Part shown: piece after piece, positions 1 to 64,000 of the stretch
Layout of the letters: the number at the start of each line of letters is the position of its first letter
Position numbering within the stretch: position 1 is the stretch's first letter
Source: Streptomyces dangxiongensis
GTDB taxonomy: Bacteria; Actinomycetota; Actinomycetes; Streptomycetales; Streptomycetaceae
DNA length: 64,000 bases
Reading direction: 5' to 3'
NCBI RefSeq assembly: GCF_003675325.1
Contig: NZ_CP033073.1
Span: 6,448,001 to 6,512,000 of the forward strand
Program-made: the position numbers and the translations under genes
Notes under the pieces: generated by a model
What the model saw: the letters and a program-made list of their open reading frames with translations, nothing else
The model's database searches: none
Told to the model about the DNA's origin: nothing

Positions 1-2
1 TG

Positions 3-1142
3 CCGGCGCTCATCGCGGCCGGCGCGGACATCGTCCTCGTCTCCCCGGAGGCCACCCCGTCGGTGGAGGCCATGGCGGACGCGGGCGAGATCACCTGGCT
101 CCGCCGCGCGTACGAGGACGGTGACCTCGCCGAGGCCTGGTACGCCCTCATCGCCACCGGTGACACCGAGGCCAACGCGCGGGCGTCCGCCGAGGCCGAG
201 CGGCACCGCGTCTGGTGTGTGCGCTCCGACGACGCCGACCGGGCGACGGCGTGGACCCCGGCGACCGGCCACAGCGAGGGCGTCACCGTCGCCGTGCTCA
301 CCACCCACGCGCGCGGACGCGACCCCCGGCACACCGCCGCCATCCGGGACGCGGTCGTCGAGGGCCTGCGCGACGGCACCCTCGTCGCCCCGCACCACCG
401 CACCCGCACCGCCGGCGTGGCCCTGGTCGGCGGCGGCCCGGGCGACCCCGACCTGATCACGGTCCGCGGGCGCCGGCTGCTCGCCGAGGCGGACGTCGTC
501 ATCGCCGACCGGCTGGGCCCGCGCGACCTGCTGGCCGAACTCCCGCCGCACGTCGAGGTGATCGACGCCGCGAAGATCCCGTACGGCCGGTACATGGCCC
601 AGGAGGCCATCAACAACGCGCTCATCGAGCACGCCAAGCAGGGCAAGGCGGTCGTCCGGCTCAAGGGCGGCGACCCGTACGTCTTCGGCCGGGGTATGGA
701 AGAGGTCCAGGCGCTCGCCGAGGCCGGGATCCCGTGCACGGTGGTCCCCGGCATCTCCAGCTCGATCTCGGTGCCGGGCGCGGCCGGCATCCCGGTCACC
801 CACCGGGGTGTCGCCCACGAGTTCACCGTGGTCAGCGGCCATGTCGCCCCGGACGACGCACGCTCCCTTGTCGACTGGCCGTCGCTGGCCAGGCTCACGG
901 GCACCCTGGTGGTCCTGATGGGCGTCGACAAGATCGGGAAGATCGCCGAGACACTGGTCGCGCACGGGAAGTCCCCCGACACGCCGGTCGCCCTGGTCCA
1001 GGAGGGGACGACGGCGGCGCAGCGGCGCGTGGACGCCACCCTGGCCACGGTCGCGCGGACGGTCCGTACCGAGGACGTCAGGCCCCCGGCGGTCATCGTC
1101 ATCGGCGAGGTCGTGCGCGCCGGCTCCACACCCGGGGCATGA
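3..1142 (+). CDS. cobA: Siroheme synthase / uroporphyrinogen-III C-methyltransferase, 5' end cut by window
   Basis: Reading is open from base 3, so the true start lies outside the window. The first ~110 residues resemble the C-terminal half of a precorrin-2 dehydrogenase domain (the conserved VLVSPEA stretch is near base 40). From about base 420 the protein is a SAM-dependent tetrapyrrole methyltransferase: the hallmark GGGPGDPDLITVRG lies at 426-470, a VRLKGGDPYVFGRG motif at about 654-695, and VVPGISSSISVPG at about 742-780. It should convert uroporphyrinogen III to precorrin-2 and oxidise it toward sirohydrochlorin for siroheme and cobalamin. The two-domain order is that of CysG-like fusions. 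Ends at TGA 1140-1142. Confidence 0.93.
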   Translation, partial: PALIAAGADIVLVSPEATPSVEAMADAGEITWLRRAYEDGDLAEAWYALIATGDTEANARASAEAERHRVWCVRSDDADRATAWTPATGHSEGVTVAVLTTHARGRDPRHTAAIRDAVVEGLRDGTLVAPHHRTRTAGVALVGGGPGDPDLITVRGRRLLAEADVVIADRLGPRDLLAELPPHVEVIDAAKIPYGRYMAQEAINNALIEHAKQGKAVVRLKGGDPYVFGRGMEEVQALAEAGIPCTVVPGISSSISVPGAAGIPVTHRGVAHEFTVVSGHVAPDDARSLVDWPSLARLTGTLVVLMGVDKIGKIAETLVAHGKSPDTPVALVQEGTTAAQRRVDATLATVARTVRTEDVRPPAVIVIGEVVRAGSTPGA

Positions 1143-1235
1143 CCGCGGCCCGATCACCCGTGACCCCGGTGACGCCACCCGTCGTCACTGTCGTCATCCG
1201 TTCCCACCCCACCCAGGACAAGGCAGTATCACCCT

Positions 1236-2054
1236 GTGGCCGATCTCATCACCCTCGACGATCCCGACGACCCGCGCCTGGCCGACTACACGGGCCTGAC
1301 CGACGTCGAACTGCGCCGCCGGCGCGAGCCCGCCGAGGGCCTGTTCATCGCCGAGGGCGAGAAGGTCATCCGCCGGGCCAGGGAAGCGGGCTACGGGACG
1401 CGCTCGATGCTGCTCTCGGCCAAGTGGGTCGACGTCATGCGTGACGTCATCGACGAACTCCCGGCCCCGGTGTACGCCGTGAGCCCCGAACTCGCCGAGC
1501 GCGTCACCGGCTACCACGTGCACCGCGGCGCCCTCGCCTCCATGCAGCGCAAGCCGCTGCCGGCGGCCGGCGAACTGCTCCGCACCGCCCGCCGGGTCGT
1601 GATCATGGAGTCGGTCAACGACCACACCAACATCGGTGCCATCTTCCGCTCGGCGGCGGCCCTGGGCATGGACGCGGTACTGCTGTCGCCCGACTGCGCC
1701 GACCCGCTGTACCGGCGCAGCGTCAAGGTTTCCATGGGCGCGGTGTTCTCGGTGCCGTACGCCCGCCTGGAGACCTGGCCGAAGGGGCTGGAGCCGGTCC
1801 GTGAGGCCGGCTTCACCCTCCTCGCCCTGACCCCGGACGAGAAGGCCCGCACCCTCGACGAGGTCGCCCCGCACACGATCGACCGGGTCGCCCTGATGCT
1901 CGGCGCCGAGGGCGACGGGCTGTCCCGGCGGGCACTGGCCGCCGCCGACACATGGGTACGCATCCCTATGTCGCACGGCGTCGACTCGCTCAACGTGGGC
2001 GCGGCTGCCGCGGTGGCCTTCTACGCGGTGGCGACAGGCCGACCGCAGCTCTGA
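1236..2054 (+). CDS. TrmH/SpoU-family RNA 2'-O-ribose methyltransferase
   Basis: 272 aa from a GTG start. The SPOUT-class signature motifs are present: NIGAIFR at residues 132-138 (motif 1, including the catalytic Arg), LMLGAEGDGLS at 220-230 (motif 2) and IPMSHGVDSLNVG at 243-255 (motif 3). The N-terminal ~110 residues resemble the substrate-binding domain of SpoU proteins. It should methylate a ribose in rRNA or tRNA from SAM as a knotted dimer; the target nucleotide cannot be inferred. No clear Shine-Dalgarno precedes the GTG, and a CAGTAT box lies about 8 nt upstream, so the transcript may be leaderless. Confidence 0.9.
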   Translation: MADLITLDDPDDPRLADYTGLTDVELRRRREPAEGLFIAEGEKVIRRAREAGYGTRSMLLSAKWVDVMRDVIDELPAPVYAVSPELAERVTGYHVHRGALASMQRKPLPAAGELLRTARRVVIMESVNDHTNIGAIFRSAAALGMDAVLLSPDCADPLYRRSVKVSMGAVFSVPYARLETWPKGLEPVREAGFTLLALTPDEKARTLDEVAPHTIDRVALMLGAEGDGLSRRALAAADTWVRIPMSHGVDSLNVGAAAAVAFYAVATGRPQL

Positions 2055-2189
2055 ACCCCGGCCCGCCGAGGGCGTGGTACGGGCGGGACCGGCCGTCAGC
2101 GGTCGTACCCGCCCAACCGCCTCCGAGCCGCTGCCGCCGGCCGTCCGCCGCCCGGTGTCCCCCAGGGGCCAGCGGTTCCGGGCCGGTGC

Positions 2190-3644
2190 TCACCTGCCGG
2201 CGTCGCGGCTCAGCGTCGACGTGTACCGGTCGGACATGAGCTTGTCGTTGCCCAGCGGCGGGTAGCTCGGCTGCGCGTTCCCCTGCCGCTGCACGCCGCC
2301 GTCGCGGTCGTCGCCGCCCAGCCCGCGCGCCGGTCCCTGGCAGCCCTGGGCCACCGCGATGCCGAGCGCCACCAGCAGCGTCACCACCACGAACACGAAC
2401 AACCGCTGCCGCAGCAGCCGCGGATTGGCCGGCCGCCGCCCGGTCCCCGACGGACGCTGCCCCGGCCGCCGGGAACCGCTGCGCGGAGCGGGCCGCCGGC
2501 CGCTGCCCGAGCGCGGGGCGGCACCGCGCGGCACCGGCGTGGGGCGTGCCGTACCCGGCCGGGCCGCGGCCCCCGCGCCGCGCCCGCCGCTGCCCCCGCG
2601 CGAGGCGACCCCGCCGCGGGACGGCTCGCCCCGCGAGGACATCCCGCCGCGCGACGGCACCCCGCCGCGGGAGGGCGCGACCCCGCGCGGCAGCGGCATA
2701 CCGGACGAGGCACGCCGCTGGACGCGCTGCTGGTCGGGATAGGTGTCGGCGAGTCGTCCGGTGGGCCGGTCCGCCTCGGCGGCGCGCGGCGCGGGCGGCC
2801 GGGCGCCGTCCAGCCCCTGCGCCTCCCGCGCGGCGATCTCCTTGAGCCGCAGTGATAGCTGGAGGGTGCTGGGCCGGTCCTCGGGATCCTTGGCCAGGCA
2901 GGCCCGGATCAGCGGGGCGAGCGCGTCCGGTACGCCGTACAACTGCGCTTCCTCGTGCACCACCCGGTACAGCATCACCTCGGAACTGCCGTGTCCGAAG
3001 GGCGAGTCACCGGTCGAGGCGTACGCCAGGGTCGCGCCGAGGGAGAACACGTCCGTCGCCGGGGTGACCGCCGCGCCGCGCACCTGCTCGGGCGCGAGGA
3101 AGCCGGGGGATCCGACCGCGGTGCCCACATGGGTGAGGGTGGAGGCGCCGGTGGCCCAGGCGATGCCGAAGTCGATGATCCGCGGCCCCTTGGGGGACAG
3201 CAGAATGTTGGACGGCTTCAGATCCCGGTGGACGACACCCGCCTCGTGCACGGCGACCAGTCCCTCGGAGAGGGCCGCGCCGACCGCCGCGGTGTCCGCC
3301 GCGCAGAGCGGGCCCTCGTCGGCGACCTTGTCGTGCAGGGACGGGCCGGGCACGTACTGGGTGGCGAACCATGGCCGCTCGGCCTCCAGATCCGCGGCGA
3401 CCAGCCGGGCCGTGCACCCGCCGCGGATACGCCGGGCCGCCGACACCTCGCGCGCGAACCGCGAGCGGAACTCCTGGTCCTCCGCGAGGTCGGGCCGGAT
3501 CACCTTCAGCGCGACGCGCTGCCCCTTCTTGTCGGAGCCGAGATAGACCACGCCCATCCCGCCCGCGCCGAGCCGTCGGTGAAGCCTGAACGAGCCGACG
3601 ACGCGCGGGTCCTCGCGCCTCAGGCGCATCATCGCCATGTTCAT
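2190..3644 (-). CDS. Membrane-anchored Ser/Thr protein kinase with RGG-like linker
   Basis: About 484 aa from ATG 3644 (ATG 3638 is equally plausible; GGGG lies just upstream of both). Hanks-type kinase domain: glycine loop GAGGMGVVY at residues 26-34, ATP-binding Lys 47, HRDLKPSN 139-146, DFG 158-160, APE 184-186. All catalytic residues are present, so it should be active. After residue ~275 comes a long Pro/Arg/Gly/Ser-rich linker with repeated SRGG units (325-351), then one hydrophobic segment (413-433) followed by ~50 extracytoplasmic residues. There are no PASTA domains. Predicted role: a cytoplasmic kinase tethered to the membrane; the signal and substrates are unknown. Confidence 0.9.
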   Translation of the reverse strand: MNMAMMRLRREDPRVVGSFRLHRRLGAGGMGVVYLGSDKKGQRVALKVIRPDLAEDQEFRSRFAREVSAARRIRGGCTARLVAADLEAERPWFATQYVPGPSLHDKVADEGPLCAADTAAVGAALSEGLVAVHEAGVVHRDLKPSNILLSPKGPRIIDFGIAWATGASTLTHVGTAVGSPGFLAPEQVRGAAVTPATDVFSLGATLAYASTGDSPFGHGSSEVMLYRVVHEEAQLYGVPDALAPLIRACLAKDPEDRPSTLQLSLRLKEIAAREAQGLDGARPPAPRAAEADRPTGRLADTYPDQQRVQRRASSGMPLPRGVAPSRGGVPSRGGMSSRGEPSRGGVASRGGSGGRGAGAAARPGTARPTPVPRGAAPRSGSGRRPAPRSGSRRPGQRPSGTGRRPANPRLLRQRLFVFVVVTLLVALGIAVAQGCQGPARGLGGDDRDGGVQRQGNAQPSYPPLGNDKLMSDRYTSTLSRDAGR

Positions 3645-4154
3645 CCCCGCTGCCCGGTCCCTGTGACGTGGCACAGCTTACGTTTCCACGGCCGCCCGCG
3701 CGCAGAGGCCGCGCCCTCTCGACCCGGCGGATTGTGTACGCCGTTCGGGGGAGGTGAAACGCGGTCAGCAGACGCCGCCCGAAAGCGGGTTGACGTGGCG
3801 TGAGAAACCAACCCACGTGCACGGCAGGGGGGTTGGGTTCCGGTGTGGGTGCCGGGCGTCGCGCGGTACGGTCGTCGGTGACCGGCCGCCGGCAGCCCGC
3901 GGGCCTCACCGCGCACCGCACCACGCTCCGCCTCCCGCCCCCCTCCCGGCCCCGCCAGGGGTGATCGATGTCACTCCGCCGGGCGTGCCGGACGCGTCGG
4001 ACATGCCCGGACACAGCGGGCACCCCCCTCCGGGAAGACCCCGAGACCCGGACCGGCGCCTCCACCCAGGGGAGTACTCCGCAGGTCGACGCTCATCCTC
4101 CGGGAGGCCCGGCAATCGGTACGAGGGCATGACGCCCGGTGTCCGCCGCGCGCC

Positions 4155-4160
4155 TAGATT
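4155..4160 (+). promoter_or_regulatory. Candidate -10 box of the small membrane protein gene
   Basis: TAGATT matches the HrdB-type -10 consensus. An ATGACG at 4129-4134 could act as a weak -35 but the spacing (20 nt) is long. Transcription from here would begin just before the hairpin at 4169-4214. Confidence 0.4.
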
Positions 4161-4168
4161 TGAGGTCA

Positions 4169-4214
4169 AGCGGCGGGTGCAGCACTCGTCCCCCGAGGTC
4201 AGACACCCGCCGCT
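4169..4214 (+). promoter_or_regulatory. Leader hairpin upstream of the small membrane protein
   Basis: An 11-bp perfect inverted repeat, AGCGGCGGGTG at 4169-4179 and CACCCGCCGCT at 4204-4214, with a 24-nt loop. It lies in the predicted 5' leader, 12 nt before the AGGAG ribosome site at 4227-4231. It may stabilise the mRNA or expose/hide the ribosome site; no known riboswitch class is recognised. Confidence 0.5.
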
Positions 4215-4238
4215 GCCGATGACAACAGGAGAGGGACC

Positions 4239-4415
4239 ATGGCCCACACGGCACCGCGACGCACCGCGTTCGCCTCCCGTCGGACGGCCCGTCGCCACCC
4301 ACTGGTGGCGACGCTCATGGCCCTTCCCCTGGCGGCCCTGCTCCTGCTCGTCTTCGACGGCTGGGAGACGGTGGCCGCACAGGCGTCGTCCGTGGGTGTG
4401 ATGCTGGGGCGCTGA
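4239..4415 (+). CDS. Small single-pass membrane protein, 58 aa
   Basis: ATG 4239 is preceded by an excellent ribosome-binding site (AGGAGAGGG at 4227-4235). The 58-aa product has a very basic N-terminus (residues 1-20, rich in Arg) and a hydrophobic segment LVATLMALPLAALLLLVF (about residues 22-39), then a short polar tail ending GVMLGR. The positive-inside rule predicts the N-terminus in the cytoplasm. Function unknown. It is followed by a strong terminator at 4504, which together with promoter, hairpin and ribosome site argues it is a real monocistronic gene. Confidence 0.75.
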   Translation: MAHTAPRRTAFASRRTARRHPLVATLMALPLAALLLLVFDGWETVAAQASSVGVMLGR

Positions 4416-4503
4416 GCGGCGCCCCCAGGCCCGGAAGAGCGGTCCGGGCGGAAACATCTATCCATGAAACCCCGTGGGGACGGGGGTGCGGCGGACGGCA
4501 CAG

Positions 4504-4535
4504 ATGCCGGCGTAGCTGGGGAGCTGCGCCGGCAT
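4504..4535 (+). terminator. Rho-independent-type hairpin after the small membrane protein
   Basis: ATGCCGGCGTAGCT (4504-4517), loop GGGG, AGCTGCGCCGGCAT (4522-4535): 14 pairs with one G-U. No U-run, as is common in Streptomyces. Confidence 0.75.
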
Positions 4536-4627
4536 TAGCCGTTCTCCCACGCACGCACGGACGGGCCGCGCCGCCATCAGCACTCCCTCTCCGGTGAACC
4601 TCGCACCGCACCACCCCCCACCCGTCC

Positions 4628-4713
4628 GGCGGACCCCGGCCCACTACCCTCGGCGGAACCGTCCACCCCCCGGCGAACCCCGGCCCCGTACCCTCGGCCG
4701 AACCCGTCCCCCC
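4628..4713. repeat. Two-copy imperfect 43-bp tandem repeat
   Basis: Two C-rich units of about 43 bases (4628-4670 and 4671-4713) share the core TACCCTCGG. They sit directly before the TTG start of the phosphotransferase gene. No function is evident; it may be promoter-proximal duplication. The rest of the 4416-4722 spacer holds only the terminator above. Confidence 0.6.
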
Positions 4714-4722
4714 GAGGCAGCC

Positions 4723-5744
4723 TTGACCGCAGATGCGTCCGCCCCCTCCCTGATGACCGCGCTGGCCGCGGAAGCGACGGCCGCGGCCCACCCGCGTCCC
4801 CCCACCGCCCCCTGCGCCTGCGTCAGAGCCCCCCTCGCCGACCGCCAGGACGCCACGGTCGTGCGGCATGCCGGTACCGTCGCCAAGGCGCACGCGCCGG
4901 ACACCGAGCGGGCCGCGCTGATCCGGCGCCTCGCCACGGCCGCCGATCACCCGGACGTGCTGCTTCCCCCGCTCACCCCCGCGCCCCGGCCTTCCTGCGC
5001 GCCCGCCTGGTGACCTTCTGGCCCTACGGGGTCCCGGTGGACCGGGAGGATCCGGACGCGGCCCCCTGGGAGGCCGCCGCCGTCCTCCTGGCGAACCTGC
5101 ACCGCGCCCCCCTCCCCACCGGTCTCCCCCCGATGCGTGGTCCCGCGAAGGCCGCCCGCGCCGTCGCCCGGCTCCGCGCGGCCCTCCGCACCCCCGCCCC
5201 CGCAACCGCAACGGCCCCCGCAACCGCCCCCGCAACCGTCATCGCCGCCCCCCGCCTTCCGGCCGCCCGTCCCGTCCTGGACGCCTGGGCCGCCCTGCCC
5301 GCCTGGGCCCGCGCGAAGGCGCCGATGCCCGGCCCGCCGGCCCTCTGCCACGGTGATCTCCACCTCGGCCAACTGGTCCGGCATCCGGCGCCGGACGGCC
5401 CCTGGAAGCTGATCGACGTCGACGACCTGGGGGCCGGCGTCCCGGCCTGGGACCTGGCCCGCCCCGCCGCCTGGTACGCCTGCGGGCTCCTCCCGCCCGA
5501 CGAGTGGACCCGTTTCCTGACCGCCTACCGGCGCTCCGGCGGGCCGGCCGTACCCGCGCACGGCGACCCCTGGGCCGCCCTGGACGTGCCGGCCCGCGCC
5601 CTCACCGTCCAGACGGCCGCGCTCGCGCTCACGAAGGCGCTCGCGGCGGACCGCCCGCTGGACGAGGTGGAGCAGGCCCTGGTCGACGCGTGCGCGCGGA
5701 TGCCCTCCGTACCCCCTCGACCCGCGCCCGGTCCGTCGGACTAG
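4723..5744 (+). pseudogene. Aminoglycoside phosphotransferase-family protein, frameshifted
   Basis: The gene reads from TTG 4723 (GAGG at 4714-4717 is its ribosome site) as TADASAPSLMTALAAEA... through RHAGTVAKAHAP to PLLTP-like residues near 4980. It must then change frame to continue as AFLRARLVTFWPYGVPV from about 4988 to the stop at 5744. One base appears to be missing in the C/G run 4984-4989. The C-terminal part has the kinase-like CHGDLHLGQLV motif (about 5347-5379) and the IDVDDLGAGVPAWDLARPA metal-binding segment (about 5413-5466), typical of APH/choline-kinase-fold proteins. Restored length would be ~340 aa. Substrate unknown. Either a consensus error or a recent inactivating deletion. 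Confidence 0.8.
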
Positions 5745-5824
5745 GCTGCAACCGCCCGGGGCCGCACGGAGTCTGTCCTGGGGAAACACCAAGCAGGACC
5801 GACCGGCGAGGAGTTGAGCCGACC

Positions 5825-6130
5825 ATGCAGTGTCCGAAGTGCCATGCGCCGATGCACACCTACAACCGCAACGGCGTTCAGATCGAGCAGTGCAGCGGCT
5901 GCCGCGGCATCTTCCTCGACTACGGCGAGCTGGAGGCGCTGACCCGCCTGGAGACCCAGTGGTCCCAGCCCGCTCCGCCCCCGCCGGCCCCGCAGTCGTA
6001 CCCGGCCCCGCCCGCGCCCGCCTGGGGCGCCCCGCAGGGCGGTCACCACGGCGGTCACCACGGCGGCGGGCACGGTCACTACGAGCAGCACCGCCACAAG
6101 AGCTTCGGCCACATGCTCTTCTCTAGCTGA
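5825..6130 (+). CDS. TFIIB-type zinc-ribbon protein with His-rich tail
   Basis: 101 aa from ATG 5825, with GAGGAG about 11 nt upstream. The N-terminal ~40 residues form a zf-TFIIB domain: CPKCHAPM (C3, C6) and CSGCRGIFLDYGELE (C24, C27), a four-cysteine zinc site followed by the diagnostic acidic GELE segment. A Pro-rich linker (about 50-67) leads to a Gly/His tail with GGHHGGHHGGGHGHY, likely also able to bind metal. Role unknown; such proteins are common single-domain zinc ribbons in actinobacteria. A strong terminator follows 10 nt after the stop. Confidence 0.85.
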   Translation: MQCPKCHAPMHTYNRNGVQIEQCSGCRGIFLDYGELEALTRLETQWSQPAPPPPAPQSYPAPPAPAWGAPQGGHHGGHHGGGHGHYEQHRHKSFGHMLFSS

Positions 6131-6140
6131 GCGCACGAAG

Positions 6141-6173
6141 AAGCCCCCGGCCGTACGAGACGGCCGGGGGCTT
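6141..6173. terminator. Bidirectional terminator between zinc-ribbon gene and tRNA cluster
   Basis: AAGCCCCCGGCCGT (6141-6154), loop ACGAG, ACGGCCGGGGGCTT (6160-6173): a 14-bp perfect stem serving the plus-strand gene and the minus-strand tRNA operon. Confidence 0.9.
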
Positions 6174-6182
6174 GCTGCTGTG

Positions 6183-6254
6183 TGGACGATACTGGGATTG
6201 AACCAGTGACCTCTTCCGTGTCAGGGAAGCGCTCTCCCGCTGAGCTAATCGTCC
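6183..6254 (-). tRNA. tRNA-Val (GAC), copy 3 of cluster
   Basis: 72 nt on the minus strand. Acceptor stem GGACGAT/ATCGTCC, anticodon loop CTGACAC (anticodon GAC), T-loop GGTTCAATCC. No encoded CCA. Last gene of the Gly-Cys-Val-Val-Val operon. Confidence 0.96.
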
Positions 6255-6283
6255 GCGGACCGTGACTCGCGAGTCACGGACAG

Positions 6284-6355
6284 TGCGCGATACTGGGATT
6301 GAACCAGTGACCTCTTCCGTGTCAGGGAAGCGCTCTCCCGCTGAGCTAATCGCGC
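6284..6355 (-). tRNA. tRNA-Val (GAC), variant acceptor stem
   Basis: 72 nt, identical to its neighbours in the body but with acceptor stem GCGCGAT/ATCGCGC instead of GGACGAT/ATCGTCC; the compensatory changes preserve pairing. Anticodon GAC. Confidence 0.96.
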
Positions 6356-6390
6356 GGGCCGGATCTTGCCGTACGGGCCGGCGGATCCAG

Positions 6391-6462
6391 TGGACGATAC
6401 TGGGATTGAACCAGTGACCTCTTCCGTGTCAGGGAAGCGCTCTCCCGCTGAGCTAATCGTCC
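6391..6462 (-). tRNA. tRNA-Val (GAC), copy 1 of cluster
   Basis: 72 nt, identical in sequence to the copy at 6183-6254. Anticodon GAC in loop CTGACAC. Confidence 0.96.
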
Positions 6463-6463
6463 T

Positions 6464-6537
6464 TGGAGGTGGAGACGGGATTTGAACCCGTGTAGACGGC
6501 TTTGCAGGCCGTTGCCTCGCCTCTCGGCCACTCCACC
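6464..6537 (-). tRNA. tRNA-Cys (GCA)
   Basis: Acceptor stem GGTGGAG/CTCCACC, anticodon loop CTGCAAA (anticodon GCA). The 3' CCA appears genome-encoded (bases 6464-6466), unlike the Val genes beside it. Confidence 0.95.
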
Positions 6538-6575
6538 AGGAGTGTAGGGGATCGGGACGACCCCTTCTTCCTTCG

Positions 6576-6648
6576 AGCGGACGACGAGGCTCGAACTCGC
6601 GACCTCAACCTTGGCAAGGTTGCGCTCTACCAACTGAGCTACGTCCGC
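6576..6648 (-). tRNA. tRNA-Gly (GCC)
   Basis: 73 nt, acceptor stem GCGGACG/CGTCCGC, anticodon loop TTGCCAA (anticodon GCC). First gene of the minus-strand tRNA operon. Confidence 0.96.
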
Positions 6649-6689
6649 CTGTCGTTTCGGTGCGCTTGCGCGTCCCGGCGACGTGTTGA

Positions 6690-6717
6690 ACTCTAGCGGA
6701 TTCCCCGGCCAGCACAA
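6690..6717 (-). promoter_or_regulatory. Promoter of the tRNA Gly-Cys-Val operon
   Basis: On the minus strand: TTGTGC (-35, 6712-6717), 16-nt spacer, TAGAGT (-10, 6690-6695), about 41 nt before the tRNA-Gly 5' end. This fits the vegetative sigma consensus. Confidence 0.7.
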
Positions 6718-6826
6718 AAACGCGTTTGCGCAGCGTGCCGCCGTGCGCCCGCCCAAGCCGCCGGTCCGCGCCCCCTCCGTGACACCCCGAGGTCGACTTT
6801 CGGACACCCGCCCTAGACTCGACCAC

Positions 6827-7870
6827 GTGCTCCACCACCCTCCCCTGGCCCGCTTCGGCGACCGTGTCGCCACCGGCCTCCTCGACGTCACCACGGACCC
6901 GGCCGCGCTGGACTCCACCGGCTTCTGGGCCGTCTGCGCGGACTTCGAGGGCCGGCTGACCTGCGCCCGCTTCGCGGACGTACGCGAGGAGCCGGTGCCC
7001 GCCCCGGTGCCGGGCGCCTGGCGGGGCCCGGCGCCGGGGGACTGGACCTCCTCCCTGGACCGGGCCGCGTACACGGCGGCCGTCCGCAGGATCCGCGAGC
7101 ACATCGCGGCCGGCGACGTCTACCAGGCCAACCTCTGCCGGGTGCTCGGCGCGCCCGTCGCCCCGGACGCCGACGTCGACGCCCTGACCGCCCTGCTGGC
7201 CCGCGGCAACCCGGCGCCGTACGCGGGCACGGTCCGCCTGCCGGAGCACGGCGTGGAGATCGCCACCGCCTCGCCCGAGCTGTTCCTGCGCCGGGACGGC
7301 CGCGTCGTCGAATCGGGGCCGATCAAGGGCACCGGGCGCACCGAGGCGGACCTCCTGGAGAAGGACTACGCCGAGAACGTGATGATCGTGGACCTCGTCC
7401 GCAACGACATCGGGCGTGTCTGCGCGGCCGGCAGCGTGAGCGTCCCCGACCTGTGCGCCGTGGAGAAGCACCCGGGCCTCGTCCACCTCGTCTCCACCGT
7501 GCGCGGCGAGCTGCGCGAGGACGCCGGCTGGCCGGAGCTGCTGGCCGCCGCCTTCCCGCCCGGCTCGGTCACCGGCGCGCCGAAGCCGAGCGCCCTGGGG
7601 ATCATCGCGGCGCTGGAGACGGCACCGCGCGGCCCGTACTGCGGCGGGATCGGCTGGGTCGACGCCGACCGGGGCACCGGCGCGCTGGCCGTGGGCATCC
7701 GCACCTTCTGGATCGACCGGGCCGACGGCAACCTGCGCTTCGGCACCGGCGCCGGCATCACCTGGGGCTCCGACCCCGAGGGGGAGTGGCGGGAGACCGA
7801 GCTGAAGGCGTCCCGGCTGCTCGCGGTAGCGTCGGGATCGTACGAGGACACGGAAAGGGCGCTCACATGA
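6827..7870 (+). CDS. pabB: Chorismate-binding enzyme, aminodeoxychorismate synthase component I-like
   Basis: 347 aa from GTG 6827; a TAGACT -10 box lies about 8 nt upstream, so the mRNA is probably leaderless. It belongs to the anthranilate synthase I / PabB family: DVYQANL (97-103), SGPIKGT (163-169), DLVRNDIGR (189-197) and PGSVTGAPK (245-253) are all present, but the N-terminal regulatory domain is short. It would aminate chorismate to 4-amino-4-deoxychorismate with ammonia from a glutaminase partner not encoded here. Its stop overlaps the start of the next gene (ATGA), which encodes the lyase for the following step, supporting a p-aminobenzoate/folate role over anthranilate synthesis. 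Confidence 0.88.
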   Translation: MLHHPPLARFGDRVATGLLDVTTDPAALDSTGFWAVCADFEGRLTCARFADVREEPVPAPVPGAWRGPAPGDWTSSLDRAAYTAAVRRIREHIAAGDVYQANLCRVLGAPVAPDADVDALTALLARGNPAPYAGTVRLPEHGVEIATASPELFLRRDGRVVESGPIKGTGRTEADLLEKDYAENVMIVDLVRNDIGRVCAAGSVSVPDLCAVEKHPGLVHLVSTVRGELREDAGWPELLAAAFPPGSVTGAPKPSALGIIAALETAPRGPYCGGIGWVDADRGTGALAVGIRTFWIDRADGNLRFGTGAGITWGSDPEGEWRETELKASRLLAVASGSYEDTERALT

Positions 7871-8688
7871 GGATCTGGCTGGACGGCGGGCTGCGGGACT
7901 CGGACGCCGCCCGGGTCTCCGTCTTCGACCACGGGCTGACCGTCGGCGACGGCGTCTTCGAGACCGTGAAGGCGGTCGAGGGCAGGCCGTTCGCGCTCAC
8001 CCGGCACCTCGACCGGCTGACCCGCTCGGCCCGCGGCCTCGGCCTGCCCGACCCCGCCCACGACGAGATCCGCGAGGCCTGCACGGCGGTGCTCGCGGCC
8101 AACCCGATGCCGCTCGGCCGGCTGCGGATCACCTACACCGGCGGCTACGGCCCCCTCGGCTCCGACCGCGGCGCGCACGGCCCGACCCTCGTCGTCGCCC
8201 TCGGCGAGGTCACCCGCCGCCCGGACACCACCGCCGTCATCACCGTCCCGTGGACCCGCAACGAGCGCGGCGCCCTCACCGGCCTGAAGACCACCTCGTA
8301 CGCCGAGAACGTCGTCGCCCTGGCCCGCGCCCACCGGCACGGCGCCTCCGAGGCACTCTTCGGCAACACGGTCGGGCGGCTCTGCGAGGGCACCGGATCC
8401 AACGTCTTCGTCGTCCTCGACGGCGAGATCCACACCCCGCCGGTCGCCTCCGGCTGCCTGCCCGGCATCACCCGCGCCCTGACGGTCGAGTGGACGGGCG
8501 CCAGGGAGACGGACCTGCCGCTGGACGTCGTGCAGCGCGCCGACGAGGTCTTCCTGACCTCCACCCTGCGGGACGTGCAGGCCGTGCACCGGGTCGACGG
8601 CCGCGAACTGCCCGGCACGCCGGGCCCGGTGACCGCCAAGGCCATGCGGATCTTCGACGAGCTGTCCGGGCAGGACCTGGATCCCTGA
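7867..8688 (+). CDS. pabC: 4-amino-4-deoxychorismate lyase-like class IV aminotransferase
   Basis: 273 aa; its ATG overlaps the TGA of the preceding gene (ATGA at 7867-7870), so translation is coupled. Fold-type IV PLP enzyme: SVFDHGLTVGDGVFET (about 18-33), the PLP Lys 141 in LKTTSYAENV, and EGTGSNVFVV near residue 177. It should split aminodeoxychorismate into p-aminobenzoate and pyruvate. A D-amino-acid or branched-chain aminotransferase activity cannot be excluded from sequence alone, but pairing with the chorismate enzyme favours PabC. Confidence 0.88.
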   Translation: MRIWLDGGLRDSDAARVSVFDHGLTVGDGVFETVKAVEGRPFALTRHLDRLTRSARGLGLPDPAHDEIREACTAVLAANPMPLGRLRITYTGGYGPLGSDRGAHGPTLVVALGEVTRRPDTTAVITVPWTRNERGALTGLKTTSYAENVVALARAHRHGASEALFGNTVGRLCEGTGSNVFVVLDGEIHTPPVASGCLPGITRALTVEWTGARETDLPLDVVQRADEVFLTSTLRDVQAVHRVDGRELPGTPGPVTAKAMRIFDELSGQDLDP

Positions 8689-8740
8689 GCCCGGTGAAAA
8701 CAGGCTGACCCGACGGGCAGTCGCGGGTAGAACAGCCTTG

Positions 8741-9566
8741 ATGACCACGACCCTGCGGCCGGCCGAGCCGCTCCAGCAGCATCCCGACGGCAGCCGTTCA
8801 CGCCACTACCAGGTGTGCGTCAACAGCCGCCCCGTCGGCGAGATCCGTCTCGGCACCTCGCCCGACCTCGGTGCCTCGGTGGCCCGCATCATCGACCTGC
8901 GGATCGCCGAGCCCGACCGGCGGCGCGGCCGGGGCACCGTGGCCGCGCTCGCCGCGGAGGAGGTGGCGCGCGGCTGGGGCTGCACCCAGATCGAGACCAC
9001 CGTGCCCGCCACGGCGGACGCCGGGCTGCGCCTGCTCGGCGCCCTCGGCTACACCGTGCGCAACCGCCGCATGGACAAACGCCTCGGCACCGCTCCGCCC
9101 GACCTGCCGCGGGCCGGCCGTGCGCGACCCATGACGGAGGCCGAGTTCGACGCCTGGGCGGGAGACGGAGAGCGAGCGGTACGCGCGCACGTGGAGCGAG
9201 CGGGGCGTCCCCGAGGCCGCGGCCCGCGCCAAGGCCCGCGACGACCACGGGCGGCTGCTGCCGCACGGGCTCGCGACCGACGGCATGCTCTTCAGCGTGC
9301 TGGAGCACGAGGGCGACCGGGTGGGCATCCTGTGGGTGGCCCTGCGGCAGAACGAGGCGTTCGTCTTCGACGTCGAGACCGACGCCGCCCACCGCGGCCG
9401 GGGACACGGCCGCACGCTCATGCTGCTGGCGGAACGCCAGGCCATCGAGGCCGGCCGGCCGGTCCTCGGCCTCAACGTCTTCGCCGGCAACACCCCGGCC
9501 GAGCGGCTGTACGCGTCACTGGGCTACGAGCCGGTCACCCACTCCCTGACCAAGCCCCTGCTGTAG
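8741..9566 (+). pseudogene. Tandem-GNAT N-acetyltransferase, frameshifted
   Basis: Starts at ATG 8741, ~8 nt after a TAGAAC -10 box (leaderless-type). The first GNAT-like domain spans about residues 20-125 (RIIDLRIAEPDRRRGRGT, then AALAAEEVARGWG). After MTEAEFDAW (about 9131-9157) the frame must shift by one base to continue as ETESERYARTWSERG... and a second GNAT domain with HRGRGHGRTLMLLAE (about 9391-9435) and YASLGYEPVTHSLTKPLL at the end. One extra G in 9156-9162 explains the break. Restored length ~274 aa. Substrate unknown. Confidence 0.8.
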
Positions 9567-9723
9567 CGGGGCCGGCCGCCCCCGCGGGAGAGTCCGGGAC
9601 GCGCGCCGGAACGGGTCCGGGGAGGGCCTGAAGGACTCGGGGTGTGCCGGCCGGACTCGGCATGGGCCGGAACGTCCGGGTTTCCGGGGCGTGCCCGGAG
9701 GGGGCCGGGGCGCGGCGCGCGGT

Positions 9724-10248
9724 TCAGGCCGTCCCGTCGGCCAGCAGCCGGTCCACGATGCCCTCGATGCGCTCGCGCAGCCCCTCCTGGCTCTTGCCGC
9801 CGCAGAGGCGTTCGCCGCCGACGACGTACGTGGGCGTGCCGGTGACACCGATGGCCTTGCCCTCGGCCTGGTCGGCGTCGACGGTCAGGATATGCCGGCC
9901 GTCGATCAGCGCGGTGTCGAACTCCTCGGCGTCCAGTCCGAGTTCCCGGGCCACCTCGACCAGGAAGGGTTCGCCCCTACGGTCCAGTTCCTCCACCCGC
10001 TCCAGCACGGCCTCCACGTACGCCCAGCCCTGGCCCTGCTCCAGCGCCTCCTCGGCGGCCTGGGCGGCGGCGAAGGCGTGCTTGTGCTTCTCCAGGGGGA
10101 AGTGCCGCAGACGCGGTTCCAGCCGGTCACCGTAGCGGGCGCGCAGGGCGCGGACGTCGTCGAGGGCGCCGCGGCAGTCGGGGCACTGGAGTTCGCACCA
10201 GACGTCGAGGACGAGGGCGTCGGTGCGTACGGGTGAGGAGTCGCTCAT
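9724..10248 (-). CDS. DsbA-family thiol-disulfide oxidoreductase (FrnE-like)
   Basis: 174 aa from ATG 10248. Thioredoxin-fold DsbA family: CPDC active site at residues 22-25 right after the first strand, a helical insertion (about 55-120), and the cis-proline motif TGTPTYVVGG at 136-145 (Pro 139). There is no signal peptide, so it should act in the cytoplasm, as do FrnE/2-hydroxychromene-carboxylate isomerase relatives. An upstream in-frame extension to 10518 exists but has atypical composition and no ribosome site. Confidence 0.88.
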   Translation of the reverse strand: MSDSSPVRTDALVLDVWCELQCPDCRGALDDVRALRARYGDRLEPRLRHFPLEKHKHAFAAAQAAEEALEQGQGWAYVEAVLERVEELDRRGEPFLVEVARELGLDAEEFDTALIDGRHILTVDADQAEGKAIGVTGTPTYVVGGERLCGGKSQEGLRERIEGIVDRLLADGTA

Positions 10249-10456
10249 GTCCCCCAGTCTTCCAGGCGGGACCCGGGCGACCCAATCGGGACGCCGGAGC
10301 ACCGGCCGGGTGCGGGCGCCGGGATCCGCGTCCGGGGCCCGGCACTCCAGGAGGAGGCGACCCGGAGATGTCCCTGATGTGTGCCCGGGGCATGGCATCG
10401 CGGGGACGCGGCGGTGCAGGATGGAAGGGACGAACGAGCCCTGCCAGGAGGACCGG

Positions 10457-10891
10457 ATGATTGCCGAGACCGTCTGCTCCGCCGTGTCCGCGGCGGGCCT
10501 GGGCATCGCGGTGGTCACGGCCTACCGCAAGCGGTATCTGGCTGCGGCCCGTCTCGCGGCCTACTCCCTCGTGCCGGTCGGCCTGGTGATGACCGGGGTC
10601 GTCGGCTGGCTCGCCGGCACCGCCCTGAGCCCCACCGCCTGGGCGGGCTTCGGCCTGCTGGGCGCGGCCTGGTTGCTGTTCGCCGGTACGCGTGCCGTGG
10701 AGCGCCGGCGCGCAGGCGCCGGGTCCGGGCGCAAGGCGGCCCGGCAGGCCGGGCCGGAGGCGGTGGCCCCGGAGGCCTCGGCGCCCTCCCTCGGTCAGGG
10801 CCGGGCCGCCCGCCCCGCGTCCCGCCCGGCCGCCGGCCAGGGTGACGACTTCAGCGACATCGAGGCCATCCTCAAGAAGCACGGCATATGA
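10457..10891 (+). CDS. Three-pass membrane protein of unknown function
   Basis: 144 aa from ATG 10457, preceded by CAGGAGGACC, a near-perfect ribosome site. Hydrophobic segments at about residues 3-22, 31-52 and 60-79, then a basic, Ala/Gly/Pro-rich cytoplasmic tail that ends in a compact acidic/hydrophobic motif DDFSDIEAILKKHGI (130-144). The terminal motif looks like a helical peptide for protein-protein contact and is probably the conserved core. Not assigned to a known family. Confidence 0.8.
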   Translation: MIAETVCSAVSAAGLGIAVVTAYRKRYLAAARLAAYSLVPVGLVMTGVVGWLAGTALSPTAWAGFGLLGAAWLLFAGTRAVERRRAGAGSGRKAARQAGPEAVAPEASAPSLGQGRAARPASRPAAGQGDDFSDIEAILKKHGI

Positions 10892-11046
10892 CAGTCACAT
10901 GACTCGCTGAAACGACACAGTGGGTCCGGGGACGTCCGGAATCGTTCACGAGCCGAACGAGACCTCGCGGCATTCGGCGAACTCCCGCAAGATCCCTGAG
11001 CGGTGATCGCGTACGGGGTCCCTGGTAGGCCATCATCTGCCGCGAG

Positions 11047-11202
11047 ATGCTGGACACACCCCGACAGAGCGAGGCCGCGCCGCCGAAGGACGAGCCGCGC
11101 GGATGCCTCTTCGCCCTTTCCCAGCCACCGCTGATGATCTTCCTTGCGGTGATCGGGTGTCTGCTCCTCATGGCTGCGCTGCACGATCTGCTGTTGCTGT
11201 GA
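11047..11202 (+). CDS. Small tail-anchored-like membrane protein, 51 aa
   Basis: ATG 11047 opens a 51-aa frame. The N-terminal half is polar (QSEAAPPKDEPRG), and the C-terminal half is a hydrophobic segment beginning PPLMIFLAVIG and running to the end (LLLL). The ribosome site is weak (CGCGAG). Coding support comes only from composition and the clean hydrophobic helix. Function unknown. Confidence 0.5.
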   Translation: MLDTPRQSEAAPPKDEPRGCLFALSQPPLMIFLAVIGCLLLMAALHDLLLL

Positions 11203-11272
11203 GCCGTACACGTCCGTCCCGGCGCCACCCGCCGGGACCGACGTCGCCCCGGCCGCCGTCCGTCCCTTCCGG

Positions 11273-11833
11273 TCAGCCTGTCGCCTCTTTGCGCCGGGCC
11301 CGGTAGGCGGCGACGTGCAGCCGGTTCCCGCAGGTCCGGCTGTCGCAGTAGCGGCGCGAGCGGTTGCGGGAGAGATCGACGAAGGCGCGCCGGCAGTCCG
11401 GTGCCTCACAGCGCCGCAGCCGTTCCTGCTCCCCGGCCACCACGAAGAAGGCGAGCGCCATCCCGCAGTCGGCGGCGAGATGGTCGGCGACCGAGGCGCC
11501 CGGCGCGAAGTAGTGCACATGCCAGTCGTAGCCGTCGTGGTCCGTGAGACGGGGGGTGGTGCCCGCCGCGGCGACCAGTTCGTTGATCAGCGTGGCCGCC
11601 GACCGGGCATCGGGCGCGGCGAAGACCGAGGCGAACCGCCCCCGGATCCGGCGCACCGCGGAGAGGTCGAACTCCGAGAGGACGCCGACGTCGCTGATCT
11701 GGTGGTTCCGTACGAACTCCGCGAGAGCCCGGAGGTCGGGCAGCCCGTCCGCCGCCGGGTCCTCCTCCGGCGCGGAGTTCACCAGATCCACCACGGTGTC
11801 GAGGGCGCACCGGGTGTCGTGGGTGATCAGCAC
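11273..11833 (-). CDS. ABATE/CGNR zinc-finger transcriptional regulator
   Basis: 186 aa from GTG 11833 with AGGGAG 7 nt upstream. Residues ~5-130 form the alpha-helical ABATE stress-sensing-type domain. The C-terminus is a CGNR zinc finger: C142, C147, C163, C168 followed by GNR (169-171), then a basic RARRK tail for DNA binding. The family consists of putative one-component regulators in actinobacteria. A longer in-frame reading to 12157 crosses the ssgB terminator and has shadow-like Arg-rich composition, so it was rejected. Confidence 0.88.
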   Translation of the reverse strand: MLITHDTRCALDTVVDLVNSAPEEDPAADGLPDLRALAEFVRNHQISDVGVLSEFDLSAVRRIRGRFASVFAAPDARSAATLINELVAAAGTTPRLTDHDGYDWHVHYFAPGASVADHLAADCGMALAFFVVAGEQERLRRCEAPDCRRAFVDLSRNRSRRYCDSRTCGNRLHVAAYRARRKEATG

Positions 11834-11994
11834 GTTTCGCTCCCTGGCCTGGGGGTCGGGCGGACGCCCGCCGATGCTGGCCGATGGTAGCGACAACCAG
11901 GCCCGGTGCATCGCGGACCGTCCGTCCCGGCCGCGGGAGACACGGCCTCCCGTGCTCCGGGGCGCCCGGCCGGCCGCCCGGTGACAGCCGGCGC

Positions 11995-12048
11995 GCACAG
12001 GCCGGCGCCGTCGCCGCGATCGCTCACGGTGACGGCGCCGGCCTGTGC
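11995..12048 (-). terminator. Strong inverted repeat downstream of ssgB
   Basis: An 18-bp perfect inverted repeat: GCACAGGCCGGCGCCGTC (11995-12012) and its complement at 12031-12048, loop 18 nt. It lies 72 nt beyond the ssgB stop and before the CGNR gene start, so it should end ssgB transcription. Confidence 0.8.
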
Positions 12049-12119
12049 CGTTTGCGGTTGTCCTGGCCCGAGCCGTCTCCCCGAGTGGACGGCACCGGGC
12101 TGCTTCGGGGGGCCGCGAC

Positions 12120-12533
12120 CTAGCTCTCCGCCAGGATGTGCGACAGCTCCTGGTCAAGATCGAAGTGCCGGTGCTCCGTGCCGGGCGGCACGGCGGCGTC
12201 GGTTCGCTTCAGGAAGGACTCGAGGGCCCGCGCAGGGGCCTCGAGCAGGGCCTCCCCCTCCGGGGAGCTGAGGGCGATGCACACGACGCCCTGACCATGA
12301 CTGCGCGATGGCCAGACGCGGACGTCTCCGGTGCCGGTGGGCCGGTGCAGCCCCTCGGCGAGGAGGTCGCGGGCGAACACCCACTCGACGGTCTCCTCGG
12401 CTCCGGTGTGGAAGGTGGCGTGCACGGCGTAGGGGTCGGCCGTGTCGTACCGCAGGCCTGCGGGGACAGGCAGGGAGGACTCGCTCGACACAACGAGGCG
12501 CAGGTGCAGCTCGCAGCTGACCGTGGTGTTCAT
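12120..12533 (-). CDS. ssgB: Sporulation-specific cell division activator SsgB
   Basis: 137 aa from ATG 12533. The sequence MNTTVSCELHLRLVVSSESS, the VEWVFARDLLAEGL core and the end DLDQELSHILAES are recognisably SsgB, the most conserved SsgA-like protein. From established work, SsgB is localised by SsgA and recruits FtsZ to future septa in sporulating aerial hyphae. Length equals that of the known protein. The ribosome site is weak (AAAGG about 13 nt upstream). Known work in S. coelicolor places ssgB under the stress/developmental factor sigma-H; the upstream region contains a matching GTTTAC (see 12592-12625). Confidence 0.97.
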   Translation of the reverse strand: MNTTVSCELHLRLVVSSESSLPVPAGLRYDTADPYAVHATFHTGAEETVEWVFARDLLAEGLHRPTGTGDVRVWPSRSHGQGVVCIALSSPEGEALLEAPARALESFLKRTDAAVPPGTEHRHFDLDQELSHILAES

Positions 12534-12591
12534 AAGCGCCAGGGCCTTTCGCTCAGTGTGCGCTCGGGGATTCGCACGTCGGCGAAATCGA

Positions 12592-12625
12592 CATGCCACC
12601 TACGGTGCCGTTGTAAACCCCTCTG
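12592..12625 (-). promoter_or_regulatory. ssgB: Candidate sigma-H-type promoter of ssgB
   Basis: On the minus strand GTTTAC is followed about 14-15 nt later by GGTGGCAT, resembling the GTTT/GGGTAT pattern of SigB/SigH-type promoters. An imperfect palindrome AAACCC-N6-GGGTTT (12615-12632) overlaps the -35 side, and TTACGTAA lies at about 12642-12649. Assignment is inference from the pattern plus published SigH control of ssgB. Confidence 0.4.
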
Positions 12626-12723
12626 AGGGTTTTGCGTTGGTTTACGTAACTCTTCCGGCCGAGAACTCGTACCGGATCGGGGACCATTCCGGTGACCGAT
12701 TCGCTCCGGTAGGGTTTGTCTGT

Positions 12724-13188
12724 ATGAATACGGGGAGTGACGACCTGGGCGAGGTCGCGGTGGCAGTGGACGAGACGAAGGCGGACAGGCGCGTGGGCGA
12801 GAAGGGTCCCGAGCGGGGGCTCGGCTCCCGGGCGCCCGAATACGTCAGGGAGCGCCGGCTCCTGCATCTGAGCTGGCAGGTCGCTGTCTTCGTGATCGGG
12901 CTGGCGGTCGTCGCCGCCGGCATCGTCATGCTGCCCCTGCCGGGTCCCGGCTGGGTGGTGATCTTCGGCGGCATGGCGATCTGGGCGACCGAGTTCGTCT
13001 GGGCCCAGCTCGTGCTCCGCTGGACCAAGCGCAAGGTCACCGAGGCGGCCCAGCGGGCCCTCGACCCCAAGGTGCGGCGTCGCAACATCACCCTCACGGT
13101 CGTCGGGCTCGTGATCGTCGGCGTACTCGCCGGGTTCTATCTGTGGAAGTTCGGTGCCGTCATGCCGTGGAAGATCAAGGACCAGTGA
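12724..13188 (+). CDS. TIGR02611-type membrane protein (PGPGW motif)
   Basis: 154 aa from ATG 12724; a TAGGGT -10 box at 12708-12713 puts the start at +1 or nearly so (leaderless). A polar 45-residue N-terminus precedes hydrophobic segments at about 51-70 and 76-97, with the diagnostic PLPGPGWVVI between them (71-80). A basic loop and a third segment (121-141) follow. This is the PGPGW-containing actinobacterial family of unknown function. It is divergent from ssgB and shares its intergenic region, so co-regulation during development is possible but unproven. Confidence 0.85.
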   Translation: MNTGSDDLGEVAVAVDETKADRRVGEKGPERGLGSRAPEYVRERRLLHLSWQVAVFVIGLAVVAAGIVMLPLPGPGWVVIFGGMAIWATEFVWAQLVLRWTKRKVTEAAQRALDPKVRRRNITLTVVGLVIVGVLAGFYLWKFGAVMPWKIKDQ

Positions 13189-13272
13189 CACGGCCGCGGC
13201 ACTGACGGCTGCGCCGCCCCGCCCCTGGTTCGGAGGCACCCCCTGACTTGGGGTAATGTTCTTCCTGCGCCC

Positions 13273-13344
13273 GGGCGATTAGCTCAGTGGGAGAGCGCTT
13301 CGTTCACACCGAAGAGGTCACTGGTTCGAACCCAGTATCGCCCA
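13273..13344 (+). tRNA. tRNA-Val (CAC), copy A
   Basis: 72 nt, acceptor stem GGGCGAT/ATCGCCC, anticodon loop TTCACAC (anticodon CAC), no encoded CCA. A TAATGT box at 13254-13259 is its likely -10. Identical to the copy at 15435-15506. Confidence 0.95.
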
Positions 13345-13350
13345 CCCGGA

Positions 13351-13387
13351 CCGACGGCCCACCTGCGACAAGCGGGTGGGCCGTCGG
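13351..13387 (+). terminator. Terminator of tRNA-Val copy A
   Basis: CCGACGGCCCACC (13351-13363) pairs perfectly with GGTGGGCCGTCGG (13375-13387); inner bases add two or three more pairs. Confidence 0.85.
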
Positions 13388-13643
13388 CGTGTCCGCCCCC
13401 GGTGCGGGCAGTGTCCGGCCGCCAGGGCGGCCCGGGGGAGTGCGGTGCCCAGCCCCCTGACCGCGACCGACGGGCCCACGGATCCGGGCCCCGGACGACG
13501 GCCCACGTACGGAGTGACCTCCCGTCCCGCGGGTCGACCGCCCTGCAGCCCTCAGGGACACGCGCCCTGCGACCGCGTGTCTCCTCGACAAATCCTGTGC
13601 GAGTCATTGACGCACCCCGGACCCCTCCGCGCCTTGTGCCGGC

Positions 13644-13665
13644 AAGCGCTTACTCGAAACGATCC
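13644..13665. promoter_or_regulatory. LacI-type operator-like sequences before the sugar-binding gene
   Basis: AAGCGCTT (13644-13651, palindromic) and CGAAACGATCC (13655-13665), the latter close to the GAAACGTTTC core of LacI/CcpA-family operators. They precede the decayed sugar-binding gene, as expected for a carbohydrate operon. No LacI regulator gene is in the window. Confidence 0.4.
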
Positions 13666-13692
13666 ATGGACGCTGCCGGGAGGGCCGACCGT

Positions 13693-14862
13693 GTGAACCG
13701 GCGGGTGCTTCAGGAGGCGGGCGATCCGGAGGGCGGCCGGGGCCTCGGTGGCCGTGGCCGGGCTCGGCGCGACGACCGGATGCGGGGGCGGCGGTTCCGG
13801 GAACGGGACCGTGACCTTCCGTTACGCCTGGGGGGTGCCGAGGAGCGGGCCGAGAGGATCGACCGGAGCATCGCACTGTTCGAGAAGAAGTACCCGAAGA
13901 TCGAGGTCAAGGCCGACTTTCAGACGTACGAGTCCTTCTGGGAGAAGTTCCGGACGCGGGCCGCGGGCGGAAATCCCCCGGGCATTTTCCAAAGCGCCGT
14001 CACTTTCCTTCGCAAATACGACAAACGCGGAATTCTCCTCGATCTGCGGTCGCAGGTGCAGGCCGGAAATCTGAGTCTGGATCACTTCCGGGAGAACGTC
14101 ACGAAGGTGGGGGAGGCCGACGGCAAGCAGCACGGAATTCCCGTCGGTTCGAAGACCATGGCGCTCGTCGTCGACAAAAAGCTCTTCGGCAGGGCCGGCG
14201 GCGCACCGAGCTCCGGCTGGACCTGGGACGAGTACTTCAAGGCGCTGAAGACGGTCCACGACAGGACGGGCGTTCCCGGGGACACCGGTTACTTCACCCG
14301 CATGTACCTGTACGACCTCCACTGCCGTCAGAACGGCAGGGTGTTCTTCACCGACGGCGGACTCGGCTTCGTCGGGGGCGACCTGACGGAGTGGTGGACG
14401 GACGGCTGCCGCCGGTCACGGCGGGTCGGAGTTCACCTCGTCCCCGATCCCCGGCGCAAGGTCCGCACCGACCCCTGCACCCCGACCCGCACGCCTGTCC
14501 ATCGGCTTCGGCACCGACAGGAGCGGCCTGGTCTCGGCCTGGTTCACGGAGTGGGAGCGCAGGGGCCGAGGTGGGAGAGGGCCAGGGCCCGCGTCCTGTC
14601 CACCATGGAGCCCATCGCCGCCCAGTCCGACGGCTGCGTGCGGGGCAGCGGCCTCTACGACATCGGCACCGGCGGGTTCGCCGTCGCGGACGAGCCCGCC
14701 GTCTCCGTCTCCCGCCTCTCGGCGGTCTTCGGCCTCGACGAACTGTGCGCCGAGCTCATCCACCTCGTCGACCTGCCCGCGTTCAAGAACGCCTACCTCG
14801 ACTACTGCCGGTACTCCGACGCCACGAAGGCCGAGCAGGATGCCCGCCTGGCCCGGACCGGG
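13693..14862 (+). pseudogene. Decayed ABC sugar-binding lipoprotein joined to a lyase remnant
   Basis: Coding-like pieces appear in several frames. GTG 13693 starts MNRR; a lipobox-like LGATTGCGGGGSG signal lies in another frame (about 13757-13795). From ~13845 a third frame gives a clear extracellular solute-binding domain (ERAERIDRSIALFEKKYPK, then PPGIFQSAVTFLRKY and GSKTMALVVDKKLFG) to about 14400. The G6 run at 13830-13835 looks one G short. The sequence then degenerates and ends in a different domain, YDIGTGGFAVADEPAVSVS followed by LPAFKNAYLDYCRYSDATKA (~14656-14830). I recall this pattern from exo-rhamnogalacturonan-lyase-like Tat proteins, but that was not checked. Best read as a deletion remnant of a pectin/rhamnose uptake locus. 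Confidence 0.7.
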
Positions 14863-14948
14863 GGAGCGCCGGCGCACGGGTGGCGGCGCTCGCGCCCCGA
14901 GCACGACCGCCCTCAGATACGGGCGGCCGCCGCGGGCACACTCACCCC

Positions 14949-15395
14949 ATGGACTGGAACCACCACCGCTTCCACAGCCTGTGGCCCCTGCCCGCCCCGC
15001 CGGCCGCGGTGTACGCGGCACTGGAGCGCCCCGAGGGGTATCCCCGCTGGTGGCCACAGGTGCGGGCGGTGACCCGGCGGGACAGCCGCACCGGCGTGAT
15101 CACCATCAGGTCCGTGCTGCCGTACGACCTCACCGTCGCCGTGCGGGAGACCCGCAGGGACCCGTCCGCCGGCGTCCTGGAGGTCGCGCTCTCGGGCGAC
15201 ATGGAGGGCTGGGCACGCTGGACGGTCACAGCGGTCGGCCCCGGCGCGCTCGCCCGCTACGACCAGGAGGTCGATGTGCGCAAACCCCTGCTCAGGCTGC
15301 TCGCCGTACCCGGACGGCCCGTCTTCCGCGCCAACCACCGGCTGATGATGCGCGCCGGACGGCGCGGACTGCGGCGGCACCTGGGAGCGGTTTGA
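14949..15395 (+). CDS. SRPBCC (START-like) family protein
   Basis: 148 aa from ATG 14949. The pattern fits the helix-grip fold of polyketide cyclase/dehydrase and lipid-transport-like proteins: an N-terminal WPLPAPPAAVYAALERPEGY and RWWPQVRAV element, central strands (SVLPYDLTVAVRETRRDP) and a C-terminal amphipathic helix ([14 protein letters not shown]). It is probably a small hydrophobic-ligand-binding protein in the cytoplasm; ligand unknown. Its stop codon overlaps the -35 box of the following tRNA gene. Confidence 0.82.
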   Translation: MDWNHHRFHSLWPLPAPPAAVYAALERPEGYPRWWPQVRAVTRRDSRTGVITIRSVLPYDLTVAVRETRRDPSAGVLEVALSGDMEGWARWTVTAVGPGALARYDQEVDVRKPLLRLLAVPGRPVFRANHRLMMRAGRRGLRRHLGAV

Positions 15396-15421
15396 ACGAA
15401 CGGCGCCCGGGCCTGTATTGT
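15392..15421 (+). promoter_or_regulatory. Promoter of tRNA-Val copy B
   Basis: TTGAAC (15392-15397), 18-nt spacer, TATTGT (15416-15421), 13 nt before the tRNA. A good vegetative promoter; the -35 overlaps the end of the SRPBCC gene. Confidence 0.7.
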
Positions 15422-15434
15422 TCAGTGCGTTCCC

Positions 15435-15506
15435 GGGCGATTAGCTCAGTGGGAGAGCGCTTCGTTCACACCGAAGAGGTCACTGGTTCGAACCCAGTAT
15501 CGCCCA
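15435..15506 (+). tRNA. tRNA-Val (CAC), copy B
   Basis: 72 nt, identical to 13273-13344: acceptor GGGCGAT/ATCGCCC, anticodon CAC. Confidence 0.95.
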
Positions 15507-15513
15507 CCGGGAG

Positions 15514-15543
15514 AGAGCCGGTCCGCAGCAGCGGGCCGGCTCT
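15514..15543 (+). terminator. Terminator of tRNA-Val copy B
   Basis: AGAGCCGGTCCGC (15514-15526), loop AGCA, GCGGGCCGGCTCT (15531-15543); 13 pairs with one G-U, then TTC. Confidence 0.8.
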
Positions 15544-15578
15544 TCGCGCGTCCCGGACCCTCCTGCCCCGCCCGGTGT

Positions 15579-16304
15579 CTACGCCGCCGCGGGAAGCTCG
15601 GGCCTGAGCGGCCAGTCCGTGCACACCGTCTCCTCCGAGCCGCTGCGCGCGAACCACGCCTGCAGTCCCCGCGCCTGCGCCGCGTGCCAGTTCGCCTGGA
15701 GCGCGTGCAGCTCGGTGGGGGACAGGCGCTCCAGCCGGGCCGCGAAACGGCGGCCCACCGCCCGTACGACGTCCAGTGCGGCCAGCGCGTCCGCCGCCGC
15801 GTCGTGCGCGTCCTGGAGCGGCACGTCATAGTGCGCGCACAGGTCGGTCAGCGTCCGGCGGCCCTTGCGGTACCGGTCCAGGTGCTTGTCCAGCACCCGC
15901 GGGTCCAGCACCCTCAGCGGCACCGACTCGAACCAGCGGTCCAGCGCCGACGCCCGGTGCCGGCGCAGCTCCCGGTCCAGCAGCGTCAGGTCGAACGGCG
16001 CGTTCATCACCACCAGCGGCCGGCCCAGCGCCGCGTGCTCGGCCAGTTGCTCGGCTATCTCGTACATCACCGGCGCCGGCCACCGCCCGTTGCGGTGCAG
16101 GTGATCCTCCGTCAGTCCGTGCACCGCCGTCGCCGCCTCCGGCACCGGCACACCCGGGTTCACCAGCCAGCGGGACACCCGGGGCCGGGTCCCCGGCGCG
16201 TCCTGGACGACGACGGCGGCCGACACGATCCGGTCGGTCTCGACGTCCACGCCCGTCGTCTCCGTGTCGAAGGCGGCCAGCGGCCCCTCGTACCAGGTCG
16301 TCAT
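15579..16304 (-). CDS. DEDDh 3'-5' exonuclease (DNA pol III epsilon/RNase T-like)
   Basis: 241 aa from ATG 16304, with GAGGAG about 11 nt upstream. The exonuclease motifs are intact: FDTETTG (ExoI; D13, E15), NAPFDLTLLD (ExoII; D105) and HDAAADALA (ExoIII; H167, D172), which defines the DEDDh class. There is no BRCT or helicase extension, so it is a stand-alone proofreading or repair/RNA-processing exonuclease. It is divergently transcribed from the DUF4365 pair at 16474, with a ~170-nt shared promoter region. Confidence 0.9.
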   Translation of the reverse strand: MTTWYEGPLAAFDTETTGVDVETDRIVSAAVVVQDAPGTRPRVSRWLVNPGVPVPEAATAVHGLTEDHLHRNGRWPAPVMYEIAEQLAEHAALGRPLVVMNAPFDLTLLDRELRRHRASALDRWFESVPLRVLDPRVLDKHLDRYRKGRRTLTDLCAHYDVPLQDAHDAAADALAALDVVRAVGRRFAARLERLSPTELHALQANWHAAQARGLQAWFARSGSEETVCTDWPLRPELPAAA

Positions 16305-16473
16305 TCCCACCCAACTCCTCGTTCTCCCGCGACAGATGACGTTCCGTCCCCTGTCCGGTTCGGTGATACCCGGGCTGTTTGCGCCGTACGCCGGGAGGAG
16401 ACAACAGGAGTACGGGTCTTTGCAGTTCAGCGGCCCACCGCAGGAGAACACCCGGCTGGGAGGGCTGTTGGTC

Positions 16474-17040
16474 ATGGCCGTAGCACAGCCCGAGCGGGGC
16501 GGGTTGCTGCCCGACCGCCCGGGCACCCTCCGCGGCACGCTCGCCACCACCGCCTGCATGGAGACGTTGCAGGTCGGCTATCTGCACGCGGTCGCCGCCG
16601 CGGCCGGCTGCTCGCTGTCCCAGCCCTTCCCCGACAACGGCATCGACTGGCACGTCAGCCACAGCGCACCCGGGCACACCGTCGACGACGAGGTCACCGT
16701 CAAGGTGCAGTTGAAGGCCACCTACCAGGTCGCGCCCGACCCCCCGGGCCCCTTCTTCTCCTTCACCCTCGACAACGCCCACCTGCGCAAACTCGCCCGC
16801 ACCCCGGTGTCGGTCCACAAGATCCTGGTGGTCATGCTCGTCCCGCGCTCCCCGGACGACTGGCTGCGCGCCGGCCACGAACGGCTGGAACTCAGACACT
16901 GCTGCTACTGGACCAACCTCGCCGGCCACCCCGTCACCGGCCGGCACCGGACCACCGTGCGGATACCGACCTCGCGCATCTTCGACGACCGGGCGCTGTG
17001 CGAGATCATGGCGCGGGTCGGGACGGGAGGCAGGCCATGA
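16474..17040 (+). CDS. DUF4365-like protein with PD-(D/E)XK-type residues
   Basis: 188 aa from ATG 16474, with GGAGGG ~9 nt upstream. It resembles DUF4365: ACMETLQVGYLHAVAAAAGC (28-46), GIDWHVSH (57-64), VKVQLKATY (77-84) and a WTNLAG segment near 146-151. E30, D58 and Q79-x-K81 can be aligned with the E...D...(E/Q)xK pattern of restriction-endonuclease-like folds, suggesting a nuclease or nucleic-acid-binding core; this is inference. The stop overlaps the start of the next gene (ATGA at 17037-17040), so the two products are probably made together. Confidence 0.75.
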   Translation: MAVAQPERGGLLPDRPGTLRGTLATTACMETLQVGYLHAVAAAAGCSLSQPFPDNGIDWHVSHSAPGHTVDDEVTVKVQLKATYQVAPDPPGPFFSFTLDNAHLRKLARTPVSVHKILVVMLVPRSPDDWLRAGHERLELRHCCYWTNLAGHPVTGRHRTTVRIPTSRIFDDRALCEIMARVGTGGRP

Positions 17041-18314
17041 GAGACCGTCCCTCCGACGGACCGCCGGTACGGCAGGTCCTCGACGAGCCGGTACGGCAGG
17101 TCCGGCCGGAACCCGGTGACATCCTCCGGACCCCCCTGCTCCGGCCCGCCGACGTCGACCCTGCCGTCCTCGGCGCCCTGCTGCACCGGCACGGCTGGCA
17201 GCGGCGCGGGGGAGCGGCCGGACGCTACGGCCGCTGGACCCCGCCCGGGCCGGGCGGCGCCGCGACCAGCCTGCTCGTGCCGGAGAGCCGCGCGTTCCCG
17301 GACAGCGACGACCTGCTCGGCGAGGCCCTCGAAGCCCTCGCCCGCGGCGACACCCCCTGCGCCCGCGAGGTGCTGCTCTGCCTCGCCGTGCCCAGCGACG
17401 AGATCCGCTGGTGGCGCGACACCCCGGCCGGGCCCGCCGGAGCCGCGCCCTGGACCGCCGACGCGCACCTGCGCGGCGCCGCCCGCCGGATGCTGCTCGC
17501 CGCCGCACTCGCCACCCGCGCACCCGCCGGATACCACGGCGCCCGCCACCGCCGCTCCGCCGCCGCCCTCGTCGGGGACGTCCTCGTCGGTCCGGCCGCC
17601 GACGGCCACGCCCTCACCGCCTTCGTCCCCGTCCCCGCGGGACGCGGCCTCTCCGTCCGCCTCCACCAGGCCCTCCACGCCGCCCGCGAGGCCATCGACT
17701 ACCAGCGGGCCACCGGCGGCATGGACGCCTTCGACGGCGCCGTCGAGGCCGGCGTCAGCCATGAGCTGACCGAGGCGCTCTCCGCGCTCGTGGCAGGCAC
17801 CGAGGGCGCCCGCGTCGCCGTGTCCTGGGCCCCCGGCGCCGGCGTCCCCGACGGCTGTGACGCCTCCGCCGAACCCGTCGAGTTCTCACCCGGCGACCTG
17901 CCCGTGCTGCGCGAGGCCGCCGCCCGCTACCTCCGCGCGGAGCCCTCCGTCCCGGTCAGCGTCACCGGTGCCGTCGTCCGCATGCGCCGCTCCGGACCCG
18001 GCGGCCGGGGCACCGTACGCCTGCGCGTCCTCGCCGGCGCCGAGGTCCCGCACCTGCGCGTCACCCTGGACGAGGAGGACTACCGCGTCGCCGGCCACGC
18101 CCACCTCGTCGGGCTCCCGGTGCGCGTGCAGGGCCGGCTGGAACGGCGGGGCGGCTTCCGCCGGCTCACCGGCGCCCGCGGGGTCGTCCCCGTACAGGTC
18201 GACTACGCCGAGCGTGACCGGCTGCTGAAGTCCCTCCACGAGAACCTCGACTTCTTCGACGGGACGTGCGACGAGCCAGGTGAGGGGGCGTACGGGGAGG
18301 AGGAGGGGGGGTAA
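17037..18314 (+). CDS. Unknown protein translationally coupled to DUF4365 gene
   Basis: 425 aa. It starts at ATG 17037, overlapping the preceding stop by 4 bases. An N-terminal block (VLGALLHRHGWQRRG then GRYGRWTPPG, about 43-75) reads like a small recognition domain. The middle is Ala/Arg-rich and helical (about 90-260). The C-terminal ~110 residues have an OB-like pattern of short strands: GRGTVRLRVLAGAEVPHLRV, LDEEDYRVAGHAHL, then VRVQGRLERRGGFRRL. It ends in an acidic tail (GEEEGG). No catalytic motif is recognised. It may be the regulatory or recognition partner of the DUF4365 protein. Confidence 0.75.
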   Translation: MRDRPSDGPPVRQVLDEPVRQVRPEPGDILRTPLLRPADVDPAVLGALLHRHGWQRRGGAAGRYGRWTPPGPGGAATSLLVPESRAFPDSDDLLGEALEALARGDTPCAREVLLCLAVPSDEIRWWRDTPAGPAGAAPWTADAHLRGAARRMLLAAALATRAPAGYHGARHRRSAAALVGDVLVGPAADGHALTAFVPVPAGRGLSVRLHQALHAAREAIDYQRATGGMDAFDGAVEAGVSHELTEALSALVAGTEGARVAVSWAPGAGVPDGCDASAEPVEFSPGDLPVLREAAARYLRAEPSVPVSVTGAVVRMRRSGPGGRGTVRLRVLAGAEVPHLRVTLDEEDYRVAGHAHLVGLPVRVQGRLERRGGFRRLTGARGVVPVQVDYAERDRLLKSLHENLDFFDGTCDEPGEGAYGEEEGG

Positions 18315-18407
18315 CCGTTTCGCGGTCGGTGCCGTCGGGTCGGTACGATCGCCTGAGCGCGCGCTCCTCGTACGGCGCCGCACCCACCCTTCAGTCAGGA
18401 GAGACCG

Positions 18408-20384
18408 GTGTCAGACGTCCGTGTGATCATCCAACGCGATTCCGAGCGGGAAGAACGCGTGGTGACGACGGGCACTACGGCCGCCGACCTCTTCGCGGGC
18501 GAGCGCTCCGTCATCGCCGCGCGCGTCGGCGGCGAGCTGAGGGACCTCGCGTGGGAGCTGTCCGACGGTGACGAGGTCGAGGGCGTCGAGATCTCGTCCG
18601 AGGACGGCCTGAACATCCTGCGCCACTCCACCGCGCACGTCATGGCGCAGGCCGTGCAGGAGCTGTTCCCCGAGGCCAAGCTGGGCATCGGCCCGCCCGT
18701 GAAGGACGGCTTCTACTACGACTTCGACGTGGAGAAGCCCTTCACGCCCGAGGATCTCAAGGCCGTCGAGAAGAAGATGCAGGAGATCCAGAAGCGCGGG
18801 CAGAAGTTCGCCCGCCGTGTCGTCACCGACGAGGCGGCCCGCGCGGAGCTGGCCTCCGAGCCGTACAAGCTGGAGCTGATCGGCCTCAAGGGCTCGGCGT
18901 CGCACGACGACGGCGCGGACGTCGAGGTCGGCGCCGGCGAGCTGACGATCTACGACAACCTGGACGCCAAGACCGGCGAGCTGTGCTGGAAGGACCTCTG
19001 CCGCGGTCCGCACCTGCCCTCGACCCGGCTGATCCCGGCGTTCAAGCTGATGCGCAACGCCGCCGCCTACTGGCGCGGCAGCGAGAAGAACCCGATGCTC
19101 CAGCGCATCTACGGCACCGCCTGGCCGTCCAAGGACGAGCTGAAGGCGCACCTGGAGTTCCTCGCCGAGGCCGAGAAGCGCGACCACCGCAAGCTCGGCA
19201 GCGAGCTGGACCTCTTCTCCATCCCCGAGCAGATCGGCTCCGGCCTCGCCGTCTTCCACCCCAGGGGCGGCATCATCCGCCGGGTCATGGAGGACTACTC
19301 GCGCCGCCGCCACGAGGAGGAGGGCTACGAGTTCGTCTACACCCCGCACGCGACGAAGGGGAAGCTCTTCGAGACCTCGGGCCACCTGGACTGGTACGCC
19401 GACGGCATGTACCCGCCCATGCAGCTCGACGAGGGCGTGGACTACTACCTCAAGCCCATGAACTGCCCGATGCACAACCTGATCTTCGACGCGCGCGGCC
19501 GGTCGTACCGTGAACTGCCCCTGCGCCTCTTCGAGTTCGGGACCGTGTACCGGTACGAGAAGTCCGGTGTCGTGCACGGCCTCACCCGGGCCCGCGGCTT
19601 CACCCAGGACGACGCGCACATCTACTGCACCCGTGAGCAGATGTCCGGGGAACTGGACAGCACGCTCACCTTCGTGCTGAACCTGCTGCGCGACTACGGC
19701 CTGACCGATTTCTACCTGGAGCTGTCCACCAAGGACCCGGAGAAGTTCGTCGGTTCCGACGAGGCCTGGGAGGAGGCGACCGAAACCCTGCGCCAGGTCG
19801 CCGAGAAGCAGGGCCTGCCCCTCGTGCCCGACCCGGGCGGCGCCGCCTTCTACGGCCCGAAGATCTCCGTCCAGGCCAAGGACGCGATCGGCCGCACCTG
19901 GCAGATGTCGACCATCCAGCTCGACTTCAACCTGCCCGAGCGGTTCAACCTGGAGTACACCGGCCCGGACGGCTCCAAGCAGCGTCCGGTCATGATCCAC
20001 CGGGCCCTGTTCGGCAGTATCGAGCGGTTCTTCGCGGTGCTCCTGGAGCACTACGCGGGCGCCTTCCCGGCCTGGCTGGCCCCCGTCCAGGCGATCGGCA
20101 TCCCGGTCGGCGACGCGCACATCGAGTACCTGGGGAAGTTCGCCGCCGCGGCCAGGAAGAAGGGCCTGCGGGTCGAGGTGGACTCCTCCTCCGACCGTAT
20201 GCAGAAGAAGATCAGGACGGCCCAGAAGCAGAAGGTCCCGTTCATGGTCATCGTCGGCGACGAGGACATGAACGCCGGCACCGTGTCCTTCCGCTACCGG
20301 GACGGCTCGCAGGAGAACGGCATCCCGTTCGACGAGGCCATCGCCAAGATCGTGAAGGTCGTGGAGGAGCGGACCCAGGTCTGA
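18408..20384 (+). CDS. thrS: Threonyl-tRNA synthetase
   Basis: 658 aa from GTG 18408 with AGGAGAG just upstream; a TACGAT -10 candidate lies near 18342-18347. Domains in order: TGS (about 1-65), the second additional editing domain with HSTAH (H73, H77), the class II catalytic core with zinc-site Cys ~353 (KPMNCPMHN), motif 2 in the [20 protein letters not shown] region, motif 3 near [12 protein letters not shown], and an anticodon-binding domain from ~550. It charges tRNA-Thr and hydrolyses Ser-tRNA-Thr. No T-box leader is visible in the 93-nt upstream gap. Confidence 0.98.
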
Positions 20385-20397
20385 CCCCCACCCGCCC

Positions 20398-20440
20398 GAA
20401 CGGCCCCCGGGGATCACCTTCACCTCCCCGGGGGCCGTTC
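20398..20440. terminator. Bidirectional terminator between thrS and the K+ channel gene
   Basis: GAACGGCCCCCGGGGA (20398-20413) pairs perfectly over 16 bp with TCCCCGGGGGCCGTTC (20425-20440). It overlaps the last codons of the convergent channel gene. Confidence 0.9.
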
Positions 20441-21079
20441 GTCGCTCTCCCGGGAGAACGTCTGCATCAGCCAGGACGAGAACGAACCCGTCACCGCGCC
20501 GAGCAGACCCAGCCCGCAGGCCATCATCCCGGTCGCGATCACCCGGCCGAGCGGGGTCACCGGGGTGACGTCGCCGTAGCCGACCGTGCTGAGGGTCGAG
20601 GCGGCCCACCACACGGCGTCCCCGAAGGTGCGCATGCTGCTGCCGGGCGCCCCGCGTTCCTGCTGGTAGACCGCGAGGGCACCGGAGAGGCCGAGCAGCA
20701 GCGTGGACAGACTCGCGTAGGCGATCACGCGCGCGTACAGGGAGAGCCGTGGATCTCCCTGCCGACGCTGGATGACGTCGTACAGCGGGACGATCCGCAG
20801 CGGGCGCAGCAACGGCAGCAGCACCACGGCGGTGTGCAGGAAGTGCGTGGTGGCGAAGCGCCAGAAGCGCTGCCCGCCCAGCCGCCAGCGCACCACGTAG
20901 TCGACGGCGAACAGCACCCAGAGGGCGAGCATCGCGAACCCGCACAGGTCCCGCCAGCCCCAGGACAGGCTCACGGCCAGGACCCGGGTGGCATAGGCGG
21001 CCATGAAGACCAGCGACGCCAGGAACAGGGGAATCTCGGTGTGCTGCTCCCAGCGGGCCAGGGCGCTGTCGTCGTCCAC
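20420..21079 (-). CDS. Voltage-gated-like potassium channel protein
   Basis: 219 aa from GTG 21079 (an ATG at 21160 would add 27 residues, but it overlaps the divergent HIT start). Several hydrophobic segments (about 15-36, 46-64, 76-93, 115-139, 178-203) surround a pore helix and the K+ selectivity filter TVGYGD at 165-170. An Arg-rich segment near LLRPLRIVPLYDVIQRRQ (90-107) could be a reduced voltage-sensor S4. No RCK/TrkA domain is fused, so gating would be by voltage or other partners. Acts in the cytoplasmic membrane. Confidence 0.88.
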   Translation of the reverse strand: MDDDSALARWEQHTEIPLFLASLVFMAAYATRVLAVSLSWGWRDLCGFAMLALWVLFAVDYVVRWRLGGQRFWRFATTHFLHTAVVLLPLLRPLRIVPLYDVIQRRQGDPRLSLYARVIAYASLSTLLLGLSGALAVYQQERGAPGSSMRTFGDAVWWAASTLSTVGYGDVTPVTPLGRVIATGMMACGLGLLGAVTGSFSSWLMQTFSRESDERPPGR

Positions 21080-21080
21080 C

Positions 21081-21094
21081 GGCCAAGCTTGGCC
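21081..21094. promoter_or_regulatory. 14-bp perfect palindrome in the channel/HIT intergenic region
   Basis: GGCCAAGCTTGGCC, immediately upstream of the GTG of the channel gene and ~65 nt before the HIT start. It could be an operator or simple symmetry. Confidence 0.35.
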
Positions 21095-21158
21095 GCAGAC
21101 CGCTGCCGGGGTCACCCGGCGACACGCCGGGATCGGGCGAAGCCATATGCTGCCTAGC

Positions 21159-21707
21159 ATGACGAGCGAGCCGGAACAGCAGATCGGAGTGGGGACGCAG
21201 GACGCGTTCCAGCGCCTGTGGACGCCCCACCGGATGGCCTATATCCAGGGCGAGAACAAGCCGAGCGGTCCGGGGGCCGACGACGGCTGTCCCTTCTGCT
21301 CCATCCCGGCGAAGTCGGACGAGGACGGGCTCGTCGTCCGGCGCGGAGAGCACGTGTACGCCGTCCTCAACCTGTACCCCTACACCGGCGGTCACCTGAT
21401 GACGGTGCCGTACCGGCATGTGGCCGACTACACCGACCTGACCCCGGCGGAGACCGTCGAGCTGGCGGAGCTGACCAAGCAGGCCATGGCGGCTCTGCGC
21501 ACGGCGTCCGGCGCGCACGGGTTCAACATCGGCATGAACCAGGGCGCGGTGGCGGGTGCCGGTATCGCGGCCCATCTGCACCAGCACATCGTCCCGCGCT
21601 GGGGCGGCGACACCAACTTCATGCCCGTCGTGGGCCACACGAGGGTGCTGCCGCAGTTGCTGGCCGACACCCGCGGGATGCTGGCGCAGGCGTGGCCGGC
21701 CGGCTGA
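21159..21707 (+). CDS. HIT-domain nucleotide phosphorylase/hydrolase
   Basis: 182 aa from ATG 21159. HIT motif HLHQHIV (H139, H141, H143) is preceded by a likely zinc CPFC (44-47). The conserved NLYPYTGGHLMTVPYRH stretch (71-87) is typical of the actinobacterial AP4A phosphorylase-like branch. It should cleave dinucleoside polyphosphates or nucleotide adducts. The mycobacterial homologue also sits between thrS and pgsA1. Here the two genes at 21738-25807, on the opposite strand, separate it from pgsA1. Confidence 0.9.
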   Translation: MTSEPEQQIGVGTQDAFQRLWTPHRMAYIQGENKPSGPGADDGCPFCSIPAKSDEDGLVVRRGEHVYAVLNLYPYTGGHLMTVPYRHVADYTDLTPAETVELAELTKQAMAALRTASGAHGFNIGMNQGAVAGAGIAAHLHQHIVPRWGGDTNFMPVVGHTRVLPQLLADTRGMLAQAWPAG

Positions 21708-21737
21708 CCGGACGGCCACGGCCGGTCCGGCGCGGGC

Positions 21738-23384
21738 CTACGCGTCGTAGAGGTCGGCCTTCCGGGGCGTCGGGTCCTGGACGTTGCCGCTGAGGAACGC
21801 CGAGCGGGCACCGAATTTCTCGGTGTCCACGCCGTTCTCCCGCAGGACCTTGAGCGCGGCGGAGTGCACCACCCGCAGCACCGGTGTCGCCGCGCGCAGG
21901 GCGTCGTCGGCCATGAAGCGGTGGCGCCAGGGCTGATCGGCCCAGGCGTGCCGCAGGCCGAACGGCTCGGGCAGGCCGAGGGAGCCGCCGAGCCAGTTGA
22001 GCAGCGGCGGATACCACGTCAGCGGGGCGCGCACCGCCAGACGTACGACCTCGTCGGTGCCGACCAGGGGCAGCTTGACCGTACGGGTCTCCCAGGGCTT
22101 GAAGGACTTGGTGACCTCCTTGGCCGGCGCCTCCGGTTTCGTGGTGAAGAGCGAGTTCACCGGTCCCAGCGCATGCCCCGTGACCTCGATGCGCAGGGTC
22201 TCGTGCAGCACCGTGACGGTGATCAGCATCGTGATGACGAGCTGTCCGTCCCACAGCGTCCACTGCACGCCCAGATAGTGCCGGTCACCGCTGCCGAACT
22301 GCTGTTTGTTGCAGATCTCCTGTATGGCGTGCGGTTTGATCTGGAAGGCCTCGACGTCGGTGCCCTCGGGGCGGGAGACGGCCGTGGCCTTCTCGCCGAT
22401 CGGGGTGACGATCCAGTGCCGTATCGACGGCTTCGGGAAGCCGCCGGTGTTCAACGGGCCGCGCTCCAGGAGGGCGAGCTGGTCGTGGATCGCGCGTATC
22501 ACGTCCCAGCTCCGGAAGGGGTGGATCTCCCGGGTGGAATCGGCGGCCACGAGGTCCTCGGCGAGCTGCCAGGCGCCCCAGCGGGTGCCCATGCCGAGTA
22601 TGCCCTTGGGGCCGGCGTAGAAGACGGAGTTGGACCGCTGTTCCGCCCGGAGCCGGGCCAGGGACTGCCGCAGGTCCTCGGCGGCGGTCTGGCCGGGGGC
22701 GCGGGGCACGGCCTCCGGGACCTTGGCGCCGACGCTGCTGCCCGACAGCAGCCCGTCCCAGCGGCCCCGCAGGTCCTGGGCGGTGCGCTCGCAGATCCGC
22801 TTGGCCCAGAACCAGCCGAGCACGGGCACGACGACGGACGCGCGGGCGTACCACGCCCAGAAGCCGGAGAACGGCATCTTGACCAGGAACAGCGCGGCGA
22901 GAATGCCGACGCCCAGCAGCAGCACGGTGCCCAGCGCCCCGGCCCGCCGGTCGTCACTGCGGGCGACGAGACCGCGAAGCTGGAAGACGAGCAGCCAGCA
23001 GAGCATTCCCGGCAGGAAGAGCAGGCCGCACACGACGGTGACCACGGTGAGGCGGTTGTCGCGTTCCCTGCGGATGTTGTTGGCGGCCAGGGCGTGTTCC
23101 ACGACGAACTGGGGCTCGGAGCCGAAGGACTGGATGAGCGGCTTGCGGCCGGGGGCGAGCATCCGGTCGATGACGGCACGCGAGAACGCCTCACCGAGAT
23201 TCGGCCGGAACATCTTCATCCTGCCGGCCTTCACGGCCGACTGGTGCCACTCGTTGTCGGCCTTCTTGATCTCCTCGACCGGGCTGTCCCGGTACGCCGC
23301 GGACGCCAGCGCGGAGGTCGCAGCCTGCCCCTCGTCGCCCGAGACGGGCACCTGGGGCCCGTCCCACTCCGTTCCAAACGACAT
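21738..23384 (-). CDS. Large membrane protein of unknown function
   Basis: 548 aa from ATG 23384 (GGGGCGGGA just before it); longer in-frame starts lack a ribosome site. After a ~120-residue cytoplasmic N-terminus it has two close pairs of hydrophobic segments (about residues 110-135 and 150-195 region: LTVVTVVCGLLFLPGMLCWL, LGTVLLLGVGILAALFLVKM, then SVVVPVLGWFWA). The ~350-residue C-terminal part has mixed alpha/beta character with many Trp residues (RWGAWQLAEDL, VQWTLWDGQLVITML). No enzyme motif is recognised. It is probably a conserved actinobacterial hypothetical with a large soluble domain. Confidence 0.8.
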   Translation of the reverse strand: MSFGTEWDGPQVPVSGDEGQAATSALASAAYRDSPVEEIKKADNEWHQSAVKAGRMKMFRPNLGEAFSRAVIDRMLAPGRKPLIQSFGSEPQFVVEHALAANNIRRERDNRLTVVTVVCGLLFLPGMLCWLLVFQLRGLVARSDDRRAGALGTVLLLGVGILAALFLVKMPFSGFWAWYARASVVVPVLGWFWAKRICERTAQDLRGRWDGLLSGSSVGAKVPEAVPRAPGQTAAEDLRQSLARLRAEQRSNSVFYAGPKGILGMGTRWGAWQLAEDLVAADSTREIHPFRSWDVIRAIHDQLALLERGPLNTGGFPKPSIRHWIVTPIGEKATAVSRPEGTDVEAFQIKPHAIQEICNKQQFGSGDRHYLGVQWTLWDGQLVITMLITVTVLHETLRIEVTGHALGPVNSLFTTKPEAPAKEVTKSFKPWETRTVKLPLVGTDEVVRLAVRAPLTWYPPLLNWLGGSLGLPEPFGLRHAWADQPWRHRFMADDALRAATPVLRVVHSAALKVLRENGVDTEKFGARSAFLSGNVQDPTPRKADLYDA

Positions 23385-23605
23385 TCCCGCCCCCATCGCC
23401 GCCGGTGTCGCTTCTGCGGCCTTCCCGACTTCCCTGCCCGGCACACCTGTTGGACCGCTCGGCGTGCCGTCGCCCGGCGAAAGCCGGACGGCCGCGGCAC
23501 GACGCGCTCCGGTGATCAGCGTATCCGCCGGCACCGACAGCCCGGGGGCGGACGGCCGAAGCCGCCCGCCCGCACACCGGCGCCAGAACCTCCCCGCCCG
23601 CCCGA

Positions 23606-25807
23606 CTACCCGTCGTCACCCGCCTGTTCGCGGATCCGTTCGGCGATCTGCGCCGGCATCGGCTCGTGCCGGGCGTAGCTCCGGTCGAAGCGGGCCGTGC
23701 CGTGGGAGAGCGAACGCAGGTCGACCGCGTACCGGCCGATCTCGAACTCCGGTACCTCCGCGCGGATCAGGGTCCGGCCCGAGCCGACCTGTTCGGTCCC
23801 CAGCAGCCGGCCGCGCCGGCCGGACAGGTCGCTCATCACGGCGCCCACGTAGTCGTCGCCGACCAGCACGGTGACCTCGGCGACCGGCTCCAGCAGATGG
23901 ATCCGCGCGTCGGCCGCGGCCTCCCGCAGGGCGAGCGCGCCCGCCGTCTGGAAGGCGGCGTCGGAGGAGTCCACCGAGTGGGCCTTGCCGTCCACCAGAG
24001 TGACCCGCACGTCGACGAGCGGATAACCGGCGGCGACCCCCTTGGCGGCCTGCGCCCGCACGCCCTTCTCGACGGACGGGACGAACTGCCGGGGCACCGC
24101 GCCGCCGACGACCTTGTCCACGAACTCGATGCCCGAGCCGCCCGGCAGCGGCTCCACCTCGATCTCGCAGATCGCGTACTGGCCGTGTCCGCCGGACTGC
24201 TTGACGTGCCGGCCGCGCGCGGTGGCCCGGTCCGCGAACGTCTCCCGCAGGGACACCCGGTGCGGTACGACGTCGACCTGGACGCCGTAGCGGCTGCGCA
24301 GCCGTTCCAGGGCGACGTCGGCGTGGGCCTCGCCCAGGCACCACAGCACCACCTGGTGGGTGTCCTGGTCGTGCTCCAGCCGCATGGTCGGGTCCTCGGC
24401 GACCAGCCGGGCCAGCCCCTGGGAGAGCTTGTCCTCGTCGGCCTTGCTGTGCGCCTGGATGGCGAGCGGCAGCAGCGGGTCCGGCATCTGCCAGGGTTCC
24501 ATCAGCAGCGGGTCGTCCTTGGCGGAGAGCGTGTCGCCGGTCTCGGCGCGGCCGAGCCTGGCCACGCACACCAGGTCGCCGGCGACGGCGTGGGTCACCG
24601 GGCGCTGCTGCCGGCCGAAGGGCATGGACAGGGCGCCGGTCTTCTCCTCGACGTCGTGGTCCTCGTGGCCGCGGTCGGCGAGGCCGTGCCCGGAGACGTG
24701 CACCGGCTGGTCGGGACGCAGCGTGCCGGAGAAGACGCGGACCAGTGAGATCCGGCCGACATAGGGGTCGGAGGAGGTCTTGACGACCTCGGCGACCAGC
24801 GGCCCGTCCGTGTCGCACGGCTTCAGCTCGCGCGGCTCGCCGTCGACGGTGGTCACGCCGGGCAGGGGGTGTTCGAACGGGGTCGGGAAGCCGCCGGTGA
24901 TCAACTGGAGCAGCTCGACCGTGCCGAGTCCCTGCCGGGCGCCCTCGGCGGCGGGGGCGGCGGCCAGGACGGGGAAGAAGCTGCCGCGGGCGACGGCCCG
25001 CTCCAGGTCCTCGATCAGTGTCTTGATGTCGACCTGCTCGCCGCCCAGATAGCGGTCCATGAGGGTCTCGTCCTCGCTCTCCGAGATGATCCCCTCGATG
25101 AGCCGGTCGCGGGCCTCTTCGAGGTCCGGCAGTTGGTCCTCGCCGGGCTCGGACTCCTTGCGCTCCCCGGACGCGTAGTCGAACAGCTTCTTCGACAGCA
25201 GTCCGACCAGCCCGGTGACGGAGGTGTGCCCGTCGGGGCTCTCGGGGCCGCGCAGCGGCAGGTACAACGGCAGTACGGCGTCGGGATCGTCGCCGCCGAA
25301 GGCCTGCGCGCAGATCCGGGTCATCTCCTCGAAGTCCGCGCGCGCGGCCTCCAGGTGCGTGACCACGATCGCGCGGGGCATGCCGACGGCCGCGCACTCC
25401 TCCCACACCATCCGGGTCGTGCCGTCGACGCCGTCCGAGGCCGAGACGACGAAGAGGGCCGCGTCCGCGGCGCGCAGACCGGCCCGCAGCTCCCCGACGA
25501 AGTCGGCGTATCCGGGGGTGTCCAGCAAGTTGATCTTGATGCCGTCCCAGGCGACCGGCACCAGGGAGAGCTGGACCGAGCGCTGCTGGCGGTGCTCGAT
25601 GTCGTCGTAGTCGGAGACGGTGCCGCCGTCCTCCACGCGGCCCGCCCGGTTCACCGCCCCCGCGGTCAGCGCGAGGGCCTCCACCAGAGTCGTCTTGCCC
25701 GAGCCCGAGTGGCCGACCAGCACCACGTTCCGTACGGACGCGGGCCGGTCGGCCGCGAGAGCCCTGCCGGCGGCCCCGGGGTGGTGTGTCTGTGCCTTGT
25801 CGCCCAT
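23606..25807 (-). CDS. Elongation factor G-like GTPase (EF-G2 type)
   Basis: 733 aa from ATG 25807 with GGGAGGCAGGA upstream. All EF-G domains are present: a GTPase with G1 GHSGSGKTT (32-40) and G3 DTPG; domain II; and domains III-V with GEAHADVALERL, ETFADRATARGRHVKQSGGHGQY and VGDDYVGAVMSDLSGRRG. The G4 motif normally read NKxD appears as THLE in VVTHLEAARADFEE, so nucleotide recognition is altered. Length is slightly longer than canonical FusA. The paralogue is non-essential in related bacteria and its role is unclear (ribosome rescue, recycling or stress translation are possible). Canonical fusA is not in this window. Confidence 0.93.
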   Translation of the reverse strand: MGDKAQTHHPGAAGRALAADRPASVRNVVLVGHSGSGKTTLVEALALTAGAVNRAGRVEDGGTVSDYDDIEHRQQRSVQLSLVPVAWDGIKINLLDTPGYADFVGELRAGLRAADAALFVVSASDGVDGTTRMVWEECAAVGMPRAIVVTHLEAARADFEEMTRICAQAFGGDDPDAVLPLYLPLRGPESPDGHTSVTGLVGLLSKKLFDYASGERKESEPGEDQLPDLEEARDRLIEGIISESEDETLMDRYLGGEQVDIKTLIEDLERAVARGSFFPVLAAAPAAEGARQGLGTVELLQLITGGFPTPFEHPLPGVTTVDGEPRELKPCDTDGPLVAEVVKTSSDPYVGRISLVRVFSGTLRPDQPVHVSGHGLADRGHEDHDVEEKTGALSMPFGRQQRPVTHAVAGDLVCVARLGRAETGDTLSAKDDPLLMEPWQMPDPLLPLAIQAHSKADEDKLSQGLARLVAEDPTMRLEHDQDTHQVVLWCLGEAHADVALERLRSRYGVQVDVVPHRVSLRETFADRATARGRHVKQSGGHGQYAICEIEVEPLPGGSGIEFVDKVVGGAVPRQFVPSVEKGVRAQAAKGVAAGYPLVDVRVTLVDGKAHSVDSSDAAFQTAGALALREAAADARIHLLEPVAEVTVLVGDDYVGAVMSDLSGRRGRLLGTEQVGSGRTLIRAEVPEFEIGRYAVDLRSLSHGTARFDRSYARHEPMPAQIAERIREQAGDDG

Positions 25808-26113
25808 GATCCTGCCTCCCGTGCACGGTGAGGTCACTGTGGGCGCGGACATGCCGCATCCGCGTGCTGGGGCGGTTCCGGCGACGCCCGCGGTCATTCG
25901 AGCTTTCCACTCCCGTCACGCCGCGTCCATACGAAGGGCCACGAAGGGTGCGTACGGGACATCGAACGCGTCACGAACGCCCCGCGCACGGTGGTGCGCC
26001 CCGCTTCCCGGCGCGGCTGCGGGTGCCCGCCCGCCACGCACGCGCGTGCGTGGCTACGATGGGCCAGCCGGTGGCCACCAGGGGCCGCGGCGACACCGAC
26101 CGTCGGGAAGGCC
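25808..26113. other. Divergent spacer between EF-G2 and the PIM operon
   Basis: 306 bases without a supported gene. It holds the EF-G2 promoter on the minus strand and the pgsA1 promoter with its palindrome at 26034-26060 on the plus strand. Confidence 0.6.
26034..26060 (+). promoter_or_regulatory. 20-bp palindrome abutting the -10 box of the PIM operon
   Basis: CCACGCACGCGCGTGCGTGG (26034-26053) is a perfect palindrome, followed one base later by TACGAT (26055-26060), a good -10 box, 54 nt before pgsA1. The palindrome occupies the -35/spacer region, the classical place for a repressor or activator site. Confidence 0.55.
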
Positions 26114-26779
26114 ATGCTGAACAAGTACGCGCGTGCATTTTTCACGCGTGTCCTCACACCGTTCGCCGCGTTTCTCATCCGCCGGGGCGTGAGCCCCGAC
26201 ACGGTCACACTCCTCGGCACGGCCGGGGTGGTCGCGGGTGCGCTGGTCTTCTACCCCCGGGGCGAGTTCTTCTGGGGCACGGTCGTGATCACCCTGTTCG
26301 TCTTCTCCGACCTGGTCGACGGCAACATGGCCCGCCAGCTCGGCCGTTCCAGCCGCTGGGGCGCCTTCCTCGACTCCACCCTGGACCGGGTCGCCGACGG
26401 CGCGATCTTCGGCGGGTTCGCGCTCTGGTACGCGGGCCACGGCAACGACGACGTGCTGTGCGCGGTGTCGATCTTCTGCCTGGCCAGCGGGCAGGTCGTG
26501 TCGTACACCAAGGCGCGCGGCGAGTCGATCGGGCTGCCGGTCGCCGTCAACGGGCTCGTCGAGCGCGCCGAGCGGCTGGTGATCTCGCTGGTCGCGGCCG
26601 GCTTCGCCGGTCTGCACGAGTTCGGCGTGCCGGGCGTCCGGTGGCTGCTGCCGGTCGCCCTGTGGATCGTCGCCGTCGGCAGCCTCGTCACGCTGGTCCA
26701 GCGGGTCGTCACCGTGCGCCGCGAGTCCGCCGAGGCGGAGGCGGAGGCTCGGCCGACCGCCGGCGAGGCGGCGCAGTGA
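26114..26779 (+). CDS. pgsA1: Phosphatidylinositol phosphate synthase (CDP-alcohol phosphatidyltransferase)
   Basis: 221 aa from ATG 26114. The complete CDP-alcohol phosphotransferase signature is present: D66xxD69G70xxA73R74, G83xxxD87xxxD91. The segment RWGAFLDSTLDR is typical of the actinobacterial PIPS branch. Several transmembrane helices surround it. It should transfer the phosphatidyl group of CDP-diacylglycerol to inositol-1-phosphate, giving PIP, the precursor of phosphatidylinositol. First gene of a tight operon; its stop overlaps the GTG of the acyltransferase gene (GTGA). Confidence 0.95.
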   Translation: MLNKYARAFFTRVLTPFAAFLIRRGVSPDTVTLLGTAGVVAGALVFYPRGEFFWGTVVITLFVFSDLVDGNMARQLGRSSRWGAFLDSTLDRVADGAIFGGFALWYAGHGNDDVLCAVSIFCLASGQVVSYTKARGESIGLPVAVNGLVERAERLVISLVAAGFAGLHEFGVPGVRWLLPVALWIVAVGSLVTLVQRVVTVRRESAEAEAEARPTAGEAAQ

Positions 26780-27684
26780 CCGGCGCCGACCGGCTCACCG
26801 ACGCGCTGTACGGCGCCGGCTGGAGCACGGTCAAGAAGCTCCCCGAGCCCGCCGCGGCGCGCCTGGGCCGGACCATCGCCGACCTCGCCTGGAAACGGCG
26901 CGGCAAGGGCGTACAGCGTCTGGAGTCCAACTACGCGCGCGTGGTGCCCGGCGCGAGCCCCGAGCGGCTCGCCGAACTGTCCCGCGCGGGCATGCGTTCC
27001 TACCTGCGGTACTGGATGGAGTCCTTCCGGCTGCCGGCCTGGAGCGCCGAGCGGATCAGCTCGGGCTTCGACCCCAAGGACCTGCACCACCTGACCGACG
27101 GGCTGGCCGCCGGCCGGGGCGTGGTCCTCGCGCTGCCGCACCTGGCCAACTGGGACCTGGCGGGCGCCTGGGTCACCACCGCCCTGGAGACGCCGTTCAC
27201 CACGGTCGCCGAACGTCTGAAGCCGGAGACGCTCTACGACCGCTTCGTCGCCTACCGCGAGGGCCTCGGCATGGAGGTCCTGCCGCACAGCGGCGGCTCC
27301 GCCTTCGGCACCCTGGCCCGCAGGCTGCGCGACGGCGGCCTGGTCTGCCTGGTCGCCGACCGCGACCTGTCCGCCTCCGGCGTCGAGGTCGACTTCTTCG
27401 GCGAGAGGGCCCGCATGCCCGCCGGCCCCGCCCTCCTCGCCCAGCAGACGGGCGCGCTGCTGCTGCCCGCCACCCTCTGGTACGACGACTCGCCCGTCAT
27501 GCGGGGCCGGGTGCACCCGCCCGTCGAGGTCCCCGCCTCCGGCACGCGGACCGAGAGGACGGCCGTCATGACCCAGGCACTGGCCGACGCCTTCGCCGGC
27601 GGGATCGCCGACCACCCCGAGGACTGGCACATGCTCCAGCGCCTGTGGCTCGCCGACCTCGACCCCACGAAGGGACCCGCGTGA
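26776..27684 (+). CDS. patA: Phosphatidylinositol mannoside acyltransferase
   Basis: 302 aa from GTG 26776, overlapping the pgsA1 stop. LPLAT-superfamily acyltransferase related to HtrB/LpxL: catalytic HLANWD motif (H122, D127), then VADRDLSASGVEVDFFG and ARMPAGPALLAQQTGA. It should acylate the mannose of PIM1 with palmitoyl-CoA on the cytoplasmic membrane face. Its neighbours pgsA1 and pimA support this over a lipid A-type role. The stop overlaps the pimA start (GTGA at 27681-27684). Confidence 0.93.
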   Translation: MTGADRLTDALYGAGWSTVKKLPEPAAARLGRTIADLAWKRRGKGVQRLESNYARVVPGASPERLAELSRAGMRSYLRYWMESFRLPAWSAERISSGFDPKDLHHLTDGLAAGRGVVLALPHLANWDLAGAWVTTALETPFTTVAERLKPETLYDRFVAYREGLGMEVLPHSGGSAFGTLARRLRDGGLVCLVADRDLSASGVEVDFFGERARMPAGPALLAQQTGALLLPATLWYDDSPVMRGRVHPPVEVPASGTRTERTAVMTQALADAFAGGIADHPEDWHMLQRLWLADLDPTKGPA

Positions 27685-28919
27685 GAATCGGGATCGTCTG
27701 CCCGTACTCCTGGGACGTGCCCGGTGGCGTCCAGTTCCACATCCGCGACCTCGCCGAGTACTTCCTCCGCCTCGGCCACGAGGTGTCCGTCCTCGCCCCG
27801 GCCGACGACGACACCCCGCTGCCGCCCTACGTCGTCTCGGCCGGCCGCGCCGTCCCGGTGCCCTACAACGGCTCGGTCGCCCGGCTGAACTTCGGGTTCC
27901 TGTCGGCCGCGCGGGTGCGGCGCTGGCTGCACGACGGCAAGTTCGACGTGGTCCACATCCACGAGCCGACCTCGCCCTCGCTCGGCCTGCTGACCTGCTG
28001 GGCGGCGTCCGGCCCGATCGTGGCCACCTTCCACACCTCCAACCCGCGCTCGCGCGCGATGATCGCCGCCTACGCGATCCTCCAGGCCGCCCTGGAGAAG
28101 ATCAGCGCGCGCATCGCGGTGAGCGAGTACGCCCGCCGCACCCTGGTCGAGCACCTGGGCGGGGACGCGGTGGTCATCCCCAACGGCGTCGACGTGGACT
28201 TCTTCGCCAAGGCCGACCCCGACCCGCGGTGGCAGGGCGACACCATCGGCTTCATCGGCCGCATCGACGAGCCCCGCAAGGGCCTGCCCGTGCTGATGAA
28301 GGCCCTGCCGGACATCGTGGCCGCCCGGCCGGGGACGCGATTGCTGGTGGCTGGCCGGGGCGACGAGGAGGCGGCCGTCCAGAACCTGCCCAAGGAGCTG
28401 CGCTCGCGCGTGGAGTTCCTCGGCATGATCAGCGACGAGGACAAGGCGCGTCTCCTGCGCAGCGTCGACCTGTACGTCGCGCCCAACACCGGCGGCGAGA
28501 GCTTCGGCATCGTCCTCGTCGAGGCGTTGTCCGCGGGTGCCCCCGTCCTCGCCTCCGACCTGGACGCCTTCGTACAGGTCCTCGACCAGGGCGGGGCCGG
28601 CGAGGTCTTCGCCAACGAGAACGCGACCGCGCTGGCGGAGGCGGCCGTACGGCTGCTGGCGGACCCGGCGCGCCGGGCGCGCTTGCGCGAGCGCGGCAGC
28701 GCCCACGTGCGGCGGTTCGACTGGTCCACGGTCGGCGCGGACATCCTGTCCGTCTACGAGACGGTGACGGCCGGCGCGGCGGCGGTCGCCGCGGACGAGC
28801 GGACGACGGGCCTGCGGGCCCGCTTCGGCCTGACCCGGGACGGGAGCGGCAGCACCCGCGAGCAACCGACGGCTCCGGGACTCCGGGACCGAGACGGGGG
28901 CGTTCCGAGCAGCCGATAG
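27681..28919 (+). CDS. pimA: Phosphatidyl-myo-inositol alpha-mannosyltransferase
   Basis: 412 aa from GTG 27681. GT-B fold, GT4 family: N-terminal CPYSWDVPGGVQFH (7-20), the HIHEPTSPS motif near residue 93, and the sugar-nucleotide site GGESFGIVLVEALSAG with E273. It uses GDP-mannose to add the first mannose to phosphatidylinositol. The last ~45 residues are a low-complexity, Arg/Gly/Thr-rich tail. Third gene of the coupled pgsA1-patA-pimA set. Confidence 0.95.
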   Translation: MRIGIVCPYSWDVPGGVQFHIRDLAEYFLRLGHEVSVLAPADDDTPLPPYVVSAGRAVPVPYNGSVARLNFGFLSAARVRRWLHDGKFDVVHIHEPTSPSLGLLTCWAASGPIVATFHTSNPRSRAMIAAYAILQAALEKISARIAVSEYARRTLVEHLGGDAVVIPNGVDVDFFAKADPDPRWQGDTIGFIGRIDEPRKGLPVLMKALPDIVAARPGTRLLVAGRGDEEAAVQNLPKELRSRVEFLGMISDEDKARLLRSVDLYVAPNTGGESFGIVLVEALSAGAPVLASDLDAFVQVLDQGGAGEVFANENATALAEAAVRLLADPARRARLRERGSAHVRRFDWSTVGADILSVYETVTAGAAAVAADERTTGLRARFGLTRDGSGSTREQPTAPGLRDRDGGVPSSR

Positions 28920-28928
28920 CCTTCGGCC

Positions 28929-29471
28929 GTGACCGTAACCCTCATCTGGATCCTTCTCGCGCTCGTCGCCGTCGGCGTGTACCTGAGCTGGACGGCCGGC
29001 CGGCTCGACCGGCTGCACGTGCGGATGGACGCCGCCCGGGCCGCCCTCGACGCCCAGTTGCTGCGGCGGGCCTCCGTGGCGCAGGAACTGGCCACCTCGG
29101 GCGTCCTGGACCCGGCGGCCTCGATCGTGCTGTACGAGGCCGCGCACGCCGCCCGGCAGGCCGAGGAGGAGCAGCGGGAGGTCGCCGAGAGCGAACTGAG
29201 CCAGGCACTGCGCGCGGTCTTCGCCGAACCGGCGCAGGTGGAGGCCGTACGGGAGGCGCCGGGCGGTGAGGAGGCCGCCCGCGAGCTGGCCGAGGCCGTC
29301 CGCCGGGTGCCGATGGCCCGCCGCTTCCACAACGACGGCGTGGGGGCCGCGCGCAGACTGCGGGAACACCGCAAGGTGCGCTGGTTCCGGCTGGCCGGCC
29401 ACGCCCCGTTCCCGCTGGCCGTCGAGATGGACGACGAGCCGCCCGCGGCCCTGGTGGAACGGGTCTCCTGA
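28929..29471 (+). CDS. Conserved membrane-anchored coiled-coil protein (Rv2609c-like position)
   Basis: 180 aa from GTG 28929, 9 nt after pimA. One N-terminal membrane segment (about residues 3-22, [17 protein letters not shown]) precedes a long acidic/basic helical region (25-165) with heptad-like character, recalling LemA-type topology. It ends in [15 protein letters not shown]. Its place at the end of the PIM operon is conserved in mycobacteria. Function unknown; a scaffold for membrane-bound PIM enzymes would be a guess. Confidence 0.8.
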
Positions 29472-29599
29472 CCGCCCGCCGACGGCCCCGGTGGGCCCAA
29501 AACGATCCACCGGCTTTCCATTGGCCCTTGCTTTGGACTGGTCCGCTCGCGTTTCCTCAGCGATGCAGAAGCCTTCTTTTCCCACCAGTGAGGTCGCCC

Positions 29600-30505
29600 G
29601 TGTCCACCATCGACAACCAGGCTCCCGAGACCGGCACCGCCCGCGTGAAGCGCGGCATGGCCGAGCAGCTCAAGGGCGGCGTGATCATGGACGTCGTCAC
29701 GCCGGAGCAGGCGAAGATCGCCGAGGACGCGGGCGCCGTCGCCGTCATGGCCCTGGAGCGGGTCCCCGCGGACATCCGCAAGGACGGCGGCGTGGCCCGC
29801 ATGTCCGACCCGGACATGATCGAGGGCATCATCGACGCCGTCTCGATCCCGGTCATGGCCAAGTCCCGCATCGGCCACTTCGTCGAGGCCCAGGTGCTCC
29901 AGTCCCTCGGCGTCGACTACATCGACGAATCCGAGGTGCTGACCCCGGCCGACGAGGTCAACCACTCCGACAAGTGGTCCTTCACGACCCCCTTCGTGTG
30001 CGGTGCGACCAACCTGGGCGAGGCCCTGCGTCGCATCGCCGAGGGCGCCGCGATGATCCGCTCCAAGGGCGAGGCCGGCACCGGCAACGTCGTCGAGGCC
30101 GTCCGCCACCTGCGCCAGATCAAGAACGAGATCGCCAGGCTGCGCGGCTACGACAACCACGAGCTGTACGCGGCGGCCAAGGAACTGCGCGCCCCGTACG
30201 AGCTGGTCAAGGAGGTCGCCGAGCTGGGCAAGCTCCCCGTGGTCCTCTTCTCCGCCGGCGGTGTCGCCACCCCGGCCGACGCGGCCCTGATGCGCCAGCT
30301 CGGTGCCGAGGGCGTGTTCGTCGGCTCCGGCATCTTCAAGTCGGGCGACCCGGCCAAGCGCGCCGCCGCCATCGTGAAGGCCACCACCTTCTACGACGAC
30401 CCGAAGATCATCGCGGACGCGTCCCGCAACCTCGGCGAGGCCATGGTCGGCATCAACTGCGACACCCTCCCCGAGGCCGAGCGCTACGCGAACCGCGGCT
30501 GGTAA
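29600..30505 (+). CDS. pdxS: Pyridoxal 5'-phosphate synthase, synthase subunit
   Basis: 301 aa from GTG 29600 with GTGAGG 6-7 nt upstream. Near-invariant TIM-barrel sequence: VIMDVV with D31, VMAKSRIGH with K88 (imine-forming), [12 protein letters not shown] with K156, and the C-terminal phosphate site [14 protein letters not shown]. It combines ribose-5-phosphate, glyceraldehyde-3-phosphate and ammonia from PdxT to make PLP as a dodecamer with 12 PdxT. Separated from pdxT by 13 nt. Confidence 0.98.
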
Positions 30506-30518
30506 GGCACCGGAACAC

Positions 30519-31124
30519 ATGAACACCCCCGTCATAGGCGTCCTGGCCCTCCAGGGCGACGTACGGGAGCACCTCATCGCCCTGGCCGCGGCGGACGCCG
30601 TGGCCAGGCCGGTGCGGCGCCCCGAGGAACTCGCCGAGGTCGACGGCCTCGTCCTGCCCGGCGGCGAGTCCACCACCATCTCCAAGCTGGCCGTCCTCTT
30701 CGGAGTGATGGAGCCGCTCCGCGCGCGCGTGCGCGCCGGCCTGCCCGTCTACGGCACCTGCGCAGGCATGATCCTGCTCGCCGACAAGATCCTCGACCCG
30801 CGCTCGGGCCAGGAGACCATCGGCGGCATCGACATGATCGTGCGCCGCAACGCCTTCGGGCGGCAGAACGAGTCGTTCGAGGCCGCGGTCGACGTGCGGG
30901 GCGTCACGGGCGATCCTGTGGAGGGCGTGTTCATCCGCGCTCCCTGGGTGGAGTCCGTGGGCGCCGGTGCCGAGGTGCTCGCCGAGCACGAGGGCCACAT
31001 CGTCGCGGTGCGCCAGGGCAACGTGCTCGCCACTTCCTTCCACCCGGAGCTGACCGGCGACCACCGTGTGCACTCGCTGTTCGTCGACATGGTGCGCGCC
31101 GACCGGACACCGGAGTCCTTGTAG
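30519..31124 (+). CDS. pdxT: Pyridoxal 5'-phosphate synthase, glutaminase subunit
   Basis: 201 aa from ATG 30519. Class I glutamine amidotransferase: [12 protein letters not shown] (47-57), nucleophile C81 in YGTCAGMIL, and H175/E177 in SFHPEL. It supplies ammonia to PdxS. The GGID segment and start [13 protein letters not shown] are typical of PdxT and exclude HisH or GuaA. Confidence 0.97.
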
Positions 31125-31172
31125 GATCTCTGCCGTTCGTACAGAGATGGGTTACGCGAAGGAGACAGGCAG

Positions 31173-31925
31173 ATGTCCGGCCACTCTAAATGGGCCACGA
31201 CGAAGCACAAGAAGGCCGTGATCGACGCCAAACGCGGCAAGCTCTTCGCGAAGCTGATCAAGAACATCGAGGTCGCGGCGCGGACGGGCGGCGCCGACCC
31301 GGACGGCAACCCGACGCTGTACGACGCCATCCAGAAGGCGAAGAAGTCGTCGGTCCCGAACAAGAACATCGATTCCGCGGTCAAGCGCGGCGCGGGTCTC
31401 GAGGCCGGCGGCGCCGACTACGAGACGATCATGTACGAGGGCTACGGCCCCAACGGTGTCGCGGTGCTCATCGAGTGCCTCACCGACAACCGCAACCGCG
31501 CCGCCTCCGAGGTCCGCGTCGCCATGACCCGCAACGGCGGCTCCATGGCGGACCCGGGCTCGGTGTCGTACCTGTTCAACCGCAAGGGCGTGGTGATCGT
31601 CCCCAAGGGTGAGCTGGCCGAGGACGACGTGCTCGGCGCCGTGCTCGAGGCCGGTGCCGAGGAGGTCAACGACCTCGGCGAGTCCTTCGAGGTCATCAGC
31701 GAGGCCACCGACATGGTCGCGGTCCGCACCGCCCTCCAGGACGCCGGCATCGACTACGACTCCGCCGAGGCCAACTTCGTCCCCACCATGCAGGTCGAGC
31801 TGGACGAGGACGGCGCGAGGAAGATCTTCAAGCTCATCGACGCGCTCGAGGACAGCGACGACGTGCAGAACGTCTTCGCCAACTTCGACGTGAGCGACGA
31901 GGTCATGGAGAAGGTCGACGCGTAA
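31173..31925 (+). CDS. yebC: YebC/PmpR-family regulator (TACO1-like)
   Basis: 250 aa from ATG 31173 with GAAGGAGA upstream. Characteristic [20 protein letters not shown] start, [14 protein letters not shown] and the acidic central domain. The family binds DNA (some members regulate transcription near ruvC) and, per recent work, aids translation of proline-rich stretches. It lies directly before ruvC, as in many bacteria. Confidence 0.96.
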
Positions 31926-32059
31926 CGCGCACGGCTGCTCACGGGCCGACGGGACATCACCCGTCGGCCCGTCGCGTTGCCGGGCGCCCGGCGGGTGCGA
32001 GGCGTTGTCGGTGGCACCCGCTAGCCTGCACGAACAGGCCGTCGATCGGAGGGGGCGCG

Positions 32060-32599
32060 GTGCGCGTACTGGGGGTGGACCCCGGGCTGACCCGGTGCGG
32101 GATCGGCGTCGTCGAGGGGGTCGCGGGCCGCCCGCTCACGATGCTCGGCGTCGGCGTCGTACGGACACCCGCGGACGCCGACCTCAGCCACCGGCTGCTC
32201 GGTGTCGAGCAGGGCATCGAGCGGTGGCTGGACGAGCACCGGCCCGAGTGCGTCGCCGTGGAGCGCGTCTTCAGCCAGCACAACGTCCGCACGGTCATGG
32301 GCACCGCCCAGGCCAGCGCCGTCGCCATGCTGTGCGCCGCCCGGCGCGGCATCCCCGTCGCCCTGCACACCCCCAGCGAGGTCAAGGCCGCCGTCACCGG
32401 CAGCGGACGCGCCGACAAGGCGCAGGTGGGCGCCATGGTCACCCGACTGCTCCGGCTGTCGGCACCGCCCAGGCCCGCCGACGCCGCCGATGCCCTCGCC
32501 CTCGCCATCTGCCACATCTGGCGCGCCCCCGCGCAGAACCGGCTCCAGCAGGCCGTCGCCCTGCACACCGCCCACGCAACGAAAGGCCGTACGGCATGA
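32060..32599 (+). CDS. ruvC: Holliday-junction resolvase RuvC
   Basis: 179 aa from GTG 32060 (GGAGGGGG upstream). The four catalytic acids are present: D7 ([11 protein letters not shown]), E68 (VAVERVF), D141 and D144 (DAADALALA). Cuts Holliday junctions symmetrically after branch migration by RuvAB. The stop overlaps the ruvA start. Confidence 0.97.
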
Positions 32600-33201
32600 T
32601 CGCCTTCGTCAGCGGCACGGTCGCCGCACTCGCCCCCGACGCAGCCGTCGTCGAGGTCGGCGGCGTCGGCATGGCCGTCCAGTGCACGCCGAACACGCTC
32701 TCGACGCTCCGGATCGGCCAGCCGGCCAGACTCCACACATCCCTCGTCGTCCGCGAGGACTCGCTCACCCTCTACGGCTTCGCCGACGACGACGAACGCC
32801 AGACCTTCGAGCTGCTCCAGACAGCGAGCGGGGTCGGCCCCCGCCTCGCCCAGGCGATGCTCGCCGTGCACACCCCCGACGCCCTGCGCCGCGCGGTCGC
32901 CACCGGCGACGAGAAGGCCCTCACCGCCGTCCCCGGCATCGGGCGGAAGGGCGCCCAGAAGCTGCTGCTGGAGCTGAAGGACCGGCTCGGCGAGCCGGTC
33001 GGCGGCCCCGCCGTCGGCGCACCCGTCAGCCAGGGCTGGCGCGACCAGTTGCACGCGGCCCTGCTCGGCCTCGGCTACGCCACCCGGGAGGCCGACGAGG
33101 CGGTCGCCGCCGTCGCCCCCCAGGCCGAGGCCGCCGAGGGCACCCCCGAGGTGGGCCGGCTGCTCAAGGCCGCCCTTCAGACGCTGAACCGAGCCCGCTG
33201 A
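32596..33201 (+). CDS. ruvA: Holliday-junction DNA helicase subunit RuvA
   Basis: 201 aa, ATG 32596 within the ruvC stop (ATGA). N-terminal OB fold ([12 protein letters not shown], then [11 protein letters not shown]), two helix-hairpin-helix motifs ([12 protein letters not shown] and [16 protein letters not shown]) and a C-terminal domain III that contacts RuvB. Binds four-way junctions and loads RuvB. Confidence 0.97.
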
Positions 33202-33225
33202 CCGAGACCGTCGTAAGGCACACAC

Positions 33226-34308
33226 ATGAACTGGGACGACGACCCGACCGGCACCCCCGCCCCCGACCGGCTGGTGGGCCCGGTCGCCGACCGGGAGGAC
33301 CAGGCCGTCGAGGCCGCCCTGCGCCCCAAGGACCTCGGTGAGTTCATCGGCCAGGAGAAGGTCCGCGAGCAGCTCGACCTGGTGCTGCGGGCCGCACGCG
33401 CGCGTGGCGCCACCGCCGACCACGTCCTGCTCTCCGGCGCGCCCGGCCTCGGCAAGACCACCCTGTCGATGATCATCGCGGCGGAGATGGGCGCCCCCAT
33501 CCGCATCACCTCCGGCCCCGCCATCCAGCACGCCGGCGACCTCGCCGCGATCCTGTCCTCGCTCCAGGAGGGCGAGGTGCTCTTCCTCGACGAGATCCAC
33601 CGCATGTCCCGGCCCGCCGAGGAGATGCTGTACATGGCCATGGAGGACTTCCGTGTCGACGTCATCGTCGGCAAGGGCCCCGGCGCCACCGCGATCCCGC
33701 TGGAACTGCCGCCCTTCACCCTGGTCGGCGCCACCACGCGCGCGGGCCTGCTGCCGCCCCCGCTGCGCGACCGCTTCGGCTTCACCGCGCACATGGAGTT
33801 CTACGAGCCGCGCGAACTGGAGCGCGTCGTGCACCGCTCGGCGAGCCTGCTGGATGTCGAGATCGACCCGGCCGGCGCCGCGGAGATCGCCGGCCGCTCC
33901 CGCGGCACGCCCCGCATCGCCAACCGCCTGCTGCGCCGAGTCCGCGACTACGCGCAGGTCAAGGCCGACGGCATCGTCACCCGCGACATCGCCGCCGCCG
34001 CCCTCGCGGTGTACGAGGTCGACGCGCGCGGCCTGGACCGGCTCGACCGCGCCGTCCTGCAAGCCCTGCTGAAGCTGTTCGGCGGCGGCCCGGTCGGTCT
34101 GTCGACCCTCGCGGTCGCGGTGGGGGAGGAGCGGGAGACGGTGGAGGAGGTCGCCGAACCGTTCCTGGTCCGGGAGGGCCTGCTCGCCCGGACCCCGCGC
34201 GGCCGGGTCGCCACCCCCGCCGCCTGGGCCCACCTCGGCCTCACCCCGCCCCGTTCGGCTCCCGGCGGGGCCGCGTCGAGCGCTCAGCAGGACCTGTTCG
34301 GGGCGTGA
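33226..34308 (+). CDS. ruvB: Holliday-junction branch-migration ATPase RuvB
   Basis: 360 aa from ATG 33226. Walker [10 protein letters not shown] (71-79), Walker B LFLDEIHR (~119-126), sensor GATTRAGLL, arginine-finger region RDRFG, and a C-terminal winged helix ([12 protein letters not shown]). Hexameric motor that drives branch migration with RuvA. Confidence 0.97.
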
Positions 34309-34586
34309 CGGCGGCCTGATGCCCGCCCGGGCCTCACCCCGCCCCCGGCGGACCGGCGCGCCGTCGCCCGTCCGGGGGCGGCCGGGCGACGGCCCGATGA
34401 CGACGTGATGCCTTTGTGACGGCAGGGACATTGGCCGCGGCAGGAACCCAGGTGCCATGCTGAGCGTTGTTCCATGCGCGCGGACTCGCTTAGACTCCGC
34501 CGATGCCGCCCTTGCGGGTGGCGCCGACCACACCCCCATCCCAATGGCCGCTCTCCGTCGCGGTCGCGCGAAGGAAACCCCGTCCC

Positions 34587-35111
34587 GTGAATACCTTGAC
34601 CCTTCTCCCCTTCATCGTGCTCATCGCGGCCATGTTCCTGATGACGCGCTCGGCCAAGAAGAAGCAGCAGCAGGCCGCCCAGATGCGCAACGAGATGCAG
34701 CCCGGCTCCGGTGTCCGCACGATCGGGGGGATCTACGCGACGGTCAAGGAGGTCAACGAGGAGACGGTTCTCCTCGACGCCGGCCCCGGCGTGGACCTGC
34801 TGTTCGCGAAGAACGCCATCGGCGCCGTCCTCTCCGACGACGAGTACAACCGCATCGTCCACGGCGTCGAGCACGACCTGAAGTCCGACGCCGCCGTCGT
34901 CCCGGACGACGCGTCCTCCCTCACCGAGACCGACGAGACCGACGGGCCCGCCGCTGCCGCCGCCTCCGACGACAAGATCGACCTCGGTAAGAAGGACGCC
35001 GCCGAGCGCGGCGACGACGCGATCCGGGCCGCCGAGGACAGGGCCCAGGCCGCGGAGGCCGGGACGGACGACGAGCCGAAGAAGACCGACGGCGACTCCG
35101 ACGTGAAGTAG
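34587..35111 (+). CDS. yajC: Preprotein translocase subunit YajC
   Basis: 174 aa from GTG 34587, with AAGGAA upstream. A single N-terminal membrane helix (LTLLPFIVLIAAMFLM, about 4-19) is followed by the family core MQPGSGVRTIGGIYATVKEV. The C-terminal ~70 residues are an Asp/Glu/Ala-rich acidic extension found in actinobacterial YajC. Forms the SecDF-YajC accessory complex with the next two genes. Confidence 0.92.
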   Translation: MNTLTLLPFIVLIAAMFLMTRSAKKKQQQAAQMRNEMQPGSGVRTIGGIYATVKEVNEETVLLDAGPGVDLLFAKNAIGAVLSDDEYNRIVHGVEHDLKSDAAVVPDDASSLTETDETDGPAAAAASDDKIDLGKKDAAERGDDAIRAAEDRAQAAEAGTDDEPKKTDGDSDVK

Positions 35112-35255
35112 TCACGCCCCGGGACGCGCGGCGGGGGCACCACCAGCCCCGCCCCGCGCACCCCGGGCGCGGCTGTCTCGCACGGGAGCCCGACACCATG
35201 TCATGGCCGACCGCGCCGACCGGGCGCGGGGCGGCCCGAGAGGGAGTACGAGAAG

Positions 35256-37031
35256 GTGGCAGCACCTAAGAGGGGCCGGAGCGCGAGCGCCCAGAGCAAG
35301 CCAGGGCGCTCGCTGGCCCTCATCCTGATGGCCATCGTGGCGCTCACCGGAGGGATGTTCGCCTCCGGGCACACCACTCCGCGTCTGGGCATCGACCTCG
35401 CCGGTGGTACGAGCATCACGCTCAAGGCGAAGGCCGACCAGGGGTCCGCGATCAACAAGGCCAACATGGACACCGCGGTCGACATCATGAACCGCCGTGT
35501 CAACGGCCTCGGCGTCTCCGAGGCGGAGGTGCAGACCCAGGGGACCGACAACATCATCGTCAACATCCCCAAGGGCACCAACTCCGCGGAGGCCCAGCAG
35601 CAGGTCGGCACCACCGCCAAGCTGTACTTCCGCCCGGTCCTCGCCAGCGAGCCCAGCGGCGCCGCCGCGCAGAGCCCCTCGCCGAGCGCCTCCTCCGGTG
35701 GCGGCTCCTCGCCCAAGCCGGGCGCCAGCCCCTCGGGCAGCGCCTCCCCGCAGACGGCGACCTCCGGCTCCGCGTCCCCCACGGGCACCGCGACCTCCCA
35801 GGGCCGCGCCGTCACCGACGCGCTCAAGGCCGGCTCCACCCCCTCCCCGAGCGGCTCCGGCAGCGCCTCGCCGTCGGCCACCCCCTCGGCCCCGTCGAGC
35901 GGCAAGCCCTCCGGCGACACAGCGCTCCAGGCCCGGTACGCGGCCCTGAACTGCGCCAAGCCCGCCGAGCGCGCCAACGCCGGCAAGAAGGCCAAGCCCG
36001 GCCAGCCGACCGTGGCCTGCGGCGAGAACGACGGCGCGTGGTTCAAGTACCTGCTCGGCCCGGCGGGCGTGGACGGTACCGAGGTGAAGAGCGCCCAGGC
36101 CGTCTTCGACACCCAGGGCGCCTCCGGCTGGCAGGTCCAGATGGACTTCACCTCCGGCGGGGGCAAGAAGTTCGCGGACATCACCGGCGAGCTGGCCAAG
36201 AACCAGTCCCCGCAGAACGAGTTCGGCATCGTCCTGGACGGTGAGGTCGTCTCGAGCCCCTTCGTGCAGCGGGCCATCACCGGCGGCAACGCGTACATCT
36301 CCGGAAGGTTCACTCAGGAGGAGGCCCAGAACCTCGCCAACATGCTGTCGTACGGCGCCCTCCCGCTCTCCTTCCGCGAGGAGTCCGTCACCACCGTCAC
36401 CGCCGCGCTCGGCGGTGAGCAGTTGCGCGCCGGCCTGCTCGCCGGCGCCATCGGTCTCGCACTGGTCGTGATCTACCTGGTGGTGTACTACCGGGGCCTG
36501 TCCCTCGTGGCCATGGCCTCCCTGGTGGTCTCCGCGATCCTCACCTACCTGATCATGACGCTGCTCGGCCCGGCCATCGGCTTCGCGCTGAACCTCCCGG
36601 CGGTCTGCGGCGCCATCGTCGCGATCGGTATCACCGCGGACTCGTTCATCGTGTACTTCGAACGCATCCGTGACGAGATCCGCGAGGGCCGCTCGCTGCG
36701 CCCCGCCGTGGAGCGGGCCTGGCCGCGTGCCCGGCGCACCATCCTGGTCTCCGACTTCGTGTCGTTCCTCGCCGCCGCGGTGCTGTTCATCGTCACCGTC
36801 GGCAAGGTGCAGGGCTTCGCCTTCACCCTCGGCCTGACCACCCTGCTCGACGTGGTCGTCGTCTTCCTCTTCACCAAGCCGCTCATGACGCTGCTCGCCC
36901 GCCGCAAGTTCTTCGCGGACGGCCACAAGTGGTCCGGACTCGACCCGAAGGGCCTGGGCGCCAAGCCGCCGCTGCGCCGTACCCGCCGTTCCGCCGGTCC
37001 CGCCGGCCCTGTCGACCCGAAGGAGGCATGA
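35256..37031 (+). CDS. secD: Protein translocase subunit SecD
   Basis: 591 aa from GTG 35256. First membrane helix (about 19-38), GIDLAGGTSITL, the periplasmic P1 region, then a C-terminal group of five helices beginning LLAGAIGLALVVIYLVVYYR, with AVCGAIVAIGITADSFIVYFERIRDE (split as AVCGAIVAIGITADS / FIVYFERIRDE) carrying the proton-relay-type residues. Residues ~135-220 are an unusual Ser/Pro/Gly/Ala-rich insert in the extracytoplasmic domain. SecDF uses the proton gradient to pull substrates through SecYEG. Confidence 0.96.
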   Translation: MAAPKRGRSASAQSKPGRSLALILMAIVALTGGMFASGHTTPRLGIDLAGGTSITLKAKADQGSAINKANMDTAVDIMNRRVNGLGVSEAEVQTQGTDNIIVNIPKGTNSAEAQQQVGTTAKLYFRPVLASEPSGAAAQSPSPSASSGGGSSPKPGASPSGSASPQTATSGSASPTGTATSQGRAVTDALKAGSTPSPSGSGSASPSATPSAPSSGKPSGDTALQARYAALNCAKPAERANAGKKAKPGQPTVACGENDGAWFKYLLGPAGVDGTEVKSAQAVFDTQGASGWQVQMDFTSGGGKKFADITGELAKNQSPQNEFGIVLDGEVVSSPFVQRAITGGNAYISGRFTQEEAQNLANMLSYGALPLSFREESVTTVTAALGGEQLRAGLLAGAIGLALVVIYLVVYYRGLSLVAMASLVVSAILTYLIMTLLGPAIGFALNLPAVCGAIVAIGITADSFIVYFERIRDEIREGRSLRPAVERAWPRARRTILVSDFVSFLAAAVLFIVTVGKVQGFAFTLGLTTLLDVVVVFLFTKPLMTLLARRKFFADGHKWSGLDPKGLGAKPPLRRTRRSAGPAGPVDPKEA

Positions 37032-37034
37032 GCG

Positions 37035-38144
37035 ATGTCGAAACTCGGCAACCTCGGCGCTCGACTGCACCGCGGCGAGATCAGCTACGACTTCGTCGGC
37101 AAGCGCAAGATCTGGTACGGCGTCTCGATCCTCATCACCATCACCGCCATCGTCGGCCTGGCGGTACGCGGCCTGAACATGGGCATCGAGTTCCAGGGCG
37201 GCGCGGTCTTCACCACGCCGACCAAGATGAGCACCTCGGTGGCCCAGGCCGAGGAGTACGCCGTGGACGCCTCCGGTCATGAGGCGATCGTGCAGAAGCT
37301 CGGCAACGGCAGCCTGCGCATCCAGATCGCCGGCATCGAGACCGACCAGTCCGACCGGATCAAGCAGGACCTGGCGAAGGACCTGAACCTCGACCCCGAG
37401 AAGCTCGCCGCCGACCTGGTCGGCCCGAGCTGGGGCGAGCAGATCGCCAACAAGGCCTGGGAGGGCCTGGCGATCTTCATGGTCCTCGTCGTGATCTACC
37501 TGGCGATCGCCTTCGAGTGGCGCATGGCCATCGCGGCGCTGGTCGCGCTGATCCACGACATCACCATCACGACCGGTATCTACGCCCTGGTCGGCTTCGA
37601 GGTCACGCCCGGCACCGTCATCGGCCTGCTGACCATCCTCGGTTACTCGCTCTACGACACGGTCGTCGTCTTCGACAGCCTCAAGGAGCAGACCAAGGAC
37701 ATCACCAAGCAGACCCGCTGGACGTACAGCGACATCGCCAACCGGTCGATCAACGGCACCCTGGTCCGTTCCATCAACACCACGGTCGTCGCCCTGCTGC
37801 CGGTCGCCGGTCTGCTCTTCATCGGCGGCGGCTTCCTCGGCGCGGGCACGCTCAACGACATCTCGCTGTCGCTGTTCGTCGGTCTCGCGGCCGGTGCCTA
37901 CTCCTCGATCTTCATCGCCACGCCGCTCGTCGCCGACCTCAAGGAGCGCGAGCCGGCGATGAAGGCCCTCACCAAGCGGGTCATGGCCAAGCGTGCCGAG
38001 GCCGCGGACGGCGGGGACCCCGCTCAGACGTCCGCCGCCCCGGGTGACGACGCGGACGACGCCACCCCGGCCGTCGTGGGCCCGCGCAACCAGCCCGCCT
38101 CCCGCGGCCGGGGCCGCGGCCGGACCTCGGGGAAGCGCCGATGA
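37035..38144 (+). CDS. secF: Protein translocase subunit SecF
   Basis: 369 aa from ATG 37035, only 3 nt after the secD stop. One N-terminal helix, the GIEFQGGAVF segment, then five helices with TIGLLTILGYSLYDTVVVFD-like motif (VIGLLTILGYSLYD / TVVVFDSLKE) and LVRSINTTVVALLPVAG. The tail is polar, ending SRGRGRGRTSGKRR. Partner of SecD; its stop overlaps the apt start. Confidence 0.96.
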   Translation: MSKLGNLGARLHRGEISYDFVGKRKIWYGVSILITITAIVGLAVRGLNMGIEFQGGAVFTTPTKMSTSVAQAEEYAVDASGHEAIVQKLGNGSLRIQIAGIETDQSDRIKQDLAKDLNLDPEKLAADLVGPSWGEQIANKAWEGLAIFMVLVVIYLAIAFEWRMAIAALVALIHDITITTGIYALVGFEVTPGTVIGLLTILGYSLYDTVVVFDSLKEQTKDITKQTRWTYSDIANRSINGTLVRSINTTVVALLPVAGLLFIGGGFLGAGTLNDISLSLFVGLAAGAYSSIFIATPLVADLKEREPAMKALTKRVMAKRAEAADGGDPAQTSAAPGDDADDATPAVVGPRNQPASRGRGRGRTSGKRR

Positions 38145-38689
38145 CCGAGCTCGCGGACATCTCCACGCTGCTGCTCAGCCGCATCCGTGACGTCGCCGAC
38201 TATCCGGAGCCGGGCGTGATGTTCAAGGACATCACCCCGCTCCTGGCGGACCCGGCGGCCTTCGCGGCGCTCACCGACGCCCTCGCCGAGATCGCCGTCG
38301 CCACCGGCGCGACCAAGGTCATCGGCCTGGAGGCCCGTGGCTTCATCCTCGGCGCCCCGGTCGCCGTCCGCGCGGGACTGGGCTTCATCCCGGTCCGCAA
38401 GGCGGGCAAGCTGCCGGGAGCCACCCTGCGCCAGGCCTACGACCTGGAGTACGGCTCGGCCGAGATCGAGGTGCACGCCGAGGACCTGGCCTTTGGGGAC
38501 CGCATCCTGATCGTGGACGACGTCCTGGCCACCGGCGGCACCGCCGAGGCCGCGATCCGGCTCGTCCGACGCGCCGGTGCAGAGGTGGCAGGTCTCGCCG
38601 TCCTGATGGAACTGGGCTTCCTCGAGGGCCGCGTCCGGCTGGAAACGGCGCTTGCTGGGGCACCGCTGGAAGCCCTCCTCACCGTCTGA
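38141..38689 (+). CDS. apt: Adenine phosphoribosyltransferase
   Basis: 182 aa, ATG 38141 overlapping the secF stop (ATGA). PRPP-binding loop ILIVDDVLATGGTA (122-135), GFKDITPLL-type N-terminal motif (VMFKDITPLL, 26-35) and EARGFILG (64-71). Salvages adenine to AMP. The apt-relA adjacency of actinomycetes is interrupted here by a secreted-protein gene. Confidence 0.96.
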   Translation: MTELADISTLLLSRIRDVADYPEPGVMFKDITPLLADPAAFAALTDALAEIAVATGATKVIGLEARGFILGAPVAVRAGLGFIPVRKAGKLPGATLRQAYDLEYGSAEIEVHAEDLAFGDRILIVDDVLATGGTAEAAIRLVRRAGAEVAGLAVLMELGFLEGRVRLETALAGAPLEALLTV

Positions 38690-38717
38690 GACAGCCGGTA
38701 GGCGAGGGAACGCATGG

Positions 38718-38756
38718 CGGAGGGCGCCCCCCGGATACCCCGGGGGGCGCCCTCCG
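38718..38756 (+). terminator. Strong terminator after apt
   Basis: CGGAGGGCGCCCCCCGG (38718-38734), 5-nt loop, CCGGGGGGCGCCCTCCG (38740-38756): 17 perfect pairs. Ends the yajC-secD-secF-apt transcript. Confidence 0.9.
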
Positions 38757-38887
38757 TGCTGCGGTCGCTGCGTGACGTTGAGTTACACGTGGCACCTCAG
38801 GTGTTGCTCAAATGTGTATCAATCCTGCTCACCCGTTGATTAGATCTCCCTGTGCCACTGACCGAGGCATGACACGGGAGGAATCGG

Positions 38888-39301
38888 ATGAACATGTCAC
38901 GCAAGGTGACGACGGGGGTCGTCTCGCTTGTCTCCGCTGCCGCACTCACGTCCGGCGCGACGACCGCCAGCGCGAGCCCGGCTTCCGCACCGGTCAAGAC
39001 GTCAAACGTGGTAGCGGCCAACTGCGGCGAGTGGATGCGGGCGGGCAGTCTGCCGGGCAGGTGGAGCACCGTCAAGGACGGCTGTGGTCACTTCGGACGC
39101 CCGGGCCTGAAAATGGGCTACCAGTGGGCGGTATTCAGGGGCGGCTCGATCTGCGTCAAGGTGCAGGGTTTCGTCAACGGACGCGCCAAGTGGTACAACG
39201 CCGGCTGCGGCAAGACCGGCGCTGTCAAGGTGCCGTGGGGGAACGTCCTTGCCGAGAAGGAGATGAAGGTGAAGGGCGCCGCGCTCTTCAACTGGAGGTG
39301 A
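38888..39301 (+). CDS. Small secreted protein with four cysteines
   Basis: 137 aa from ATG 38888 with GGAGGAAT upstream. A Sec signal peptide (basic MNMSRK, hydrophobic 8-27, cleavage about ASAS30-P31) leads to a ~107-residue mature domain with exactly four Cys (46, 66, 89, 107), able to form two disulfides, and many aromatic/Gly residues (MGYQWAVFRGG, NGRAKWYNAGCG). The pattern suggests a compact beta-rich extracellular protein. No family recognised. Its upstream region (38770-38880) is noticeably richer in A/T than the surroundings, consistent with later insertion between apt and relA. Confidence 0.8.
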   Translation: MNMSRKVTTGVVSLVSAAALTSGATTASASPASAPVKTSNVVAANCGEWMRAGSLPGRWSTVKDGCGHFGRPGLKMGYQWAVFRGGSICVKVQGFVNGRAKWYNAGCGKTGAVKVPWGNVLAEKEMKVKGAALFNWR

Positions 39302-39475
39302 CGTCGCCGTCCCGCGCTGCTCGAAGCGGAGGGCCGGGCGGGTGAGTGAGGCCAGGGGCCCGAGCTGACTCGGGCCCCTGGCCGGTGAACGGCCTCGTCG
39401 GCACCGAAGACGTCGGCTCGCTACCATGGACGTCCGGGCCTGACCGGGGACCCGGATCGCGCACGAGGAGTCCTC

Positions 39476-42014
<2,539 letters not shown>

Positions 42015-42074
42015 CCGGGGCGAGCCGGCCGAGCCGTGTGGAGCCGTTCGAGCCGGTCATGGCCGGGCATACGA

Positions 42075-42104
42075 AAGGGCCCCGTACGCGTGTACGGGGC
42101 CCTT
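42075..42104. terminator. Bidirectional terminator between relA and the DUF349 gene
   Basis: AAGGGCCCCGTAC (42075-42087), loop GCGT, GTACGGGGCCCTT (42092-42104), 13 perfect pairs between two convergent genes. Confidence 0.85.
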
Positions 42105-42125
42105 CGCGCGAGCGGCGGGAGATCT

Positions 42126-43355
42126 TCAGCCGCCGAACTCCTGCAAGCCCTTCAGGGCCTGCTCCAGGAGCTCCTGACGGCCTTCCAGCTCACGCTGGAG
42201 CTTGTCGGCCCTGGCGTTGTTGCCCTGGGCGCGCGCCTGCTCGATCTGCGCCCCCAGCTTGTCCACGGCGGCCTGGAGCTGACCCGTCAGACCCTCGGCA
42301 CGCGCGCGTGCCTCCGGGTTCGTCCGGCGCCACTCGGCCTCCTCGGCCTCCTGGATCGCCCGCTCCACCGCGTGCATCCGGCCCTCGACCTTCGGCCGCG
42401 CGTCCCGCGGGACGTGACCGATGGCCTCCCAGCGTTCGTTGATCGCGCGGAAGGCGGCCCGGGTGGCCTTCAGGTCCTGGACCGGCAGGAGCTTCTCGGC
42501 CTCCTCGGCCAGCTCCTCCTTCAGCTTCAGGTTCTCCGACTGCTCCGCGTCCCGCTCGGCGAACACCGAGCTGCGGGCGGCGAAGAAGACGTCCTGGGCG
42601 CCGCGGAAGCGGTTCCACAGGTCGTCCTCGTGCTCGCGCTGGGCGCGGCCCGCGGCCTTCCACTCCGCCATCAGCTCGCGGTACCGGGCCGCCGTCGGAC
42701 CCCAGTCCGCCGAACCCGACAGCGCCTCCGCCTCGGCGACCAGCCGCTCCTTGACGCGGCGGGCGTCCTCGCGCTGCGCGTCCAGTTGCGCGAAGTGCGC
42801 CTTGCGGCGCTTGGAGAACGCCGACCGGGCGTGCGAGAAGCGGTGCCACAGCTCGTCGTCGGACTTGCGGTCCAGACGCGGCAGGCCCTTCCAGGTGTCC
42901 ACCAGCGCCCGCAGCCGCTCACCGGCGGCCCGCCACTGGTCGGACTGCGCCAGCTCCTCCGCCTCGGTGACCAGCGCCTCCTTGGCATGGCGGGCCTCGT
43001 CGGACTGCTTGGCGCGCTGCGCCTTGCGCTCCTCGCGGCGCGCCTCGACGGTCTCCACCAGCTTGTCCAACCGCGTGCGCAGGGCGTCCAGGTCACCGAC
43101 CGCGTGGTGCGCGTCCACCTGCTCGCGCAAGTGGCCGATCGCCGTCTGGGCGTCCTTCGCCGACAGGTCGGTGGTCCGCACCCGCTTCTCGAGGAGGCCG
43201 ATCTCGACAACCAGGCCCTCGTACTTGCGCTCGAAGTAGGCAAGCGCCTCCTCGGGGGAGCCGGCCGCCCAGGAGCCGACGACCTGCTCGCCGTCGGCCG
43301 TACGCACGTACACGGTCCCCGTCTCGTCGACGCGTCCCCACGGGTCGCTGCTCAC
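42126..43355 (-). CDS. DUF349 coiled-coil protein
   Basis: 409 aa from GTG 43355 with GGAGGCG upstream. Built of repeated ~70-residue DUF349 helical units (W-x-x-A/G...R...F-R motifs: SDQWRAAGERLRALVDTWK, SADWGPTAARYRELMAEWK, DLWNRFRGAQDVFFAAR, INERWEAIGHVPRD). The C-terminus is a charged coiled coil. Cytoplasmic, highly acidic/basic; function unknown but widely conserved in actinobacteria next to relA. Ends 22 nt from the shared terminator. Confidence 0.9.
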   Translation of the reverse strand: MSSDPWGRVDETGTVYVRTADGEQVVGSWAAGSPEEALAYFERKYEGLVVEIGLLEKRVRTTDLSAKDAQTAIGHLREQVDAHHAVGDLDALRTRLDKLVETVEARREERKAQRAKQSDEARHAKEALVTEAEELAQSDQWRAAGERLRALVDTWKGLPRLDRKSDDELWHRFSHARSAFSKRRKAHFAQLDAQREDARRVKERLVAEAEALSGSADWGPTAARYRELMAEWKAAGRAQREHEDDLWNRFRGAQDVFFAARSSVFAERDAEQSENLKLKEELAEEAEKLLPVQDLKATRAAFRAINERWEAIGHVPRDARPKVEGRMHAVERAIQEAEEAEWRRTNPEARARAEGLTGQLQAAVDKLGAQIEQARAQGNNARADKLQRELEGRQELLEQALKGLQEFGG

Positions 43356-43509
43356 AGCGCCTCCTCCACATGATGCCTGCGGGGGGCCTCAGCACCCCCG
43401 GGCATCGTCCACAGTTTCGTCACGGCCAACATAGGCGACCGGCGGGCGGCCTGTCCGCATCCAGCGCGACCGAAATTCCGCGGTCGGCCGTCCGGCGCCA
43501 CCCCGGTCG

Positions 43510-44340
43510 TCAGGACTTCGTCACCGTCGCCCTGTCGATCACCACGGTGGCGTTCGGGGCGGTGTTGCCGGTGCTCGGGTCGGCCGGCCGGCTGCCGGCC
43601 GCGGCGATCTTCGTGAGCACCTTCATGCCCGACGCGGACACCGTGCCGAACGGGGTGTAGCTCGGCGGCAGCGGGGTGTCCTTGTAGACGAGGAAGAACT
43701 GGCTGCCGCCGGTGTGCTTCTTCCCGGTGTTGGCCATCGCGACCGTGCCCGCCGGGTAGGTGTTGCCCTTGAGGGCCTTGTCCTTCAGGTTCTCGTCCGG
43801 GAGGGTGTAGCCCGGCCCGCCCATCCCCGTGCCCTGGGGGTCGCCGCACTGGAGGACGAAGATCTGCGCGGTGGTGAGCCGGTGGCACTTGGTGTGGTCG
43901 AAGTAGCCCTTGCCCGCCAGGAAGCCGAACGAGTTCACCGTGTGCGGGGCCGCCGCCGTCTTCAGCGCGATGTCGATGTCGCCGCACGTCGTCGCGAGCT
44001 TCATCGAGTACTTCGCCGACGTGTCGATCGTCATCGCCGGCTCCTTCTTCCAGCCGAGCTTCTTCACCGAGCCGGCCGCCGGCTTCGCGCACGGGTCGGG
44101 CGCCTTGCTGGTGGGCGCCGCGCTCGGCGTGGTGTCGGCGCTCGCGTTCGTCTTCTTGCCGTCGTCCTTGAGGACCCCGGTCGTGTACAGCGCGACACTG
44201 CCGATCACGACCACGCCCAGGACCGACGCGATCACGGAGTTGCGCAGACGGGCCTTGCGCCGCGCCTGGGTGCGCCGCTGCTGCTGCCGCAAGAACTTCT
44301 CCCGGGCGAGCTGACGCCGCCGCTGCTCCTGGCTGACCAC
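43510..44340 (-). CDS. Membrane-anchored cyclophilin-type peptidyl-prolyl isomerase
   Basis: 276 aa from GTG/ATG-type start at 44340. An Arg/Gln-rich N-terminus (RRRQLAREKFLRQQQRR) is followed by one membrane helix (about 33-55, NSVIASVLGVVVIGSVALY), a Thr/Ala/Pro linker with a Cys pair, then the cyclophilin domain: NSFGFLAGKGYFDHTKCHRL, VLQCGDPQGTGMGGPGY, GTVAMANTGKKHTGGSQFF, PFGTVSASGMKVL. The classical FHRxx motif is TKCHRL. Extracytoplasmic folding helper. Confidence 0.93.
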   Translation of the reverse strand: MVSQEQRRRQLAREKFLRQQQRRTQARRKARLRNSVIASVLGVVVIGSVALYTTGVLKDDGKKTNASADTTPSAAPTSKAPDPCAKPAAGSVKKLGWKKEPAMTIDTSAKYSMKLATTCGDIDIALKTAAAPHTVNSFGFLAGKGYFDHTKCHRLTTAQIFVLQCGDPQGTGMGGPGYTLPDENLKDKALKGNTYPAGTVAMANTGKKHTGGSQFFLVYKDTPLPPSYTPFGTVSASGMKVLTKIAAAGSRPADPSTGNTAPNATVVIDRATVTKS

Positions 44341-44509
44341 CGGGTTATCTCCTCATGCGTGTCGTGGCGGGCGGTACGCGTGCGTCCTCGTGAGCCGACC
44401 GCAGTGTGTAGCCCCGTACCGTATATGGGTTAGCTGAGGAAACGGCAGCGCCGGTAGGCTTCTGACCGCAGTCTGAAGCAGCCCGTGACCGACACAACGA
44501 AGGACGATC

Positions 44510-45218
44510 GTGCTCATTGCCGGGTTCCCCGCCGGGGCCTGGGGGGACGAACTGTTACCTCGTCGCCCCCGCCGCCGGTGCGGAGTGCGTGATCATCGAC
44601 CCCGGCCACCAGGCCGCCGAAGGCGTCGCGGAAGCGCTGCGCAAGCATCGGCTCAAGCCCGTCGCCGTCGTCCTCACCCACGGCCACATCGACCACGTGG
44701 CCTCGGTCGTCCCCGTCTGCGGGGCGCACGACGTACCGGCCTGGATCCACCCCGAGGACCGGTACATGCTGAGCGACCCCGAGAAGGCGCTCGGCCGTTC
44801 CATCGGCATGCCGCTGATGGGCGAGCTGACCGTGGGGGAGCCGGACGACGTCAAGGAGCTGACCGACGGCGCCACCCTCGAACTGGCGGGCCTGGAGTTC
44901 TCCGTCGCGCACGCGCCGGGCCATACCAAGGGGTCGGTGACCTTCCGGATGCCCGAGAACGCCGACATCCCGTCGGTGTTCTTCTCCGGGGATCTGCTGT
45001 TCGCCGGCTCCATCGGACGCACCGACCTGCCGGGCGGATCCATGACGGACATGTTCGAGTCGCTGGCCCGCGTGTGCCTGCCGCTCGACGACTCCACCGT
45101 GGTGCTGTCCGGACACGGCCCCCAGACGACCATCGGCCAGGAGCGCGCCACCAACCCCCATCTGCGGCAGGTGGCGGCCGGCCAGGGAGCCTCCCCGGCT
45201 CCCCGACGAGGAATGTGA
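44510..45218 (+). CDS. Metallo-beta-lactamase-fold hydrolase (glyoxalase II-like), frameshifted
   Basis: Starts at GTG 44510 as [11 protein letters not shown]. The G6 run at 44541-44546 appears to hold one G too many, because the product continues in another frame as [21 protein letters not shown]... to TGA 45218. Metal ligands are intact: THGHIDH (HxHxDH), a later [25 protein letters not shown] and [11 protein letters not shown]. Restored length ~235 aa. Family members hydrolyse S-lactoylglutathione-like thioesters; in actinomycetes the substrate is unknown. It lies 13 nt before hisS and is probably cotranscribed. Confidence 0.88.
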
Positions 45219-45231
45219 CGAGAGACCTTCG

Positions 45232-46494
45232 GTGAGCACCTTCAAGGCCCCCAGGGGCACCTACGACCTGATCCCGCCCGACTCGGCCAGGTACCTGGCG
45301 GTCCGCGAGGCGATCGCCGCCCCGCTGCGCACCGCCGGCTACGGCTACATCGAGACGCCCGGCTTCGAGAACGTCGAGCTGTTCGCGCGCGGTGTCGGCG
45401 AGTCCACGGACATCGTGACCAAGGAGATGTACGCCTTCGAGACCAAGGGCGGCGACCGGCTCGCCCTGCGCCCCGAGGGCACCGCCTCCGTGCTGCGCGC
45501 GGCCCTGGAGGCCGGCCTGCACAAGACGGGCAACCTCCCGGTCAAGCTCTGGTACTCCGGCTCGTACTACCGCTACGAGCGCCCCCAGAAGGGCCGGTAC
45601 CGGCACTTCTCCCAGGTCGGCGCCGAGGCGCTCGGCGCGGAGGACCCGGCCGTCGACGCCGAGCTGATCATCCTGGCCGACCAGGCGTACCGCTCGCTGG
45701 GCCTGCGCGACTTCCGCATCCTGCTGAACAGCCTGGGCGACAAGGAGTGCCGTCCGGTCTACCGCGGCGCGTTGCAGGAGTTCCTGTACGGCCTGGACCT
45801 GGACGAGGACACGCGCCGCCGCATCGAGATCAACCCCCTGCGGGTCCTCGACGACAAGCGTGAGTCGGTCCAGAAGCAGCTTACGGGCGCCCCGCTGCTG
45901 CGTGACTTCCTGTGCGACGCGTGCAAGGCGTACCACGAGGAGGTCCGCGAGCTGATCACCGCCGCGGGCGTCTCCTTCGAGGACGACCCGAAGCTGGTGC
46001 GCGGCCTGGACTACTACACGCGCACCACCTTCGAGTTCGTGCACGACGGACTCGGCTCGCAGTCCGCGGTGGGCGGCGGCGGCCGGTACGACGGCCTGTC
46101 CGAGATGATCGGCGGCCCCGCGCTGCCGTCCGTCGGCTGGGCCCTGGGCGTCGACCGCACGGTCCTCGCGCTGGAGGCCGAGGGAGTGCGGCTGGACCTG
46201 CCCTCCTCGACCAGCGTCTTCGCGGTCCCGCTCGGCGAGGAGGCCCGCCGTGTGCTGTTCGCCAAGGTCACCGAGTTGCGCAAGGTCGGTATCGCGGCGG
46301 ACTTCGCGTACGGCGGCAAGGGCCTGAAGGGCGCCATGAAGAACGCCAACCGCTCGGGCGCCCGTTACGCGATCGTCGCCGGTGAGCGCGACCTCGCCGA
46401 GGGCGTCGTCCAGCTCAAGGACATGGAGTCCGGCGAGCAGACGGCGATCGGCGTGAACGAGATCGTGGCCGAACTGGAGTCCCGGCTCGGCTAG
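45232..46494 (+). CDS. hisS: Histidyl-tRNA synthetase
   Basis: 420 aa from GTG 45232. Class II core: N-terminal [13 protein letters not shown], motif 2 around [15 protein letters not shown], histidine-binding [14 protein letters not shown], motif 3 [16 protein letters not shown], then a C-terminal anticodon domain ([20 protein letters not shown]). Charges tRNA-His. Confidence 0.98.
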
Positions 46495-46510
46495 CCGCAC
46501 CCGCGCGCGT

Positions 46511-46547
46511 GGGCGCCGGAAGCTCCCCGCAGGGGCGTCCGGCGCCC
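46511..46547 (+). terminator. Terminator of hisS
   Basis: GGGCGCCGGA (46511-46520) and TCCGGCGCCC (46538-46547) enclose a nested CCCC-GCA-GGGG hairpin, followed by TTTGT, one of the few with a short T-run here. Confidence 0.8.
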
Positions 46548-46658
46548 TTTGTCGTACCAACATCCTTATCCGGAGCGAACGGTGCGCACCCATGCGCGTG
46601 CGGCACAATGGCCCCTGCCCGAAGCAGGTCCCGACTCTCAAGTGACGGAATCGGCGTG

Positions 46659-47315
46659 ATGAGCAAGACGACAGTCAACGACGTCTCCACGGCTTCCGGT
46701 CCCGGGCCCGCCGCCGACGTCCCGCGCACCGAGGGCGCCGGCCGGGCCCTCGCCCTGCTGCTGGTGATCACCGGTGCGGCCGGACTGCTGGCCGCCTGGG
46801 TCATCACGATCGACAAGTTCAAGCTCCTGGAAGCCAAGGTCGAGGGAAAGACCTTCACCCCCGGATGCAGCCTGAACCCGGTCGTCTCCTGCGGCAGCGT
46901 GATGGAGAGCAAGCAGGCCGCCGCGTTCGGCTTCCCCAACCCGGTGCTCGGCCTGGTCTGCTACGGCATCGTCGTCTGCGTCGGCATGAGCCTGCTGGCC
47001 CGCGCCCGCTTCCCGCGCTGGTACTGGCTGACCTTCAACGCCGGCACGCTCTTCGGCGTCGCCTTCTGCGGCTGGCTCCAGTTCCAGTCGCTGTACCGGA
47101 TCAACGCGCTGTGCCTGTGGTGCTCGCTGGCCTGGGTCGCCACCATCGTCATGTTCTGGTACGTCACCTCGTTCAACGTCCGCAACGGCTTCCTGCCGGC
47201 CCCGCGCCCGCTGAGGTCCTTCTTCGGCGAGTTCACCTGGGTGCTGCCGGTCCTGCACGTCGGCATCATCGGCATGCTGGTGCTGACCCGCTGGTGGGAC
47301 TTCTGGACAAGCTGA
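46659..47315 (+). CDS. Vitamin K epoxide reductase family protein
   Basis: 218 aa from ATG 46659. Five hydrophobic segments with the VKOR cysteines: C70 and C78 in the first extracytoplasmic loop (GCSLNPVVSCGSVM), C152 and C155 in CLWC. Oxidises menaquinone-linked thiols: in actinobacteria VKOR re-oxidises extracytoplasmic DsbA-like proteins. No DsbA fusion is present. It would support disulfide formation in secreted proteins such as the four-Cys protein at 38888. Confidence 0.93.
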   Translation: MSKTTVNDVSTASGPGPAADVPRTEGAGRALALLLVITGAAGLLAAWVITIDKFKLLEAKVEGKTFTPGCSLNPVVSCGSVMESKQAAAFGFPNPVLGLVCYGIVVCVGMSLLARARFPRWYWLTFNAGTLFGVAFCGWLQFQSLYRINALCLWCSLAWVATIVMFWYVTSFNVRNGFLPAPRPLRSFFGEFTWVLPVLHVGIIGMLVLTRWWDFWTS

Positions 47316-47347
47316 CCGGCGGTTCCCGCGTTGTCAGTGCCGTGTTC

Positions 47348-47353
47348 TAGGGT
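47348..47353 (+). promoter_or_regulatory. -10 box for leaderless mgsA transcript
   Basis: TAGGGT ends 6 nt before the GTG at 47360; no ribosome site intervenes, so translation likely starts at or next to +1. Confidence 0.5.
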
Positions 47354-47359
47354 TTTGAC

Positions 47360-48715
47360 GTGGAACCCGACCTTTTCACCGCCGCGGCGGAAGAACGCCA
47401 GGAGAAGGACCCGGCAGGCAGCCCCCTGGCCGTGCGCATGCGCCCGCGCACGCTGGACGAGGTCGTGGGCCAGCAGCATCTGCTGAAACCCGGCTCGCCG
47501 CTGCGCCGGCTGGTCGGCGAGGGCTCCGGCGGCCCCGCCGGGCCGTCCTCGGTGGTCCTGTGGGGCCCGCCCGGCACCGGCAAGACGACCCTGGCCCACG
47601 TCGTGTCGAAGGCGACCGACAAACGGTTCGTGGAGCTGTCCGCGATCACCGCGGGCGTCAAGGAGGTCCGCGCGGTCATCGACGGCGCCCGCCGCGCCGT
47701 CGGCGGCTTCGGCAAGGAGACCGTCCTCTTCCTGGACGAGATCCACCGCTTCAGCAAGGCCCAGCAGGACTCCCTCCTGCCGGCCGTGGAGAACCGCTGG
47801 GTGACCCTGATCGCGGCCACGACGGAGAACCCGTACTTCTCGGTGATCTCGCCGCTGCTCTCCCGCTCCCTGCTGCTGACGCTGGAACCGCTCACCGACG
47901 ACGACGTGCGCGGGCTGCTCCGCCGGGCCCTCGCCGACGAGCGCGGCCTGAAGGACGCCGTCGGCCTGCCCGCGGACACCGAGGAGCACCTGCTGCGGAT
48001 CGCCGGCGGTGACGCCCGCCGCGCTCTGACCGCCCTGGAGGCCGCCGCCGGGGCCGCCCTGGCCCAGGGCGAGAGCGAGATCAGCCTGCGTACGCTGGAG
48101 CAGACCGTCGACCGCGCCGCGGTGAAGTACGACCGCGACGGCGACCAGCACTACGACGTCGCCAGCGCTCTCATCAAGTCCATCCGCGGCTCCGACGTCG
48201 ACGCGGCCCTGCACTACCTGGCCCGCATGATCGAGGCCGGCGAGGACCCCCGGTTCATCGCCCGCCGGCTGATGATCTCCGCCAGCGAGGACATCGGCCT
48301 CGCCGACCCGAACGCGCTGCCCATCGCCGTCGCCGCCGCCCAGGCCGTCGCCATGATCGGCTTCCCCGAGGCCGCGCTCACCCTCAGCCACGCCACGATC
48401 GCCCTGGCCCTCGCCCCCAAGTCCAACAGCGCGACCACCGCGATCGGCGCCGCGCGGGAGGACGTACGCAAGGGCCTGGCCGGCCCGGTCCCGCCCCACC
48501 TGCGCGACGGGCACTACAAGGGCGCCGCCGACCTCGGCCACGCGCAGGGCTATGTGTACCCGCACGACCTGCCCGAGGGCATCGCCCGGCAGCAGTACGC
48601 CCCGGACGCCCTCCGGGACCGCGCGTACTACACGCCGACCCGGCACGGCGCCGAGGCCCGGTACGCGGACGCGGTCGAGTGGACCCGCGAACACCTCGGT
48701 CGCAAGCGGTCCTGA
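47360..48715 (+). CDS. rarA: Replication-associated recombination ATPase MgsA/RarA
   Basis: 451 aa from GTG 47360. AAA+ clamp-loader-like: [13 protein letters not shown] with Walker A (69-77), [11 protein letters not shown]alker B, sensor [24 protein letters not shown] and a C-terminal tetramerisation domain ending in [18 protein letters not shown] (conserved Y/H/P cluster). Acts at stalled replication forks in complex with SSB. Confidence 0.95.
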
Positions 48716-48724
48716 CCACCCTGT

Positions 48725-49018
48725 AGACTCCTCCGAAGTGCTGACTCCCGTGCCGTCAGAGCGGGAGAGCCAGCCGGAGATCCGGTCCCTCGCGGACCGG
48801 CTCCAGGAGCGTCGCGCACCGTCGAACGGTGTCGCGGGCAGCCCACCACCACCCGGAGTTCCGGGACGGTCGGTGGGCCACTCGCGTGCTGCACGTATGT
48901 GCCCAGACCAGGGAAGCGGCTGCCCGGCAGGTCCCCTGCGGACCCGACGGGTTCTCCCGGCTGCGGATGCGACCTCCCTAAACGCTGACAAGCCGGAATT
49001 TCACGAAAAGAGACACAA
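48725..49018 (+). promoter_or_regulatory. rpsD: Long structured leader of rpsD
   Basis: TAGACT (-10) at about 48724-48729 would give a ~280-nt leader. It contains several stable hairpins: CCGGTCC/GGACCGG (48782-48800), GCCCACC...GGTGGGC (48841-48878) with an internal CCCGGA/TCCGGG (48852-48865), and paired GGTCC/GGACC around 48930-48945. S4 is a known autoregulator in other bacteria, so this leader may be its RNA target; no known Rfam motif was confirmed. Confidence 0.5.
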
Positions 49019-49633
49019 GTGGCGAACCAGTCCCGCCCCAAGGTCAAGAAGTCGCGTGCCCTCGGCATCGCGCTGACCCCGAAGGCCGTCAAGTACTTCG
49101 AGGCCCGCCCCTACCCGCCGGGTGAGCACGGCCGCGGCCGCAAGCAGAACTCGGACTACAAGGTCCGTCTGCTGGAGAAGCAGCGTCTGCGCGCGCAGTA
49201 CGACGTGTCCGAGCGTCAGCTCGTCCGCGCCTACGAGCGTGCCTCCAAGGTCCAGGGCAAGACCGGTGAGGCCCTGATCATCGAGCTCGAGCGCCGTCTC
49301 GACGCGCTGGTCCTGCGTTCGGGCATCGCCCGCACGATCTACCAGGCCCGCCAGATGGTCGTCCACGGCCACATCCAGGTCAACGGCCAGAAGGTCGACA
49401 AGCCGTCCTTCCGTGTCCGCCCGGACGACGTCGTGCAGGTCCGCGACCGCTCCAAGGACAAGACGCTCTTCCAGGTCGCCCGTGAGGGTGGCTTCGCCCC
49501 CGACGGCGAGACCCCGCGCTACCTCCAGGTGAACCTCCGCGCCCTGGCCTTCCGCCTGGACCGCGAGCCGAACCGCAAGGAGATCCCGGTGATCTGCGAC
49601 GAGCAGCTCGTCGTCGAGTACTACGCCCGCTGA
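49019..49633 (+). CDS. rpsD: Ribosomal protein S4, zinc-independent form
   Basis: 204 aa from GTG 49019. S4 N-terminal domain without the four zinc cysteines (a C-minus paralogue type), then the S4 RNA-binding domain ([20 protein letters not shown] split as [13 protein letters not shown] / [16 protein letters not shown], about 94-120). Primary 16S binder, starts small-subunit assembly. Confidence 0.97.
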
Positions 49634-49654
49634 CCCCGGTCTCGGCGTAAGCCC

Positions 49655-51895
49655 TCAGCCCGCCGTCTCCCCGCCCTTCCGGGTGGGCGAGGCGGCGGGT
49701 TCGCGTTTCCCGGCCTCCCCGCGCCTCCCGGCCTCCCCGCCGTCCGCGTCGCCGTCCCCGGGCACCGGCCCGCGCGGTCCCGGCAGCCCGTCCAGCGGCC
49801 GTGCCCCGCCGTGTCCCAGCGCCCGGGCCACCGCCGCCTCCCGGTCCAGACCGGCCCCCTGCCGCACGTGCGCCTCGTACCGCGCGTCACCGAGCGCCCG
49901 CCGTGCGGACGCCTCGCAGCTCTCGTGCGGGGCGTTGTAGTGCGCCGACCCGAACAGCGGCAGCCCCACCGACGGCCACAGCCGGCCCGCCGCGCCCTGG
50001 AGCACGGCGGCCTCGGCCGCGTCGCCCTCGGTCACCGTCACCAGCGCCAGCAGCTCGATCGCCAGGACACAGGCCAGCAGGTCGCGGAAGGCGTGCGCGT
50101 GGTCCAGACAGTCCGCCAGCAGCTCCCGCGCACCGCTGGTGTCCCCGCCGCGCCAGGCCGCGTACGCCAGTACGTACAGGGCGTACGAGCGAGCCCACCG
50201 CTCCCCGTGGTCCTCGCACACCCGGCGCACCTCCTCGCACAGGCGCACCGCGTCCGGCAGGTCCCCCTGGAACGCCCGGGTCATCGCCAGCTCCACCTGA
50301 CCCATCAGCACGTTGCTGTTCAGTTCGCCGATCTCCCGGTAGCGGGCCAGCGCCGACCGCAGGAGCGTCTCCGCGCGGGCCATGTCGTCCGTGACCAGCG
50401 CCAGACAGCCGGTGCGGTGCTCCGCGTACGCCAGCGCCGTCGGGTCGGCCGCCCGCTCCGCCTGGTCGCGGCAGGCCTGGAGGGCCCTCAATGCGGGCAC
50501 GGCGTCACCCTGGAGGACCGCCACGTAACCGAGCACCCACAGCGCCTTCAGCCGCGACCGCTCGTAGCCCGACTCCAGGTCCACGCTGCGCTCCAGCCAG
50601 CGCCGCCCCTCCGCGAGCCGCCCGCAGCCCACCCAGCAGAACCACAGCGAGCCCGCCAGGTACTGGCCGAGGTGCGCGTCCTCCGGGTCGGTCAGGGAGA
50701 CGTCCAACGCGGCCCGCAGATTGGGCAGCTCGGCGTCCACCCGCGCGGCGACCTCCCGCTGCCGGGGTGAGAACCAGTCCAGCTCGCACATCGTGGCGAG
50801 ACCGAGGTACCAGTCGCGGTGCCGCCGCCGCAGCCGCTCCGCGTCCCCGGTCGCCTCCAGCCAGTCGGCGCCGTAGGCCCGGACGGTGTCCAGCATCCCG
50901 TAGCGGGGGCCCGCCGGGGTCTCCTCGCGGGAGACGACCGACTGGGCGAGCAGCTCCGACAGCACGTCCAGGACGTCCTCGGCGGCCAGCCCGTCCCCGC
51001 TGCAGACGTACTCGGCCGCCTCCAGGTCGAAGGTCCGGGCGAACACCGACAGCCGTGCCCACAGCAGCCGCTCGGCGGGCGTGCACAGCTCGTGGCTCCA
51101 GCCGATCGCCGTGCGCAGCGTCCGGTGCCGGGGGAGCGCGTCCCGGCCGCCGCCGGTCAGCAGCCGGAACCGGTCGTCCAGACGCTGGAGCAGTTGCGCG
51201 GGGGAGAGCGCCCGCAGCCGTCCCGCCGCCAGCTCCAGCGCCAGCGGGATCCCGTCCAGCCGGCGGCACAGCTCCCGCACCTCCGCGCCGTCGGCCACCG
51301 TGAGGCCCTGCTCGCGCGCACGGTCCCGGAGCAGCTCCACCGCCTCGTCCTCGCCGAGCGGGGCCAGCGGGAACAGCCGCTCGCCCGCCAGGCCCAGCGG
51401 ACGCCGGCCCACGGCCAGCACCCCGAGCCGCGGCAGCTTCCGCAGCAGCTCCGCCACCAGCTCCGCGCAGGCCGGTGCCAGATGCTCGAACCCGTCCAGC
51501 ACCAGGAGCGTCCGCCGGCCGGCCAGGTGTTCCAGCAGCGTCTCGCGGGGCAGGCGGCTGGTCCGGTCGGTCAGGCCCAGCGCCTCCATGACCGCGTACT
51601 CCACGAACTGAGGATCGCGCACGGCCGCCAGGTCCACCCGCCCCCAGCCCGCGCCCCCCGGCGCGGCACCGGCCGCCGAGCGCGCCGCGACCCGCACGGC
51701 CAGCCGGGACTTGCCGACCCCGCCCGTGCCGGTCACGGTCACCAGCCGGGCCTGGCCGAGCGCCGCCGTCAGTTCGGCCAGCTCGGCCGAGCGCCCGACG
51801 AAGGCGGTGAGTTCGAGGGGCGGATCGCCGTCCGCCCAGGGGCCGGGGGCCTGAGGACCTCGCATGGGACACGGAGCGTACTGAAGTGTGTTCAT
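49655..51895 (-). CDS. AfsR/LuxR-type NB-ARC ATPase without DNA-binding domain
   Basis: About 746 aa from ATG 51895 (TTG 51904 is an alternative). NTPase with FVGRSAELAELTAALGQ, Walker A GTGGVGKS (56-63), Walker B TLLVLDGFEHL, GxPLALELAA (GIPLALELAAGRLRALSP), then a winged-helix-like and a long TPR-type helical repeat region (about 380-690). The end is a Gly/Asp/Arg-rich tail. Related STAND regulators usually carry an N-terminal SARP or C-terminal LuxR HTH; neither is seen, so this is a stand-alone sensor/scaffold ATPase. Confidence 0.87.
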   Translation of the reverse strand: MNTLQYAPCPMRGPQAPGPWADGDPPLELTAFVGRSAELAELTAALGQARLVTVTGTGGVGKSRLAVRVAARSAAGAAPGGAGWGRVDLAAVRDPQFVEYAVMEALGLTDRTSRLPRETLLEHLAGRRTLLVLDGFEHLAPACAELVAELLRKLPRLGVLAVGRRPLGLAGERLFPLAPLGEDEAVELLRDRAREQGLTVADGAEVRELCRRLDGIPLALELAAGRLRALSPAQLLQRLDDRFRLLTGGGRDALPRHRTLRTAIGWSHELCTPAERLLWARLSVFARTFDLEAAEYVCSGDGLAAEDVLDVLSELLAQSVVSREETPAGPRYGMLDTVRAYGADWLEATGDAERLRRRHRDWYLGLATMCELDWFSPRQREVAARVDAELPNLRAALDVSLTDPEDAHLGQYLAGSLWFCWVGCGRLAEGRRWLERSVDLESGYERSRLKALWVLGYVAVLQGDAVPALRALQACRDQAERAADPTALAYAEHRTGCLALVTDDMARAETLLRSALARYREIGELNSNVLMGQVELAMTRAFQGDLPDAVRLCEEVRRVCEDHGERWARSYALYVLAYAAWRGGDTSGARELLADCLDHAHAFRDLLACVLAIELLALVTVTEGDAAEAAVLQGAAGRLWPSVGLPLFGSAHYNAPHESCEASARRALGDARYEAHVRQGAGLDREAAVARALGHGGARPLDGLPGPRGPVPGDGDADGGEAGRRGEAGKREPAASPTRKGGETAG
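49659..49699. terminator. Imperfect bidirectional terminator after rpsD
   Basis: CCCGCCG (49659-49665) and CGGCGGG (49693-49699) flank a further imperfect CTC/GAG stem; lies inside the 3' end of the convergent NTPase gene. Confidence 0.45.
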
Positions 51896-51969
51896 TCCGT
51901 ACAACCGCTTCCCGCGACTCCGCCCGTGGCGCCCGCCGAATGCGGTGCGGAGCCCCGGCCCCGGCGCGA

Positions 51970-51975
51970 TAGGCT
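51970..51975 (+). promoter_or_regulatory. -10 box of the DUF948-alaS operon
   Basis: TAGGCT in CGATAGGCTCGGGG, ~65 nt before the DUF948 start; followed by a T-rich stretch. Confidence 0.5.
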
Positions 51976-52038
51976 CGGGGCACTGCTTTTTTCATGGTTC
52001 CGATGTTCAGAGCACGTTTCAGGGAGCGGGTGCGCACA

Positions 52039-52485
52039 GTGTCCGGTGGAGAGGTGGCCGGGATTCTGGTGGCCGTCTTCTGGGCGATCCTGGTCTCCTT
52101 CCTCGCCGTCGCACTGGCGAGGCTGGCCCAGACGCTCAGGGCGACCACCAAGCTCGTCGCGGACGTGACCGACCAGGCGGTCCCGCTGCTCGCCGACGCC
52201 TCCCAGGCGGTGCGCTCCGCGCAGACGCAGATCGACCGGGTCGACGCGATCGCCTCGGACGTCCAGGAAGTCACGTCCAACGCCTCCGCACTGTCCACCA
52301 CCGTCGCCTCCACGTTCGGCGGCCCGCTGGTCAAGGTCGCGGCCTTCGGCTACGGCGTCCGCCGGGCGCTGGGCGGCCGCAAGGAGGACGCGCCCGCCGG
52401 GCCGACCCGGCGGACCGTCATCGTGGGCCGGACGGTGCCGGCCGCGCGGCGGGGCAGGCGGAACCGCGGAAACGCCGAAAAGTAG
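52039..52485 (+). CDS. DUF948 membrane protein
   Basis: 148 aa from GTG 52039 with GGGAGCGGG upstream. N-terminal helix (GGEVAGILVAVFWAILVSFL, about 3-22), then a coiled coil in which Val/Ala/Asp heptads (LRATTKLVADVTDQAVPLL) continue to about residue 95, and a basic tail. Typical methyl-accepting-like DUF948 found just upstream of alaS in actinobacteria; probably an envelope-associated scaffold. Confidence 0.88.
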   Translation: MSGGEVAGILVAVFWAILVSFLAVALARLAQTLRATTKLVADVTDQAVPLLADASQAVRSAQTQIDRVDAIASDVQEVTSNASALSTTVASTFGGPLVKVAAFGYGVRRALGGRKEDAPAGPTRRTVIVGRTVPAARRGRRNRGNAEK

Positions 52486-52498
52486 GAGAGCCGGTCAG

Positions 52499-52846
52499 AT
52501 GTTCCGCCGTACGTTCTGGTTCACCACGGGTGCCGCCGCCGGTGTGTGGGCCACCACCAAGGTCAACCGCAAGCTCAAGCAGCTCACCCCGGAGAGCCTG
52601 GCCGCCACCGCGGCGAACAAGGCCCTGGAGACCGGTCAGCGGCTGAAGGACCGCGCGGTCGGTTTCGCGCTCGACGTCCGCGACAACATGGCGCGGCGCG
52701 AGGCCGAACTGGGCGAGGCGCTGGGTATCGACGCGCCCCCCGGACCGGCCGCCCCCCGGCGGTACGCCGCCATCGAGAACGACCGCAGCAACCCGAAGTA
52801 CATCGAGAACCCGACGTACACGCACAACCGGAATGAGGACTACTGA
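52499..52846 (+). CDS. Small conserved protein before alaS (DUF6167-like)
   Basis: 115 aa from ATG 52499 with AGGAGAG upstream. N-terminal [18 protein letters not shown] (membrane-proximal), a helical middle ([20 protein letters not shown]) and a polar C-terminus ending THNRNEDY. Its stop codon overlaps the alaS ATG, so the product may be stoichiometrically coupled to AlaS. Function unknown. Confidence 0.85.
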
Positions 52847-55518
52847 TGGAGTCGGCCGAGATTCGCCGCCGCTGGCTGAGCTTCTTCGAGGAGCGCGGGC
52901 ACACCGTCGTCCCTTCGGCGTCGCTCATCGCGGACGACCCGACTCTGCTCCTCGTCCCCGCCGGCATGGTCCCCTTCAAGCCCTACTTCCTGGGCGAGGT
53001 CAAGCCCCCGTTCAGCCGCGCGACCAGCGTGCAGAAGTGCGTGCGCACGCCGGACATCGAAGAGGTCGGCAAGACCACGCGCCACGGCACGTTCTTCCAG
53101 ATGTGCGGAAACTTCTCCTTCGGCGACTACTTCAAGGAAGGCGCCATCGAACTCGCCTGGGAGCTGCTCACCGGCCCCCAGGACAAGGGCGGTTACGGCC
53201 TCGACCCCGAGCGTCTGTGGATCACCGTCTACCAGGAGGACGACGAGGCCGAGCGGATCTGGCACGAGGTCGTCGGCGTGCCCAAGGAGCGCATCCAGCG
53301 CCTGGGCATGAAGGACAACTACTGGTCCATGGGCGTCCCCGGCCCCTGCGGCCCCTGTTCCGAGATCAACTACGACCGCGGCCCCGAGTTCGGCGCCGAG
53401 GGCGGCCCCGCCGTCAACGACGAGCGGTACGTGGAGATCTGGAACCTCGTCTTCATGCAGTACGAGCGGGGCGAGGGCATCGGCAAGGACAACTTCGAGA
53501 TCCTCGGGGACCTGCCGAGCAAGAACATCGACACGGGCCTCGGCCTGGAGCGGCTCGCCATGATCCTCCAGGGCGTGCGCAACATGTACGAGATCGACAC
53601 GTCGATGGCCGTCATCGAGAAGGCCACCGAGCTGACCGGTGTCCGCTACGGCGACGCCCAGGCCTCCGACGTCTCCCTCCGTGTCGTCACCGACCACATG
53701 CGCACCGCCACCATGCTCATCGGCGACGGCGTCACACCGGGCAACGAGGGCCGCGGTTACGTGCTGCGCCGCATCATGCGCCGCGCCATCCGCAACATGC
53801 GCCTGCTCGGCGCCACCGGCCCGGTCGTCCACGACCTGATCGACGTCGTGATCGCCATGATGGGCCAGCAGTACCCCGAGCTGGTCACCGACCGCGAGCG
53901 CATCGAGAAGGTCGCCGTCGCCGAGGAGAACGCCTTCCTCAAGACGCTGAAGGCCGGCACCAACATCCTCGACACCGCCGTCACCGAGACCCGGCGGTCC
54001 GGCGGCACGGTCCTCTCCGGCGACAAGGCCTTCCTGCTCCACGACACCTGGGGCTTCCCCATCGACCTCACCCTGGAGATGGCCGCCGAGCAGGGCCTCT
54101 CCGTGGACGAGGACGGCTTCCGCCGCCTGATGAAGGAGCAGCGGGAGCGCGCCAAGGCCGACGCCCAGGCCAAGAAGACCGGCCACGCCGACATGGGCGC
54201 CTACCGCGAGATCGCCGACTCCGCCGGCGCCACCGACTTCACCGGCTACACCGACACCGAGAGCGAGACCACGATCGTGGGCCTCCTCGTCGACGGCGTC
54301 TCCTCACCGGCCGCCACCGAGGGCGACGAGGTCGAGGTCGTCCTGGACCGCACCCCCTTCTACGCCGAGGGCGGCGGTCAGATCGGTGACACCGGCCGCA
54401 TCAGGGTGGACTCCGGTGCCGTGATCGAGGTCCGCGACTGCCAGAAGCCGGTCCCGGGCGTGTACGTCCACAAGGGTGTCGTCCAGGTCGGCGAGGTCAC
54501 CGTCGGCGCCAGGGCCCACGCCTCGATCGACTCGCGCCGCCGCAAGGCCATCGCCCGCGCCCACTCGGCCACCCACCTGACCCACCAGGCCCTGCGGGAC
54601 GCCCTCGGCCCGACGGCCGCCCAGGCCGGTTCCGAGAACCAGCCCGGCCGTTTCCGCTTCGACTTCGGCTCCCCCTCCGCCGTCCCGACGGCCGTGATGA
54701 CCGACGTCGAGCAGAAGATCAACGAGGTCCTCGCCCGCGACCTCGACGTGCACGCCGAGGTCATGGGCATCGACGAGGCCAAGAAGCAGGGCGCCATCGC
54801 CGAGTTCGGCGAGAAGTACGGCGAGCGGGTCCGCGTGGTGACCATCGGCGACTTCTCCAAGGAGCTGTGCGGCGGCACGCACGTGCACAACACCGCCCAG
54901 CTTGGCCTGGTGAAGCTGCTCGGTGAGTCCTCCATCGGCTCGGGCGTCCGCCGTATCGAGGCCCTCGTCGGTGTGGACGCCTACCACTTCCTCGCCCGCG
55001 AGCACACGGTCGTCGCCCAGCTCCAGGAGCTGGTCAAGGGCCGCCCGGAGGAGCTGCCGGAGAAGGTCTCCGCCATGCTCGGCAAGCTCAAGGACGCCGA
55101 GAAGGAGATCGAGCGGTTCCGCGCCGAGAAGGTGCTCCAGGCCGCCGCCGGTCTCGCCGAGTCCGCCACGGACGTGCGCGGTGTGGCCGTCGTCACCGGG
55201 CAGGTCCCGGACGGCACCACCCCGGACGACCTGCGCAGGCTGGTCCTGGACGTGCGCGGCCGGATCCAGGGCGGCCGGGCCGCCGTGGTCGCCCTGTTCA
55301 CCGTGAACAACGGCAAGCCGCTGACGGTCATCGCCACCAACGACGCCGCCCGCGAGCGCGGTCTGAAGGCCGGCGACCTGGTCCGGACCGCTGCCAAGAC
55401 TCTCGGCGGCGGCGGTGGCGGCAAGCCGGACGTCGCCCAGGGCGGCGGTCAGAACCCGGCCGCCGTCGGTGAGGCCGTCGAGGCCGTCGAGCGGCTCGTC
55501 GCCGAGACCGCCAAGTAG
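52846..55518 (+). CDS. alaS: Alanyl-tRNA synthetase
   Basis: 890 aa; ATG 52846 lies in the overlap TGATG. Class II catalytic domain ([22 protein letters not shown] split as [13 protein letters not shown] / [16 protein letters not shown]), an editing domain with HSATH (H573, H577) and CGGTH (C675, H679), and the C-Ala domain ([17 protein letters not shown]). Zinc and editing residues complete. Confidence 0.98.
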
Positions 55519-55533
55519 GGGACGGCCATCACG

Positions 55534-55998
55534 ATGCGCAGAGGACGCCGGCTCGCGATCGACGTCGGGGATGCCCGGATCGGGGTCGCCTCGTGCGATC
55601 CCGACGGGATCCTCGCCACCCCGGTGGAGACCGTCCCCGGCCGGGACGTCCCCGCCGCCCACCGCCGGTTGCGGCAACTGGTGGAGGAGTACGAACCGAT
55701 CGAGGTCGTCGTCGGTCTCCCTCGCTCCCTCAAGGGGGGCGAGGGCCCGGCCGCGGTCAAGGTGCGCGCCTTCGCCCAGGAGTTGGCCGGCGGCATCAGG
55801 CCGGTGCCGGTGCGCCTGGTGGATGAGCGGATGACGACCGTGACGGCCAGTCAGGGGCTGCGCGCCTCCGGCGTGAGGTCGAAGAAGGGCCGCGCGGTCA
55901 TCGACCAGGCGGCCGCGGTCATCATTTTGCAGCAGGCCCTGGAATCCGAACGGGTGTCAGGCAAGGCACCCGGCGAAGGCGTCGAAGTGGTCATCTGA
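55534..55998 (+). CDS. ruvX: Putative pre-16S rRNA nuclease / Holliday resolvase-like YqgF
   Basis: 154 aa from ATG 55534. RNase H-like fold: LAIDVGDARIGVASCD (first Asp), VVVGLPRSLKGGEG, RLVDERMTTVTA (Glu/Arg) and DQAAAVIILQ (last Asp). 15 nt after alaS, likely cotranscribed with mltG and aroE. Confidence 0.94.
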   Translation: MRRGRRLAIDVGDARIGVASCDPDGILATPVETVPGRDVPAAHRRLRQLVEEYEPIEVVVGLPRSLKGGEGPAAVKVRAFAQELAGGIRPVPVRLVDERMTTVTASQGLRASGVRSKKGRAVIDQAAAVIILQQALESERVSGKAPGEGVEVVI

Positions 55999-56004
55999 TC
56001 GCGA

Positions 56005-56051
56005 TACGGTAACGTTCCGCGCGATGCACCGGTGTTCGAACAGCCGGTGCA
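56005..56051. promoter_or_regulatory. Near-palindrome downstream of a -10-like box before mltG
   Basis: TACGGT (56005-56010) is followed by TGCACCGG-TGTTCGAACA-G-CCGGTGCA (56025-56051). Apart from one extra G the whole 27 nt reads the same on both strands; the inner TGTTCGAACA is itself palindromic. Operator or leader hairpin. Confidence 0.5.
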
Positions 56052-56120
56052 CAGCAAGAGGCGGAGCGGACACCGGCCCACCGGCCGCGTGACCGCCGGC
56101 CTCGCGGCTCTAGGGGATCG

Positions 56121-57779
56121 ATGACTGAGTATGGCCGGGGCCCGGGCTCCGAACCGTGGCATCCGCAGGACCCGTTGTACGGGGACGGCGGATGGGAGGG
56201 ACAGCAGGCCCAGCAGGGTCAGCAGTCCCCCTACGGCGGCCGGCCGCAGCACCATCCGCAGGAGCCGCAGTACGGCGACTGGAGCCAGGAGCAGCAGCAG
56301 CCCGGTCACGACGCACAGCAGCAGCCGTACGGCCAGGGACAGGGCGAGCCCGGCTACGACGAGGAGTTCGCCGGGCACGCCCCGCACCCGCTCCACCAGG
56401 GCGGATGGGACGCCACCGGCACCCACGGCCACGTACCGTACGCCGCCGACCCGGGCGACCCGTACGGCCAGCAGCCCGTGGCGTACGGCGGGGAGCAGCC
56501 CGACTTCTACGGCACGGACGAGGCCTATCCGCCGCCGGTGCCGCCCGGCCGCCGACGCCCCGAGCCGGACCCGGAGCCGGAGGCGCCGGCCGAGGAGGAG
56601 CACGCGGTCCTCGCGGGCGGTGGCGGCGCGGACGACGACGAGGAACACGAGCTGCGGACCCGGCGCGAGCGGCGCGGCAAGAAACCCGTCAAGAGCAAGA
56701 AGGGCCGCACCGGCTGCGCCTGCATGGTGGTCGTCCTGGTCTTCGGCGGCGGCCTCGGCGGGGTCGGCTATTTCGGCTACAAGTTCTACCAGAACCGTTT
56801 CGGCGCGGCCCCCGACTACGCGGGCAGTGGGAACGGCCACCAGATCACGGTCGAGATCCCCAAGAACGCCGGCGGCTGGGAGATCGGCCAGAAGCTGCAC
56901 GAGGCGGACGTCGTCGAGAGTGCCGCCGCGTTCGTCTCCGCCCTCCAGGCCAACCCCCGGGGCAAGTCCATCCAGGACGGTGTCTACACCCTGGAGAAGC
57001 AGATGTCCGCCGCGAGCGCGGTGGAACTGATGCTCAGCCCGAAGAGCCGCAGCAACCTGATCATCGCCGAGGGACTGCGCAACACGGCCGTCTACACCCT
57101 GGTCGACAAGCGCCTCGGAGTGGCGGCCGGCACCACGGCACGGGTCGCGAAGAAGGAGTACAAGCGACTCGGGCTGCCCGCCTGGGCGCTGAACCACCCG
57201 TATCTGAAGGACCCGCTGGAAGGCTTCCTCTTCCCCTCCAGCTACGCCGTCGTCAAGGGCCAGAAACCCGAGGCCGTCCTGAAGAAGATGGTGTCCCAGG
57301 CCGCCGCCAAGTACCAGGAGCTGGGCGTGGAGAGCCGGGCCAGGTCGCTCGGCCTCGACAGCCCGTGGCAACTGCTCACCGTGGCGAGCCTGGCGCAGGC
57401 CGAGGGCACGAGCCACGACGACTTCCGCAAGATGGCCGAGGTCGTCTACAACCGCCTCGAACCGGACAACCCGCAGACGTACGGCCGGCTGGAGTTCGAC
57501 TCCACCTACAACTACGTGAAGAACCAGTCGAAGATCGACCTCAGCATCGCCGAGCTGCGCAAGTACGACAACCCCTACAACACGTACTTCTCCAAGGGCC
57601 TGCCGCCGGGACCCATCGACAACCCCGGCGAGGAAGCGGTCAGGGGAGCGCTCGATCCGACACACGACGGCTGGTACTACTTCATCTCGATGGACGGCAA
57701 GACCAGCAAATTCACCAAGACGCTCGAGGACCACGAGAAACTCGTCAACGAGTGGAACGCGTCGAGAAAGAAGAACTGA
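56121..57779 (+). CDS. mltG: Endolytic murein transglycosylase MltG
   Basis: 552 aa from ATG 56121. A ~185-residue Gln/Gly/Pro/Tyr-rich disordered cytoplasmic N-terminus, a basic patch, one membrane helix (199-221), then the YceG/MltG domain: LysM-like start HQITVEIPKNAGGWEIGQKL, and catalytic Glu 428 in LAQAEGTSHDDFRKMAEVVYNRL (ordinarily VEKE in other bacteria), followed by YNTYFSKGLPPGPIDNPG. Cleaves nascent glycan strands and sets their length. Precedes aroE in actinobacteria. Confidence 0.95.
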   Translation: MTEYGRGPGSEPWHPQDPLYGDGGWEGQQAQQGQQSPYGGRPQHHPQEPQYGDWSQEQQQPGHDAQQQPYGQGQGEPGYDEEFAGHAPHPLHQGGWDATGTHGHVPYAADPGDPYGQQPVAYGGEQPDFYGTDEAYPPPVPPGRRRPEPDPEPEAPAEEEHAVLAGGGGADDDEEHELRTRRERRGKKPVKSKKGRTGCACMVVVLVFGGGLGGVGYFGYKFYQNRFGAAPDYAGSGNGHQITVEIPKNAGGWEIGQKLHEADVVESAAAFVSALQANPRGKSIQDGVYTLEKQMSAASAVELMLSPKSRSNLIIAEGLRNTAVYTLVDKRLGVAAGTTARVAKKEYKRLGLPAWALNHPYLKDPLEGFLFPSSYAVVKGQKPEAVLKKMVSQAAAKYQELGVESRARSLGLDSPWQLLTVASLAQAEGTSHDDFRKMAEVVYNRLEPDNPQTYGRLEFDSTYNYVKNQSKIDLSIAELRKYDNPYNTYFSKGLPPGPIDNPGEEAVRGALDPTHDGWYYFISMDGKTSKFTKTLEDHEKLVNEWNASRKKN

Positions 57780-57870
57780 CGGCGGGACGGATCTCCGGGC
57801 GCACGCGACGAAGAACGCGGCCCGGGCGCGGGGGCACACCCGCATCCGCGAGGCTCAAGGACAGGTTTCC

Positions 57871-58710
57871 ATGACATCAAGGGCAGTCGACGGCCGCCGG
57901 GCCGCCGTGCTCGGTTCGCCCATCGCCCACTCCCTCTCCCCGGTGCTGCACCGGGCCGCCTACGACGCACTCGGGCTCACCGGCTGGTCCTACGACAGCT
58001 TCGACGTCGACGAGGCCGCCCTGCCCGGCTTCCTGGACCGGCTCGGACCGGAGTGGGCGGGGCTGTCGCTGACCATGCCGCTGAAACGGGCGGTCATCGC
58101 TCTGGCCGACGAGATCAGCGAGACCGCCGCCGCCGTCGACGCGGTCAACACGCTCGTCCTCACCGAGGACGGCCGCCGCATCGGCGACAACACCGATATC
58201 CCGGGCATGGTGGCCGCGCTGCGCGAGCACGGCATCGAGCAGGTCGACTCCGCCGCGATCCTCGGCGCCGGCGCCACCGCCTCCTCCGCGCTCGCCGCGC
58301 TGGCCCGCGTCTGCACCGGCGAGGTCGTCGCCTACGTCCGCAGCGCGGCCCGCGCCGCCGAGATGCGGCAGTGGGGCGAGCGGCTCGACGTGGAGGTCCG
58401 TACGGCGGACTGGGCCGACGCCGCCGAGGCGCTGCGCGCCCCGCTGGTGATCGCCACCACGCCCGCCGGCACGACCGATGCCCTCGCCACCGCCGTACCG
58501 GAACGCCCCGCCACCCTCTTCGACGTGCTCTACGATCCCTGGCCCACCGAACTGGCGGCCCGCTGGTCCATGTTCGGCGGCGCCGTGGTCAGCGGCCTCG
58601 ACCTGCTGGTGCACCAGGCCGTCCTCCAGGTCGAGCGGATGACCGGGCGCGCGCCGGCCCCGGTGGAGGCCATGCGCCGCGCCGGCGAGCGGGCGCTCGC
58701 CGCCCGCTGA
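57871..58710 (+). CDS. aroE: Shikimate dehydrogenase
   Basis: 279 aa from ATG 57871. Substrate site SLSPVLHRAAYDALGL, catalytic K72 (MPLKRAVIAL) and D109 (NTDIPG), NADP-binding GAGATASSALAAL, C-terminal GLDLLVHQAVLQ. Reduces 3-dehydroshikimate. First of the aro genes. Confidence 0.93.
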   Translation: MTSRAVDGRRAAVLGSPIAHSLSPVLHRAAYDALGLTGWSYDSFDVDEAALPGFLDRLGPEWAGLSLTMPLKRAVIALADEISETAAAVDAVNTLVLTEDGRRIGDNTDIPGMVAALREHGIEQVDSAAILGAGATASSALAALARVCTGEVVAYVRSAARAAEMRQWGERLDVEVRTADWADAAEALRAPLVIATTPAGTTDALATAVPERPATLFDVLYDPWPTELAARWSMFGGAVVSGLDLLVHQAVLQVERMTGRAPAPVEAMRRAGERALAAR

Positions 58711-58873
58711 CACCCCCGCGGACGTCCGTCCTGTGGACCGGAGGCCGCCGCACCCCTGATACGTGGGAGGATCGGGGGTGGCGTACCGGGATCGCGCACC
58801 CGGTCGCGCCGTCGCCGTACGCACACACCCGCGTATGCCGGGCAGTACCGGGCGCGAACACTGAGGAGCATCG

Positions 58874-60054
58874 TTGAGCAGGCTGCGTTGGCTGACCGCG
58901 GGCGAGTCGCACGGTCCCGCACTTGTCGCGACGCTGGAGGGCCTTCCCGCCGGCGTGCCGATCACCACGGAGATGGTGGCGGATCACCTTGCGCGGCGGC
59001 GGCTCGGCTACGGCCGCGGTGCGCGGATGAAGTTCGAGCGGGACGAGGTCACCTTCCTGGGCGGGGTGCGGCACGGCCTGACCCTCGGCTCCCCGGTCGC
59101 GGTCATGGTGGGCAACACCGAATGGCCGAAGTGGGAGCAGGTCATGGCGGCCGACCCGGTCGACCCCGAGGTGCTCGGCGGCCTGGCCCGCAACGCACCG
59201 CTGACCCGCCCGCGCCCCGGCCACGCCGACCTCGCAGGCATGCAGAAGTACGGCTTCGACGAAGCCCGCCCGATCCTGGAGCGCGCCTCCGCCCGTGAGA
59301 CCGCCGCCCGGGTGGCCCTCGGCGCGGTCGCCCGGTCGTACCTGAAGGAGACGGCCGGCATCGAGATCGTCTCCCACGTCGTGGAGCTGGCCGCGGCCAA
59401 GGCCCCCTACGGCCTCCACCCCACCCCGGCCGACGTCGAGAAGCTCGACGCCGACCCGGTGCGCTGCCTGGACGCCGACGCCTCCAAGGCGATGGTCGCG
59501 GAGATCGACCAGGCCCACAAGGACGGCGACACGCTCGGCGGCGTGGTGGAGGTGCTGGCCTACGGCGTGCCGGTCGGCCTCGGCTCGCACGTGCACTGGG
59601 ACCGGCGTCTGGACGCCCGCCTGGCCGCGGCTCTCATGGGCATCCAGGCGATCAAGGGCGTCGAGGTCGGCGACGGCTTCGGGCTGGCCCGGGTGCCCGG
59701 TTCCCAGGCGCACGACGAGATCGTCACCACCGCCGAGGGCATCCGCCGCTCCACCGGCCGCTCGGGCGGCACCGAGGGCGGCCTCACCACCGGTGAGCTG
59801 CTGCGCGTCCGCGCGGCCATGAAGCCGATCGCGACCGTGCCCCGGGCCCTGCAGACGGTGGACGTCGTCACGGGTGAGGCCGCCCAGGCCCACCACCAGC
59901 GGTCCGACGTCTGCGCGGTCCCGGCCGCCGGCATCGTCGCCGAGGCCATGGTGGCGCTCGTCCTCGCAGACGCGGTCGCCGAGAAGTTCGGCGGCGACTC
60001 CGTCCCGGAGACCCGCCGCAACGTGCGGTCCTACCTCGACAACCTCGCGATCCG

Positions 60055-60058
<4 letters not shown>
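58874..60058 (+). CDS. aroC: Chorismate synthase
   Basis: 394 aa from TTG 58874 with GAGGAG upstream. [30 protein letters not shown] signature ([17 protein letters not shown]), [12 protein letters not shown] and the [19 protein letters not shown] signature with FMN-site residues. Converts EPSP to chorismate, the substrate of the pabB product at 6827. Stop overlaps aroK start. Confidence 0.97.
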
Positions 60059-61661
<1,603 letters not shown>

Positions 61662-61954
61662 GCCGCACACCGCTCCGGGCGCACCGCGTTCCGGTTCCCG
61701 GCTTCTTGTGCACGTGTTCCGGCACGTATTTTCCGGTGGTGCGTGCTTCTTCCCTGCCGGACCGGGCACTTCGGGCCGCCCCCGGTCGTTTCACCGAACG
61801 ACGGCCGGGGACGGTACCGTTCGGTGGCGAGCGGGGGCGCACCCTCGCTGCCAGCGCCAATTGCCTGTAGCGAGTGAGCTGGAGGGGCGTGTCGACACCG
61901 ACTCGGACGCCTCGGCGGCGAACGAGCCAAGACGACGAGACGGAGTGGCAACGG

Positions 61955-62908
61955 ATGCAGTACGCAGTCGGGTCTCCGCTGCCGCCGCCCCACCAGTTGG
62001 GGCAGGGACCGCACGCCGGCTGGGCGTCGGCCGCACACCACCCGGGGCGAGACCCGCACGCCGGCGGGGCGTCGGGCGCACACCACCCGGGGCCGCCCCC
62101 GGGCACATCCCAGGGTCCCGTCCCCGTCCTCCCACCGGGCTTCCCGGCCCCGCCCGGCCCGCCGCCGCAGGCCCCGCCCGGCTCCGGTCCGGTGCCGCCG
62201 GCGCCCCCGCGGCACGCGCCGCCTCAGCACACCCCCGGCCCGCCGCCGGCCCCAGATACCACCGGGCACGTGCCGCTGCCACCCGGCGGCCCGGTCGGCG
62301 TGCCGTCGGCGCCGCCCGCCACGGCCACGGTCCCGGCCCCGGACCCGGCCTCCACCACCCTCGCCGTCCTCCTCATCGGTCCGGCGGGCGCGGGCAAGAC
62401 CAGCGTCGCCAAGTACTGGGCGGACCACCGCCGCGTCCCCACGGCCCACATCAGCCTGGACGACGTCCGCGAATGGGTACGTTCCGGTTTCGCCGACCCC
62501 CAGTCCGGCTGGAACGACAACTCCGAGGCGCAGTACCGCCTGGCCCGCCGCACCTGTGGCTTCGCCGCCCGTAACTTCCTCGCCAACGGCATCTCCTGCA
62601 TCCTGGACGACGCCGTCTTCCCCGACCGCCCGGTCGTGGGCCTCGGCGGCTGGAAGCGGCACGTGGGCCCCGGCCTGCTCCCGGTCGTCCTCCTGCCGGG
62701 CCTGGACATCGTCCTGGAGCGCAACGCCGAACGCAGCGGCAACCGCCGTCTCACCGACGAGGAGGTGGCCCGCATCCACGGCCGCATGGCCGGCTGGTAC
62801 GGCTCGGGCCTGCCGATCATCGACAACTCCCAGCTCGACGTCCCCGCGACGGCCCGCGTCCTGGACGAGGTCCTGGCGAGAGCCATAGCGAGCCCGCCGA
62901 GCTGGTGA
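61955..62908 (+). CDS. P-loop kinase-like protein with proline-rich tandem-repeat N-terminus
   Basis: 317 aa from ATG 61955 (CGGAG ~9 nt before). Residues 18-47 are two 15-residue repeats (PHAGWASAAHHPGR / PHAGGASGAHHPGP), then Pro-rich disorder to ~130. An AAA_33-type P-loop follows: LLIGPAGAGKTS (140-150), SLDDVREWVR, and LDDAVFPDRPVVGLGGW. The end resembles small-molecule or tRNA-like kinase folds. Substrate unknown. It sits after the aro operon and before aminopeptidase P. Confidence 0.82.
   Translation: MQYAVGSPLPPPHQLGQGPHAGWASAAHHPGRDPHAGGASGAHHPGPPPGTSQGPVPVLPPGFPAPPGPPPQAPPGSGPVPPAPPRHAPPQHTPGPPPAPDTTGHVPLPPGGPVGVPSAPPATATVPAPDPASTTLAVLLIGPAGAGKTSVAKYWADHRRVPTAHISLDDVREWVRSGFADPQSGWNDNSEAQYRLARRTCGFAARNFLANGISCILDDAVFPDRPVVGLGGWKRHVGPGLLPVVLLPGLDIVLERNAERSGNRRLTDEEVARIHGRMAGWYGSGLPIIDNSQLDVPATARVLDEVLARAIASPPSW
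62006..62095 (+). repeat. 45-bp coding tandem repeat (two copies)
   Basis: Two 45-base units with few differences, encoding the 15-residue repeats of the P-loop protein. Confidence 0.75.
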
Positions 62909-63618
62909 ACGACGGCGCCCCCGAGGACCACGCGAAACGACGCGGGCCACCCGCCCCGGGGCCGCACACGCGCGCCGCTGGTGAACCGGGCCCCGGCGCC
63001 TGCGTGCCGCGCCCCAGGTCCGACGGAACCGGAGCCGCGCTGCGAGGTGTCACGAGGTCCGGGGGTCCGCTGAGCCTCGCCGGATGCGTCACGGAGTCGC
63101 GCTGCGGGACGTGAGGGAGTGGCGCCGCGAGGTGTGTCACGGGCTCCTGGGGTCCGCTGAGTCGCGCCCGATGCGTCACGGAGTCGCGCTGCGAGGTGTC
63201 ACGGAGCCGCGCCCGAGATCCGTCACGGAGTCCCGGGGGCCGCTGAGCCGCGCCCCGATGCGTCATCGAGCCGCGCCGCGAAGCGTGGCAGGGCCGGTCC
63301 CCGGGCCTCGGGGAGCCGCGCTCCAGGCCCGTGCTGTCGGCTAGCGGAATTCACTGCGTCCCGTCCTGCTCCGGGGCCCGCGGTGTCCCGCTTCGGGTCC
63401 CGCGGTGCCCCGCCCCGGGCCCCAAGGTGCCCCGCCCCGGGCCCGCGGTGCCGTGCCACAAGCCCCGTGCCACGGGCTCCCGGAATCCGACGCGGCGCCG
63501 TCCCAGGGCGTCCGGAGGGCCGGATCCGGGGCGCCGTGGACCCCCGTCCCCACGGCCTCCGTCCCCACTCGGCCCTTGCCAACCGGCACAATCCGGGCAG
63601 AACTCCTACGCTCATCTC
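62909..63618. repeat. Gene-free spacer filled with degenerate tandem repeats
   Basis: About 710 bases without a supported gene. From ~63030 to 63290 a ~55-60-base unit recurs, with CGCTGAG, GATGCGTCACGGAGTCGCGC and CTGCGAGGTGTCACGGAG as recurrent blocks (at least four degenerate copies). From 63380 to 63480 a shorter GGTGCCCCGCCCCGGGCCC-like unit recurs. Open frames here are Arg-rich by-products. Confidence 0.6.
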
Positions 63619-64000
63619 ATGTCAGAGGTGTACGCGAACCGCCGATCCCGGCTGAGGGACCGCTGCAACGCGGCCGGCGCCCCCGCCGCCCTGGTCAGCC
63701 GACCCGCCAACGTGCGCTATCTGGCGGGGGCCGCCCCCCAGGGCGCCGTCCTCCTGCTAGGCCGGCGTGAGGACCTCCTGGTGTGCGCGGGTCCGCCCGG
63801 CGACCGCGCCACCGAAGGCCGGCCGGACGAGAACCTGCGCCTGCACGTCCTCGCGTCCCCCGGGGGCGACCCGGCGGTCGCCGCGGCGGACCTCGCCGCG
63901 GGGCAGGACGCCGACGGCCTCGCCGTGGAGGAGCACCACCTCACCGTCAGCCGGCACCGGGCGATCACCTCCGTCGCCCCGGGGCTCCGCCTCGTCGACC
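63619..64000 (+). CDS. pepP: Xaa-Pro aminopeptidase-like M24 peptidase, 3' end cut by window
   Basis: The first ~127 residues, from ATG 63619, form a creatinase/prolidase N-terminal domain: RRSRLRDRCNAAGAPAALV, SRPANVRYLAG, then EEHHLTVSRHRAI. A TACGCT -10-like box lies ~8 nt upstream. The catalytic M24 metal site would lie beyond the window. Its place after the aro cluster matches the actinobacterial pepP-efp order from memory. Confidence 0.88.
   Translation, partial: MSEVYANRRSRLRDRCNAAGAPAALVSRPANVRYLAGAAPQGAVLLLGRREDLLVCAGPPGDRATEGRPDENLRLHVLASPGGDPAVAAADLAAGQDADGLAVEEHHLTVSRHRAITSVAPGLRLVD

Follow-up and report, generated by a model that had tools for sequence, protein, structure and literature searches.

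Frame breaks in a Streptomyces dangxiongensis chromosome segment: probable residual consensus errors in four genes and an operon remnant at a fifth

The window analyzed here is the whole 64,000-nucleotide stretch of contig NZ_CP033073.1 from position 6,448,001 to 6,512,000, read on the forward strand. The features that concern us are the following.

4594..5744, + strand: APH-fold phosphotransferase-family gene split between two frames (3' piece matched by PF01636; three relatives)
8738..9566, + strand: GNAT acetyltransferase-family gene with a frame change near 9157-9170 (four relatives)
13679..14425, + strand: 5' remnant of a sugar ABC-transporter substrate-binding protein gene, frame change at 13831-13833 (four relatives)
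14425..14436, no strand: deletion junction, with about 5.1-5.2 kb missing compared to G020, G007, G049 and G009
14436..14868, + strand: 3' remnant of a PcRGLX-type gene with two more frame changes, near 14491 and 14562 (four relatives each)
39476..42014, + strand: relA (RelA/SpoT family) in three frames (Pfam; nucleotide and frame-aware alignment)
44510..45218, + strand: MBL-fold hydrolase gene (open reading frames; alignment with six relatives as nucleotide and five as protein)

A sequence-only reading had quoted six break stretches in five genes, and all six lie where it placed them; three are six-base runs (13830-13835, 39691-39696 and 44541-44546), in agreement with its description of several as G or C runs. 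It had pointed to the same loci in relatives, and at each cited site nucleotide alignment shows the window to differ in length from every relative aligned (three for the phosphotransferase, four each for the GNAT and sugar-binding genes, six each for relA and MBL). A break common to relatives was found in none of the three to six aligned per site. Frame-aware alignment of relatives' proteins places a frame change at the site with three relatives for the phosphotransferase, four for GNAT, four for the sugar-binding gene, six for relA (both sites) and five for MBL. Bases have been gained in the phosphotransferase, GNAT, relA (two sites) and MBL genes, and a base has been lost from the sugar-binding gene. 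The breaks had been treated as one kind, which holds for the four genes with gains and not for the sugar-binding gene, a truncated fusion remnant. The earlier list was also incomplete, as it overlooked the changes near 14491 and 14562.

The stretch from 13.7 to 14.9 kb is genuine decay: it is what is left of an operon after three small losses and the deletion of about 5.1 kb. The intact G020 copy of the sugar-binding gene is SBP_bac_1, and the PcRGLX-type gene of the same relative encodes 940 aa; the window segments adjoining at the junction match G020 111-963 and 6105-6519. Both PcRGLX frame changes are losses, a further gap lies near 14847 (G020 6519 to 6816), and relative G003 is without the sugar-binding/PcRGLX segment. 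Multiple independent lesions, including a large deletion, are what marks a genuine pseudogene, and the remnant is an ordinary instance of operon loss.

In the phosphotransferase gene, the 5' piece lies in the frame of 4594-5013 and the 3' piece spans 5010-5744, with the frame change near 4985-4997. At least 75% of this gene is carried by 64 of 80 named loci, a set that includes L096, the genome of one reference, and none is broken by both references used. The GNAT gene is broken by both references at two of the 79 named loci that carry it (L052 and L082), in each case elsewhere in the gene. Both genes are fast-evolving, so real loss would be easier in these two.

The three pieces of relA run from 39476 to 39589, from about 39592 to 39696, and from 39699 to 42014. 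The last holds the Pfam-named domains HD, RelA_SpoT, TGS and ACT, all within one open frame from 39810. The position of the second site varies with the relative used (39677-39701), and with one of six (G007) it is a loss instead of a gain. Of 29 loci, 28 have the gene in one frame, among them L003, which belongs to the reference itself. Only L022 departs from this, with a weakly aligned change some five residues away from the first of the two relA sites in the window. Apart from this weak exception, frames are kept at nearly all relA, GNAT and phosphotransferase loci compared. Streptomyces relA mutants are viable. In the MBL gene, codons 1-11 are out of frame with the remainder, and a TTG at 44517 shares the frame of the main body. 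The conserved stretch runs across the break in a single frame in 115 of the 120 homologues listed, from 7399 found. Both relA and MBL had been described as otherwise intact, which is borne out: the main piece of relA is 97% identical to G020 and that of MBL 94%, frame-aware alignment shows no stops within their aligned segments, and neither accumulated stops nor lowered conservation was seen in either gene.

We aligned relatives' proteins, allowing for frame changes, to 864 kb of this genome; in controls, G009 or G049 was the target. Of 453 genes aligned with G009 proteins, 18 are affected, by 22 gains and 2 losses in all, and G049 proteins reveal 14 gains and no losses in 230 genes; the aligner's scoring slightly favors gains, since a loss also costs one residue. 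The controls gave 6 events in 456 genes, 5 in 274, 0 in 246 and 2 in 278, which sum to 8 gains and 5 losses. At 10 sites from one 400-kb stretch, nucleotide alignment shows extra bases here in all 10, one of which also has a one-base loss nearby. The 25 distinct gains in 864 kb amount to 29 per Mb. The filtered calls of a homology-free scan numbered 30.1 per Mb in the 864 kb and 27.5 per Mb in a 400-kb region far from it, compared to 8.0 in G009 and 6.2 in G049. The breaks thus fall in unrelated genes and separate regions, and more densely than in comparable genomes, as consensus error predicts.

Other counts are less one-sided. Clean gaps of one or two bases, scored blind to frame over all aligned DNA, number 46 gains and 40 losses against G009 and 28 and 30 against G049 (outside predicted genes, 33 and 22, and 17 and 16); with looser flanks and inside the relative's intact genes, they number 16 and 14 (G009) and 13 and 5 (G049). 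We read the frame-blind counts as swamped by compensating or start-region gaps; alone, they do not bring out the gain bias clearly. A gene near 6228000 that carries several breaks here is frame-broken in G009 as well when compared to G049. The closest of 391 other same-genus genomes is only 94% identical in DNA, and the nearest homologue among the cluster representatives listed has at most 90% protein identity, so the comparisons made here are between species.

The gains adjoin short G/C runs in GC-rich patches, a context typical of consensus errors, and are clustered inside genes. Neighboring gains lie less than 400 bases apart in 7 pairs, where 0.32 would be expected. GC content within 100 bases of the sites is 0.764 compared to 0.726, and none of 5000 random draws was as high (26 positions, one relA site being entered twice). 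The earlier suggestion of homopolymer errors is only roughly right. G/C runs of at least 5 lie near 6 of 26 sites (runs of 5-6), compared to 3% of random coding positions, and 15 of the 26 have no G/C run above 3 within 8 bases; most sites are not long homopolymers. Inserted strings were located as the nearest gap within 35 bases and have lengths of 1 to 7, one of them 3; not all of them can therefore be the gap that breaks the frame.

The broken genes show no sign of relaxed selection. Amino acid identity to G009 averages 84.4% in 16 insertion-broken genes and 84.7% in 438 other genes (P=0.80), and the codon-position ratio does not separate the two groups (P=0.56). Through their G009 copies, 17 of the 18 genes with events against G009 could be named, and they are unrelated; thiE, trpE and zwf are NCBIfam names, and another is named prcB. 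The sole TMP-TENI locus found in the genome (thiamine phosphate synthase-type) is split, trpE is broken twice, and several genes carry two or three breaks within 500 bases. Private amino acid changes are relatively commonest in this genome (nonsynonymous/synonymous 0.48 compared to 0.20-0.38 in five relatives) and are AT-to-GC biased, and mismatches near gains are raised (0.21 compared to 0.145 aa per codon). The excess of private changes and of mismatches near gains means that some relaxed or biased evolution is possible.

Taken together, these observations make it very probable that the phosphotransferase, GNAT, relA and MBL breaks are residual consensus errors and that the sugar-binding/PcRGLX remnant is a separate, real event. 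The sequence-only reading had preferred consensus error to gene decay, and its preference gives the best account of those four genes and fails for the sugar-binding protein. Consensus error is favored because 22 of 24 frame-breaking changes in frame-aware alignment are gains, compared to 17% insertions in a set of Salmonella pseudogenes, and because conservation is undiminished. Read support in GC-rich stretches would presumably be poor or biased, and the consensus may there have kept a surplus of one or two bases next to short G/C runs. Most of the surplus bases would be G or C, and a stretch of a few hundred bases would often hold two or more such errors. The reads themselves would then lack these bases. 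By extrapolation of the rate seen here, the 8.16-Mb genome might contain several hundred errors of this kind at most a few hundred.

Known systems offer parallels. The PacBio (HGAP/Quiver) assembly of S. albus SM254 before Illumina correction (7.17 Mb, 73% GC, polished to QV>50) is likewise a high-GC Streptomyces sequence with small indels, 205 in all or 29 per Mb, much the density found here (PMC4832174). There the errors were found by Illumina reads and lay nearly all in G or C homopolymers, whereas here they are deduced from relatives' sequences, the runs at most sites are short, and frame-aware alignment shows mainly gains. Kastor, applied to long-read assemblies of small genomes, similarly finds gene-fragmenting errors by disagreement with relatives; these are one- or two-base indels that tend to match the adjoining run, as here, but one Pseudomonas syringae set had 1708 deletions and 900 insertions (PMC12007338). 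Recent Salmonella pseudogenes share the short frame-breaking indels and fit the sugar-binding/PcRGLX remnant, but insertions make up only 17% of that set of 346 and constraint here is unchanged (PMC2916853).

An unlikely alternative is that the breaks are real, very recent mutations in a mutator or long-cultivated lineage, in which short G/C insertions inactivated genes or truncated them N-terminally and relA and MBL survive by internal starts. The open frame from 39810 and the main-frame TTG at 44517 would allow this, and the bias and frequency of private amino acid changes make a G/C-ward process conceivable. However, constraint has not been lost despite breaks in 18 of 453 genes, several genes are hit two or three times within 500 bases, the only TMP-TENI locus is split, and insertions are the minority class in the Salmonella set. 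A fuller version, in which the genome is correct and a recent insertion-biased, G/C-adding process clustered in GC-rich patches broke about 4% of conserved genes, among them the only thiamine phosphate synthase-type locus, with products made through internal starts or recoding, appears decidedly improbable. Ordinary decay of all five genes is very improbable: it describes the sugar-binding/PcRGLX remnant, with its deletion, its small losses and its absence from G003, but decay predicts mixed or loss-biased indels and relaxed constraint, neither of which appears in frame-aware alignment or the conservation test, and the main pieces of relA and MBL are highly identical to G020 and stop-free where aligned. 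Programmed frameshifting or transcriptional slippage at G/C runs, which would leave the genes functional and could draw on the six sites near runs of 5-6, is scarcely credible given that no relative aligned has equal length at these sites, that most of the 26 lack such a run, and that the affected genes are unrelated.

If consensus error is the explanation, the frame breaks of the phosphotransferase, GNAT, relA and MBL genes would be products of the assembly and not mutations of the organism. Without read support, apparent losses of relA, thiE, trpE, zwf and other genes in this assembly should not be treated as biological. The genome is listed as 100% complete, which counts against widespread error, although such a listing is compatible with widespread frame errors. 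Artifact and decay can be partly separated without reads, through frame-aware indel sign, clustering, GC context and unchanged constraint.

Two screens proved too noisy in their original form. A first search for frame splits by tblastn was misled by over-extended starts into many false splits, and the frame-aware aligner with start trimming and coding-pattern filters took its place; on first use, with looser flanks of 8 residues, the aligner passed 10 of 17 events in a 400-kb part of this genome, compared to 4 of 21 in G009. The unfiltered codon-usage scan made 62-101 calls per Mb at its loosest setting in four large sequences and was kept solely with filters, after which 10 of 26 calls in the 864 kb were without homology confirmation. 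Five of 11 filtered core candidates were scanned piecewise: one proved to be two different genes, one was uninformative, and in three (GMC oxidoreductase, poly-gamma-glutamate hydrolase and YccF) the pieces were parts of a single family, either adjoining or paired. In YccF, two domains side by side may be normal.

Five genes in the window, encoding a phosphotransferase, a GNAT protein, a sugar-binding protein, RelA (two sites) and an MBL-fold hydrolase, were proposed in the sequence-only reading to carry homopolymer consensus errors. The six stretches it quoted have correct coordinates, and nucleotide alignment finds a length difference at all five genes with each relative aligned (phosphotransferase, 3/3; GNAT, 4/4; sugar-binding gene, 4/4; relA, 6/6; MBL, 6/6). 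Each also shows a frame change in our frame-aware alignment, in which 222 of 276 predicted proteins from six relatives aligned to the window. Judged by sequence comparison, residual consensus errors are the best account of four of the five genes; the sugar-binding gene, the fifth, is a real pseudogene. The useful yield of the analysis is the comparison over 864 kb and the telling apart of these two kinds.

The frame-aware alignment reads the second relA change as a gain (extra bases in the target genome) with five relatives and as a loss (missing bases) with G007, and it adds frame changes near 14491 and 14562, each seen with 4 relatives. Calls near 10252-10431, 14921, 25873-26089, 31955-32055, 34544, 46634, 49699 and 51917 were treated as start-site or overlap artefacts, because each came from 1-2 relatives and had flanks that were short, poorly coding-like or weakly aligned. 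Upstream of relA, a non-coding G run at about 39446 is one base short relative to all six aligned relatives.

The genome comprises 8.16 Mb in 2 contigs, with the window at G000:C2:6448001-6512000, and GC content in the window is 70-75%. With one intact gene as query, the best 80 of 564 named loci encoding a relative show 83-92% protein identity; these kin are Streptomyces, including S. sp. Ru62, S. echinatus and S. cinerochromogenes. At the relA locus, the nearest DNA among 100 genomes searched is that of G020 and G016 (94%).

For the sugar-binding gene, the proposed consensus error gives way to real decay. This gene and a PcRGLX-type gene lie ~5 kb apart in the relatives G020, G007, G049 and G009 and are fused in the window, where 13590-14425 corresponds to G020 111-963 and 14436-14847 to G020 6105-6519. 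The fusing deletion of ~5.1 kb (window 13590-14900) joins the sugar-binding gene to the 3' end of the PcRGLX-type gene. One open frame, 13402-15072, spans the fusion and matches both families; in G020 the two genes encode an SBP_bac_1 protein of 427 aa and a PcRGLX protein of 940 aa with three domains. Each of the remnant's three small changes is a loss in the frame-aware alignment. The remnant is truly decayed, an ordinary operon loss. The segment is absent from G003; among 80 named loci, some on short contigs, 67 hold at least some sugar-binding-gene sequence, 12 hold none while matching tRNA-Val queries, and one matches no marker. Two tRNA-Val(CAC) genes, at 13273-13346 and 15435-15508, flank the remnant on either side, and a separate tRNA cluster at 6182-6648 holds three tRNA-Val(GAC), Cys and Gly genes.

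The breaks in the other four genes are part of a wider pattern, as seen when proteins of relatives are aligned to 864 kb of the window's genome (G000:C2:5648001-6512000; both flanks at least 15 residues). G009 proteins give 24 events (22 gains, 2 losses), which fall in 18 of 453 genes, and G049 proteins give 14 gains in 9 of 230. Under the same filters, the control target G009 has 6 events in 456 genes with G000 proteins and 5 in 274 with G049 proteins, and G049 has none in 246 and 2 in 278 with G000 and G009 proteins, respectively; summed, the controls hold 8 gains and 5 losses. We regard one G000 loss, at 6474089, as a start-site artefact; the other sits in a glucose-6-phosphate isomerase gene. 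MBL, with a 5' flank of just 11 residues, falls short of this limit and is not counted. Nucleotide alignment of ten sites in one 400-kb stretch finds extra bases in G000 at all ten, one of which also has a one-base loss nearby. A gene near 6228000 (~6227900-6228400) has three gains versus G049 but may be truly variable, since the G009 copy is also frame-broken versus G049.

Frame-blind counts tell against this reading and do not clearly reproduce the bias. Gaps of 1-2 bases are close to even, at 46 gains and 40 losses versus G009, and 28 and 30 versus G049; inside the relative's intact genes, with looser flanks, they number 16/14 (G009) and 13/5 (G049), and the G049-G009 control pair gives 6/3 and 4/4. 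We place greater trust in the frame-aware count, because the frame-blind counts take in frame-restoring gap pairs, near-start gaps and alignment noise. Even so, the gain bias comes from a single method, one that scores losses slightly worse than gains.

After filtering, a codon-usage scan that uses no homology and was trained on G049 yields 26 calls across the 864 kb (30.1 per Mb), of which 16 coincide with homology-based events, and 11 in a distant 400-kb region of the same genome (27.5 per Mb). Among the controls, G009 has 7 calls over 880 kb (8.0 per Mb) and G049 has 3 over 480 kb (6.2 per Mb). For five of the 11 core candidates the pieces were scanned separately: three resemble splits, one clearly does not and one is uninformative.

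Pooling both query sets and merging calls no more than 40 bases apart leaves 25 distinct gains. Seven adjacent pairs are no more than 400 bases apart (0.32 expected under random placement), and mean GC within 100 bases of gains is 0.764 versus 0.726. With MBL included, the nearest gap string is purely G/C at 22 of 26 sites and copies a neighbouring base at 19. The proposed homopolymer pattern holds in part: G/C runs of at least 5 occur near 6/26 sites versus 3% of random coding positions, but 15/26 have no run longer than 3 within 8 bases. The gains are better described as lying at short G/C runs within GC-rich patches.

There is precedent in a Streptomyces albus PacBio assembly, in which 205 indels in 7.17 Mb, nearly all within G or C homopolymers, reportedly still had to be corrected after polishing to QV>50 (PMC4832174). 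Our 25 gains in 864 kb match that density (29 per Mb), although our count captures just those changes that break the frame of conserved genes. One Salmonella study gives an insertion origin for 17% of 346 pseudogenes (PMC2916853), errors in Nanopore reads are reported to be rich in deletions (PMC4719071), and deletions outnumber insertions in one long-read case (PMC12007338). Because of these last two, we do not name a sequencing technology.

Alternatively, the breaks could be real truncations, with genes surviving by their remaining frames. In relA an open frame from 39810 contains the domains named by Pfam, and in MBL a TTG at 44517 lies in the main-body frame, where the Lactamase_B match starts from residue 7; truncation would be survivable, and we do not put its probability at zero.

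When a locus is scored as broken only if every reference protein used showed the break, none of the 64 named loci that carry the phosphotransferase is broken; the figures are 2 of 79 for GNAT and 1 of 29 for relA (the 29 including the reference's own genome). The relA exception, a relative's locus (L022), has a weakly aligned break about five residues away from the first relA site in the window. In GNAT, L052 (12138, Streptomyces sp. Ru62) and L082 (12449, Streptomyces sp. DHE7-1) have frame breaks of their own, different from the window's. For MBL, the conserved stretch across the break is present in 115 of 120 homologues listed (of 7399 found), and the query has a match in every one of the 392 genomes of the genus that were searched, including its own, with a few matching only weakly.

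Among the broken genes are those for anthranilate synthase component I (two breaks), thiamine phosphate synthase, glucose-6-phosphate dehydrogenase, a proteasome beta subunit, a glutamine-synthetase-family protein and RelA. At about G000:C2:5795577 the locus for thiamine phosphate synthase (L179) is split in two frames; it is the sole match found in the genome to the TMP-TENI profile. The anthranilate synthase and glucose-6-phosphate dehydrogenase families each have another one-frame member, so these losses alone would be bearable.

Amino-acid identity to G009 averages 84.4% in the 16 insertion-broken genes that pass the alignment filters and 84.7% in 438 others (P=0.80), and the broken genes' ratio of codon position 1-2 to position 3 changes is no different (P=0.56). 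Against this unchanged constraint we set two features of the genome's private changes: a nonsynonymous/synonymous ratio of 0.48, the highest of six genomes (others 0.20-0.38), and an AT-to-GC bias in amino-acid changes (82 AT-to-GC versus 24 GC-to-AT nucleotide changes; 10878 window codons shared with 5 relatives). The corresponding counts are 55/33 in G003, 19/19 in G007, 57/65 in G009, 14/18 in G020 and 12/33 in G049. GC content is 72.5% in the 864-kb region, 71.2% in the G009 stretch and 70.8% in the G049 stretch.
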